From contig OZ024929.1 in NCBI GenBank assembly GCA_964017235.1, forward strand, positions 22,317,464 to 22,381,463: a DNA stretch of 64,000 nucleotides. Direction: 5' to 3'. This DNA is from Sabellastarte sp. h YS-2021. Lineage: Eukaryota > Annelida > Polychaeta > Sabellida > Sabellidae. Below, in pieces: positions 1 through 64,000 of the stretch. The position numbers and the translations under genes are program-made. The first letter of the stretch is position 1, and each line of letters opens with the position of its first letter. A model generated the notes under the pieces. It was not told the DNA's origin. It saw only the letters and a program-made list of their open reading frames with translations, and ran no database searches.

Positions 1-59
1 AACCTTCAAAAGAGATTGTTAAAAAACATGAATGAACAAAAATATCTACAAAAAAAGTA

Positions 60-137
60 GTGCTGAGGGACTTCAAACCCTCAACCTTAGGTTTACAAGT
101 TCTGTACGTTACACTAATGGCCAGAGTTCCACAAAGA
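60..137 (-). repeat. tRNA-like fragment or decayed SINE head
   Basis: The minus strand reads TGGCCATTAGTGTAACG (A-box-like), about 35 bases, then GGTTTGAAGTCCC (B-box-like), ending CTCAGCAC. The spacing suits a tRNA-derived promoter, but the stems are poor. Confidence 0.35.
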
Positions 138-867
138 GTGATCCTATAAAATGTTGTTTATTCCTTCATCAGTAATGCACTCATTCAAAACATTCTTCAG
201 AGGTGGTTTTCATCGTTCAACTTTATTGCTTTATATCCATGACAACAATGTTATTTATTGGGGAAAAAAACCCAAATAATACAGATAGACTGTTCCTGCT
301 GTATTCCTAACTTTTCCAAAAGTGTGAAACATATTGGTTGAATAATAACCACCCCCACCTGCAAATAAGTTCCGTTTTTTCGTAAATATTTTAAAGATTG
401 GTTATTAATAACTATATTCTACATAATCACTGGGAAGATATTTTTACACTAACATTTTCTGTTTGATCAAAATCCATGCTGAAATGAGAGAGATATTGCA
501 AGTTGAACATTTCAAGTGAGAGTGGAATATAATACAAAATACTCTATAATACAAAATAAATAAAAAAGAAGCTTTTGAATGGGACGTAAGGCATAGATCC
601 AAATAATATCCAATGTTATGAAGCTGCTTTTCGCTGAAGTTATATTTATATTGTTTACATTTCTGAAAAACAGACTTTGTATTATATTAAGAGCCAACAA
701 TGATCCTTTAAAATAATCGTTAAACTCATATTGTCCCAATTTATGTTATTCACAACAAGCTGCCAAATCAAAAAATGAATGCACAATAATAATAATAACA
801 AAAATAATAATGTTATAATAGAATAATAGAAATGTTTTTTTAATACAAAGTGAAAGTTATTGTTACC

Positions 868-1245
868 TCTATCAAGAGGTTATGTTTTTGATGCATTCAT
901 TTGTCTGTTTGTTTGTCTGTGTTTACGATAACTAAACAAATAAAGAACAGATCTTTCTGAAATTATTTATATGGGTAGGGTCTGATTGAAGGACGAAATA
1001 ATCAAATTTGGGGAAAAATCCGGATGATATTCTGGAAAAAATATATCTTGAATTTTGACAATCCTACGTTTAATGTATTTTCAATAACTAACTTTCTGGT
1101 TGACTTGAAATCAATGAGTGGATCCTCATGATTTTTTTTATGTGAATGGAGCCTGGGCAAAGGAAGATCTGGTTCATTCATTTTTTGGAAAGATCTAAAT
1201 AATATTTTGGAAACAAAAAAAAAAAAAAAAGAAGAAGAAGAAAAT
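868..1245 (+). repeat. Dispersed 'aggttatgtttt...gtctgtttgtttgtctg' repeat
   Basis: Contains 'caagaggttatgtttttgatgcattc' and 'tttgtctgtttgtttgtctg'. Relatives, mostly inverted, occur at about 19.1-19.44, 36.3-36.5, 37.44-37.6, 39.1-39.27, 44.56-44.8 and 60.08-60.31 kb. A run of A followed by (GAA)n is at about 1217-1243. Confidence 0.45.
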
Positions 1246-1449
1246 CCGCATTTTCGGAAACACACGCTAGAGGAGCTATTTACTTTATGAGTGCTATCTA
1301 GTCATGTTGTAATTTTAAATACCCCCCCCCCCCCCCCGAATTTTTACTTTAAATTATCCCTCTGGTGTAACCACTTAAACTAGATTTTGTAAAATGCAAT
1401 GGTTTACACATGCATTAACTGATATCATTAGGTTTAATAATTTCATTTA

Positions 1450-1712
1450 ATTGCTGTGGTGGCCAAGAAGACACAGACTTAGAGATCAAGATGAAACGAT
1501 GAAACAAGGCCAAAAGGTGTTTTGATCCCCTAGCGTGTGTGCAAAGCCATCAGAGACATGAGTAGAGCACTAGAATTTATGAAGGTTTCATGACACAAAG
1601 AAATGCCATCTTAGATACATCCCACAGCTGGTCCTGAACTGAGATGGTCAACCATCCAAGTACTAACATAGCCCATTGCCGCTTAACTTCAGTGAGCAGA
1701 GAAATAATCATC
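1450..1712 (-). repeat. 5S rRNA-derived SINE, copy 1
   Basis: On the minus strand, 1710-1622 aligns with the 3' two-thirds of eukaryotic 5S rRNA, including the internal control region (GAAGTTAAGC-like, TTAGTACTTGGATGG exact in the core). A body of about 170 bases follows toward lower coordinates and is shared with the copy near 10.24-10.5 kb. A 5S head plus a shared body indicates a SINE3-type element rather than a lone 5S pseudogene. Confidence 0.6.
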
Positions 1713-1849
1713 ACTCTGTGCCTCAATTCATGAAAGTCTGATGCAAGAAGGACATATGTATGGGAAAAAGCCAAAAGGACAGGTGTCCTTTTAGCTTTTG
1801 GAGAGCAAGAGAGGCAAATTCAGAATACACAGGTGTTGTCAATTTCATC

Positions 1850-4800
1850 AAAGTCCGGACACAAAAAAAGTGATCTAGTGAGGCTCGCGCTTAATGAGGA
1901 ACAGAATCGTAGTGGAGAAGAGTGCATTGACAACTTGATGATCAGGAAAACATTAAGTAACTATCTTGCAACAAGGAAAATGCTATACCATGGAAAAGTG
2001 CAGAGAATAATACAAACATATATTAATAAGCAAATTTGCACAGGGGTACAGTGGTTTAAGGAAGCATTTAAGAAGGCTGATAGATACTGAGCTAATGACG
2101 TCATTAATCAAGAAATCAATAAAAGCTTACTCATTACCTTCGTTTCTAATTTTGTTTGGCAGATAAGTTAGCTTACATTCTGTTTCATATTATATAAAAA
2201 CAGCAAAATAAATATGCATTATGACTGATAAAAAGTATGTAATATGTATTTTGAATGCTTTGGGCTTAATGTAATTTTTAACACTTAGCATAGGTCATTC
2301 CACTTTGGGTAGCTGAACACCAAAAACCACTAAGCATTGATGAAGACTCACAAACTTTCCCACTTTAAACTGTAGCTGGGATTTGAACCCACAACCTGAA
2401 AAATTTGAGATGAGTGCATTAGCTACTTTACAAGTAGCCTCATATAAAGTTGCTTAAATTACATTATGCATAAAGTTCTCAGTATACTGATATCAACACA
2501 TTTTATGGGTGATACCAGGAATGGTAGTTGATCGGATGGAGGAAATCATATTAACTGACTGATCAAGCTTCTACACAAAAACAAACAGCATCGGCAAATA
2601 ACCACTAACTCGCCCCTTCAGGCTGTGGCTAGGATTTTAACTCACCAGTTAAGAGATGGGAGGCCAGTGCATCACCCATAATACCACTGTGCCCCCCTGC
2701 AGCAGTATTTATTTATTGATTTGTTTCAATGTAGCTTTCAATCAAACTGCACAGATCATACCTGGGCCAGTAGTTGAAGGGTTGAAAGAAATTAGAACAT
2801 AGAATTAGTACATAGCAGTCACTGGTCACCAACAAGTATCTATGGAACTTCCACTTTAGGTCTGGGGAAGTATTTACAAATAATACTTAGACCATTCCTG
2901 AATTAAATTTGAAATATTACTTAGATTTCAAGTGAGGAAATATGAAAACATAATCACAAGCATTACTAACTCTTGTTTGGTGAATACCTATTCTAAGAAC
3001 ACCTTAAGTTAAAAACCTTCCCCTGCTTTGATCTAAGGTGAACTTATTTAAGTATTGCTCCTGAATCTGGCACCAGGTTTGAGATCCCCCAACAGTACAC
3101 AGGTGACTGAATCAATTGATCAATCTGAATGTTTGGTAGTGAAAGGACTAATTCCACCTGTCCAGCAATAAAGTGTGGGCGTCTCCTGACTTTGACTACT
3201 CAACTGTTTGTTGCACCAGATGTTCTAAGTCTGGATGATTAAAAGTTATACTGCCAGAAATGGCAAATTTTGCGCCATGCACTACCCACTATATTACATT
3301 TAGATCTATATAGTTTTAAAATGATCACAAGATGAGACAGAAACAGTTACAGGGATTAAGGCAACTGAGGATCTCGAACAATCCACATTAGTATTCCATT
3401 TTGGAAGAAGAAGCAATGGTAGCATGTCATAGGTATATTAAACCAATTCATATGATCAAGAAATCTGCATTTTGTATTCCAGGTTTTCAGCTTCGAGGAA
3501 TTCCATATTTTGGGGTTTGATCACTGACATTATCAAATTACGAAAAAATGTGGGAAAACTTCACGTGTGACATGTAGAGCAAAAATATATAAAAGTGGAA
3601 GATGATGTGTAATATTAATGGACAGTATTGTATTGTTCATCCTTATCAGTGACATATTTTGTGTTTATTGTATTATATGATCACCTTTTTATTCAAAGTT
3701 TTGCAAGCCAATTTCACTGAAAATGGCACATATGAAAATATATGTGCCATCTCTATTTCCCGTTCTTTCGAGAAAATACTGCCTTGATTGGATAATAAAA
3801 ATGGGAATTCTATCTAAGTGATGGCCTTTGCACTGTTTATGCATAATTGATGAAGGAAATAGCACGATGTGCACACAAATAAGTCCAGGTCTGACAACTA
3901 CATATCAAGGTGTTTCATGTTTAACTAGTTGATTAATTGTTTATATCATATTCAAATCTACTTTACACCATTTTTTCTTATTCACTGACTAGACACAGTG
4001 GAATGTTAATGACCCAACACTTGTTCAATGTCAAGTGGATAAAGGCCAAATTACACTTGCCTGATGCGTCATATATATTCCGACTTGGCAAAGAATAGCA
4101 GAAGCCTACTACTGTATATATGAGGGTAATTTCCCTCCTAGACTGATTCAAATCCGAGTGTGATTACATGGAGTTCCAGATTTGGAATGGATATAAGTGT
4201 ATTTGTTTCTCTTTGAAGCTAATGACATAAGAAGGATTAAACACATTTTAAATAAGGATACTTATGATTGCTTGAACAAATACATGTAATCCCCACTTCA
4301 CAAAAGATGTTTTTTAAAATCTTTATACATGAAGCCTGTTGAGCAATGCTCCATTTTCAAAGCTCTCACTCTTCAGTACAAATACCGCCCACAGGTATTC
4401 CAAAGTATTTCAGTCCCTACCTTACTCAGTCATCATGTATCAACAACAACAAATACAGCAGACCTGACAGAAATGATCTTAATTATCTTACCTCTTCAGT
4501 AAAGCCTACCAATCTGTAGTCCTCCCATCTCCCTGGCGTCAATGGTATCGGCCTGCTGTGCCTCTGGATTGTGATTTTCCTTCTGGCTTTATAGTTCTAG
4601 CATGCTTGCGGCTGGTTCACATCTTGGACCGGGTGCTTCATGTTGGAAAGCTGGTACTTACTTACCGATGATTACTTACTTGTCCAACTAGTATGCACTG
4701 GTTTCTCCTCCTGTAAACTATCCTGGCTGTTAAATGTGACGTAAAAAAATAAATAAATAAATCAAAATCTATAGTTCTAGCAGCTTAGAGACTGTCATAT

Positions 4801-5400
4801 AATAGAGATTAAGACCTATAAAAACACTCATTACATCACATCTTTTTATTGCAAAACATTACTGCTCTAGGTTTCTGCACTGTAACACTGCCTCAACAGA
4901 AGCACTCTTTGTGACAACATCAGTTTGAACTACTTAACAACTTGGGTTTATTTTATAAAGTGTGTGGTAAGAGTTAGAAACAATGTTTTTTCTTCTTGTG
5001 TAAGTTATTTGTGTCAATGCAGTGACAATTTTATCTTAAGGATGAGACCTAATCCTTTTCAAACCTACATGAACATCATTATAGATCAGTCATACATTCT
5101 GTTGACTAACTCTACTTGATAATACACATACTTGAACTGATGTTTTGCATCAATCATACCTTTTTCAGTAGAGATGTTATTCTAATATTTTTGTATAATG
5201 CAGAGTTATAGTATATTGGAGAAAAGAATTGTAGATAAACTTTCAGTAGGAATCAAGCAAAGCCACCTGCATGTAAATGATTTAACTACAAGTTACACAA
5301 AAGAAGAGAAATTATAACTTACAGTAGTGAGTTTTAACTAATTGTTTAAATAGATCGATAAAACAAACATGGAAATATTATTATTTGCATATATATATTA
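1850..5400. other. Upstream region of OAS-A: no gene recognised
   Basis: AT-rich sequence with the SINE 3' part at 4.6 kb. An 85-codon frame at 1833-2090 has no family resemblance and no repeat of it is seen, so I do not call it a gene. 'Aggattttaactcaccagttaagagatgggaggccag' near 2630 looks like another SINE head relic. Confidence 0.5.
4595..4765 (+). repeat. tRNA-derived SINE family 1 3' part
   Basis: 'ggaaagctggtacttacttacc', 'gtatgcactggtttctcctcc' and the tail 'gacgtaaaaaaataaataaataaat'. The head is lost. Confidence 0.5.
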
Positions 5401-5411
5401 ACGAGTAGAAA

Positions 5412-5588
5412 ATGACAAGTAAAAGTAAATCCAGTTTCCTTGACATTAGTGCGGACGATTTAAATGGATTTATTGATAAAAACTTACAACCAGATGAAGG
5501 TTTTCTCAGGGACTGTTGCAAAAATATGGACTTTCTTGCTGATTATTTGAAAACCCACAGTGGATGTTCTGTCGCAGAGACAATAAAG
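5412..5588 (+). CDS. OAS: OAS-A exon 1
   Basis: Encodes residues 1-59, ending ...SVAETIK, followed by the donor gtatgt. Phase 0. It holds the N-terminal helices (FLDIS..DLNGFIDKNLQPD) that precede the catalytic GGS motif in OAS proteins. A 'catatatatatta' stretch lies only about 20 bases upstream of the ATG, too close for an ordinary TATA box, so an upstream non-coding exon is possible. Confidence 0.85.
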
Positions 5589-8500
5589 GTATGTCATTTA
5601 TACAGAATTGAAAGTAACATCATTATTCAGTATTTCAATAACTGCTCCTTTACAGACACACAAAAGCCTTTTATAGAAATGTATTGAAAATTTGAAATAT
5701 TCAGTCGGTAACATATATTAAAATAAAAGTACAGAAAGTGAATTGTGTACAGGGTTTCTGAGAATTATATTAGATACCAATATCAGTAACATTCTGACAT
5801 ACTGTAGTAATTTAACCAAACAATATTCAATACATCAAAATCACACCTCAACATCATTCCACTAGCAAATTTTCTGACAAATTAAAATTTCCATACTAAT
5901 CCTGCAACAATCTTTCACTGTTCTTAACCTACTCATCTATGGTTTGCTGTATAGACAGGTCAGTACATAGGAAAGGTAGGTTCACCTTTTTCAAATTTTA
6001 TTTTTTGGTCTTTCTTTTGGACATGCATTGCAGTTTCTGGTTCTGTCTCTACTTTCTGCTGGTTGCTCAGGCAAGCAATACCACCACTGACAACCCTTCC
6101 AAATTACCAATTTCTGTTACCTCAAGTTTGTATTCCTCTTTCCCTGCCTTTTCCACCATACAGTTGGAGTCTGGCACTCACTCACGTCTCAACAGGGTCA
6201 ACTTTGTCTTCTTGGCAACACAGGGACCTACTTGAAGGGTAACACACTCCTACAAACATGTCAGCCCATGGGTGTTCCTGTTGTTGATCCTCTCAGGGGA
6301 TGTCAGTATTTAATCCTGGCCCTAACACTCACCTTTTAACTGGAAGTCTTATAAACATCAGATCCATCAGAAACAAGTCGGTTACCTTTATGGACTTCAT
6401 AAATAGCAACAAGTCCTATATCATAGCGCTCACTGAGACCTGATTATTTCAATACCCTGCACCACATTCTAGACAAGCATGCTCCAATCAAAAGGAAAGT
6501 GGCACAATTGCACCCTAACAAAGGTTTTGTAAATTCAGACATCCTCTCAGCAAAGTGTCTTAAGCAGAAGTATGAGCAAGTATGGTGCAGTGACCATTCT
6601 GCGATCAACCGGAGTAGGTATCAAGCTACTGTCAATTGCTATAATTTTCTACTGGAACAGTCAAGACATAGGCACTATTCTACAGTTATTGCTGAAAATA
6701 ATGGTAACCCCATAGACTTTTAAAAAATCTTACATAAATCCTCAACCATCATCTTATCTGATCACATTAGTCCTACTAATTTTGCCAACATCCTTGACAT
6801 CCTCAAATTCTGAGATTCTTCCCCTACCAAATCATGTGATCTGGACCCGATACCTACTTCATTAGTTAAAATTTACTCACTCAAAGAAGGAAGCTTCACA
6901 AACTGCTTCAAAGCCGCATATGTCACCCCCTTATCAAGAAATGTAACCTAAACACACTCTGGAAACACATTTACCAGCCACATAACCAAATTTTGTTGTG
7001 CCTGTTACTATCACCTCAAGGACCTAAGTCGCATCTGCAAATTCCTTAGTGTGGAGACCGCAGCTTTGTTTGCAAACTCAATGATCAGCAGTCGACTTGA
7101 CTACTGTAACTCCCTACTCTATGACGTAAATAAATATAATGCGGCTAAACTCCAAAATATTCAAAATGCCCTTTGCAGAATTGTTTTTAGACTTGATCGA
7201 ACTAGCCATGTCACTCCTTTTCTTCAAAAATGTTTACTGGCTCCCTATTACATACAGCGTCTTGTTTAAATATAATCTAATTACTTTCAAGTCCATCAAA
7301 TTCTCCCAACCCACATACTTATCATCCTTGATCAAAAACAGTAGCCTAACTCGTGGGAATCGGCTATCTCTTTCCTCGGTTTGTCCTAGAAAGGCCATTG
7401 CCATTCCCCCACTGAATGGAACAAACTCCCACAATCAGTCCAATCACAGCACACAATAGCAGGTTTCCGAAGATAGCTAAAAACCTATTTCTTTCAACTA
7501 GCATATCCTCCACCATAGTACATCTCCCTGGTAGGCACTAATTTGGATCTCAACCTGATACATCCCTGGGCTTTCCCTTTTTGATCTTGAGCAAATTAGA
7601 AGATGTTGTATCAATTTTGCGCTATATAAATGTTTCTATTCTATTCTAAATAAGTGGGTATCAATGGGCCAAAAACAAAAGCATTCTGAATCCTGTTTTG
7701 AATTGTTAGTGGCCAGGTTGTGACCTTAGTTTCAAGCTTGGTATTTAATTACTGGGCTCTCAGCTCTATTGTTATAGGTTAAAGTTCAACTAAATACAAC
7801 AATTGAGATTCACTTAGGACTAAAAAATGATTGCCCTCATGATGATGGGACATCAAACCTCAACTTTGATCTATCCATGTGTCCAATAGTCACTGGAAGG
7901 TGTTGGCTTTATCAAATAGTATTTGGCCCAGGCAAAACTAATAACTATTTTGAAGCACTGCAGAAGTTAGATAGGATTTGTTTGTGTATTTGTATTGCTA
8001 CAAAGCATTTGGCCTGTTCCTTACCAGCAGGCCAGCCGGGACCATGAGAATAACTGTGCAGTATTTGGTAGTACAGCCTTTGGAAAAGTGTATGAATACC
8101 AAGATTTGCCCACTAGCCATTTGATGCATCTTTTGCAAGGAATAAATTGTCTTGATTTAGGACATCTGAATTTTCTTAATTGTATCTTGAGGCAATTCTG
8201 TTGATATGGGGAATATGCCTCTGTTAACATCAGTCATGTGTATTCCAGTCATCGTAACATCCACAACCCAGTTGCAAGTAAGATATTGGGTTCTTGGTAA
8301 CAACTTGCCGGAGTTGCAACTTAACTCAAGCATGTATGAATTTTATTTGAATATGATTAAGTTTATACCTTTCATATTTAACTAAGAAAGCATGGTTCTT
8401 AATCTCTTGGTGTACCTGGTCCAGATACATTGGGGCTTATTCGCTGCATATTTTCAGTTTGTACTAATGAAAACCAGTGCACCATTGTTTAAACGGGAAG

Positions 8501-11500
8501 AATTATGCTGTTATTCAAAAATGATTATCATCATTTGCAGGGTGGGTCACTGGGAAAAGGTACTGCATTGAAAGGCAGATCAGACCTGGATGTAGTTATG
8601 TACTTAGCTGGTGAATTTAAGACTATGCAGGACTACGTAAACAACATACACACTGTCATAGGCAAATTAGAGAGAGCCATCAAGGCATGGTCACAACAGA
8701 GAAGGGGCCGTGGAAGGGTTGAAGTGGAGGGAACCACAAGCCATGCTGTCAAAATTAAGCTGAGATACGGCAAAGAGGATGGCACTGATTTTGTGGATGT
8801 GGATTTACTGCCGGCTTATAATTTGCTAAAAGAAGGTAAGCTCTGTAGCATAGATATTTTTGTTTATGAACAGATTTTTTGAGAGAGATTTAGCGTACAA
8901 CAATACCAAGACAATGTTACTTTTTGATGACAAGATACGTACAGTATTAAACACATGTTGTGATGTACAGAAGTATAGCTGTACAGATTAATTTTAAAAA
9001 CTTTTGTAAAGCTAGCCCAGATTACTGTCAATAAGGTTTTAGAGATATCTTAGGAATTAGTATTAAAGGGAAGCCAGTCATCTATATCTTGTACCCTGAT
9101 GCTAGCGCTGTTGGTTTGAAGATACAAGAAAAAATAACAAAAACAAAATGTGTGGTGTATTTAGTAACGAATCGAAACAAGTAATCATTCCAACAAAAAT
9201 TGATTTGTATAGAAAAGCAATTTATAGTTTTCATGTATGTTATGCTTTTCATGCTTGCAGCAAATTGTAAATTATGTAATATTGACAATATGACTACAGA
9301 AATGGCATTGTTACAATGTACTTTTGTTGGTCCTTATTTCAATTATGCAAGTCCTCATGGTATATATTTTTCACTTATATCAATACCTTCCCTCTTGGTG
9401 ATGCATATTTGCCAAACTCTTTACAATCTAATCTAAGTGAACTATAAAAGAAAAGCTGATAATGAGAGAATCATCAGATAAAAAGAGATTATAATAAACA
9501 AAGTGGTTGTTTTCATGTTTTAAAAAATGTCACTCATGTGATGTTCTTGAAAACCCGACATATGCTTGAAGAAGAAGCACCAAGAACATTTGGCAAATGC
9601 ATATTTCCTGTGACAAAATAACCTGACTGATGCTTCTGTTTTTTTTGCTCACCTCAAATGTTCTTTTGACGTTTTCACTTCTTAAAGTCAGTAAGGTCTC
9701 CGCATTACATGAAATACCTGCATACAGACATATACAAAATACACCAATCCTATTCATGCATGGATGATATTATTTTTTCCAGGTAAAGATACAACTTATC
9801 AACGAATGCAGAGTCTCACTTCAAAAGAAAAACAGTTATTTTCTGGAACTCTTGTGCCACTTCAATTGGATTTTGTCACCAAACAGCCTTCAAATCTCAA
9901 GAATCTGATCTGTTTGGTAAATTACTGGAGAAAGACTATGTTTCAGGTACATATACAATTGCTTATATGGGTCAAACATATTTATTTTTATTGATAGAAA
10001 TTTGTTTCTGTGTCTGTCAATGTTGATTAGTTTTTTTTCTGTCAATTTAATAACAAAGCATAGTAATGTTGTGGGTAATACACATTCCTCAGACCACTGA
10101 GGTCTTGGGTTTGAATTCTAGCACTGATATCCCCAAGGCCCTTAACTGACCATCTTTAGATAACTTATATAATGTTTCATAATGTTTGATACACAGACAC
10201 ACAAAAATTATTTTTAAATAGCTGAAATTTGTTTCAGTCTACATGCATTACCGGCAACACAATCAGAAACACGAGCAGTGCACTAGAGTAGTGCACCATT
10301 TATGAAAGTTTGGAGACAAAAACCAAGACTGAAAAGTGTTTCTGTCTTCTTGCGTGAGCTGCAAAGGAACCAGAGACACGAGTAGGGCACTAGAATATAT
10401 GAACGCCTGGCGAGAAAAACAAATTCCTAGTTAGATACATCGTATACCTGACCTAGCACTCAGACTGTCACCCATCCTAACATAGCCCATATTTTACACT
10501 GTGTATATCCTGATAAGATTAGATGTTTTGATTGGCTATATTTGTCACTTTATTTACATATGTGTTATGTTTTGACACATAGGAAAGGTCAGAGGGTGTT
10601 TTGTTGCCCACATCTTATGTGTTTGAGCTGTTGACCATATATGGCTGGGAACAGGCTGGCAGGTATTGTCACATTGAAATGGTAAAAAAATAGTGCCATA
10701 TTTTTGTGATAAGGCAATTGTGATATATAGGCCTACATTAAAACCATTTAAAATAATTCATGGAAACTTTCTGTCTCTTTATATATCACGAGTAAGTAAA
10801 TAAATTAATTTAAGCCTGTTTAGATATGAAGTTGACTTTTGCATCACATAATGTCCCAAGTAACTTTCATTTTTGTACAACTTGTGAAAACGTATATTTT
10901 ACAGTATGTACAATATTATATAGGGACCAGAGTCTTAATACATCAGTAAGCTATGTATTGTATTGAAACTATATTTTGACTAATATTTCTAACTCAATAT
11001 ATGCTCACATTAATTTTTGATTGTCACTACATTGGAAGTACATTTATTAAAATTTAGGCCTTCTCGGTTTGACACAGCCAAAGGATTCATGGCGATTTTG
11101 AAAATACTGAAGGATTTTCAACACATTGATGTGTCTTGGGAGGTGAATTACAGTAGACAACAGTATCAAGCCACAGCCACAAAGAAACCTTTTCAGTATG
11201 TTGTGTGCTTCTATTGTATTCAAAAATTCAATGTTAAAATAAACAAAGAGATACACTACTCTATTATATATTTTAATTTCTAAGTTGAATTACCTAATAT
11301 TGTGCTATAAATATTCCATACTTTCGATGTTGAAGAAAGTATACTGGATCAGTTATGTTGTCCATTTATAGTCAGTCCATGCTGTTATGTTACTTGTCCT
11401 GGACATGAATTGGGAACATCAGTAGTTCTTCCACGAAGGTGCCTGAATGTTTCAGTGAAGAATTTTGACCAACTAGTATGACCTTATTTCAGCTGTCCAC

Positions 11501-12655
11501 TCAATTACCTTATGCGATATCTAATCTGTTGAAGCAGTATTATGTTAAGTGACGTTAAACCCAAATGAATCAATCAGAATTCTGTGTTTTTATTTTTCTG
11601 GTACAATCAATTACCCTGTTTGTACATAATTGTCTCTTCACCTCATGTAATCATAACTGATTATAGTTTAAATCAAATTAAACTTCAGCCTCTGAAATCT
11701 TATAATTGTATGGCCCAGATGCTGCTGGCCTTTGCAATTGTATTTACCAAAGGTGACGTATAAGTGTTAAGGCTTTTGTTTTAATATTGAGGATGGGTCA
11801 GTAAAGAAAGGTTAACTTGTTTTTAATCTCAGTGGTTGTCAGTTCAAATCCACCTGATTACAACATATGGGATTAACTAATGGCTTGCCGTGATGTGATC
11901 TTAACTGGATAAATTGATGTAAAATCCCCAGATTTGATGGTTGTCTTACTATTAAATGATGATATTGTCAATGTTCTGAATATAAGGTAAAAATCGTTTA
12001 TTGCCTATTCACACAGTTCAATGTGGTTATACCTGCCTGTTTTTTAAAAGTTTGCTTCACCATATACTTATGATACAGTAAATATACCTTGTATCTTGGT
12101 AGTTCTCGTTAACAAATGAGCTGTCCATATAGCCATCCAGTTACTGCCCCCACACCATCACCATTCTTGCATCTAGAGTTTAATACAGAGGATGTGTGAG
12201 AGGATGTGGCTAGTTTTTTCAAGCATTTTTAAAAATCCAATATGTGCTTGAAAGGCCGTCTATGTTGTGGCGAACGAGTCCTACCTAAATTAAAATCCAG
12301 ACCTATATACACCTAGGGAACTGATCCAATTCTGCCAAAATATGAACTGCATCGAGCCACTACGATCCCAATCAAGTTAAAATTTAATGATTGTGTGTAA
12401 CTTAGGAGGTCACCACAGAACTGTATGAACTGTGTGTTATAGAGGAAACCCCAAGGAGCGACCATAGCTGCTATGTTATCTTGTTTCAGACCATTCATTC
12501 TGGATCCTGCTAATCCTTTTAACAATGTGTGCGCCATGTTTAGTGGTTGGCCAGAAGTGTCCCAGGTTGCTCATCAAAGTCTCCAGAGTCCTCTGCTGAA
12601 GGGCATCCACATAACAAGAAGAGGCAAGACCCGCCATGGATATAGCTGGACTTAA
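5412..12655 (+). CDS. OAS: 2'-5'-oligoadenylate synthase-like protein, copy A (six exons, complete)
   Basis: The CDS joins 5412-5588, 8541-8835, 9783-9946, 10583-10662, 11058-11195 and 12490-12655, giving 339 residues. All introns are GT-AG and the phases agree throughout. The N-terminal helix is followed at residues 60-67 by the nucleotidyltransferase motif GGSLGKGT. Asp74 and Asp76 (S-D-L-D) follow, and a third Asp, D147, lies in V-D-V-D-L-L-P; together they form the expected metal-binding triad. The OAS1 C-terminal helical domain follows, with LVNYWRKT, TSYVFELLTIYGWE and FILDPANPFNN. In this family such enzymes make 2'-5'-linked oligoadenylate from ATP, in vertebrates after binding dsRNA; activity here is inferred. 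Length is close to vertebrate OAS1. The ATG is chosen because the paralogue starts at the same place, 59 codons before the splice site. A cGAS identity is unlikely because the match runs through the OAS1 C-terminal region. Confidence 0.9.
5950..7650 (+). mobile_element. Degenerate APE-type LINE relic in OAS-A intron 1
   Basis: The order is LINE-like but broken by stops, frameshifts and deletions. A decayed 2A-like LSGDVSI... motif lies at about 6280-6325. The endonuclease start NIRSIRNK...ALTET is at about 6355-6440. The EN-RT linker (DKHAPIKRK...YEQVW) lies at 6470-6720, and the C-terminal RT segment AALFANSMISSRLDYCNSLLY at 7051-7270. The 3' end 'gcgctatataaatgtttctattctattcta' region matches that of the LINE at 53.68 kb, so both belong to one family. 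Most of the RT core is deleted. Confidence 0.8.
8541..8835 (+). CDS. OAS: OAS-A exon 2 (catalytic motif and Asp triad)
   Basis: The acceptor 'tttgcag' precedes GGT GGG TCA (GGSLGKGT). The donor is gtaagc, phase 1. The exon carries all three catalytic aspartates (D74, D76, D147). Its 295 nt equal the matching exon of OAS-B exactly. Confidence 0.9.
9783..9946 (+). CDS. OAS: OAS-A exon 3
   Basis: The acceptor is 'tttttccag' and the donor gtacat; 164 nt, ending in phase 0. The exon encodes the segment ending LKNLICLVNYWRKTMFQ, matching the conserved LIRLVKHW region of OAS proteins. Confidence 0.87.
10240..10505 (-). repeat. 5S rRNA-derived SINE, copy 2
   Basis: Shares 'agagacacgagtagggcactagaat'-like body sequence and a shorter 5S-derived head (CACCCATCCTAACATAGCCC) with the copy at 1.45-1.71 kb. 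It lies in OAS-A intron 3. Confidence 0.5.
10583..10662 (+). CDS. OAS: OAS-A exon 4
   Basis: A short 80-nt exon encoding ...PTSYVFELLTIYGWEQAGR, equivalent to the ALELLTVYAWE segment of vertebrate OAS1. The acceptor at 'cacatag' is inferred from phase and from the OAS-B equivalent, which is three codons shorter at its 5' end. The donor is gtattg. Confidence 0.78.
11058..11195 (+). CDS. OAS: OAS-A exon 5
   Basis: The acceptor is 'aaatttag' and the donor gtatgt; 138 nt, identical in length to OAS-B exon 5. It encodes RPSRFDTAKGFMAILKIL..., the F-(N/D)-TA-x-G-F element of the OAS1 C-terminal domain. Confidence 0.85.
12490..12655 (+). CDS. OAS: OAS-A exon 6 (terminal, stop TAA)
   Basis: The acceptor is 'cttgtttcag'. 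The exon encodes PFILDPANPFNNVC...GWPEVSQVA..., corresponding to the VILDPADP segment and following Trp of vertebrate OAS1, then a basic tail and TAA at 12653-12655. The tail is 7 codons longer than in OAS-B. No canonical AATAAA is visible in the first few hundred bases downstream. Confidence 0.85.
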
Positions 12656-15371
12656 ATTTTTTGTGGATACAGCTACTTAAATATCCAGAATTATGTTAAG
12701 ACTTTTTCAGCATGTTTCAACATGGTGCTGGTCTAATACACATTGTAATCCTGAAAATATTAACAACAATTGCAATAGTAGCCTGTCAATCTTGATTATA
12801 AAACTTAACTCTTCAATAGCTTTATTATTATAACTCCAAATGTTTACAAAGAAACTTGTCCAGAATATTGCCATGATTTGTTTACACATACACAAGAAAT
12901 ACAGTAGGGATATATATCAACAGATCTACTTAATATAAAAGGTCAGGTACCACTACCCATATGTATCCCTTTTGAAGAGCCTGCGGGCTGTAGTCCCAAT
13001 TTAAAGTTATTGTTTTTTATTTGTATATAAAGTACATCCCCACACAAGAACATTTACATTTCTTGTAGTTGCACCAAGCCGATGTTTATGCCACTATTTT
13101 AACTTTTTTCACTCCAATTTTCTCTCCCTCTTGGAAGAAAAAAGGTCAAAGCCAAACCTCCAAAGTCTATGTGCACTACGTCATAGTAAAATAGATCGAA
13201 TTTCAGTCATGATAACAACAGTAATTATAAAGGAAGCATTGTGTTTTTATAAATTTAAACCTTCTCTGTCTGATGATAACAGAATTACTGAAAATGAAAA
13301 TATGGCTACAGATGATAGGAGTGGTTCTTACGTCAGTAATATTTAGATAACTAAATACTGAATTTTATGCAAACCCATTTCAAAAGTTAGCAAGACTATT
13401 TTGATTATATCAATATGCAATGTCATGTATGGGGTTAATGATTTCAAACCTCGGTTTGCATATATACCAATTTTTAAGATTGTATTGTTCTACCAAATAT
13501 AATTTATTTCCTGAATGTTTAACACACTAATAACTACTTACATGGGACCATTGATATTTATAATAGAAAAAAATAAACAAAATACAAACTTATCAATAAT
13601 CCTTGTCATTACATCTGTCTTGTTAGGTTTTTTCATCAAACATCACTTCTTAGATTAGTTTTGCTGTTTTTGCATGTAAGGTTTTACATCCTCCTTTTGG
13701 TAATACAACGTATTTCTTTAATATCAAAAATACTAGAATTTCTGGTTTTGGCTTAACTACCATTATTATAATTATTTTTTATGAACTTTTAAAGTATTTA
13801 CTTATGATGTGTATCAAATTCTAAGGCACGATAAGACATATGGATAGAGGAAATAACATAAGAAAAGGTCGGCATCACAAAGCATTCAATATTTTACTTG
13901 ATTAAAAGAAAAGTATCAGTAGGTAATAAAAGAGAGGTAAAAATTATAATTTTTCAAAGTTATTTAAAATCTAGATCTTCCATTTGATTTTGTTGAGGAT
14001 TATTCCATCATAATTTAAATTCTGAATGATTGTAATTGATATTGCATGTGGACAAAATACTGTGCTGTCAATAAAATTCTTCTTATCCACTGATATATGA
14101 GGATTGAAAAATTCTGTCAAAAATATATCAAACTCTGTCATCAGAGTTTTAAGTTCCACCATGACATGTTCATGTGATATATAAATGTATGCATGAACAC
14201 ACTTGTAGCAGTTGATATTTATGTAATTACAGAATTTATTGAGAATTGTTTATAAGACATAAAACTTATCAACTGTTGAAACAATTTATTGTTGACTATA
14301 TATGAGTAGGATATCATAACCAAAGCCATAAATATACCTTTGACCTTTGTAAATAAGGTTAAATATCAAATAAACCCACAGATATTTCTTATCCATTGTC
14401 ACCATCTTTCAAGAAATACAAATCATAAACAAAAGTTGTATGTGTAGTTGCATTTTTGTATAGGTTTCCAAATTATTAGAGGTGAAATAAATAGTATCAT
14501 GATACGGCGTGCTCCTAAAAATTGTAGAATTAATGCAATGGATTATAAAAAAATTATACTCATATTTGCAATAGTTTGAAGCTAAAAGCTACAAACATTT
14601 CATTTGGTTTCTTCAACAATTGTGAATTTTGAAGATTATGTAACCAACAAGTATCACATAATAATGATATGTTCCCGGAATGTTGACTTTCAAAAAGTTC
14701 GGATTTCAGTTGTATCAATATTTGAAGTGCAAAAAGAAACTCATGTATTTTTTTAAGTGACAGAAAACTTGTTTGTCATGAAAACTTTCCCTTGGCTACA
14801 TATCAAATATCTCTCACAAAGGCAGTTGCGATCCATTTCTGTATGAATACAAATGATAAAACATATCCTTATTACCTATTTTTTGTTATTATGGTAACAT
14901 TAAAAGATACTTAATATAATGTCCAATTTATTATATCTCGTCTAGTTTCGGTTTTTAATAGTTATTGACACTTCAGCATTCAGGAGTTTTAGTACAAATA
15001 GTGCTTTTACTGGGAAAGTTGTCTTTTCCTTATACAGATAAGCCTCTTAGAAAGTGAAACCACAAGTTAACACTTTCAAAAATTTTCCAAAAGAGACAAA
15101 TATCCACCGAAAGCAATTTTGTTTTTACCTGTAGTTACACAATAATGAAAATTAATCAATAAGTGTGCCATTTTACCTTATTGTAGCATTTTGTGGGGAT
15201 ACGTTATCTGGCGCTACACCGGTGTTTAGAATCAATGAGATATAAAATATTGACAATATGTTGTAGCTATAGTGTTTGTATTAGGTTTTTAACTACATTG
15301 TGTAGATGACTGACACAAAATGATTACATTATGGCCTCGTAACAGACATACACAGATGGCGTACCCCCCCC

Positions 15372-15402
<31 letters not shown>

Positions 15403-15490
15403 ACACAGTGGAGAAAACCCACACATGTGTCAATGATTGTAATAACAACCATTGTGATATCACAGTTTACAGGAAAAACACAAGTACCTA
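12656..15490. other. OAS-A/OAS-B intergenic region: no gene recognised
   Basis: Plain AT-rich DNA with only short open frames. No exon-like family motif is seen on either strand. It ends with the poly-C/AC tract at 15.37 kb and the OAS-B promoter region. Confidence 0.5.
15365..15408 (+). repeat. Poly-C tract followed by (AC)n microsatellite
   Basis: About 25 C residues run directly into about nine AC units, roughly 245 bases upstream of the OAS-B start codon. A 15-C tract also occurs at 1322-1337. Confidence 0.9.
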
Positions 15491-15501
15491 CAGATGGGCA
15501 C

Positions 15502-15549
15502 AGTTTCGATATAAGTTTAGTTTCGCTTATGTTCTTACAGCATATAAAA
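15502..15549 (+). promoter_or_regulatory. Candidate OAS-B promoter: two AGTTTCG half-sites and a TATA box
   Basis: TATAAAA at 15543-15549 lies about 105 bases before the ATG. Two AGTTTCG boxes, at 15502-15508 and 15519-15525, sit 18-41 bases upstream of it. AGTTTC (GAAACT on the other strand) is the half-site bound by IRF proteins in interferon-stimulated response elements. The spacing does not match a full ISRE. A further GTGAAAGT lies at about 15556. The role is inferred from position only. Confidence 0.45.
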
Positions 15550-15652
15550 TTTTCAGTGAAAGTTACTTACTCATATACAGTTAAGGCTGACTAACACAGC
15601 TCTGCTGTCCAATATCAAATTTGTTCATACAAGATTTTTACCAGAATTCAAA

Positions 15653-15829
15653 ATGGCTTACAGTATGCAGTCCAGCTTTCTAGACATTAATCCAGGAGAT
15701 TTAAATAAGTTTATTGATGACAAGTTGCAACCGGATCAAGGATTCCTATCAGAATGTTCCAAAAACATGGACTTTCTGGCAGAATTTTTGAGAAACAAGA
15801 GTGATTTTTCAGTTGCGGAAACAATAAAG
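15653..15829 (+). CDS. OAS: OAS-B exon 1
   Basis: Encodes residues 1-59 (FLDINPGDLNKFIDDKLQPD...SVAETIK) and ends at donor gtaggt in phase 0. The ATG (context AAAATGG) lies about 100 bases after a TATA box. Confidence 0.87.
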
Positions 15830-18800
15830 GTAGGTATATTTTCTTTTGTGTTGTGGGCAACACTCTTGCCTTTCCTCACTGAGGATGAGCCATGCTGGTG
15901 GTTTGGTAACATACTCACCTCCCCCCACTGAGATCAGAGTTCGAATCCTGGCCAGACCTTATGTGGGAAATCTGTTAGTTGCTTGCCATCGGTTAGCGGT
16001 TAGCAACACAGAACCTTGACCAACTGTGCATTCTGGTTTCCTCCACCCTTCTAACTACACATCACAGTATAACTGGTACAAAGGTATTAGGCATGACGTA
16101 AGTACTAAATAAAATATACTTTTGAGTTTGTTGTCTGTGGAAAGGGGTCCGGAATTGATTTCAGCCTTTGGATAATTACTGTGGGTGGTTAAGCTTCGCA
16201 GCTGGACAGAAAAAAAAGACAGTGAAATATGTTTTGGTATGCTTGGAAGAGGTATGATTTAATATTAGTGCTTTTATATTTATTTAGTTTGTCTAGTACT
16301 TTGGCATGCTTTTAAATTAATTTAATAAATTTAAATTTGTCCTGAATGGAAAATGTTCATGAATTTAAAGCTTTAAACCTTTTTATTATCGCTCATGGAA
16401 ATATGTTTTTCCTGTTTAATTAATTAACAAATTAAATATAAGTTATTTAAATATTTAAAACTATCATGGAATTTCCTGGTTCACAGTTGTTTCAAGACAC
16501 AGTGGTTGAATACAGACTAGGACATCGTAGGTGACACCAGTCCCTTTTTGTTTAACTGGACTAATACTTTGTCCAATGTCAATTCAATTGTCTACTCTGG
16601 TTTATTTATTTATTTGCATCGCTTTTAACACTGTACAGATTGATATCACGACGGGTAGTTTTATGGGCAGAGGAAACCAGTAAATACAGTTCACCAGGCT
16701 TTTGTACTGTAAACTGCCGACTAATGAACCCCGGCCTCAGAGGTGGAAGGCGAGACTGTGACCACTCTGCCACCGTGGCCCCCTTGCCTACCCTGGTCTG
16801 GAGTAGGAATGTTGTTAGTTGCTTGCCAAGGTGGTTTAAAATGTAGAATTATGATGGACAACTGTCCATAGTGATTTTTGTTTTCGTAAAATTACTATTC
16901 ACGGCATGACCTGTTTGATATTGTGAAAGTGGCATTAATCTCAATATAAATATATGAAATGGTATATCTGATTTACTAATATTTATGTGAAATCATGGAG
17001 TATTTATTTTAACACATAAGTATAATAAACTCTGAATACAAGAACTTGATATTTTCCTCTGAAAATTTAATTTAAAAGTGATATACCCAAAATGATTTTT
17101 TTTCTAAAAACTTTACATTTGAAAGTGCATTTAAAGATAATAGAAAGAAAATTTTTATTTTTATTTTAATTAATGAAGTGGATATCTTTTCACTAAAATA
17201 TGCATCTACACGTACACAAATGCAACGTGTAAATGCTCTATAACCAGACAAATAATGACATTATATCCACTTCTCTCCATTCTTGGGAATACACAGGTGT
17301 TGCAGATGACATCCAATTGTAGATTATCATTGTGTATTCTGTTAAGTGTCAATCTGATGATTGTGCAAAGTTGTTGCGAAGATCAGTAGCTTCAAAATGT
17401 CCGAGTTCCTTTTTATCAAAAAAGGCTTTCCTTGTAATCTTTTAACATCTGATAGTTCAAATGTCAAGCACTATCAAAGATTGCTTACATTCAAATGGAT
17501 TATTATTGATCAGTATGGTGAATCTTTGGTGATAACCCCATGTTTTTTGCAAACGAACCGCGCATTGAGACATAACCTTAGGTGGCTGATATTAATATTG
17601 ACCAGAAATTACTACTTTCTTGTCAATGGTTTCACCCAGGTACATTTAAGCTAACATGTTTTTACTTCCAGGGAGGATCACTTGGAAAAGGTACAGCCAT
17701 TAAGGGTAAAGCCGACCTTGATGTAGTCATGTATGTATCAAACCGGTTTCATGACATGCAAAGTTTCTTGCGTGGCATTGGTCCAGCCATTAATGATCTC
17801 AAGAGGGAGATCAAAAGATGGTCTGATCAGAGGTCTGGAGTTGGAAGGGTAAATTTGGGGGACACGACAAGACACGCAGTGAAGATGAGCATACAATACA
17901 GTCGACTGGATGGAACAGAAGAAATTGATGTGGATCTACTGCCAGCAATCAACATACTGGCACAAGGTAAGACAAGAAGCTAATTACTACATCACTGTGG
18001 CCTGGTGGGTAACACACTCACCTAGGAACACAGAGGATGTGGGTTCAATCCCATGTACAGGCAGATACATAGTGGCTCGGATGACCACTTAAAATGGCAG
18101 TCCTCTGTCATTGGGTCCTATCCTCAGTGGCAGGTTAAAGAACCTCAAGGACGTTGATAATTGGTCATCCTTCAGCCTCTGTTTTTTAGTTAGGGGAATG
18201 TCAGTAATTGAGAGTTGGACTGTACTTGTACAGTCGAATGGCTCACATAGCACTTTGAGTCCTGTAGTACATGGAGATATTGCTCTGAGTATAAAAATAC
18301 AAAACCACTCTACTTCATGTGGGGGTGTGGAGAGCTCTATACTTTCCAGTCAATAATGTTACTGGTTTTTATCATAGGAAAACTTACCTAATGACACATA
18401 CAGAATAGATATATCACAAATGAAGATAACAATTTTTATAAATTACATAGTTTCTGAGGTATTAATGAACAACAGGAAGTTATTAACCATGGTACGGAGG
18501 CACCATTGTCCCGCTCCGTATATCCCCCAATACTGGCCAAATATCTCTTAAGATGGATAATAAATAATAATAAAAAATATATATCCTGCTCTGTATATCC
18601 CTCTTTATTTTCCAAATACGACATGAAAAATATAAATCAATTTAAAAATCAAATTAAAACCATAGATCTTTTTGTATACAGCGCCCTGTTTTGAAATACA
18701 CATTGTTCCTGTAAGAAACATCTAAATTCAATTGTTATGAGACAATAAACGATGTCCAAAATACAGAGTTTGCAGAAAAAACATCATTGCTGTTAATCTC

Positions 18801-21800
18801 TAAGTATAGCATACTATTAAGCCTCACTACATAATATAAATATGCACAAGCAACGATGCTCTATATACTTTTCACAGGCAAAAATACAGCATACCAAAGA
18901 TTGGACAATCTGTGCCCTGGAGAAAGAGAATATTTTTCTTCCTCCTTAGTTTCTCTGCAGTTGGAGTTTGTCAGGAAACAGCTCCCAAATGTGAAAAACC
19001 TGATCCGTCTGGTGAAACACTGGAGGAAAACAAATTTTGAGGTAAGTCAACACCTACCCAAACTTTCATAGTTGATTTGGCCAGTTACTCTCACAATGTA
19101 AACAAGAGCACTCAGACAGCACTCCGGATCACTCCCAAAAGTCTAATCAATTCTGCCTTTACCATTTTATAACATATCCTGAAAATGTCATCGAAATCCC
19201 TCAATAGGTTTTTGAGCTATCTTTCTTTAAATATTAAATTTCATGGAACCAGAAGATCATGACAGTGATCCGAATCACTCCCAAAATCTAATCAGTACTT
19301 CCTTTTACCATTTTTGACATATCCTAAAAATTTCATCGAAATACATCCATAAGTGTTTGAGTTATGTTGTTCACAAACAAACAGATGGAAAGACACATTC
19401 CCCCACCCCAAGATCAAAATAATACACTAGCTCCTGCAAAATAGAAGCAAGCGTAAAACACACTAAGCCTGACCCACAAGTCAGTTGTGAATGACCTAGA
19501 GGTTAAAGGTGGACAAGGTCAAATGAGAGGTCATATAATTGACCAGAAAGGTGAAAGCAATTGGGAAACAATACCTTGTGGGTTGATACGACCAATAAGT
19601 GAATTACTGGCTATTCTTCCAAGCCCCACTAAGAGGGGCTATAACCTGACCTCACAAAGGTCATCCTATCCCAATAGTAGGGCCACGAGGTCACAAGCCA
19701 CGAGGTCAAATGCAAGTGAAACATTTGCTTCATAAAGTAAGAGTAAAAGTGACACCCAATACCTTAGAATCATGCTTCCAGCAGGTGGAGACAGAGGTTA
19801 TCCTTGCCATCCTCGACAAGAGGTGGAACATGAGACCTCACAAAGGTCACAGAGAGGTCACCGTTCCCTGTTGACACCCCTAAGATCCCAGATGCTAAGC
19901 ACTAGAGCCACTGGACACAAGCCCAGGGCGAGATAACTGGAATCCAGCTGAACCCCGACAAGGGGTAGATCAGAGATTAAGCTTTAGCCAAGGTCACTGC
20001 AAAGGTCAAGCTTACTGCGAAACCCATAGTAGCTGGATTGGAAAAGGTAAGAAAGCCCATGATTGGGTTTTTACATTTATTAATAATATAATATTTTATT
20101 AATGACATACACTAATACACTAAAAGCTTTTTGTAGAATCATGATAAACTGATAAATACAATAAATATAATATTTAAATGTCATTAAGGAGTACCATATA
20201 AACTGGAATAATGCGCTCCTACAGTATAGCCATAGGATTTGGAAATTTATGAACTTTGTAAGCTTGTGTACAAATTATCACATAAGCCAAAACCACACAA
20301 GCAAAATACCCAATTTAAGATATAAGCCAAACACTAAATGATATAATAAAGTTAAAAATTTAGAAAAATTTTGAAAAACCACCCAAACACCCATCAAGGA
20401 AGAAGGTGTTGGTGGAAAGCGTGAAGAAGAGGAGATGAATGAGATTGTGTTGAAATATAACGCCATACACAATCAGAGGCCCAAGTGCCTTATTGTTTAA
20501 TGGCATCAATGGGAACCCCATGCTGATAAGCCCAGGAGGCACGAGACCTCCTGAAGGAGTAGAAAGTAAAGTTAAAGTGTTGCCAATGCAGGATACGGAT
20601 GATCCTTTTAAAATGTTTCCAAACCATGCTATCTGTCAAAGGAACAAGTGAATTTTGCTTTGAAATGGTAAACAAAGGATCATTCTGAGTACTAGGTACA
20701 GCTTGTAGGAGCACCTTAAGTGCAGCAACAGGGCATAATGAAGAGCCAGAAAGTACAGGAATTGAAATTCTGGTTACTTTGTGCCTGAATTGGTTGGTTT
20801 TTGACCATTTGACCACAATAATTGCCAAATCCTGGCCAAAAATGATGTCATCACGAGCCAGGTGCCTTGAAAGGTCAAATGTTGAAGTAGAATGAGTGAC
20901 AATATTAGATAATCTCAAAAATGAGAAAAAGGCTAAAAGGTAGATGGCAGAAAACACTAAAGGATATTGGAGGTTCTAACACGCCAGAATAACCTGGTGC
21001 AACATATATTCATCAAGGACAGAGTGAGACTTGAGGGTCAAAGGTCGGTTTAATTTTAAGGACCCGATGAACATCTGGATCTTCTGATGTTTAAAACAAT
21101 CTGTAGGAAGGTCATATATGATGGATAGGGCTCTAATTGCAGCTAGGTAATTCGCAATATTAGAAACAGTACAATTATTATTGGTATTCTAAGAATGCCA
21201 ATAAGATGTGAACATCTACCTGAGCAGGACGCAGCCCAGAGACCACCAGAAAGGCCATATAGTCCGAAAACATTCGGGAGTATGTCCTCTGAGTGGAGGG
21301 TCTGAAAGCTTGAAACAATCGGTCAAACGCCTGGGTGGTCAGCTGGGCTGCTCCTGCTGGTAAGGCTGAAAAACTAAATGTTATGATTTAAACAAGTCAA
21401 ATCCATATGAGTGGGGATCCAGATCGGATCCGGAACATGAGTTTTTAGCAAATTCCAGGAGGTTTTGTCAAATTTAAATCTAGATAGTAGATCTGCAATG
21501 ACATTACATTTACCAGGTATGTGTTCAATATGAATAGAAATATTGAATAAGGCAGTCAACATCCAAATATTTCTGGCACAGGTCGCCAACATGATGTCCT
21601 TGGTTTTACCAGATAGCAAAACTTCAACTACCGCCATGTTATCACACTTTATACGTACCTTTTTGTTAGCCCATTGGTTAGCCCAAATTTTAAGGGCCAC
21701 TACAATGTTTAGCATTTCTAAGTGGACGATTGAATAATCATTAAAACCTCTTGGAATAGGGAAAGCATAACATTGGTTATGAAAAATACATCTTGGACCA

Positions 21801-24800
21801 GTTAAAGAGGCATCCAGATGAAGCTCAGCTTGGACAGGTCTGGTGTCATAATATACTATGTCATTAAACTGGTCCAAAAAATTTGTAAACCAGGCAAGAT
21901 CTTGAAAAAATGCCTGTGATAATTTACTGACCTCCTATCCCCCATTTCTATTAAAAGCGAAAAGCCCTAGCAGGCTTAACACATTTGGAGATATAAAGGA
22001 GGGAACCCAATAGTGACTGTAGCTGTTGCTTAGTACATGTTATTTTATTTTTCCACTATGCACAATATGCTGCAATTTTTCAGAGGGGACAGACATGGTC
22101 CTAGTTTCTGTATCAATTAGAATACCTAAACATATGATGGACGTGGATGGGGGAACTAATTTTTTGGTACTTATCTGGAGTCCCAGCTCTGCAAGGAGGG
22201 ATGAGAGCATTTCGTAAGCTTGAAAAATTGTGGATGGAGTGCCACAATAGACTAAATCATCCACATAATTGTACAGATCCGGAAATCCATGATTTTTCAT
22301 GATAAATCTGATGCTATTGGTCACTTTTTCAAAGAAAATTGAGCCATGTCTGTACCCGAATGTGACCGATTGATCAATGAAATAAGAAGTTTGTTTAAGT
22401 CCAGAAGATCAATGTCCTCAGGGTCGACTTTGAGCTGACGAAAAGCTCGACTTATATCAACATAGATCCAGGTCCCAACTGTATGAGCCTGTCAATAATG
22501 TTATCAACAGAAGGATAGCTCAACAAAAATTTTGTACCCAGATACATATCTTTAGCAATGCCTGAGTTAACAGATTGACCTTTTGGCCAGCTAAGGTCAA
22601 CAATAGTTCGCCTCAAATCAGAATCTGCTTTCTCCCTTGTCATAAATGGGGAGACATGTAACTGGAAAGGTTTTTGATCAAAAGGACCTAGCATAGCCCC
22701 ATGTGACAATTCTTCTTTGATGTATTCATCAACATGGTCCGAAAATTTACTAGCCAATGCATGGTTAATTTCTGAAGAAACCAGATCCGAAGTTCTATCA
22801 AAATCAACTGGAAAACCAAATTCCAGCAAATCCACTAACTGTTGATCCCAATAATTTTTAAGATGAGATCTCCATGCAGGTATATCGAGATTTGAATGAA
22901 TGGGAATTTGCAAACCCATAAAATTGGGACAGCCAGACGCACGAACAAGGCGGTGGACTAGCAATGGATCAGTTAATTTTTGATTATTTGTTCGAGCCCC
23001 AGTATAAATTTGTAAAGAAGACAGTGGAATAACTCCAAAAGGTTTGTCCATTTGTGATTTACATCTTACATAATCATCACATGATTTGGTCTGAACAATG
23101 GCATCTTGATCGACCTTCTTTTTGAGTAAAATTTTGTCAAAAATATCCAAATTTCCAGTATCTAATAATGCTTTGCCAGAACAGGGAGAAGTACACTGAA
23201 AATCCCTATCTGAAAATTCGGATTGAGAATCAATATCTGTGATCAACTTGTGATCATCGTCAGACTGTAAAATGGCAAATTTATTACACAGGGATATGTC
23301 ATTATGAACAATATCAGTGGCTAAGTTTATATCCTGAGTATTTTTCCTACGTATCTCAGGACAAGTGACTCGAACCTGGGGACTAGCAGTGCAGAGTATA
23401 TTCTCCCCCTTGACTGACCCAGGTGGCATGTCCTTCGGCTTGAGCATCTGACTCGCCTCCAGAGGCACAGATTTTTTGGCACTAGTATTGCATGAGTAAG
23501 CATTTTGCTTAACTACATCAGCAAAAGTCCTACCAGGTATCACAAGTTTACAAGTAGTGATATCTCTCAACCACTGTTTCCACAATGAAATTGGAGCTTT
23601 ATAAGCTTTTTCTGGGTTCAAGAGATCAATCTTACTGTTATATACATATCTACTAGGATGAATGTTTTTATTTACAACATTTAAAAGAACTTCCCGAGCA
23701 TAGCCAGGTTGTAACGTAACTTCATTGACCGTGCTCAGGGTTATTCATTTTTTTTATTTTTGTTTACAGTCAAGAGCACTATGTGTACTAATCTTACCAT
23801 CCTGGGCAAACCAAGAACTACAGATATGCCTGTAAAAGAGTCCTTTTGTTTCATGGTGCTTTGAATAATTATAAGAATTGTCATTAAAGAACACACATGG
23901 CATGGATTTCTGAGATTTTTGGCCTGTAGCATTTTTCTTGAATTTTTGACTACTATGACCTGCCTGGGATGGAGGAAGATGTTTCTGAGCATTAGCTCTG
24001 CGAATCCGATCAATCTTATCTGTCTGTGACCAACTAGTTACCTTGCCTTGCTCCATCCGACACAATAAAACAGCATGGCTGGCCTTGGCTGCCTGCCACG
24101 AGAAGTCATTCAAATCATCGAGAAGTTAGATAAGATAATGTAACATGTGATCTTTCGTTATCTGACATGGTTCCTCTCTCATGATCCGACAAAAACCTGC
24201 CATAAATTGTGTGATATTGAGTTGGTTATAGGTAACCCTGTCTTTCGTGGTACCAGCGAGAACATATTCATGTGGCCATTTAATTTTTTCTTTCACTAAA
24301 ATATCAACAGAACCACCACGTTGAGATTTTATTTTTGGATCCGTACCTTTTTTACCAGAATTCGACAACTGTCTGATACGCTCCTCAACTTGCTCTTGAA
24401 TCAGTTTATTATGTCTAATACTGTGTAAATCGGGTAGTTTTGCATGTATGGTGTCCTCCTGTGAGGAACTAGGGAGACTGGAACTCGCAGTAGTGCTACC
24501 ACACACAGAATCAGAATTTTTTGTTTTAGAACTGGCAACAGAAGCAGAGTTTTCAACTACAGACAACCGCTTACTAATTGCATCTAGCTGAGATAGTATT
24601 CTTTGATTAATCAAAGTCTGATCTGGTTGAACTTCTGATCTCGGATTCGACCTTACCTTGCCCTTGCCACGCATAGCTTTCCTGGAAGTTTTAAAGTCAT
24701 TTAAATGTTTCTGCACAGGGAAAGTATCCTCAGAGTTAGTACTAGGATGAGAAACAATAGTATCAACCAGCGATTCAATATCAGAATCAGTATCCGACCC

Positions 24801-27800
24801 AGAAACTGAACCCGAACGAGAAAATTCATTCAAGAACGTGTGGTCATTTTCAATTTGAAGTTCAACCGGTATCTCAACCTTTTTCCGCAAATTGTAAGGG
24901 TTACTTGCCTGCTTTTGCTTCTTTCTTGCTGCCATACCAATGAGTTAAAAAGTGTGAAGGTAAAGACAAGACAACAAATACTAAAATGAATGTAAAGTTA
25001 AAATAAAAATTCAAAAACAAAATTTTCTTTTTGTAAAATGTAAACTTGTCTTGTCGGCTGCCAGTTCAAATCTGGCCATTATCCCCTTGACCGAAGCAAG
25101 GACAAAACACTAGCCAATCAGAAAAGGCCATGTGTCATTTAAACGACCCACTAAATGACAGGGGTGATACAAAAATAGGGGTGAAGGAATGATTAGGGTT
25201 GGCACCTAAATGCCAACCCGCAAAACTCAGGCGAAAACATAACCTCCTTGGTTGAGGTAATTAAACAATGGCTGTTACGGGTGATGTCAAGAAAATGGAA
25301 TGAAGGCCAAATATACCACTACTATCATCACAGTAAAAGACATGTGCTGCTGTGGATTTGTGAAATATTCTTTAAAATTTTATCATTGAAAAAGATCTAA
25401 ATAAAATATATTATGCACTTAAGTCTATATTTTACAGGAAGTATTCAGCATTTGAAAAAAATTATAAAAAAATTATATTGCAGAAATAGTTTGGTCCGAT
25501 AATATGTCAGAGTTGTCTCTAACTATGATTTTGCTTGATATTTCATCGTGTTGTATTTTCACTAGGGATCAGCTGGAATTCCAACATCTTATGTGTTTGA
25601 ACTACTGACAATACATGCTTGGGAAAAAGCTGGGAAGTATGTTTGTTATTATTCTTACATTTAATCTTCCATGTAAAAATAAAAGCCTTTAGCTGGTTAC
25701 TATCGATTAAATAACTTATAGTGACATGTTATTCCTACTTACAGCTGTAGTTGAGATTTAGTAAATTTATTCAATATAAGTTTTGCACCAGTGAGAACAT
25801 TTTTGTTCAAGTGGTTGGTAAACTTGTCATAAAGTGAATTCAGTCAAGTGTATGTAAAAGGTCTGTTATTCACAAAGGTTGACTTAGCTAAGTCCAAGAT
25901 GATCAAATAACCTGTGTCATGTGACCTTTCTTTTCCATTCAAACTATACTATTGGTGACATATATCCTTCATTTAATGCATTTTATCTAAGGAAAAGTGC
26001 TGTTTTGAAATGGAAAATCTTGTTACCACATGTAAATTTCCCAAAGACTGCTTTAGTGAGGTATTCTGTATAATCGTACTTTATTTACAGCCATTTCAAA
26101 TTTTGAAGTGGAGAAAAGTTTATGGTGGCCATATTTAAGTGCTCTTTACAAAAATTAAGCCCACTTCCAACCAGTCTTAAAGCTAAACCCTTACTTAAGC
26201 CTAAGACTGGTCTTAACATCTTTGTGAATACTGCTAAGACAAAGCAAATTGTCTTAGCAAGTTTTCTGCGAAAGTTAAGACAAAAGTCTCAATTTTAAGC
26301 TTAAGCCCTGGCTTAAGACCTTTCGTGCATACGGGCCCTGTAAAATAACCTTATACATTACACATTTGCTTACATAATTAGTGAAATGTGAATAAAAAAT
26401 TGGCCAATGACAAGTTTGCAACTCTAATTTGACTCTCTAGTGACTCTGGGGAATACCAAAAATGTTGACCACTCTGAAAGTCAAATTTTTTAGGTAAAAT
26501 AGAGTGCTCAGTGAATAGTAAAAATAAATATTTAATCTAATCAGAATTGTCATGCATTTTTAGACCTCGTCACTTCAACACAGCCAAGGCATTCAAGTCT
26601 ATATTGACCATGCTGCAAGATTATGGTAGTATTGAAGCTTTCTGGACAGATAACTACAACAAAGGGAGCTATAGCAATGCTGCTAGAAAGGCGTTTGGGA
26701 AGTGAGTACATCTCCACAATGGCTAATTTAATTGTACAATTAGCATGTTAATTATTCTACTGTATCATCTTTATCTGTAGTATATTTACATATTTATTAT
26801 TATTATTATCCAGATTTTGCGATCTGACACCACTTCCTCTACCAGTAAAGGTATTATTTTTGCCTTCCTTCAAATAGTGGGGCAAACATCAGTCTCATTG
26901 CTTATTGTTCTATTCAACAGTTTGGTCACAAAAGGAAGTAAGGAGCCAATGTTTGTTTGCAAGAGCTAGGTAGCACTGGATCTAGATAGCGTTGGAATCA
27001 TTTATACAAATTTCTGGATCTTAAATTCAATAGCTGGAGTCAACAGCTAAAGTTCCTGTGTTTCTTCAGAAGGGAATATTTGTATTTATAATCACTGATT
27101 TTCACAAATTTCTCCAAGAAGAAGTTATTGAAGTAGTTTGCCATGATCCTCTTCTGATAGATTTGACTTATTTTGTATCTCCCAGTATAATTTATTTGTT
27201 TATTTATTATTCCAGTATAACTGTTGATGTTTCAAAGATGTTTCTGTTGAGAAAAATTTTGTCTTGCATTCACGGATAAATTTATTTGCAATATCAAAAG
27301 GTGCTCCAATTTGTTTTATAATCTTGAGACTTCTCAGACTTCTTCCATTTTCCTCTAGCTTTCTCTTCAACATCTTTTGACTGCAAATTCTAGCATTAGA
27401 TCAGGATGTATTTGGTCTGGCATTTATCACACTTTCTTTAACTGGTGCATGCTTCTCAGACATTTCAGACAGTTTTATTTTGTTATGTTTTGCCATTTCT
27501 TTTGGTGAATCACTTTCAGGCTGAAGTTGTGCAGTTGTGATCTTATGATCATATGTTATTATTATCACTTTCCTTTGTGTTTCTAATTTTCAAAAAAATA
27601 TAATATAAAGATGACAAAATTGTAATAATGTATATATATATATTAAACATGAAATAAGTGTTTCAGTCTTGTGATAAATAATTAATGTGATATGCTGTTT
27701 TGTTTTCATATTATACTTATATTTGAACTTTTCTTCTGAACAATATTTCTAGTATATATTTGCTACTCCACTTTGCTTGGTTGCTGACATCTTAAAAATG

Positions 27801-28890
27801 TTAACATCTTCAGAATGTATCATTGGAATTAGTTTTACAGAAACTCATGCCACACATTTTTTCGGTAGGGCAGTTGGATTTATTTATTTGGGGTCTTACA
27901 TCACTTTCAACACTATACAGGTGATATTACGACGTGTAGTTGGGAGGGCAGAGGAAACCAGTACAAACAGTTGGTCAAGGTTCTGTACTGTAAAATGCCA
28001 ACCAACGGCAAGCAACTACCAGCTTTCTCACTTGAGGTCGGGCCGGGAACTGAACCCCGATCTCAGAGGTGGGAGGCGAGAGTGTATTTCCACTCTGCCA
28101 CTGGGGCCCCTGGTAGGGCACTTTGAAGACATCTGTTGGCACTAATTCAGTCTTTGACCTTGAACATTCTTCTGTCTGGTAACGCATCATAAGTGACCTA
28201 CTTACCTAGGTAAGGTAAGAGAAAACTAAGTTATTTATTCCTCTATTTACAGAAATAATTCTTACAATATATATGTGTTAATATACAGTACTCCCATAAA
28301 TTAATTTTCATTATTTCGTGGTTATTATGTGACAAACATATTTTATTTTCACTTAAAAGCAAAGGTTCCCGGATTTGCCGGACAGAAGAATGTGTAACCA
28401 ATCTAATCAGTCCTTTTTAACCACTGTGTTTTGTTGAATCCTAAGATTCTACTGCCAAGTGTTTTCTGATTTATTTTATATTTTTGTATACCAGGAACAC
28501 TGATGTTTTTGAGCTAGTTACAGTGTTCTGTAACGTTTGTTTTAGGCAAACGTGAATTGTAAAGTGTCATCCAAACCAATCCAATATGGAAGACAGTCCA
28601 TAAGTGAAATAGTGAACGTTTTAGTCAAACCTTGTATCACTTACAACAATAGATGTGGCACTGAAAACAGAATACCATAAATAAATCTGCCAGTCATTAA
28701 TAATCAATTATTGTTGTTAGTTTTTCTTGCTTTGTGTGTTTACAGGCCATACATTCTGGACCCTGCAAATCCATTCAACAACGTGTGCATACGCTTCAAT
28801 GGATGGGACAAAGTGGCCCAGGTAGCAAGACGCAGTCTGGAGCGTCCATTATTTAGAGGAGTCACAGGCCACCCTCACAACTGGATTTAA
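15653..28890 (+). CDS. OAS: 2'-5'-oligoadenylate synthase-like protein, copy B (six exons, complete)
   Basis: The CDS joins 15653-15829, 17672-17966, 18878-19041, 25566-25636, 26564-26701 and 28746-28890, giving 329 residues. Every boundary falls at the same phase as in OAS-A. GGSLGKGT is at residues 60-67, Asp74 and Asp76 in A-D-L-D, and Asp147 in I-D-V-D-L-L-P, so the catalytic triad is intact. Later conserved segments are LIRLVKHWRKT, TSYVFELLTIHAWE, HFNTAKAF and YILDPANPFNN. It lies about 3 kb downstream of OAS-A in the same orientation, so it arose by tandem duplication. The two proteins differ at many positions, so the duplication is not recent. Intron 3 is 6.5 kb because a DIRS-type retroelement sits in it in antisense. 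2'-5'-oligoadenylate synthesis is the expected activity; whether it responds to dsRNA is unknown. Confidence 0.9.
15893..16117 (+). repeat. tRNA-derived SINE family 1 (OAS-B intron 1)
   Basis: Head with TTTGGTAACA and B box AGTTCGAATCC. The body is 'gttgcttgcc...acagaaccttgaccaactg..ctggtttcctcc', with a tail 'gacgtaagtactaaataaaa'. The same body occurs at several other places in the window. Confidence 0.65.
16601..16795 (-). repeat. tRNA-derived SINE family 1 (internal deletion)
   Basis: Reverse copy: 'ccacggtggcagagtgg' head and 'tactggtttcctctgcc' body, ending at a (TTTA)n tail on the plus strand. The 'agctggtagttgcttgcc' part of the body is missing. Confidence 0.6.
17672..17966 (+). CDS. 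OAS: OAS-B exon 2 (catalytic motif and Asp triad)
   Basis: The acceptor 'acttccag' precedes GGA GGA TCA (GGSLGKGT); the donor is gtaaga; 295 nt. It contains D74, D76 and D147. Confidence 0.9.
17996..18305 (+). repeat. tRNA-derived SINE family 2, copy 1 (OAS-B intron 2)
   Basis: The head has 'ggtgggtaacacactcacctagg' and B box GGGTTCAATCCCA. The body is 'gatgaccacttaaaatgg...gggtcctatc...actttgagtcctgtagtacatgga'. About 300 bp, also present at 38.2 and 50.4 kb. Confidence 0.65.
18878..19041 (+). CDS. OAS: OAS-B exon 3
   Basis: The acceptor is 'ttttcacag' and the donor gtaagt; 164 nt. It encodes ...VKNLIRLVKHWRKTNFE, which keeps the vertebrate-like LIRLVKHW exactly. Confidence 0.9.
19100..19440 (-). 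repeat. Dispersed 'tgtttgtttgtg' repeat with an internal tandem duplication
   Basis: Two successive copies of 'gatc.gaatcactcccaaaa.tctaatca...catatcctgaaaatttcatcgaaat', then 'gttcacaaacaaacagatgg'. It lies at the edge of the DIRS-1 insertion. Confidence 0.5.
19492..20008. repeat. Cluster of AGGTCA half-sites in the DIRS-1 non-coding end
   Basis: At least nine AGGTCA and two TGACCT hexamers occur within 517 bases, for example at 19492, 19516, 19528, 19647, 19658, 19991 and 20003. AGGTCA is the nuclear-receptor half-site core. Some are within a few bases of each other, but spacing is irregular. Confidence 0.5.
20430..21340 (-). pseudogene. DIRS-1 tyrosine recombinase (stops, altered H-x-x-R box)
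   Basis: The N-terminal core-binding part (21340-20960) is frame-broken. The catalytic part 20957-20490 reads LLAFFSFLRLSNIV (Arg box) and FYSFRRSRASWAYQHGVPIDAIKQ. A TAA follows, then GTWASDCVWRYI with the candidate nucleophile Tyr. The usual His of H-x-x-R is Tyr here. The second element keeps HAFRRSGAT at this place. Confidence 0.75.
21374..21877 (-). pseudogene. DIRS-1 RNase H domain
   Basis: AELHLDASLTGPRCIF, HLEMLNIVVALKIWA, IKCDNMAVVEVL and HIEHIPGKCNVIADLLSRF give the Asp/Glu/Asp/Asp-type RNase H layout of DIRS and Ngaro elements. The domain itself is open, but its flanks are frame-broken. Confidence 0.75.
22040..23621 (-). pseudogene. DIRS-1 reverse transcriptase (broken)
   Basis: The N-terminal part is 23621-22452 (MTREKADSDLRRTIVDLSWPKG...LGPGSM). 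After a frameshift comes YVDISRAFRQLKVDPEDIDLL, then a deletion. The catalytic box YVDDLVY follows in another frame at about 22260, with the thumb region to 22040. At least two frame breaks prevent a full polymerase. Confidence 0.75.
23754..24935 (-). pseudogene. DIRS-1 gag-like protein
   Basis: Starts MAARKKQKQ and reads to a stop at about 24126. It continues in the same frame (24113-23754) through FSWQAAKASHAVLLCRMEQG...DRIRRANAQKH, so a single in-frame stop breaks it. The same blocks occur in the second element (FTWSSTKAAHAVLLCEMERG...DRIRRAHAQKH). The putative zinc-binding segment near the C-terminus has Tyr where the second element has its second Cys. Confidence 0.7.
25196..25219. repeat. 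Perfect 9-bp hairpin near the DIRS-1 5' end
   Basis: GGGTTGGCA, a 6-base loop, then TGCCAACCC. It lies about 260 bases upstream of the gag-like ATG on the minus strand, so it is in the element's leader or terminal repeat. Confidence 0.6.
25566..25636 (+). CDS. OAS: OAS-B exon 4
   Basis: The acceptor is 'ttcactag' and the donor gtatgt; 71 nt. It encodes GSAGIPTSYVFELLTIHAWEKAGK. It is the first exon after the DIRS insertion. Confidence 0.85.
25866..26340. mobile_element. MITE-like element, family M, copy 1 (OAS-B intron 4)
   Basis: About 475 bp, ending 'aagacctttcgtgcatacgggccctg'. Its core ('gacctttcttttcc', 'gccatttcaaattttgaagtgg') is nearly identical to the copy at 37.6-38.1 kb. The left terminus has lost the CAGGGC end. 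Confidence 0.6.
26564..26701 (+). CDS. OAS: OAS-B exon 5
   Basis: The acceptor is 'catttttag' and the donor gtgagt; 138 nt. It encodes PRHFNTAKAFKSILTML..., matching the HFNTAQGF element of vertebrate OAS1. Confidence 0.88.
27876..28112 (-). repeat. tRNA-derived SINE family 1 (full-length, OAS-B intron 5)
   Basis: The minus strand reads GGCAGAGTGG head, GGTTCAGTTCCCGG B box, 'agctggtagttgcttgcc' body, and ends 'ccaaataaataaa'. With the 49.55-kb copy it is the best-preserved member. Confidence 0.7.
28746..28890 (+). CDS. OAS: OAS-B exon 6 (terminal, stop TAA)
   Basis: The acceptor is 'tgtttacag'. The exon encodes PYILDPANPFNNVCIRFNGWDKVAQ..., ending HNWI and TAA at 28888-28890. Confidence 0.88.
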
Positions 28891-29117
28891 AGTGAAAAAG
28901 TGTATGGTGTTGAGCTTCACATGCAGAAACACCACACTTATTGAAAGACTTTTAAAGGCCTTTTATTTCTGCAAGCCTTGACCATAGTAAATGTATGGAC
29001 ATAGATGTTTTCTGTGTTATTGAGACCTATATGTAGAAACATACGTTTTGTACCACTGCGGATATTCAAGCGATGTTGCATTTGTTTAAGCTTATGTTTT
29101 CATTATGGTGTATACTT

Positions 29118-29123
29118 AATAAA
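29118..29123 (+). promoter_or_regulatory. Poly(A) signal of OAS-B
   Basis: AATAAA about 230 bases after the stop codon, followed by a T-rich stretch. It is the first canonical signal downstream of OAS-B. Confidence 0.6.
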
Positions 29124-29889
29124 ATTTTTTTGATTACTGGAAAGAGTAAACCTAAATTAATTTAAATTAAAATAACTCTTCTCTTGTTTCTTTAAACTAA
29201 TTGAAATTTGTACATTATTGTGTGAATTTAAAAATAGAGCCAAACTAAATGTAACAGTCCCCTACCCCAGTGAGAGAAAACAAGGCTGTATTAATACGTA
29301 ACAAGTAAATTACATGGTTACATAAATATAAATAAAAGTAAATTAGAGTAAAAGGAGTAAATAAAGACTACTAATCAGAAATGAGCCAATAGATATAAGT
29401 GTCCAGTCCATGCACTAAGTGACAAACAGTCACTAACTTTACAGATAGGTTCCAAGCTGTACAGTAAATTACTGAAACAAGATTACAATAACTTTACAAT
29501 TACAGTATGTAATGTAAAATAACCAATTAAGCTTAAAGTTACAATAAACCCATATTATACAAACACCAGTGACTTTACAATTACCTGGATTACTGAAACA
29601 TAGAATTATGAAACACCAGTTTAAGTTTATACGTAAAGTGACATTTTTGACCCAGAATAAAGTCAGTTTAAGTTTGAGGTCATGAGGACCTCACCCTTAA
29701 ACTAAGATAAAGACAAGCCAATGTTAAGGTCCCCCAAACCCAAATATTTTCATGCGAGATTAAGATTAAGCAAGGACTTAAGTTTTAATGGCAAACTTAT
29801 CATATATACTTATAAAAGAAAGCCCTCAAAGCCCAACAAGTAGGACACATTAGCATAGCAAATGAGCAAATATGGAAGCAATATGTTTA

Positions 29890-30854
29890 CCATTAGTATG
29901 ATCTTTTGTGATATAGGTCCATACGCAATCAGAAGACGAGGACCCATGGTCCTTGATCTGGGGAATGGGTACTTTTGAATTGTAAGCTAGTGTAGCCCCA
30001 GATCTCCTAAAAGCATGGAAGGTATAATAATTCTTGGGAAGACCTAACTTTAAGTTAACCTTGGCAAGAAGTTTACATATTCTGTATCAGTCCAGACAGG
30101 CCACCTACCATTGGTGTAAAACTAGAACAGTGGTTGATTGGATGTCGGTTGATACAGTCGCACAGCTTCTTTACATGCCCTGTAGGGACACAAGTTCGAA
30201 CCCTTTACTTTTGGTAGGGTGAGCAAATGGACCCTGTCCCTGGCCTGAATGGTCGTAGACCATTTTAATATGACCTTGAGAAACTGTTGGCCAAAAATAA
30301 GGTCACCTGCACATAAGTGACGAGAAGGGTCAAACGAATTGAGTGAATGGGGAGCAATATTTGACAATCTCAGGAAGCCAAAGAAGGCCAATAAAAAAAC
30401 TGCTTTGAAAACCTGGCCAAGATACATATTTTCACAAAAGGCTACTATCTGATAAAGGGTATTTAAATCAATGATATGCTTCTTTGCTACAGTGATGGGC
30501 CTGTTAATTTTAACTGAGCGTAAAAGATAACGCACATTGGGATGATCCCATAGGTGAAACTGTAACCCATTCATAATGAACTTGGCCCTGCATGCCGAGA
30601 CATGGTTAGCCAACATGTTGGCAGTTACTTTTTGTGTAATTAAATACTCTAAGTAAGACAACACATGCATTACATTCAAGTGGAATACATTCAATTTCAC
30701 ACAGACACAAAAGGCCACAAAGGACCTGAACAATGATGCATAGCAGCTCTCTGTTTTGGGTCTCAAGGCGGAAGCCAGGCGTCTTTTGACTCCCACTGCC
30801 AATTTCTGCAGTACTGGCTCTACAAAACAAAGTGCAGCATCTGAATATTAACAT
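29890..30854 (-). pseudogene. DIRS-2 tyrosine recombinase (stop and frameshift)
   Basis: 30802-30122 gives the core-binding domain and the Arg box (VFLLAFFGFLRLSNIAPHS). After a TAG and a frame change near 30050-30120, the sequence reads YTFHAFRRSGATLAYNSKVP...DCVWTYI down to about 29890. That part retains H-x-x-R and a candidate nucleophile Tyr. The catalytic residues are visible, but the frame is broken. Confidence 0.75.
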
Positions 30855-30896
30855 ATGATGATGTGACCTTATGTAACTGAAAATTGAATGAACACT

Positions 30897-31769
30897 CTAT
30901 ATGTCGTTATCTAGGTTTAGAAATTCATGAGGGACATTCAGCCACAGGGGGTCGGCTATATGTGAATGCAGCTTAAGTATGTTATTTGGTGAATTTTTCC
31001 ACCTGGACAACAAGTCAGCTACAACATTTTTCTTGCCTTGTATGTGGGCATAATCCATTTCTAAGTCATACCAGGTGGCCAGAAGCCATATGTTTCTGGC
31101 ACAAGCAGCCAGGAATGCATCTTCGGTTCTACTATGTTTCAAGACTGAGACCACAGCTTGGTTATCGCATTTGACCAAGACCTTTTTCTGAGCCCAAAAT
31201 GGGCCAAAAGCTTTAATGGCAACTAGGATGTTGATCATCTCCAGATGCACAATGGTGAGATTGAGGTAGTGCTTAGGTATTGGTAAGTGGTACACATAAT
31301 TCTTCCAGACTGCACCTATACCGTCAAGACATGCTTCGAGTTCCACCACATGATCAACTTTTCTATGCGTGTACATGGGAACGCCATTATACTTCTCCAA
31401 AAAGCTGGCAAACCACCTAAGATCATGTCTGATAGGCTGAGTGAGCTTGATGGAAGAGGCGTCATAATTCTGACGCAATAACTCCAGCATTCTGTTTAAG
31501 AATACTCTGGCCAGACGCACGCATTTATGGACATATAGAAGTTGCCCCAAAAGCGACTGAAGCTGACGCTTTGTACAACGGTCCTTCTGCTGCCATTCAA
31601 TGACACTACTCTTGATTTGATGCAGTTTCTCGTCAGGTATGGATAACATACCACTGACCATATCAATGAGAATGCCCAAGCAAACCGCCTGCATTGTTGG
31701 GGTAACTAGATTTTTCTCACTGATGGTCAGACCAAGGTGGTCAAGTACGCCACACAGACAGTTGTACAA
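30897..31769 (-). pseudogene. DIRS-2 RT thumb and RNase H
   Basis: An open 290-codon frame. Its N-terminal part matches the post-YIDD region (CLGILIDMVSGMLSIPDEKL). The RNase H part has VELEACLDGIGAVW, HLEMINILVAIKAF, VKCDNQAVVSVL and AHIQGKKNVVADLLSRW. It is the best preserved part of either element. Confidence 0.78.
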
Positions 31770-31799
31770 ACGTCACGCGACATCTGGGGTGCCGTAACC

Positions 31800-32862
31800 A
31801 ACAAAATCATCAATATAATTTGTGACCCTGGCAACGTAACGTGTAACGTATGGCATCGCTGATGCGCTGAAAATTTTGGCTACCATGTCTGCTCCCGAAG
31901 GGCATACACGTATCAATGAACGTTGCGTCCCAACGTAACCCCAAGAGGTCATAATCTAAAGGGTCTATCTTCAAATGGCGAAAGGCCCTACTGATATCCA
32001 CTTTATAGATATGACATCCAGGCCCAATTTTGACTAGTTCATTAGTGATATCATCAATGGTGGGGAACGTCAAACTAAATTCGGATCCGAGATAAGAGTT
32101 CTTATCTACCCCAGCATTAACGGAATTATCCTTTGGCCATGATAAGTCAATGATTACTTGTCTATTGGGTGCGTTCGGCTTCTCCCTTGTCATAAATGGA
32201 GAGATGTGACAGTCAGGTATGGGGCTAATTTCATATGGGCCAATAATGGCCCCATGCTCAATTTCTTCCTTCAAATATTTTTAGATGTCTATTGGATGGT
32301 CATTGGCTGAAGAATGGTTTTTATTGTCATGAGTCAAGCTACAACTTCTGTTAAAGTCAAGGGGAAAGCCAAACTGAATTAAATGTATGAGTTGCTGGTC
32401 CCAATAATTGACCAAGATTTTTTTCCATTCTTCTACATTCAACTGTGATTTGACTGGAATTCTTGCCCCTAAAAAATTTGGGATACCAGTGGCCTTGACC
32501 CGAAAATGCTGTTGAATAGGGTGATCAACCTTTTCACCAATATGACCTGGGTTGTTGGGTAACACTAGGCTGCTCAGAGGTACGAACCCATAATGGTGGT
32601 CTGTTTGTGTTCTCCACAAGTTAAAATCAGTACAATTATTCCTCAGATATTGTTCATGCTTTTTCCAACCATTTTTAAAAAACAAAGTATTGCACAACTC
32701 AGCGCTGAAATCATTTTGGCCCATATTGACATCATAAGTCAGGGCATATTGATCATGGGATTCATTGTATGGTGGATGAACATTATTGTTTTGTACACAA
32801 GTGTTCTGGCCCACAATGGCATTTGCACTTTCATGAATACTTTCATCAATTAACTGTGACAC
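31800..32862 (-). pseudogene. DIRS-2 reverse transcriptase (broken)
   Basis: 32862-32281 and 32274-31810 share one frame with a single stop between them. The second part has FMTREKPNAPNRQVIIDLSWP and VDISRAFRHLKIDPLDYDLLGLRWD. The catalytic YIDDFVGYG appears immediately after, in a shifted frame at about 31815-31790. Confidence 0.75.
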
Positions 32863-33588
32863 CTTGGCCTTCGCAGTTCACAAATTACCATTCTGTAAAT
32901 GACTAACAACTTGTCACTTGTGACACATGGTGTCATTGATTGATTGGGTTTGAGCTTTGAGCCCTTTGTTATCACAATTGGTGGCAGACCCGTTAATGAA
33001 CCCCCCATTGTTATATCCAGAAGTGCGAGTAAGGTTGTTTGTTCTGACAATGGAGGTGGGGGTTGCATTGTGTGGAGTGTGAAAACCATCTAAAACACCT
33101 GTCACACTTGCACGATCACTGCTATCAACACTGTTAAGGCTGGTGGGGTGACTGACATCACTGACAACAGAGGTGTTGGGTTTCAACTTTGTAACTCGAG
33201 TTTGGCTGTTTACTGCCACAGAGGGTTTCAAATAACCAGTTACTAACAAAGCCTTCCTACCCCGGGCCAGCAGGCCTTGTACTTGTTTTTTATCTACAGC
33301 AGAGTTATAAAAACACCTGGTTCCAACCTTAACGTCAGAAACTCCACCAGACATTTCACAATTATATTTTTGACAAACCTGTTGTTTGCCAGACTGATCA
33401 ACATTACTACATTCATTGTGATGCCTTGCGTCATAACTAAAACCTTGCACTGTATTATTTACAACAATCACATCAGTACTGCTCTCACATGAGCTGCTCA
33501 GATCATTTATTACTGCTGAGCAGCTCCTACCTCGTTTTTGGCTGTCTTTTTGGGGATGACCTGAAATTTTTCCTTGACTCAGACAAAA

Positions 33589-34625
33589 TTAACAAATATG
33601 CTTTTGTATTTTTCCTGCAAATTCATGGTCTTTTGCGAATTGACATTGCCCTACTTGGTATAACTTGCAAACCCATGGTTTTTTTTGGGTCTGAATCCTT
33701 TTAGCCCAATTTTGCCTGCCAAACTGAGTGTGTTTTTGTGCATGCGCACGCCGGATCCGGTCGATCCGATTTGTGTCAGACCAAGATACTGTGCCCCTCT
33801 CCATCTCGCAGAGGAGCACAGCATGAGCAGCTTTTGTGCTACTCCAGGTAAAATCAGTGGCATCCTCCATAAGATCATGGAGGTACCACATCATGTGCTC
33901 CCTTGTGTCATTATTTGTCTCATCAATGATATTTCTGGTAAAGCCCTGTATGAACTGAGTAAGGGAGAGCTGGTCATATGTGACCGTTTGTCTCATATTC
34001 CCCCCTAATACATTATCATAAGGCCATGCAACTTTTTTGGAGATCAAAACTTCAACCCCTCCCCCACGTTTGATTTTAATTTGTTATCTTTACCTTCAAC
34101 CTGTGAACAACTTTCAATCTCAGCTAATCTTTTATCAACTGCCTTTTGGATATCACGAGACGACCTTAGCACAGACAATGATGGTAAACTTTTGTCATTT
34201 GATGACGATTCGGATACTACATGTTTGACTTTACTTTTCTTATGTTTTTTACTTTTTTGACTACTTTTAACCAGACACTGAGGAGTACTTAACTTGGTAC
34301 TGTCCTTGTTTCCAGTTCTGCCATGGCTGTGATCTACCAGTCTGTCTTCCACTGCATCGAGTCTTGAGTTCACTCGCTGGAGCTGTTGGAGAATGAGAGG
34401 TTGGAAGCCACCAGATGAGTGCTCTTCTTCTGAGGATGTTTCTGCACCTTGATCACTGGGTCTAGGATGACCAGAGGGTACCGCCTTCTTGACAGAGCAG
34501 TCCTTCTGCTTTTTTGTCTTCTTTGCACTCATATTAACGTGAAAAGCCCCCACCCTCGAGTCCGGAACATCACTATCACTGGTACTGGACATCAGCTGGG
34601 CACCACTCGTACTTGGTAGGTCCAT
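33589..34625 (-). pseudogene. DIRS-2 gag-like protein (frameshifted)
   Basis: The N-terminal ORF 34625-34044 is rich in Ser/Lys, with a short coiled-coil-like LQQLQRVNSRLDAVEDRLVD stretch. The conserved region 34047-33589 is in another frame (ISKKVAWPYDNVLGG...AHAVLLCEMERG). The C-terminus has CKLYQVGQCQF..DHEF...KHIC, a C-x7-C-x5-H-type zinc-finger-like pattern. The frame break is at about 34045. Confidence 0.65.
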
Positions 34626-34759
34626 ATCTGGGTTTTTTTACCAAACTGACATTTTTCCCTGTGGGAGGTATGTGTTTCTCATGACATGTAGAACAGTAAG
34701 TTTTGTTTTTAGGCTTTGACTTAGTCATATCTTTTTATCTTTCAACCGACTTATACAAG

Positions 34760-36280
34760 CCAGAACAAGCATGAGGTTGTCAAAGAATAAATCCAATCAG
34801 CATCAAATACAGCGTCATCTGGTCATAAAGTTCAGTACATAGCGAACGCAGAGTTCCAGAGGTGACTGTAGCAATTATGTATACTTTTAAAACACTAAAT
34901 GACCGTCAATCAATTAAAAAGACTAAAATACACAACACATAAATAAAAATATAATCTGTAGTTCCATAACAAAATTCTTCATTCAAAAATTTCACTTCTG
35001 TTTCCATCAAGTTCAATTTCAAAAGTGGCAGTTTGCCACCCCTTTAAGCCCTAACTCAATGGCTGGTAACTGGCCATTGGGTGAAGTGGCATTCGCCATG
35101 GATACAGCCACTAAGGTCAGGGGGCATGCTCCAGTTACACTGCTCCGAATCTCCTCCCTGGGGTGGGACTGACAGATGTGATGCCTTGACACCACTAATG
35201 ACTAAATATGGCAAAATTATAAATTTACAACTGACACATTATATACCACATATATACCTACATATATTAATCCTACCATATATATAGTATATGTATTCTC
35301 AAGAAGTGTGTTGATATGTCTGAATGTAATTTGTGTGCCTTGTGGTTAGTAATTTTTCTATGTAATAGCATGGCCTATTTGTGGGTTCGACTCCTACAAG
35401 TGGGATTGCTGAGGGCTTGTCCAAATGTGAGGTCTATTACCTGGCTGTGCAAGGGTATATGAAACCCTAACTTCAATCTTTGATCTGTGGTTTTCAAATT
35501 CTTCTTTTTTGATGCATATTTTACTATTGCCAAAGAGGTGATGTTCTTTTAAAGCTAATGGGCAAATCTTTATGATTTTATGTGGGTAGATCCTACCCAA
35601 ATAAGGGAGTGATTAAATTCTGGGAAAGATCTGGATCATAGTATAAATACCAAAACAGAGATCACAAAATGTACATTACTTCAAAAGTAATTAATTTATA
35701 TCTTCATTAACTTTTTTGTGTAGGTACAGCATGTCCAAAGGAAGAGGAGATTCAATTTTGGCAGAATTCAAGATAATATCCTGGATACAAAAAAAGCATT
35801 ATATTTTCATAAGGTTCTATGTTCACTGTATTTTCATAGTCATGCTATTCGATGATGAAGGTAATAATGTATTTGAGAAAAACATTATTTTGATTATATA
35901 TATTAGACATAACAATGGGATGTTTGGCTGCGTTGCGGAGGTCTGATATCTAGGAGTGCATTCAACTTATTTCTGCTACTGCAATATTCAAGAGGAATTT
36001 CTCATAAGCCCAGTAATGATGGCCAGCTGTTAACTGCTTACCTTTGTAGTCTAATTTTGCTATTGTGTTGTTTCTATTGTAGTTAACAGGTTGAGCTTAA
36101 ATAAAAACTCTCTCTATTTGACTCTCTCTATATCTCACTGATTGCTAATACCAAAAACTAAGCCACTTAGGTGGTTAAATATATATGTATTGCCAAAAGA
36201 TCGACTCATGATTTGACAGATGAGCAGTGCATTGCTCAAAAATGTGGGTCATAATTGTTTCAAGTGTAATAAACACAAAC
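34760..36280. other. Region after DIRS-2: no gene recognised
   Basis: Contains a GC-richer stretch (35030-35200) that may be the DIRS-2 outer end, then AT-rich DNA with a diverged 'gcctaaccct'-type repeat relic at 35.4-35.65 kb. Nothing coding is supported. Confidence 0.4.
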
Positions 36281-36529
36281 AACTCATAGAGTGCATACCT
36301 CCACCGGGGTGACATTTCTGAGAATTTCAGATTATTTTGGCATCCAGGATATGGATATCTGCATCTTTCCAAAAATGTAATCACTTCTTTCGTTTTGGCC
36401 AAGCCCTACCCAGACAAAAGAAATCAGGAAGATCCACTCAATACTTTTGGAGTAATGTCAACCAGAAATCAACAGCCTTTAAGATATATTGAAAATGGGA
36501 CCTTTTCTTGATTTTCTCCCTACTTTAAA

Positions 36530-37440
36530 AATCTCAGTTTCACAAAGCCTCCTTCCTTAAAGGAGACCTTCAAAACTCCCTTGAATTTCAAATTTCAAAG
36601 AAGCTAAGGACCTACCTTAGATTTAAGGAAGTGTCCTTCAATGAATGTTTATTAACTTTAATAAACATTTTAAGGTGAATCCACCTAAATATATAGAACT
36701 TGAAACATTATTGTTAAACCTACACACACAAACAATGTTTTGCTGTTTATTTCATACAATTTAGTTGTTTAATTCTTGAAAAATTAATGTTCAAACTTAT
36801 GAAGTGAGAAACATATTCATGGAGTTTCCTTGAACATAAAGGCCCCTCCCTTACTTTGGGTAAAAAATTGTCATGTGACCTACTGTATTAATTTGCAAAA
36901 TATACTCACAACCAGTCTGTATTTTACAAAATTTATTAAAATACAGTAAAATATAGATTTACTGAATTTACTGTCTTTAATAGTGTTACAACAAGGACAT
37001 TGCCTCCATAAGGTAATTTAGGTACAAAATAAGTGCACATGTACTAACAGTGAAAGAAAAACATTTGTGTGGGTATAGGTTTTGGAAACAACTCCCAAAA
37101 GAAATAAAAGTGCAAATAATGTATCTGAAAATTAAAATGTACCTAATGTACCAAGATTAAAATAGTAAAAATGCTAAAATGCAATTTACTCTCTTAATAT
37201 TTAAAATAAATTGTGTGGAGGTTATATAAGTAATGGAGGGGAAATTCCAAGCAGTGTGGTTATACAGGGAATCGACCTTCCTTTGTTTTAAGGAAAATCT
37301 TTGGTAAGGTGGAATAAAGGAGGCTTTGTTAAACAGGATTTAAGGGAAGCCTTGCCAAAGATTAGAAATCCCCCTTCCTTTTCTTTAAGGAAGGAAAAAA
37401 CAAAGTAGGCTTCATGAAACTGGTCCCAGGTTTTGATCTA
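36530..37440. mobile_element. Non-autonomous element with inverted ends (CCTTCCTTAAAG)
   Basis: The left end reads CAGTTTCACAAAGCCTCCTT. The right end, inverted, reads CCAGTTTCATGAAGCCTACTT. Both are followed by CCTTCCTTAAAG-type sequence, with further inverted copies inside (37270-37330). About 900 bp, with no ORF. Confidence 0.5.
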
Positions 37441-37643
37441 TTGCAAAATTAAACTGCTTCTTCTTGTGGCCAGGCCCTACTCACATTAAAAATTTTAGAA
37501 GGATCCTCTTAAATCTTTCGGAGTTACTGCAAACACAGCCGACCATTATACAAACAGACAAACACACCCTAAAACATAAACTCCTTGTGGAGGTAGTAAA
37601 ATTTATATTAACCACTACTAGCATTTATGATTAACTTCTACAT

Positions 37644-38101
37644 CAGGGCTGGTATTCACGACGGGTCTTAGACTTAGCCAGGTCTTAGGCTTAAATGTGG
37701 TCTTAAAGTTGAGATTTTTGTCTCAGCTAAGTTTTGTCTTAAATCCGTATTCACTAAAAGGGACTTAGCTAAGTCCAAGATTATCAAATAACCACAGTGG
37801 TTTTATGTGTCATGTGACCTTTCTTTTCTACTTCAAACTATACTACTGGTGATATATATCATTCATTTAATGCATTTTATCAAAGGAAAAGTGCTGTTTT
37901 GAAATGGAAAACCTTGTTACCACACATAAACTTCCAAAGACTGCTTTAGTAAGGTGTTCTGTATAATTATACTTTATTTACAGCCATTTCAAATTTTGAA
38001 GTGGAGAAAAGTTTATGGTGGCCATATTTAAGTCCTCTTTACAAAAGTCTCAACTTTAAGCCTAAGCCCTGGCTAAGACCTTTCGTGAATACGGGCCCTG
38101 A
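37644..38101. mobile_element. MITE-like element, family M, copy 2 (terminal inverted repeats)
   Basis: It begins CAGGGCTGGTATTCACGACG and ends with the complement of CAGGGCCCGTATTCACGAAA. The imperfect inverted repeat runs on for about 80 bases. There is no coding capacity, so it is a non-autonomous DNA transposon. The target duplication is not clear, so the superfamily is open. Confidence 0.65.
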
Positions 38102-38212
38102 TATTCAAATCAAATTTGTTGACTTTTTTCCTATTTTAAAGTTGGGAAATATGTAATGTTTCTGAGCTAATGGTAAGAGCGTATTTTAGAAGATTTACTT
38201 TTTCAGTTTTTT

Positions 38213-38515
38213 TTACACACTCGCCTAGGACCACAGAGGATATGGGTTCGATCCTATGTATAGACAGACACATACTGACTTTGATGACCACTTAAAATGG
38301 TGGTCCTCTGTCATCGGGTCCTATCTCCATTGGTATGCTGAAAACTTCAAGGATGTTGGTAAATGGTCATTCCTCAACCCTTGTGTTTCAGTTGGGGGAA
38401 TACCAGTCTCTAGAGCACTTGGGCTGTACTTGTACAGTCTAGATGGGGTAAAAAGAGCTTTTGAGTCCTGTAGTGCATGGATATATTACACTGAATATAA
38501 ATTTAAAATACACTG
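38213..38515 (+). repeat. tRNA-derived SINE family 2, copy 2
   Basis: 'cgcctaggaccacagaggatatgggttcgatcc' head region, then the same body and end as the copy at 18.0 kb. The apparent reading frames here are SINE sequence, not a gene. Confidence 0.65.
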
Positions 38516-38519
38516 CAAT

Positions 38520-40700
38520 GCAGTCCTTGTCAATATGCAATTATTTTCAAGCTATGGCAGTAATGCAGTTCTCAGGACATAAATTGTCATTGTTCTTATG
38601 TATTCTATACTCCAATATACGAATAACTGACAATGTTGCACATACAAAGGTATACATAGTCCATTTAACATGTACTTATTTATCATTAAATATCAACTAT
38701 CTGGGCAGGCACTCCAATCTATGGATCTGGCGCAGGCATAACCAGCAACTGCCTTGGATGGTGTTTCTTCATAGTATTTGTCTGCTCACCAAATGTTTCT
38801 GTAGGTTTTACCTTTTTCAGGCAGAAAAGCTTTGAGAGAGCTGAAAAACAGAAGCAAATTTACGAATATATATTACACCATTCTTTTCAATGGGGAGGGC
38901 GAGGGTCATGTCTGACTTAATTATAAAAGCACTTGGAGAGTGCAAACATTTGCCAAGGGGGTCTTTTCCACATCCATTTCCAGTTCTAGAGCATAACATT
39001 TTGCTAAAATCAAACTTGTGTCTATTATAAGCAAAATTATGAGAGTTTCCTGTATTTTTGCAAAACAATCTGACACTTATGGAGTTATGGATGCATATAT
39101 TAAGAATGAATCCTTAGAACTTTCTGGATGCAGTTGATCATGATCACTGCCAAAATTAAAATAATCTGTTACTTGTGTCATTTTCAACCTTTTCTTTCAC
39201 CCTGAAAGTCAATTCATAATATTTCAGGTTATTTTGTAAACAGAGAAACAGATAAACAAAAAAAAACCAACAACGCCAAAAATACCGCACTTAGCAGAGG
39301 CAAGAAGAAAACTCATTGTTCTGAAGTCCTTGGTCACATTTTAAAATTTGTCATACGTTTTTACCAATGTCAAATAATCTAAGGAAAGGTCTTCAGCAGT
39401 TACTGTTTTGCTTTACCTGAATGGAAAAGATATGAATATATAATTTGAAACCACTACCTTGTCACGGATAAGTATGGAGTTGGTATAGAGACAGTTACAG
39501 TGAAGAATCTACCTGAACTTTCCCAACAGGATAGACAGGGAGGCGTGTAGGATATATTATAACAATAATATCACTAGTGAATAGCTCTTTTTTGCAAGTA
39601 GAGTGTTTAGAAATTAGTTATGGAATATAAATACCAAAATTTAAAATATAACAAATCATCATTGTTTTATCGAAGAAGAACATTTAGATGGCTTCTGACA
39701 ATATTGTAGCAAAATATAAGATGTTCTTAGTGCTCTTCATGATCATGTGGCAGGCTATATGATATTATCAAGAGAATAAACAAATACATAGAGAGTTATT
39801 CCTGATATCCCATTAACACTACATACAGTAGACCCCGTGTTAGTAGGCATTTGGCCCTATCCTTCACAACTAACATTTGACGCCTGTATGCAAACTTGTG
39901 ACTCAGTGGAAATGTCCAATTCCTTGCATGTGCTATTAAAGTTTTCAATTGATTAAAGTTTCCGCCTCTAAATTTTGTACCGTAAGCATGCATAGATGAA
40001 GTTTTTGATACGGTTACTCATGGTGTGGTTCAAAGTGTATTGTTACTCAGTCGTGTTTAGATGTGATACAGCAACATAAAGTGAATGGAGGTTGTCTCTT
40101 GGTGACACATGTTTATACTGCTCTCATTCTACAGCCACCCTACTATTATTTATGGTTGCACACCATGTCCAGTCAGTGGGCTTGCACATCATACCTTATG
40201 GATACACCAAAATATGAAATATGAAGATATGAAGCATCTTTGGAGGCGGTTCCACTGCTGAGAAACACATCTAACCCTGGGGTTTATATCGCCTGTTGTG
40301 TGAATGGGACATTAACTAACTCTTTTGAAAGGTATTTGATATATGGACTACCTATTAAAGATTCATAAATACTAACCATACAGTTAAAAATAATGCATGC
40401 AAGTTGTATCTTGCAATAACAACCTCGTTGTCTGAACAACAAAGAATTGCCTCAGTTATCTTACTAAAAGTGATGATATCGTCTGTATCCATAGACTTTT
40501 TCACTATTTAAAATATTTCCAGGCTTTATACTGATGGCAAGAGCCTTATATCATTCATTTGGATATCTTATCCACAGAGGTAAGCAAGGAACATGGTTTT
40601 CACTACAGTGTTAAAGAAAAGTTTACAGCTTTTATGCCCATGTAAAAAAAACAGCCTTTAAAATAGACAATGTATTACATTATATTTCATAACACAAAAA
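38520..40700. other. Downstream of the channel gene: no gene recognised
   Basis: Candidate location of the channel's 3' end, but no convincing terminal exon was found. Repeat relics lie at 39.1-39.27 kb. Short open frames here show no family motifs. Confidence 0.4.
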
Positions 40701-40798
40701 GTAAATTTTGATTCAATTCTTATTGTCTGTGTTTCCTTTATTAATGTGCATAAATGAATACATTTTGTCATCTGTAATAAAATATTTTGTCTGCTTAC

Positions 40799-40907
40799 CT
40801 AATCCAACAAAGTCCATGCCCAGTTCTAGAAGTTCAAACAGCGATATAACAGAACAGCCAACCCACAGACCAAGGATCCCTCCCACATCGGAGTAAAACT
40901 GTTCAGT
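40799..40907 (-). CDS. DEG/ENaC channel exon (TM2 and selectivity filter)
   Basis: Encodes TEQFYSDVGGILGLWVGCSVISLFELLELGMDFVG. GLWVGCS holds the G-x-S filter and the following hydrophobic run is TM2. The acceptor is 'tcaacag' and the donor gtaagc, phase 1. The downstream exon was not identified. Confidence 0.88.
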
Positions 40908-43900
40908 CTGTTGAATAGAAATATTAATTTAAAAAAGTGGTTAATCTAATCCACAATGGTACACTCCAGTCTTTTTTCAGCATCCATGTATCTCAGAGAA
41001 AGGTACCCGATCTGACCTTATACCTTATGTATTTCTAGCACATTCTATTATGTACTTTATTGCGCTTAACCTCTGCTTAGATAGACTCTAAGGCACAACA
41101 CCAGGTCCTATTTAGTAAATCGTCATTTCATAGACATAGCCAGGTTGAAACCACCTGTTTGTTGCAGTAAAAAGTTATTTAAATTAATTAATAGATGGCA
41201 TTTAATTCTTAACACTAGTAAACTTAATAACAAAACATACTGAAGCAAATAAAATATCAGTGATCTAATTTAAATATATTTTTTCTTGAAAAGATACTGT
41301 ATGGCTGATAAAAATCTGTAAAACATAATGCAAGTTACAATGTGACTGCTTCAATTGTTCTCTTAAAAGTTATGTATAAATAAAATATAGAAATCAACAG
41401 ATTTTTGAAAACTTATTGGACAAGAAACCAACAGTGATAATACCTTTTATTTTAATGATTTATGATTTCTATGTTTGGTAACATAATTCACATGAAGTAA
41501 GGAAGCAAATAGAGCAAGGTAAAGACTGCTGAATATAAATTATGAAACTACCACTAAATTCTTAAAGTGACAATGAACTGTGTGTAAACTCTTTTAAAGC
41601 TATACATGGATCTTTTGGTGTATTATCTTCAAGAATTGACAAAAAATGAACATGAATACCAAATAAAAATACTTATTTATCAGACTTTTGCAGTAATTAC
41701 AAAAGTATTTGTTAATTTACCTTATTTAAGGGGGGTTATTTTTCATAACATAATGTCACACATGACATTATTTAACTTTTGTTTTGATTACATTTAATCT
41801 GAAGTTGTTGTAACAACAAGCAAGTGTCCATGAAATGGTAATGTAATTCACTTACTTTGTTTGGAAATACCAGCACTTTTGTCAAAAAGTTTTCTTAGAT
41901 TTAACAACAGTGCCTGACTATTCTATGGTGGTGTAGAACACAATCCCTATGCATGTATACATGAAAAAAGCTAATACCAATATCTGTACATTCATTACTA
42001 AACTTAAAAAGTCAATGTGCATAGTTAAAAAGGTGTGGGCTGACTTCCTTTACATAATATGGCCTTACCCTCTACCCGAATTGCATCCCAGTTCCCAGTC
42101 CATTTGAATAAACATCCACTCTTTGAACTGACATTTTGCAAACTACTAACTTTGGTAAAATTTTAAACTTTGATAAATTGGTATTTCACAAGATGTTTTT
42201 TTTGAGCTGCTACAAAATCTATTTCTGAGAATGGTAGATGCAGCCAATTTTGACTAGTCTTAGTTGTACTTACCATTACATTGTAAGTTATGTATTCTCT
42301 AAAGTATTATAGGTTGGCTTAAAATGTCCACCATCAAAACACTGACTACAAATGATGAATTTATTTTCTGAAACCATTTTAGCCTGGTTCTGTTGGGGCA
42401 CGGCATGAAGTTTCAGCATTCCCGGCCCTTTACTGGTTGTATAAGAAATCAGACAACAAAACTGGGCCTTCTTTATATTTTGGTTTCAATGCAAAAACAT
42501 ATTTCAGTGGACTTTTAATGTTTTTAGTGAAGCACCCCATTCCTAGTCTTTTGTCAGTATACAGTATTCTTTGGCCTTCTCTACTTATTTTCTCCCACAC
42601 TCTGGCATTGTTTTTGCCTGTGCATCTATTTGAGCTTATTCCACTCTTAAGAAGCCCTTTGAATATTTACTCTGGTATGTACAGGAAATATGCATCCATA
42701 AGGTTCAAGCAAAACTTCAGATGAACTACACATTATTGAAGTAAATGCCCTCTATCTCTCCTACCCTCCACAAGTTGACTCCATGCTGTAACAATTGACT
42801 GTAGTCAATGAGAGCATAAATGAAACACTAAAGAGAAAATTGTTGTCAATAATAAAGTACTGAATCATTAACTCATCAATTCTAGGAAATTTCAAATTAA
42901 TTAAAAGAACATATAAACAACAGATTGGGCTACATTTGAAGGCAAGTAGATTTAACTGATACAAGTGAATTACGTTACTACTTTGTGAATTACGTTACTT
43001 CATGTTAGAAGCAATATTAAAAAGTGTTCATTGCACACTAATCTTTAATACTGCTCTGGTTTAAAGGTTTATATCTACTCTTATGCTCACATACTTCTGC
43101 CATACACTGTGACAAGGTACATAAAAATAATCTATGAATATAACAAGCTATTACCTGATAGTTATATGTAACAAACGATGTGTGCAACAGAATATAAAAT
43201 AATATTGTGCTTAACTCTGTCATTTCATCCATACGGTCTCTCTGATGCTGTTAGAAATGCTTAAACATGCTGCAGTAAACTGCTTGTGAAAAAATTACCC
43301 ATTTTTGTCAGTTTAGGGTCACGTAATTCACACTGATGTAATTCACTGAATTATACTAAATCAAATATAAAATTCAAAGCTTTGTGAGGAAATTAAAAAT
43401 GACGGGTGATTTAATTCACATGAGAAAATTCAGAAATCTATGTTTTGGTACTTCTGTAAGAATTGCTTGTATTTGTAGTCTTCTGCTGAAAAATTACTTT
43501 CACATTCTGATAATCCACTTATTCAGGGATTAATTGCACTAAAAGCTAGACTTTTGGAATTACAAAATGCGAAAAAGATTAAGTATTTATAATGGTAATG
43601 TAATTCACAAGAATATTTTGGACATTTTCATGTTGGTATCTTTTATAAAAACTTTTGATATTTGCATGGTGTTGATTAACTGGAAGCTATGTAGTATGGA
43701 CTTAACCCCAGTTAACTACAGTAAAGACAAAAAATGTTATTGGAATTTTATTACCAAGTCCTTGGACACTGTTTTGGGGCCATTTTTATACTTTAAGGGT
43801 AAATTTCAATAATAAAAGTACATCAAAACCATAACAAACCATGTATCACCAGATTCGTCTTTGCTTAAACCATATAAATAGATGCACAAAAATTAGAATA

Positions 43901-46900
43901 AGCTAACTGACAGCCAGATATGTGTCTGAGACACCTTATTTTCATAATTGTTCCATTTAACTGAGAATGGGTGTTAATAGCTTTCTTCCTTTTGACAAGG
44001 CCCCTACCCACATAAATATGTTGGACATACATGCCTCCTTGGGAAGTAAGTACAATTATTATAATTTGGTATCTAGGTACTGAAAAATTGGCCATTTCTG
44101 TTGAAACAAACAAGCGAATGCACCCAAAACACAACCTTTTTGACAGAAATACACACATGGACAGTGAATTGGACAGGACAGTCCTGTTGGACACAAAAAT
44201 AAATTTTGACAGCTGAATTTTTATTGAAAATTAGTGTTAAAAATAAATAAAGACACACATCTATAATATAAAACACAAGAACTATGTATATGTTAACATA
44301 TGTCTATATGTTTTTAAAGGGTAATCCAGTACAATTTACGTTTGTGTCCAACAGGGTTATTCTGTTTGATTCATCGCCATAAATAAACTATTTTCACTCC
44401 CAGCATGAGATTGTGTGACAACCTTCTGTGGAATGAATATGATTCACATGTGGTGATGTAATTCGAAATTGTCTAAATCAAATATTTGTTGATCCGGATC
44501 CCTCCAAGTCTTATCAAAATACAAATGTCATGAGGATCAGCAGATTATTTTTGCAAAAATATCAAGAAGACAGAAGATGACATTGAAAATGGGTAATATT
44601 TTTGGTATCCAGAATATGATTAGGATCTTTTACAAAATTTAATCTCTTCTGCCAACGGTTAGGCCATAACCATATAAAAATCATAAAGATTCATTCACTA
44701 CTCTTGAAGTTATTGTGAACGCAGACAGGCAGACAGACAGACGGACGGACAAATGAACACACCCAAAACACAACAACATAAATATAAAGCAAAAGTGGTT
44801 TCACTGGCTTAATCATGATAACATACTTAGAATCTTACCTTGTAGGTTTCAAGTTCTTCTATTTCTTCATAGTTGAAATCTTCATAAAACACTTCAAGCA
44901 TCAGTAAATTCCTTTTATACTTTTCTGTGTCATTAGAACTATAAATCTGGGGGGTTTTGTCTTTAATTTTTTCAAGTATGGAGTCCTAAGATAAAATACA
45001 TTTGCTAATATACATCCTAAGATAAAATATAGTTTCATATAATGGTTGATTATTCTGTAAACTAGACTTTCATAAAATATGATAGTCTCCACAGGTTGAG
45101 ATTATTGAAATGAATAAGGGCATTTTCATTCATTTTTACTAACATATACCACCTTATACACCCCCATTGCAACATATATTTTTTGGATTTTTATGTCTGA
45201 AGCATTCATGGATGGATTCTCATCATAATGTTAGTATTTATTGTGAAGTGAGTACAGGCAGATGTGACATATTTCATTAAATTTCAGACTGGAAAACTAC
45301 CATTCTGTCCTCTTTCAGACCAGGTCATAAGTATATCTAAAATGGATTTGTGTCAATAGTATAGTGATTATCGCACTTCTCAACCACCTATGAGGTCGCG
45401 AGCTTGAATGCCAGATTTGATTTTATATGGAAAAGTGGAAATGTGCTTACTGATGCCAGGCAGTTAACAGTGCAGTATCTTCACCAAGTGGTATGCACTG
45501 GTTTCCTCTACTGTTTAAAGTGGAAGAAAGTTTTTGTGAAGAAATCTCAAGTTAAAATTAAAGTTTTTATATTGACTGGTGTCTGTAAGTATGGCTACAT
45601 TACAGAGTTAATTTTTGGCCTTCAACATTCTACACTTATTTAACTTACTATTGAAGCAAAATGGCGGATAATGAAAGTAAAACACCACTCATTTGACATA
45701 TACAAAATATTACTAATATAATATAGTCATCTTTATTCATGATAAATATTTTTCATATATATCATTCAGGACGTTTTCTCATTGTATTGTCCTCGTGGTA
45801 TTATGACTGGGACAGAAAATGGAAATATAACAAGTATGTAACTTACAGTGTGCCTGAACCAATGTACTTACTTTTTGATATGTTGAAGGCCAAACTGCAG
45901 TGGAGGTAGATGATACAAAGTACTCCTCACTGGAAAGGAATAAGTAAGATTAATTTAATATATGGACTTATGAAAAGCATCACATAGAGTAGGACTACAA
46001 AATACTAATACAGTGACTCACAGCAAATTTATAATACTTTTAACAAAATTTCATGAATGGCTGCAAGGATGGATTTTCCGTCCATCTATATCCATCTGGT
46101 TTCATTTGATATCAGCCTCAGTGCCTAAGGCTATGTGCACCTGTATGCAGCAATATGCGAATTTTGTCACACAACTCCTTGTCTACAAACATCATATTTT
46201 CTAAAAAAATACACACTTTGATTTTGCTTGTCATATGATTTTTCCCTCCATTAGGAAAAAAATCTTGCCTGAAATGGGACATTGGGTGATGTAAATGAGA
46301 CTCAAATACAAGTACACAGCCAAACAGATTGAGAATGTGGGAATAAATTGCCATCACATGTCAAATATCAGATGTTGTAAGCCACATACATGTGTAAGTA
46401 GACTAACTTCAACAGGATTACATCCACAATTTTGAAAAAAAAACTAATAACACAAACATGATGTATTGTTATTTTGACCATTAACTTTATCTGGAACTGG
46501 TGTTAAAATACAATACATTTCACACAGCTGTTTATTTCTTAAGACCTTTCCCACTCTTGGGTTGGTTATGCAAGTCATGAATCATAGCAATTTTTGGGCA
46601 GGTAAATGAACAGTCAGTTTAACCTCCATGGCAAGATGTAGTACATCCCAGATTGTTTTGTTTTACTGCATGATATCTACCAATGTGGCCTAGGGATAAC
46701 ATGCCCACTTATTCTAATTGGATTTTATAGCACTTAATCCCTATAAAAGAGGACTCTAAGGCACAATAAAACCAAAAAAGCAGTCAACCAAATTTCAGTA
46801 TCCAGAGATAAAAGAGGGGTCAAGCATCATGGAGAACGCCAGGGGATGATCCAGCCTAAGGTGGGTATGCTTTGGTGTACAGGTAGGTTTTAAGCTGCTT

Positions 46901-49900
46901 TCTGAAAAAGGCCAGGGAGGGAGAGGCATGAATCTCATCTGGAAGGGCATTCTAAACAGTGGGAGCATCAAAAGTAAAATTATTACCAAACTGTTTGACA
47001 GATTAATGAACAGAAGTGTAGAACTTTGGAATGACAAGGAAATTCCCACAACTTTGACTGCGCCTAGTACTATAAGAACTGCTGTAGGAAGAAAGATATG
47101 GAGCAAAATACCTAGTAAAACCTGTGTGAAGAAACTTATAAATAAGTGTGGTTGTCTTAAACACTGTGTGTTGTTCAACAGGAAGCCAATGAAATTTCTT
47201 AAGCACAGGAGTTATACTGGTGTATTGACTGGTGTTCGATACAATTCTAGCTGCACTATTTTGGATGCACTGTAATTTGCATAGATTGAACTTGGAGAGG
47301 CTCCTGAAGAATGAGCTGCAGTAATCCAACCAACTACTAACAAGAGCTTTAGCCACAAGTACAAAAACATCATGAGTAAGAAACCGCCTGACATGTCTGA
47401 AATCACAAAGTTTAACAAAACAACTTTTGCAGGCATTCCTAACATGCTTTGACAAGGAAAAATGTCAATCGAACCACACACCCAAATTCTTGACCGAGTC
47501 AACAGGGCAGAGTGAACTGCCCCAGATATCAATTGGAAAACATGCTGTCAACTAGTCCCTCTGTCTCTTCGGAACAAAGATGATAAACTCAGTCTTGTCA
47601 GGATTCAGTTTGAGCTTACTAGTTGACATCCACTTTTTAACATCATCTAGGCACCTGTTCAGCTGTATAAAGGCAGCAGATGCATTTTCTGGGATAAATG
47701 CACATAAACATGGATGTCATCTGCATAGAAATGAAACTTTATTTTTTTATGTTTATTGATAATCAAACTGAGGGCCCATGACAGAACCTTGGGGGATGCC
47801 AAATAGGAGTTTACAAACATCTGACAAGGTAAAACCAACTGAGAAGAGTGGAATGATCTATGGTATCAAAAGCGGCAGACAAGTCGAGTAATACTGATGC
47901 AGTGGGTTCACCTCTTGACAATGATAAGTGAACTTCACTTTTTATGGAGAGAAGAACTGTCTCAGTTTAGTGACCAGCTTTATATGCCGACTGGTACCTG
48001 TTGTTTAAGTTATGGACATGGATATGTTCTAACAGCTGCTTAGCAACCACACATTCTACCAGTTATGATATGAAACGGAGGCCAGATACAGGGCGATAAT
48101 TTTCCAGGTCATCTGAGGGAAGATTTTCCTTTTTAATAAGAGCAGTGACTACAGTAGTTTTGAAAGCATCAGGGACACCTCCCACCATAAGTGAGCAGTT
48201 GACCAGCTTTGTAAGTGATGGTAGCAGTATATCAGTGCCTTCCTTCATAAGGAATGTCAGCAGCGAATCTAACAGGCATGATTTTGTTGGTGGGATTTTA
48301 ATTATTTTATCAACAGCATCTTCCCAAACTTCAGAATCTTCATTTTCAGTGCCAGAGGAAGCAAAAGTATCTCTAATTTTCTTCATTTTGTTTAGAAAAA
48401 AGGAGGCAAACTGGTCAGCCAATGACTTTTCAGACTCGTGGGATAGAAGTGTCACATCAGAGACCCTATTCAGGATTTTATGCAGCTCATGCCATAGTTT
48501 TCGAGAGTCATGACTATTGTTTGAAATCACTTTTGCAATCAGATGATGAAGCCTACTTCTGTTCAGTAGATTTTTGGCCCTGTGCCAAGTTCTCTAAAAT
48601 TGGTGCCTAAGGGACATTGCACATCAATAATCATCAGGCATCCAATCCGCAGAATCGTTCTTTGTCAGTCTAAATATGAGAGGTGCATGCCAGTCAAGGC
48701 AAAATCATGTACATATTGTTCATAAAGATCAACTACAGTATCAGCTGGAGACTTGACGAAGGAAGTAATTTGAGATCTGAGCAGAAGTCAGACATGTTGA
48801 TATGGTGGTATATTGAACTTTATTTGGAATGTGAGCCACTTTACAAGGGAAGGCAATTGTGCATTTGATTAATGCATGATCAGATACAAAATCACAAATT
48901 TTGACATTGACAATAGTATCCTGATTACTGGGGATAGAATGAGGTCCAATATTTTACCATGTAAATGAGTAGGTTTATTGACTGACTGTTTCAGATCACA
49001 CAAATCAAGAAAGGTCATAAATTTATAACTATCGCCAACTGAAACATCAACATGAATGTTGAAATCACCACAGATATAATATAAAGAATTAATAGATGAC
49101 AGGAAACCAACAAATGACTAATTCTTCTTGAAAGTTACAGGTACATGATCCTGGAGGGGGTAGATGCAAGCAAGCAACAATGAACGGCCATGAAGCCCAA
49201 TTGACACCACCAAGTTCTCAAATGACTGATAAAAAGGAGATTCTATTTTATGGGGTCTGTAGGAGGATCTAAAAAAACAACACCACCACCAATACCTGAG
49301 GGATGAGGCCTGTGAGGAAAAATAAAATCAAGAGGAGTTACAGACTGTAAAAAGCTGTCTGAATCAAAGGGACGAATATGGGTTTTCATAAGGCACAGAA
49401 AGTCAAGGTCATTTGAAGCAACCATATCGGCTAGGAGTGGACCCTTATTCCTTACAGATCTGACATTCAAAACACTGAGTGTGAGAGGACCAGGGTTGAG
49501 GGACACATCTCCTCCCAGTACCAGTAACAACATAAGCGCTCTTCTATTAACTGTGGGGGCCACAGTGGCAGAATGGTAACACTCTCACCTCCCACCTCTG
49601 AGATCGGGGTTCAGTTCCCGGCCCGACCTCAAATGGGAAAGCTGGTAGTTTCTTGCCCTTGGTCGGCAGTTTACAGTACAGAACCTTGACCAACTGTATG
49701 TACTGGTTTCCTTTGCCCTCCCAACTAGCCGTCAAGATATGACCTGTACAGTGACGCAAAACTCCAAATAAATAAACATTAACCGAGGTTGAAAATTTTC
49801 TACAAGAATAAAAATATGAAAAGTGTTTTGCAACTCTAATCAAAGGAGGACATGGTGTATTAGATACTCTAGTGTTAAACCAGTGAGCCAGTGCAACAGT

Positions 49901-52900
49901 ACCATAAAGAGGAGTACCCGAAGACTAAACATGATTGGTGAGATTGTTCATAAGTAAGAAGTCCTAGCCTAAGCTCAACAGTGGGGGCCTCAAGAAATAT
50001 ATCCCTCCACCTCAATGCAGTCACAATTCTTTATCCAGTTGGCGACTCATAGACACCCTAACACTCCCACTACAGCCTCACCTTAAACTAAGTGACAACA
50101 CCATCAGACACAACAGGAATAAAGGCTATAAACTGATTGGAATTAAACTAAAAGAAAACTTGCAAGACACAAATTAGATTGTTGATACTTGATGTAGGGA
50201 AAATATTTACCAAATATTTAAAATAACAACAATAATACCCGGAAAGATGGGCGATAATACCTGCTTTTTGAGGAAGTTGGTATAAGAGTGAACTAGGGTT
50301 ACATATAGATTTAAAAACATGATCAAACTAAAGCAACTACATAAAAAGCAATATATAAGATAACAATTCCTTTAAAATGTGCTGAATGTATTTAAAATGA
50401 CTGTTGTTGCAGTGAGATTTCCCAAAAAGCGTCTCCATGGTGGGTACTAAAATGACGCCTAGGAACACAGAAGAAATGGGTTCAATCCCAGGTACAGGCA
50501 GATACATAATGGCTTGGATGACCACTTAAAATGGCAGTTTTCTACCATTGTGTTCTATCGCCACTGGCAGGTTAAAGAACCTCAAGGACATTGATAAATG
50601 GTCATCCTTGAGCCTTTGCCTTTAAGCTAGGGGAATGTTAGTAATTTGAGAGTTGAACTGTATTTGTAAAGTCGGATGGATCATATAGTGCTTTGCGTCC
50701 TGTAGTACATGGAGATATTGTGGTGTGTATAAATGCAAATACCAAAAAATACAAAAAATGATCAAATGTGAGAGTATGAGCACAACCCGTAAAGGCAGAA
50801 CCAGCAAGTTATAGCTGGTCATGATAATCTGTATTGACAATGTAATGAGACTGGAGCACTCCCCTGACTCACTTCAACAGGATTGTTTCATTTCTGGACT
50901 CAGGATAGCCAGCCTTGTTCCAGGCACCACTACACATACACCTAGTTGCTGCTGTTGCTTTTCTCATTGCAAAGACGCCAGCTGTACATCAACCACACAG
51001 AAACTAAGAGCCTTTTTCTTTTCTCTTGAGTTGCATGTTATTGTTTTAATTCTGATTTGCAGACAAAAAAAGACACATTCGGAACAGCTGAACCCAGGAA
51101 CAGCACCTGTCCTATAGCCAGCACCTTTACCACAGCCTCACCCCACCCAAGCGAAGAAGATACCCACAAAACCCTGGGTTTTGCCATGGATCCAGCAAAG
51201 AAAAGAGAAAGGATGCTACAACAACCTCTTGGCTGAGTACATCTAGACTGACATTCCAGGTTTACCAGAATTTTGTGAGGATGCCCCCTGCAGTTTTGGA
51301 CCTCATTGAAGAGCATATACATCATTATCTGAAGAAAGAAGCCACCAATTACATTAAGCCCTTAGACGTGGGCTTAATCTAATCTAATTTACTGCTTTGG
51401 GGAACTCAGTGCGCTAATTAAACAAAATCATTATCATATGGAAGTCAAGGGGCGTTCAAGGTCGGTAATCCAGGATTGTGGGTGTGACCGGGAGGGAAGG
51501 AAAACTAAGTTGGGAAGCTAGAGCTGAAGAGGTGAGTTTTAAGGTGCTTCCTAAAAGATGCAACAGAGGGACTATTTCTTACATGAAAAGGGTAAGAGTT
51601 CCAAAGGACAGGGACATAGTGACTGAAGGAATTAGAAAAGTGTTTGAAGTAACTTGAGTTTGGGGGAACTTCGCCTTGTGTTTCTAGAAGAGGTGTAGGG
51701 GTGGATTAATCCTCTTAGGTAAACTGGTTGACCCTGGTTGAGAATTTTAAGGCTGGCCTTAACACTCATACACTTGGCCATTGGAAAAACTTACACATAG
51801 ATGGGGTATCAAGAAAATCTTGTACAAATCCTCAACTATCATCCTACCTGATCATATTAGTCCTATCGACTTAAACACTTTTGGTGATTTTTTAGTGACA
51901 AAATTGCGAAAATCAGAGTTGCACTAAAGTCATCAGTGGCTGTTTCCCTCACAAGACCGAATAGTAACAGCACCGCCCTGTCTTTTTTTGAGCCTGTATC
52001 TGAGGGCGACACCCTCAAAATCCTAAAATCATCCACCACCAAATCATGCGACCTGGACCCAATACCAACCGCACTAGTCAAAGCGTGTGCGGACATTTTG
52101 GTCACTCCAAAAACCAATATTATAAACTACTCACTCAGAGAAGGGAGCTTCCCAAACTGTTTCAAAACCGCATATGTCACCCCCCTTCTCAAGAAACCTA
52201 ATTTAGACAGAAATCGCCTCAAAAATTACAGACCGGTATCCAACCTCAGTTTTATATCCAAACTGATTGAAAAAGTAGTGGCTAAACAGTTAAATAATTA
52301 TATCGATAGTGAGGGGCTCTCCAATGTCAACCAATCCACCTACAGGAGACTTCATTCCACAGAATCAACACTCCTGAAAATTCAGAATGACATTGCTGCT
52401 TCGATGGACTCTGGTAAGGCTGTTGCACTCACATTGCTGGACCTCTCAGAGGGATTCGACACTATCGACCATGACATTCTTTGTAATTCCCTCAGGGATT
52501 GGTTTGGGGTTGATGGCACTGTGTTGAGGTGGATCAAATCCTATCTTTCAAACCGCAAACAGAAGGTTAAACTAGGTAATAGCTTTTCAGATGCTTTTTC
52601 ACTCCCATATGGTCTGCCCCAGGGCTCTGTTCTGGGCCCCCGTCTTTTTACCCTCTATACTACCCCTCTCAGTAATATCATTTCCAATTTCAATGTCACC
52701 TACCATCTATATTCCGATGACACCCAAATGTATCTAGCATTGGACCATAGAAACTTTGATTCCAGTTTTGCTGAGCTTACTGAGTGTCTCACATGTGTCC
52801 AAAACTGGATGTCTGGTGTGAAACTTAAACTCAGCCAGGAGAAAACTGAATTTATTATCACTGGTGACAGACAAGCCAGAGAGTCCCTCATCAACAAATT

Positions 52901-55900
52901 CCCTACTCAACTTCTTGGAAATTCTATCTCCCCTACCGATACAGTCAAGAACCTAGGTGTTACTTTTGACTCCGGTTACACCTTTGCTAGCCACATAACC
53001 AATATGTGTCGCGCCTGTTACTACCACCTTAAGGACCTAAGACACATCCGTAAATTCCTCAGTGTGGATACTGCAGCTTTGCTTGCAAACTCAATGATCA
53101 GCAGTCGACTTGACTACTGCAATTCCCTACTTTATGGTGTAAGTAAATACAATGTAGCTAAACTCCAAAAGATTCAAAATGCCCTTTGTAGAATTGTGTT
53201 TAGACTTGATAGAACTAGCCATGTCACTCCCTTTCTTCAAAAACTACACTGGCTGCCTATCACATACCGCATCTTGTTTAAGTACAATCTAATTACTTTC
53301 AAGGCTATCAAATTCTCTCAACCCATATACCTATCATCCTTGATCAAAACCAGTTGTTTAACGCATGGAAATCGTCTTTCTCTTTCCTCAGTCTCTCACA
53401 AAAAGGTCATTAGTAGGCGAGGTTTTGCAATGGCTTCCCCCACAGAATGGAACAGACTCCCACAATCAGTACAATCGCAACAAACAATAACAGGTTTCCG
53501 CAGCCAGCTAAAGACCTTTTTGTTTAGACTAGCATATCCTCCACCATAGTCCATCTCCCTGGCGGGCGCTAATTTTGGATCTCGACCTGTTACGTCCCTG
53601 GACTTTCCCTTTTTGACCTCAAGCGCATTAGAGGATGTTACATCAATTTTGCGCTATATAAATGTTTCTATTCTATTCTATCACTGAATGGTTGGATACG
53701 CCACCATAAGTAAACTGATCGCCCAGGTCTGCCAGGCCATCCTTGGGGAATTACAGAAAGAGTACTTGGCATGCCCTAGCACTTCTGAGAAAATGGTGGC
53801 ACATTGAGGAGAAGTTCAGAAACAGGTGGAATGTTCTCTGTGTTGTTAACTCTATAGATGGCAAACATATCATAAAGAAACCTGCCTGATCTTGTCCAAC
53901 TACAAGACCTGCTAAGGCCTGCACTCACTCACTCAATCACTGTTTAAATATTTGGGTGGTTCTGAAAAGGACCTTTAAATCAGCTGTGGTCCAAAAAAGG
54001 ACCTTTAAGCAGCAGTGGTCCTGAAAAGGACGGATTGGTACTGGCAGTTGAAGTTTACTGCGGCTGCTGTGGGGGTCAATCTGCTGGTAGCTCATGATTG
54101 TCTGTATGTTACCAAAATACTTTACAGGCCTGAGATGTTATGTGCTGCTTCATCTCCAATGGCTGAGGTGACAGATGGTGGGTTGAAGTTCTTAAATGTG
54201 CTGATCTGGCAATGTAAGTGTCTTGATATGATGTCCTCAGCTGGGATTTTACTGGTTGGAGAACCTGGCTGGCTTGTGTTGGTTAAATCATCTGTGTTTT
54301 GGGGATAGACAAAAAATATTTTTGGTTGTTGCTGGGATAAAGAGTGTGTGGTACATATATTAAATGTACTGCTTGGTCTCGACAATGTACTGGCTTTGGC
54401 TGACAGGTCTTCTCCTCTGCTTTGCCATGTATCTTAGTTAGAAGTTTAAAAGTCTCGTTTCTGAAAGTCTCTTTCTTCTAAGTTCTCTACACCTGTGGCC
54501 AGGTAGTTACAGAATTCTGTTTTCATGGTCTTGTGTCATCAACCCAGGAAAGAAGTTAACATTCTCTTTATCTGTAAAAACTGCCATAGGATAATGATAA
54601 TGGCTGAGACACTACACTGGTAGTGGCTGCGCTGGCAATGGAAGGCTAGTGTGTGTCAGAACGAATGTTTTTCTCCATGCTGTCTTTGTCCTGAGAGGCC
54701 CAGGATAAGTCGTGTGTGGAGCCAGCATTGGCACTGGGTCCTCTCTGAGGTGTCTTGAACCCTAAAGACTTTCTAATAACCTTCCTTCCAATGTGTGGCT
54801 TGAGAAACTGAACCTTGTTATTTATCCAATACTGCCTGTTGGTCAGTTCTGTAGTCTGTGGTCAGTTTTTGTAGTCGGTTTCAAAAATTTGCTTAGTCCC
54901 AGGCATTCTTTATGGATCGGTAGTTGTCATTTGGGCCGTGAGAAAAATCAAACATGTTTGATATTTCTCACGACCCAAACCGATTCTTATTTCCCGTCGT
55001 CAACAAAATGTCCAGTCTCAGGCTTCCTCAGGCCTCCTCAGACCCAAATTTACACAGTCCTATGTTGTCTCAGGCCTCCTGCGACCCTTAGTCCCAGGCG
55101 TCCCTAGCTTAGTCCCAGGAAGCCTGTTGTCAGTCCCCGACTCATAACAGATCTTTGAAGTTTCATGCATGTGAAAAAGAATCGGTTTCATTAGTCCCAG
55201 GAAGCCGCAGACCATCTCAGGTGTCCTGCGGCTAAGAAATCTGGGTCTGGGACTAAGCCCCGACTAAGAGAAGCCGATCCAAGCCGGCCTCCTCAGGCCA
55301 CCTGGAACCACATAAATTTAGTCTGCGACAGTCTGAGGATGCCGCAGGTGGCCTGGGACTAAGTACCAATTAAGCACCGACTCTTTTCTGCGCGCTTTAA
55401 ACCAAAAAGAGGCAAGGAGGGGGCTGGGACTATATAAGCGACTGGTCTGGGACTATAATAGCTGCGAGTTGTTCATATTCCCCTCCAAACATCTCAACAC
55501 TCCCCATCCTCTACAATATACTAGGCACGAAAAAATATTTATACAAACTTAAACTGCATCCAAATCTTATGTGTTCATTTTGCTCTCAATATCCGGCGTC
55601 CATTGAACATCTTTTTTCAGAATGTGAAATTGTGTCACAGCTGTGGGATAATTTACAGAATTGGATTATAAATAAGCTGAGAATAAACATTATCATATGT
55701 AAATCAATGAAAATTCTGGGATACTTAGTACATGATGTCCATTTCTGGCCCCTCAACTTTGTTCTTATAATAGCAAGAAGCTATATTTTTCAGTCTTCTA
55801 GAAAAAGTTGTGCATTGAATATTTTTGCCCTCCAGTTACAGGTTAAAAGGAAATACTTAGAGCAGCAAATGCTAAAAAAGATCAGTTCGAAGGAACAAAT

Positions 55901-58900
55901 TTTTGACAGAAGATGGAATATATGGAACAAACTATTTGATGGTATCTAGTCCTAATATTTCCAATGATCCTTACCTGATTGTTTAAAACTAGTAAACTTT
56001 CAAGGTGTAAATGTGTCAAAGCAATAAAGTATTCCAATGTTATTAGTAATGCTGAGTGTTTTCTTGTTATAATGTGTTAATTTTAGTTACTTAAATATGG
56101 ATAATATCAACAATTTTGTGTAAAGTTTGTGTGTAAAAATACTATCTGAAGAGAATATTATACAAGATTATGTCAGCTAGTGTATCACCTGCCGTTTCCG
56201 AATATCTACTGTATATATATACTCAAAAAAAAATATATATATATAAAAATTTCCCTCCCAAAACATAACAGTTCAGTACAAATACTTATCACAAAAAAAG
56301 CCCAACACCCACACCACCCCAAACATGAAACAAATAACCCATGGTAATACACATAACAACAGAAGACCACATAGGAAAAAATAGATAAATGAACTCCAAA
56401 TATGGCCAATAATCTGCCCATTTGTAGCTTAAAATCCATGGGACTGGTTTAAATCTGTAATAAAAAGTCCAACACTGACAGCATCCCTAGAGAATCAGCA
56501 ATCTTGGTCTGGGGAACACTGAGGAGGCCTCAGGACGCCTGAGGAAGCTGAGACTTAATCGGGGGTTAGTCGGGGCTCAGTCCCAGGAGGCCTGAGGCGT
56601 CCTGGGACCCAGTCGGTATGTCTACGACAAGATCATGGTTCAAACCGACCAGAAAAATGGCTTAATCGATTCTTAGTCCCAGAACAGTCGGGGACTGTGT
56701 GGGGCCACATGGGGCCTCCTCAGGCTTCCTGAGGCCGATCTGAACTTAATCCCAGGCTTTAATACCAATTCAGTTTTCCCACCCATTTTACCTTTTTTCA
56801 CCGACTGTTCACTGTTCAAGAGTCGCGGACAGGATCTGGGCTTAGTCCTTTGGTGGAACAGAGGCAATAACCAGACACCTGTTTTACACACTCAAACAGC
56901 TTTTGTAATTGGTACTTATTTTTCATATGTAGGACTGAACAAAATGTATTAACTTACAAACATGGGTCTGGACAAATGTTACTGCAGCCAAGATCTCCAT
57001 TAGTGTACTGGAAGTTAACCACATATCTGCAGTCATCTGTAAAAATTATTTGGGAATAATTATAACTATATAACCTCCACTCCAATGAAAATGCATTGGG
57101 AGGGAGGAATAGTTTATAGAAAAGAGGCACCAGGGAACATTAAAACTTAAATTTTTAATTTATGTTTTTTTTTTCATTTATGCATGGATGTTAATGTAAT
57201 AAATTCTAGCATAGGTGACTTAAAAACAAAATACCGTTGTATTTGTAGCAAATGTGAATAAATTGCCCATTTTGCAAAGTCTAGTATTGTTATAAAATGT
57301 AGATTTCTAATAGCTTTTTGTGTGCCATTATATGGATGTACATTGCGGGGTTTCTCAAAGAAATGTAAATAGGTTTTTATAACTTGGAGGAAAAGTACAT
57401 GGCATTTACTTAATTTACCTTACAACACCCATGGTAAATTCCTTCACATATTGTTGAAGACATACCAGTTGAGTTGCAGATACATGTGCGTTTGTCAGGT
57501 ATTATGTCAACATACAGGAAAGTAAGAATGGTCTGTTAACACTGTGTTGTAAATAAGCTTTCTCTGGTAGTTGTTTGAGTGTGAGTAATAATGATGCATA
57601 AGTATGGAATTGACATTGACTTTTCTAACCATATTGAAAAACAAATAACTAATTGAACCCAGTGTTGATGATCAAACTGCTATAAGTAACATCCAGATCC
57701 ATTTTCTCTAGTACAGAATAACACTATTACTGCAATATTTTTGGCAACAGACCATGATTGCAAGTTGCTGTTTACTTACTTTTCCTTTTGTTCATAAATT
57801 TCATAATTTAACTTAACTATATTATATTACCTTTTTTCCGAATAAAACATATATATGTAGAACATATTTGTAGGTTATTTCTAGATCTCCAGGAGAGACA
57901 ACGTAACCATACTTTGCACCAAAGTTTGGCAACTGACAAAGATTTGCTAATTTTATACAGCTCTTGTCAATCGCCTACCATTTATTATTTACCATATAGT
58001 TTATTTGATAAACATAGAAAGACATAAGTACAGAACAATTATTTTCTGTGTAATATCCTGTAATATCCTCATGTATATCAGTTCTATTGACACCTGGGCT
58101 TCTGGGGATTCCCCTTTGAGTTCAGTTGATTAAACAGCTAGACTTGTGTTTATTTATGTGTGTAACCCAAAGGCTGTGGGATCGACTCCCAGCAGAACCA
58201 ATCAATAATTTCTCTTTCTAGAGCACAATAAATGACTCAGCAAGAGTCTGCACTGTAAACTGCTATGTTTCAAAAGTTAACTACCAACTTTCACACATAG
58301 GGCCAGGTCCATGGTCTAAACCGATGACCTCAGAGGTGGGAAGTAAGTGCAATAACAACTTCACTGTCGAGAAAGCAGAAAGGATTTAAGTGGAAATTTA
58401 TAATTTTTTTCTCAAATTAAATACCTTGAACTTTCAACGTATACACATCAACTAAATTTAGTACCATAGTCTTCATACACTTTTCATTATTATAAAGTAT
58501 ATTGCATTCTAACATTTCACAATACATTATCGACAAACATCAAACATCAATACATACCTTCCTCTTGATCAGTCACATCACACACACGTGCCTCGCCCTG
58601 GATTCCTAGAGATGAACCTGACCTTGGAACAAATGGATCTGCACAGCCACACCTTTCAATCACATTACGTTGATAGCATGTTCTAAAACAGTTCTGAGAA
58701 AAAAAACACATTGTGTTTCAGATATAACAATTCCCACTTATTTTCTCCATGTCATATTTGTTGCTGTATCAGATTTAAGTGGAAGATTATGTAATAGTAT
58801 TTCTTTTAAATATAACTTGAATGAGGAATCGTTGGTATTAATACATAATAAAAGCTAATCTTTGATGTATGCGTAACCACTGTTGTTATGATGACATTTA

Positions 58901-61900
58901 TCTTACTAATTTTAACATGAATAAAGTCAAAGATTTGTTTTAGTAATGAATACTTTTCACTTAGTTACCCTGCCTTGTACTGATTTGAAATTTGTCTTTT
59001 AATTGTTGGCATACTTGAGAAGCATAACCTTTTACCACTGCATAACTTTTTACATTTAATTATATTTAATTTTAAGCTGATTTGTTTCTCTCAGCAATCA
59101 GGGATTGTCTTCATTTTGACTCCGGTTGGCCTGTTTGACCCCAAAGTAACCAAAAGGTATTACTAGAATAGTGAGTAAAACTCTACACTTACTTAATATA
59201 GTTAGAAAATCCCATTATTTAGTTTGGGCTCCCATGAACACACTGATTATTCTTCCTGTCAAAGCCACTTTCCAATTTACTTCACCTGTCCATCAGGTCT
59301 TGTGTTTTTGCACATTCCATTGTCATTAGCAAATGGCTTGGGCAGCATAGGATTCACTCAAATTAGCAACCATTATGTATAGACAGCAAACAAATAGTTT
59401 ACTATGTGCTTGGTTAAAGCTAGGTTGTTTAAAAATAAGTTTTATGTATTCTGTGTTGCTGTCTTTTAATTTCCTGAACTTATTGGAACTGGGTTTTACC
59501 TAGCTGTATCCACCAACACGAGTGACTTAATTACAACACTTGGAAAGCCTAAATCATAGAAGCTCAACAGATTTCTGTATTTGTACACTGAATGATGTAA
59601 GCATTTCCAAATGAGATAATTTTTATAACTTATCATATCCATACCTGTTTATCATATGTCACAGGGAAATGTTCTGCATACACATCAAGGTTATCATGTT
59701 TACTGCTGTCTGTGCAATTTCCGTAAGGAGGTCCTTTGCGGTTGACAACAACCTGTACATCAGAATTAGATAAAAATAAACAATTTTATGCCAGGAACTC
59801 GGTGTAAAAAATTACTAAAGTATGCTCAACATATACGTATGTTCAATGGTCAAAACTTAAAGAAAAATTCTTATTGTACATTGAACAGACAGGTTTGATA
59901 TTTTTGATGTCAGTGATGATTATTAATTTAAACAAATACACCAGGGGTTAAATTTACAAAGGTCTTGGCCAAATCGTAGACTTAACTCTGCTATATTTGT
60001 CAACAGAAGATAAGCCAAAGAATGCACTAAGACCTTTTGCACAAAGGCACTAAGGCCCCAGGGTTAACCTGTTGTCATTACCTCTGCCAATGTGTTAATC
60101 TAATTGGGGGCACTTGTTGATCTGTTTGTTTGCATGATCACTAAAAATTAAAGATGGATTTTGATGAAACTGTCAGTAAATGTCATCAATGGCACATGAA
60201 CAAAGAATAAGTTTTTTGTAGTTGTCTGGACCATGGTCTGCATCCAGGATTTTTTACCGGATTTGGTGTCAGTTTACTCATACTGTATTGGAGGTTTTGA
60301 TCCTTAGCAGAGGTACGAGCTCTTTAAATGCTTATGTTTAACATATTTTCCATTATAAGTTAAAGATACCCTTTTGACTCCAATAGAAATGAGTTTTCCA
60401 GGTTCAGCCAGATTCCCTTCATTCTCTGGATGGGGCATGGAAGACTGTGGGTGAACAATAATACGTGCCCCTGCAGGTCCTCCTACATCGTGAAGGTATT
60501 CGTCCTCTCCAATGTTTAAAATCACCTTCAGACCTTTACATATGAATTTCTATCTAAATTAATATACTTTGTTAGGGAGCCATGTAGTATTTGATAGAAA
60601 TATATATATATAAGAAAGGTATATATAAAAGTGTTCTAGAGTATCTTTAAAATATTTTATTCTTTTTAAAATATTATTTGACTATTTTTTGGATTGAATT
60701 ATCTGAAATGGTAGCGTAATAATAACCTGTAACTTACGATCTAAAAGGTTTGTCAACTGATTTTATTTCATATTCTCATCGATTTCTAGCATAAAAATAT
60801 TAAAATAAAACAAACCAAAATGGCATATTATTGAAGAAGAACCTCAAATTGTGTCAGCTGCATACTATTCAGTGCAAGAAATAAATCACTGATGTAACAT
60901 ATAATTGGCTTTTCAGCTATAGGTATAAAAGCATACCATACATTCTTCCTGTTCTTTGTGCTGTTTCAACAGATAGAGATGAATTCCAACCACTGTTGAA
61001 CAGGTAACAGTTCCCATACACTGGATTGAAGTACCGATACAACATACTGTTGGAACAAAATAATTGTAAAGCTGCGTGAAAGTAAGGATTGTTGTTAATT
61101 CATAGGATATTTACTTTGAAATTTGCATACCAGTGCTTAGAATAGTTAAAATGTAACTTTAATTGGCATCTATAATATCTCAGCCTTTTCCAAGACATTG
61201 ATGATTATTATTATTAGTCATAGTCGCTGTAGTTATGGTAGCAGTCGCAGCAGCATCAATTGTATATGATATTATTGATGTTAATATCTCAACGTAGTAA
61301 CATGAAATTAATGTAATAGTTTGCTCGTTTTGTGCTAATTTTGCTATATTTCAAAGCTTTCTGGTCACATCTAGACCAAAGGCTCTCGTAATATTGCTTC
61401 AAATTTAAGCCAGCAAATATACTTCAGTCAAATCAATAAAGATTGTTCAACTTTCAATAACAATAGGCTGGTCAATTCAACACGAAAGAGTGTTAATGCA
61501 GAATAAACATTTTGGGTGTAATTGCTGTGTAAGTTGATTGGTTAAAAGAAAGGAAGACATATTAGCTGCACTGTTAGTCACTGGCTAAATAGCTGCAAAC
61601 AGCAAATCTCTAACTGGAATGAATGGCCTAGGGAGTTAAGTTACTGTCCCACCAAGCCAAAGAAATGAATTGGTGATCTGATGGTATATGAATTTGCCCA
61701 GTGTTATAAATAATAGTTCACACACTCACTCTGTGTCACAGTTCCAGCCTTCATACTGACAATCAACCACAAACTCATATGCCTGATAGCCCATCTGTTC
61801 TTTAACAGTGTCAGGCACAGATGCAAGGTGCTCAACAATGGTCTGTTCTAGAATGAAATCCTCTTGGAGTGGCTTTCTGTTAACTATGATTATATAAGGT

Positions 61901-61932
61901 AAATAGTCTTCTGGTATTATGTAATCCTTGAT
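40799..61932 (-). CDS. DEG/ENaC-family sodium channel subunit (nine exons, 5' end outside window)
   Basis: Exons in transcript order are 61932-61730, 61046-60937, 60533-60370, 59752-59645, 58693-58558, 57036-56958, 45929-45872, 44985-44839 and 40907-40799. All have GT-AG introns with agreeing phases and give about 371 residues. Family landmarks appear in order: LPYIIIVN (post-TM1), EFVVDCQYEGWNC, YGNCYLFNSG, GLKVILNIGEDEYL, GARIIVHP, PPYGNCTD, CFRTCYQRNVIERCGCADPFVP, CSNICPDPC, AVWPSTYQ, LMLEVFYEDFNYEEIEE. The last is GGILGLWVGCSVISLFELLEL, the pre-TM2/TM2 segment with the G-C-S selectivity filter. Such channels are trimeric, plasma-membrane, voltage-independent Na+ channels gated by acid, peptides or force; the stimulus here cannot be told. 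The N-terminus and TM1 are upstream beyond 61932. The terminal exon is unclear. Read-through of the last donor gives 28 more codons and TGA at 40715-40713, with AATAAA (minus strand) nearby. Confidence 0.9.
41480..44465. repeat. Region with recurrent TGTAATTCAC motif
   Basis: TGTAATTCAC or near-matches occur at about 41484, 41842, 42965 (inverted), 42985 (inverted), 43322, 43337, 43411 and 43599, with a decayed one near 44456. The two at 42965 and 42985 form a 20-bp tandem. It lies in the channel intron between the TM2 exon and the preceding exon. No ORF or known element is recognised. Confidence 0.45.
44560..44800 (-). repeat. Dispersed repeat of the 'gtctgtctgtctg' family
   Basis: 'gaagttattgtgaacgcagacaggcagacagacagacggacgg' resembles the ends at 37.5 and 19.4 kb. 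Non-coding. Confidence 0.45.
44839..44985 (-). CDS. DEG/ENaC channel exon (palm, YEDFNYE)
   Basis: 147 nt, phase 0 at both ends, encoding ...RNLLMLEVFYEDFNYEEIEELETYK, the beta-strand that leads into TM2. The acceptor is 'tatcttag' and the donor gtaaga. Confidence 0.88.
45355..45540 (+). repeat. tRNA-derived SINE family 1 (diverged)
   Basis: Shares 'caccaagtggtatgcactggtttcctct' and the tRNA-like head 'gtgattatcgcacttctcaacc' with family 1. Confidence 0.45.
45872..45929 (-). CDS. DEG/ENaC channel exon (WPS motif)
   Basis: A 58-nt exon encoding FEEYFVSSTSTAVWPSTYQK. The S-x-A-x-WPS block is diagnostic of the family. The acceptor is 'tttccag' and the donor gtaagt. Confidence 0.85.
46795..49563 (-). 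mobile_element. APE-type LINE with 2A-like motif (degenerate) in the channel intron
   Basis: The N-terminal ORF 49563-49243 has LLLVLGGDVSLNPGP followed by LNVRSVRNKGPLLADMV (endonuclease start). The usual catalytic Glu of the ETHI motif is Lys here (LMKTHI). 48530-48063 covers the EN-RT linker to ENYRPVSGLRFIS. 47455-46795 covers the C-terminal RT (FVLVAKALVSSWLDYCSSFF...IQNSAARIV). The central RT is frame-broken. CR1/L2/Rex-like by motif style. Confidence 0.78.
49551..49785 (+). repeat. tRNA-derived SINE family 1 (full-length)
   Basis: GGCAGAATGGTAA A box, GGTTCAGTTCCCGG B box, body and 'gacgcaaaactccaaataaataaa' tail. It abuts the 5' end of the minus-strand LINE. Confidence 0.7.
50444..50745 (+). 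repeat. tRNA-derived SINE family 2, copy 3
   Basis: 'cgcctaggaacacagaagaaatgggttcaatccca' head, same body, ending 'cctgtagtacatggagatattg'. Confidence 0.65.
51376..51700 (-). mobile_element. LINE 3' fragment, minus strand
   Basis: In one minus-strand frame it reads HYVPVLWNSYPFHVRNSPSVASFRKHLKTHLF, the typical C-terminus of APE-type LINE ORF2 (WNxLP...FxxxLKTHLF). It ends in a TTAGATTAGATTA tail at about 51376-51390, next to the Harbinger coding remnant. Confidence 0.65.
51797..53685 (+). mobile_element. LINE (5'-truncated) with a long RT ORF
   Basis: The element starts within the EN-RT linker (KILYKSSTIILPDHISP at about 51810) and ends in the 'tttctattctattcta' tail at 53685. It lacks the endonuclease. 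The same family's relic lies in OAS-A intron 1. It sits between the two halves of a Harbinger transposase pseudogene. Confidence 0.8.
51936..53549 (+). CDS. LINE reverse transcriptase (537 codons, partial ORF2)
   Basis: An open frame with the RT blocks in order: LKNYRPVSNLSFISKLIEKVV, LLDLSEGFDTIDHDIL, GLPQGSVLGPRLFTLY, HLYSDDTQMYLAL, VKNLGVTFDSG. The C-terminus is WNRLPQSVQSQQTITGFRSQLKTFLF. The catalytic box is YSDD rather than the usual YADD. FDTIDH has G where A is common just before it (SEGFDTIDH). A frameshift near 51925 separates it from the upstream linker, so it is a 5'-truncated copy unlikely to be autonomous. Confidence 0.85.
   Translation: MAVSLTRPNSNSTALSFFEPVSEGDTLKILKSSTTKSCDLDPIPTALVKACADILVTPKTNIINYSLREGSFPNCFKTAYVTPLLKKPNLDRNRLKNYRPVSNLSFISKLIEKVVAKQLNNYIDSEGLSNVNQSTYRRLHSTESTLLKIQNDIAASMDSGKAVALTLLDLSEGFDTIDHDILCNSLRDWFGVDGTVLRWIKSYLSNRKQKVKLGNSFSDAFSLPYGLPQGSVLGPRLFTLYTTPLSNIISNFNVTYHLYSDDTQMYLALDHRNFDSSFAELTECLTCVQNWMSGVKLKLSQEKTEFIITGDRQARESLINKFPTQLLGNSISPTDTVKNLGVTFDSGYTFASHITNMCRACYYHLKDLRHIRKFLSVDTAALLANSMISSRLDYCNSLLYGVSKYNVAKLQKIQNALCRIVFRLDRTSHVTPFLQKLHWLPITYRILFKYNLITFKAIKFSQPIYLSSLIKTSCLTHGNRLSLSSVSHKKVISRRGFAMASPTEWNRLPQSVQSQQTITGFRSQLKTFLFRLAYPPP
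53958..54032 (-). repeat. Three tandem hairpins resembling the histone mRNA 3' stem-loop
   Basis: On the minus strand, 53973-53958 (GGTCCTTTTCAGAACC) fits the metazoan histone stem-loop consensus GGYYYUUHUHARRRCC. 54032-54017 fits except its first base and has five perfect stem pairs. 54003-53988 is a degenerate version. Spacing is about 30 bases. No histone coding sequence is recognised next to them. Confidence 0.5.
54890..55450. repeat. GC-rich repeat block with recurrent TTAGTCCCAGG in both orientations
   Basis: TTAGTCCCAGG or its complement CCTGGGACTAA occurs repeatedly (for example about 54898, 55090, 55113, 55195 and, inverted, 55245 and 55352). It is mixed with CTCAGGCCTCCT and GAATCGGTTT/AACCGATTC units. 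It contrasts sharply with the AT-rich surroundings. A second block with the same words is at 56500-56860. Confidence 0.55.
54933..54976. repeat. Near-perfect 44-bp palindrome
   Basis: The arms start GGGCCGTGAGAAA and end TTTCTCACGACCC, meeting at ATCAAACATGTTTGAT. There are two mismatched positions. It lies in the GC-rich repeat block and could form a cruciform or mark the fold of an inverted-repeat element. Confidence 0.75.
55470..55950 (+). pseudogene. L1/Tx1-like LINE ORF2 C-terminal fragment
   Basis: Reads LYNILGTKKYLYKLKLHPNLMCSFCSQ, then SIEHLFSECEIVSQLWDNLQNWI and a Lys-rich tail ending NIWNKLFDGI. The C-x2-C...H-x4-C zinc-binding pattern with a following W is the zf-RVT domain at the end of L1-like ORF2. 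Only the last 150 or so codons remain. It lies between blocks of a GC-rich repeat. Confidence 0.65.
56500..56860. repeat. Second GC-rich TTAGTCCCAGG-type repeat block
   Basis: Contains CAGTCCCAGGAGGCCTGAGG, CTTAGTCCCAGA, CTTAATCCCAGGC and TCGATTCTTAGTCCC, the same vocabulary as the block at 54.9-55.45 kb. It lies on the other side of the L1-like fragment. Confidence 0.5.
56958..57036 (-). CDS. DEG/ENaC channel exon (CSNICPDPC)
   Basis: A 79-nt exon encoding DCRYVVNFQYTNGDLGCSNICPDPC. The acceptor is 'tttacag' and the donor gtaagt. An 11-kb intron packed with transposons follows in transcript order. Confidence 0.83.
58205..58375 (-). repeat. tRNA-derived SINE family 1 (diverged, reverse)
   Basis: The minus-strand head 'cacttacttcccacctctgaggtc' and 'agttggtagttaactt' body resemble family 1. 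Confidence 0.4.
58558..58693 (-). CDS. DEG/ENaC channel exon (Cys-rich motif)
   Basis: Encodes NCFRTCYQRNVIERCGCADPFVP..., the C-x3-C-x7-C-x-C-x2-P signature of the ASC family. The acceptor is 'tttctcag' and the donor gtatgt. Confidence 0.9.
59645..59752 (-). CDS. DEG/ENaC channel exon (PYGNC)
   Basis: Encodes VVVNRKGPPYGNCTDSS...VTYDKQ, equivalent to the PYGxC segment before the Cys cluster. 108 nt, phase 0 at both ends. Confidence 0.85.
60080..60315 (+). repeat. Dispersed 'gatctgtttgtttgcatg' repeat
   Basis: 'acctctgccaatgtgttaatc' and 'gatctgtttgtttgcatgatcact', then the usual 'attttgatgaaactgtcag' body. It lies between two channel exons. Confidence 0.45.
60370..60533 (-). CDS. DEG/ENaC channel exon (GARIIVHP)
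   Basis: Encodes GLKVILNIGEDEYLHD...AGARIIVHPQSSMPHPENEG...PGKLISIGVKR, the classic mid-ectodomain block. The acceptor is 'atgtaaag' and the donor gtatct. Confidence 0.88.
60937..61046 (-). CDS. DEG/ENaC channel exon (YGNCYLFNSG)
   Basis: Encodes MLYRYFNPVYGNCYLFNSG..., the conserved GNCYTFN motif of the extracellular domain. The acceptor is 'ccaacag' and the donor gtatgc; 110 nt, phases fitting both neighbours. Confidence 0.88.
61730..61932 (-). CDS. DEG/ENaC channel exon (post-TM1 and finger start)
   Basis: The acceptor 'ctcaatag' is preceded by an in-frame stop, which fixes the exon start. It encodes DYLPYIIIVNRKPL (equivalent to FPAVTICNxNP) through QMGYQAYEFVVDCQYEGWNCDT. The donor is gtgagt, phase 2. 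Confidence 0.8.
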
Positions 61933-62188
61933 CTATTGAGGCATATGGACATCAATGACAATGATGGTACAATAAAATATGCACAGAACTAAATCTGGTG
62001 CCTATTAGAAATTGAGAGAAATTATTCAGAAGTTTTGGAGCATCATATGAAAAGCTGTTCTTAAAATGTGTCGGTATCACTGCTGAATCAGTGATGGTTC
62101 ATCCAGTCTTCTATGCATGACTATGTCTCTTGCAATTCTAGTACTAGCTGTCACCAAATGTTGAAAAAAAGATGTTTTGCATAGAGAC

Positions 62189-64000
62189 CAGGGCCCGTAT
62201 TCACTAACATTCTTATTCTTAGAAAAAGAATTTTTCTTAGAATTAGAAAATTTTCTTATCTAAGAATTTTCTTATTCTTAGAAAAAAATTGTATTCACAA
62301 AGCAATTCTTAGTTAAGAATTATTTCTAAGAATAAGAATTTTCTTAGTTAAGAATAGTAAACAAAACATGTGCATGCATATAGTTTTTGATGTCCCATGA
62401 TCAGTCATGTGATATATTTACACCTTTATTGGTTGAAATGGAGTCAGAATTAGGTGCCGGATTCACAAAAGGTCTTAATCTTAGCCTTTTCTTAGGTGTA
62501 GCCCAGTCTTAAATACAAGATTTTTTTTCAGCTAAGAATTTTCATAAATTCATAAAGTAGGTTTCAGCTTGAACAAAAGTCATCAACTTAAGACCAAGAC
62601 TGATTTTTTTCATATAACCAAATTTATCGAACATAAATCACAAAGCAGTGTACATATTAACTATAAAATAAGTATATCCCACACAGGTAAAATTATCAAT
62701 ATTAACTGATTAATTCATCTCCTGCCAGCTATAAAATGAGTGCATTAACCTATCCATTTCCATCACTCTTAAATCCTTCTTAAACTCATAAAATTTCAGA
62801 ATAAGACATTTCAAATCAGATTTACACTTCAAAAGGAAAACAAAATTACAGTGCTGCAGTAACTATAAGCACTGAAATAGGGTTTCCCAATTTCATGTAT
62901 CATATTTTTTATGATATCCAATAAAAAAGAAGGTATCCACATTCGCCACAGGATTTATGGAGCCAGATTATAAGTCTTTTTTGCTGTAATTAGAAACAAT
63001 TCTGCACATTGTTTAAAAACTGTATGAAGCCTGTTTTGTATGTATAAACAAATTGCTTATATCCACATTGTTTAAATCCTACATGTGCCACTTTGAAAAA
63101 ATCAATAAATGGGAAGTGCCCATGCACTGAGCAAATCATGTCAATTGTGATGCTTTTAGTTATGTCAAGGTCAGTAAACAAAGCATATTTCTGGGGAAAA
63201 AACAACTTCAAGTATTTAATATAATTACTTTACATCAGTTTGGTGTAGTACGTAGTGCACTTGCAATTTTTTGTGGGATATATAATTGTAAATCTTATTT
63301 ATATTTATTTTTGGTTATTATGTAATAAAATACTTGCACCAAATGGATAAAATAATTTGAAAAGTGAAACTAAAACTTTCACAGTGGGATATGTACATAA
63401 AGTCAATGTAAATATATATATACAATTGGATATGTGCTGCTAAATGCTGTTGATGTGTACTCTAATTTTGTGGATATATATTTCTCAGAATATGTTGATG
63501 TACACTGTAAAACTTGTCCACTTACTGTTGACACTTGTATCAGAAAGGGATAAGTTTTGCAGTTGAGAACCTTCTAACCTCTTAGAAACACACAAAAAAC
63601 TAATATAGAGGGGTGTGTAAGTATTTTTAACTTAATTCTAGCCATTTGAAATTTTGAAGTGGGGAAAATATACATGGCGGCCATATTTAAAACCAGTCAA
63701 CAAGATAGCATAAATCATTCACTTCAGTCTTTATCTGTAAATATAAAGCTCTTATAAAAAAATCATGCTGATCAGAAAAAAAAACAAACACTGGATTTGT
63801 CTGGTCATAGAAAAAATGTCTATTTGCAAAGAATTGATTAAAAAATATGAATTGTGTCACCTTTTTCTTAACTTAAGTAAGGTCTTGATCATTCTTAGAT
63901 TTGAACATCATTCTTAGAAAAAATTCTAAGAATAAGAAAAAATTCTAAGAATAAGAATTTAGTGAATACCAAAAATACTTATTCTTAGAATTTTCTAAAA
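62189..64000. mobile_element. MITE-like or longer inverted-repeat element with TTCTTAGAA arrays (runs off window)
   Basis: It starts AGGGCCCGTATTCACTAAC, then a run of TTCTTAGAA/TTCTAAGAA palindromes (62205-62355). A matching inverted array ends with AGTGAATAC at 63968, and the same motifs resume at the window edge. Its interior at 63640-63690 has the 'gccatttgaaattttgaagtggggaaaa' core shared with family M. It lies upstream of the first visible channel exon. Confidence 0.5.

Follow-up and report, generated by a model that had tools for sequence, protein, structure and literature searches.

Tandem OAS-family genes in a sabellid annelid, one of which lacks both basic residues of the donor-site helix

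Two complete genes of the 2'-5'-oligoadenylate synthase (OAS) family, A and B, lie head to tail on the plus strand of a 64-kb stretch of Sabellastarte DNA (referred to as a whole as the window) and differ in the donor-site helix: the LIRL region reads LIRLVKHW in B versus LICLVNYW in A, where R210 has been replaced by Cys and K213 by Asn (human OAS1 numbering), both basic residues of the LIRLVK helix thereby being gone. Judged from the sequences, a probable reading (roughly 0.6) is that B is a canonical OAS-type polymerase and that A, its donor site altered, is probably weak or inactive and has been retained for RNA binding or regulation. The genes themselves, their family, the order of duplication, the substitutions and the rarity of the latter in the sample are direct observations.

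Once the exons were joined and the frames rebuilt, either gene was found to comprise six exons, with all introns bounded by GT...AG, intron phases of 0,1,0,2,2, an ATG start, a terminal stop and no internal stop. Gene A (5412-12655) has a frame of 1020 nt and encodes 339 aa, and gene B (15653-28890) has a frame of 990 nt and encodes 329 aa. The chance of such open frames arising from base composition alone is about 1e-10 for A and 3e-10 for B, values in which the freedom of exon choice is left uncounted. The two complete genes of the preliminary description, with exons of 177/295/164/80/138/166 (A) and 177/295/164/71/138/145 nt (B), were rebuilt exactly, and the identical phases and head-to-tail order that it had reported were also reproduced; since a tandem duplicate inherits its exon plan, the identity of the plan in both genes is to be expected. 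The features of the pair are the following:

5412..5588, plus strand: gene A exon 1, 177 nt, phase 0 out
8541..8835, plus strand: gene A exon 2, 295 nt
8541-8564, 8583-8585, 8589-8591 and 8802-8804, plus strand: sites in gene A exon 2, respectively the P-loop GGSLGKGT, D74, D76 and D147
9783..9946, plus strand: gene A exon 3, 164 nt, with the altered LIRL motif LICLVNYW
9911..9922, plus strand: altered donor-helix residues of gene A, Cys201 (TGT, 9911-9913, R210 position) and Asn204 (AAT, 9920-9922, K213 position)
10583..10662, plus strand: gene A exon 4, 80 nt
11058..11195, plus strand: gene A exon 5, 138 nt
12490..12655, plus strand: gene A exon 6, 166 nt including the stop
15653..15829, plus strand: gene B exon 1, 177 nt
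17672..17966, plus strand: gene B exon 2, 295 nt
17672-17695, 17714-17716, 17720-17722 and 17933-17935, plus strand: sites in gene B exon 2, respectively the P-loop, D74, D76 and D147
18878..19041, plus strand: gene B exon 3, 164 nt, with intact LIRLVKHW, R201 (CGT, 19006-19008) and K204 (AAA, 19015-19017)
25566..25636, plus strand: gene B exon 4, 71 nt
26564..26701, plus strand: gene B exon 5, 138 nt
28746..28890, plus strand: gene B exon 6, 145 nt including the stop

When both proteins were compared with the 64-kb window by tblastn (E <= 10), the twelve exons were recovered, the only other matches being three with E values no better than 2.1; neither a third OAS copy nor an alternative exon 3 was seen. 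Searches for Rfam families at gathering thresholds gave no match, and no tRNAs were found. Residue 209 of horse OAS1 has been placed in exon 3 (PMC2048516), as it is in A and B. Two-unit OAS proteins occur in Haliotis, with second units from about residue 371-376 of P0102 and P0104-P0107, and A and B could accordingly be imagined as the halves of a single OAS2-like gene that is read through. Gene A, however, closes on its own stop and B opens on its own start after a gap of 3.0 kb, and an AG lying 8 bases 5' of the B ATG is out of frame with exon 5 of A, which ends in phase 2; with such a stop codon and phase, this arrangement does not fit and is very improbable. The AG in question (15643-15644, in the stretch 15634-15652), which was noticed by eye, is acceptor-like and pyrimidine-rich, and might point to a 5' exon that is non-coding.

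Both proteins were assigned to the OAS family by full-length Pfam scans, in which OAS1_C (PF10421, curated cut-off 19.9 bits) was the best match, with 118.3 bits (E=3.8e-34) for A and 116.0 bits (E=2.0e-33) for B. A score above this cut-off has been used as the marker of the OAS superfamily in PMC10732462, and A and B both belong to the superfamily on this basis. Further matches were found to NTP_transf_2 (28.2 bits, above the cut-off of 21) and SMODS (20.3 bits, below the cut-off of 26.5) in A, and to SMODS (27.6 bits) and NTP_transf_2 (21.3 bits), each just over the cut-off, in B; no other nucleotidyltransferase family gave a better match, in keeping with the family named in the preliminary description. 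Each of the two proteins has eight distinct matching sequences in the PDB at E <= 0.001, from OAS2, OAS1, OAS3, OASL and, last, CdnC. The OAS1_C domain ends at residue 322 of 339 in A and at residue 323 of 329 in B.

With regard to the canonical five-motif set of OAS, taken from PMC6071104, both proteins possess the P-loop GGSLGKGT and the D-box with its three catalytic Asp (D74, D76 and D147), as well as relaxed forms of YALELLT (YVFELLT in both) and of RPVILDPADP (QPFILDPANP in A, KPYILDPANP in B). The LIRL motif is present in B and missing from A, so that the place of A in the OAS superfamily rests on profile and tree, and it does not count as a canonical OAS with all five motifs. The catalytic set had earlier been described as intact in both copies: this holds for the P-loop and the Asp triad, but not for R210 and K213, which A lacks. 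The loss in the donor helix of gene A had been overlooked in that earlier reading.

A and B are 55% identical (185/338 by BLASTP, 180/329 aligned by MAFFT). The comparison of dN and dS between the copies, which had been suggested at the outset, gave dN 0.36, dS 2.20 and dN/dS 0.16 by NG86, dN 0.33, dS 1.41 and dN/dS 0.23 by LWL85, and dN 0.34, dS 2.32 and dN/dS 0.15 by maximum likelihood, a range of 0.15-0.23 which, with silent sites near saturation, represents a rough average over the whole history of the pair. Per-exon dS, obtained for exons 1-3 only, amounts to 1.7-2.7, so near to saturation that the duplication cannot be dated from it. Outside the exons, no similarity between A and B was detected (blastn, E 1e-3), all five matches being exons.

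In a tree of 48 proteins (A, B and 46 of 101 homologues, hand-picked for taxon spread), A and B are sisters with a support of 100/97, and the closest protein is P0003, 40-41% identical to them (node 91/70). The pair arose by tandem duplication, later than every lineage split sampled. The old duplication that had been proposed is thus borne out as to the strong divergence (55% identity, NG86 dS of about 2.2), but the event is younger than the divergence from any lineage sampled in the tree. The end branches measure 0.47 (A) and 0.42 (B), and relative-rate counts were symmetrical for four out of the five outgroups used; when P0004 served as outgroup, unique changes numbered 31 in A versus 14 in B (chi2 6.4), a point against the preferred reading. 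A shows no general decay, as seen in its open frame, its dN/dS of 0.15-0.23, an end branch similar to that of B and the symmetry of rates with most outgroups.

A deviates in three of the 43 columns with at least 85% conservation, R210 and K213 being two of these, and B likewise in three, one of which is common to A. Two radical substitutions at near-invariant sites might be taken as the sign that A is a pseudogene, either young or dying, in which the donor site is starting to decay, but all six exons and all splice sites are intact, internal stops number zero, and the 55% identity to B has been reached with no break of the frame. Moreover, the branch lengths of A and B are similar, and in the most conserved columns the changes of A consist of the donor helix and one conservative change. 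A pseudogene was consequently thought unlikely, in view of the open frame, the branch length and the localised changes, and little probability is attached to it.

The rarity of the two substitutions was assessed by numbering the positions on human OAS1 chain 4ig8, whose R210 and K213 correspond to pig R209 and K212. In a first count of 101 homologues, Lys was found at K213 in 99 and Arg at R210 in 96. When 145 homologues were split into domains by profile, Lys was present at K213 in 154 of 155 domains and Arg at R210 in 148 of 156, counts that rest on these 145 retrieved proteins since the last protein search contributed the best 120 of 238 matches. Fifteen of the 145 proteins had also been used for building the counting profile, and the rows counted are partly near-identical in the motif windows (e.g. 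P0009, P0021, P0023 and P0025). The lone exception at K213, P0027, has Arg there (LIRGVREK) and belongs to an odd gene model that looks erroneous; apart from A and P0027, this Lys is lost in no protein examined (145 homologues, best 120 of 238 matches). R210 by itself is not decisive, which tells against the preferred reading: Arg is absent from that position in 8 of 156 domains, and in four of these (Q in two, L in one, T in one) the Asp triad is intact. A changed Asp triad was read in 11 domains (that of P0003 being possibly an effect of alignment), and the retention of K213 in all 11 hints at a role of this residue beyond catalysis. The way in which A is altered is unusual.

K213 of OAS1 is presumably the equivalent of cGAS K414. 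This cGAS lysine has been counted among the residues essential for positioning ATP (PMC4897736). As for the arginine, Arg209 of horse OAS1 has been described as the counterpart of human OAS2 Arg544, in the donor-binding domain, and OAS2 R544A and R544Y as significantly lower in activity (PMC2048516, citing Sarkar 2002 for the mutants). In the solved OAS2 chain, the Arg and Lys of LIRLVK are residues 564 and 567, that is, +20 relative to 544 and 547, an offset that would fit a 20-residue tag. The Arg-to-Cys change of A also exists as a natural variant of horse OAS1, Arg209Cys, which was rated benign by PolyPhen along with every other horse OAS1 variant reported there (PMC2048516). No printed account of a loss of K213 was found in the open-licence literature, which cannot show absence.

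The PolyPhen verdict weighs against the preferred reading. So do the Asp triad and P-loop, intact in A as well as in B, with which A may have kept some activity or may act on a different substrate. Together with the good conservation of A elsewhere, these data would suit two active OAS enzymes, the substitutions of A merely shifting kinetics, donor preference or linkage. Such an alternative has to contend with the Lys found at K213 in nearly all domains and with the drop in activity reported for OAS2 R544A/Y, and is considered rather unlikely. The preliminary description had also raised a possible functional split between the copies, and the difference in the donor helix supports this as a possibility.

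The Cys and Asn codons of A are each one base away from those of B (TGT/CGT and AAT/AAA), as might be seen if they came from an error of sequencing or assembly. Such an error would, however, require two separate base changes in a 12-base segment whose surroundings keep the frame and resemble OAS, and the adjacent codons differ silently from B (TTG/CTG and GTA/GTG), from which it follows that the stretch of A is not misplaced B sequence; an artefact of this kind is very improbable. The profiles of bacterial cyclases provide a further comparison: B matches 17 PADLOC cyclase families and A matches 7, the best stretch falling inside residues 190-256, which include the donor helix, in 4/17 cases for B and 0/7 for A, a contrast that is a hint only, since A and B also differ outside the donor helix.

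From these differences we infer that B is active, that A has lost activity and that labour is divided between them. On the preferred reading, B would be switched on, by RNA or constitutively, and would hold the donor ATP via Mg2+ on the Asp triad together with R210 and K213, attack by the acceptor then giving short oligoadenylates. A would have its metal site as in B and an impaired grip on the donor, with synthesis poor or nil, and has probably been kept because it does something else, for example binding nucleic acid, acting as a decoy or regulating B. In a stricter form, which is put forward tentatively, A would be a donor-site-dead OAS with an intact triad, which folds and may bind RNA and metal, cannot load ATP and serves as decoy or partner of B. 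If this were true, A would parallel vertebrate OASL and Oas1b, a similar state having been reached via loss of the donor lysine, not of an aspartate.

As to the activation of both proteins, R195 and K199 are dsRNA contacts of mammalian OAS. Their positions are occupied by L and T in A and by L and R in B, so that either protein may or may not depend on RNA; for sponge OAS, constitutive activity has been reported (PMC6307210). In the acceptor pocket, the positions of pig T187 and T190 are G and V in A and S and V in B, and Thr is found there in 9/156 and 18/156 domains, respectively. A change at both positions has been linked to the 3'-retaining OAS of sponges (PMC6307210), and, both being replaced in A and B, a pure 2'-5' linkage is not to be assumed.

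Animal OAS1-like proteins (PF10421) from Lingula, Branchiostoma, a hemichordate, bivalves and corals resemble A and B in domains and length, and share with them the P-loop, the Asp triad, YxxELLT and ILDPANP, LIRLVK being common to B alone. These named relatives are 27-42% identical to A and B, none of those found being a close one, and A differs from them in having neither R210 nor K213. Human OASL, mouse Oas1b and the N-terminal unit of OAS2 are reported inactive OAS paralogues, and A is likewise a duplicate that has been kept and is perhaps dead for synthesis. In the human OAS2 N-terminal unit, the motif reads LILLIKHW, with Leu for the LIRL Arg, so that the Arg is lost as in A, but the Lys of K213, lost in A, is kept. 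Furthermore, mutations at Asp sites are described for OASL and for the N-terminal unit of OAS2 (PMC6307210), whereas A retains the Asp triad, and OASL carries C-terminal ubiquitin-like domains, no match to which was found by Pfam in A or B. Bacterial CBASS cyclases have a profile in common with the pair (best PADLOC E 1e-18 for A and 9.9e-20 for B), and E. coli CdnC, a clade C CD-NTase, is among the PDB matches of both; A and B differ from them in the OAS1_C domain and in being spliced animal genes, and no genes for CBASS partners came to notice in the window. The PADLOC matches are in line with the origin of OAS from clade C CD-NTases published in PMC10732462.

OAS genes had been characterised beforehand as patchily distributed outside vertebrates. 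This is too strong, as the superfamily has been reported from 8/12 eukaryote supergroups (PMC10732462) and, within Metazoa, has been described as widespread (PMC6307210). In Aplysia, no OAS was identified according to PMC9334734. Eight non-sponge lower Metazoa are listed with OAS present and with RNaseL, IFN, IFNR and STAT1/2 not found (PMC6307210), and in Nematostella RNase L is listed among the homologues detected after poly(I:C) (PMC8476169). Linked copies are also known elsewhere: in the freshwater mussels, the Potamilus OAS P0012/P0088 have consecutive locus tags (026447 and 026448) and the Sinanodonta OAS P0015/P0094 near-consecutive ones (041441 and 041443), probably representing another linked pair, separate from A and B, and nine Patiria OAS proteins appear to come from one contig. 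The mussel pairs were seen to be orthologous pair for pair in the tree. Since many invertebrates have OAS genes, and linked copies of them, the A/B pair as such is ordinary, and since mutations at functionally critical sites have been reported for most new OAS members (PMC6307210), the alteration of one member of a linked pair is the kind of event to be expected. The significance of the pair lies in its difference at the donor site, which offers a natural comparison for the role of OAS in animals described as having neither interferon nor RNase L. If only B makes oligoadenylates and both genes are kept, a non-catalytic role of OAS would predate the vertebrate system or would have arisen repeatedly.

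Concerning the surroundings of the genes, the ISRE-like pattern GAAANNGAAA occurs 6 times in the window versus 5.5 expected, i.e. with no enrichment, one of them lying some 600 bases 5' of B, at 15050. Intron 3 of B (6.5 kb) contains a degenerate antisense retroelement (20490-24944, minus strand) occupying about two thirds of the intron, and a second, related element (29850-34637, minus strand) starts about 1 kb 3' of gene B. The relationship of both was seen at protein level (40-48% over alignments of at least 91 aa, blastp). The second element matches RVT_3 (RNase H-like) and, below the cut-off, a phage-integrase SAM-like family, and the one frame scanned in the intronic element (22452-23741) gave no Pfam match; 'DIRS-like' is used for the two as a working label. 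In intron 1 of A, a fragment derived from a reverse transcriptase (6952-7456) is 72-81% identical to an RVT_1 frame at 51888-53549. Finally, an exon-like frame at 60304-60549 (minus strand) matches the amiloride-sensitive sodium channel family (PF00858, E 1.3e-06) and is probably part of another gene.
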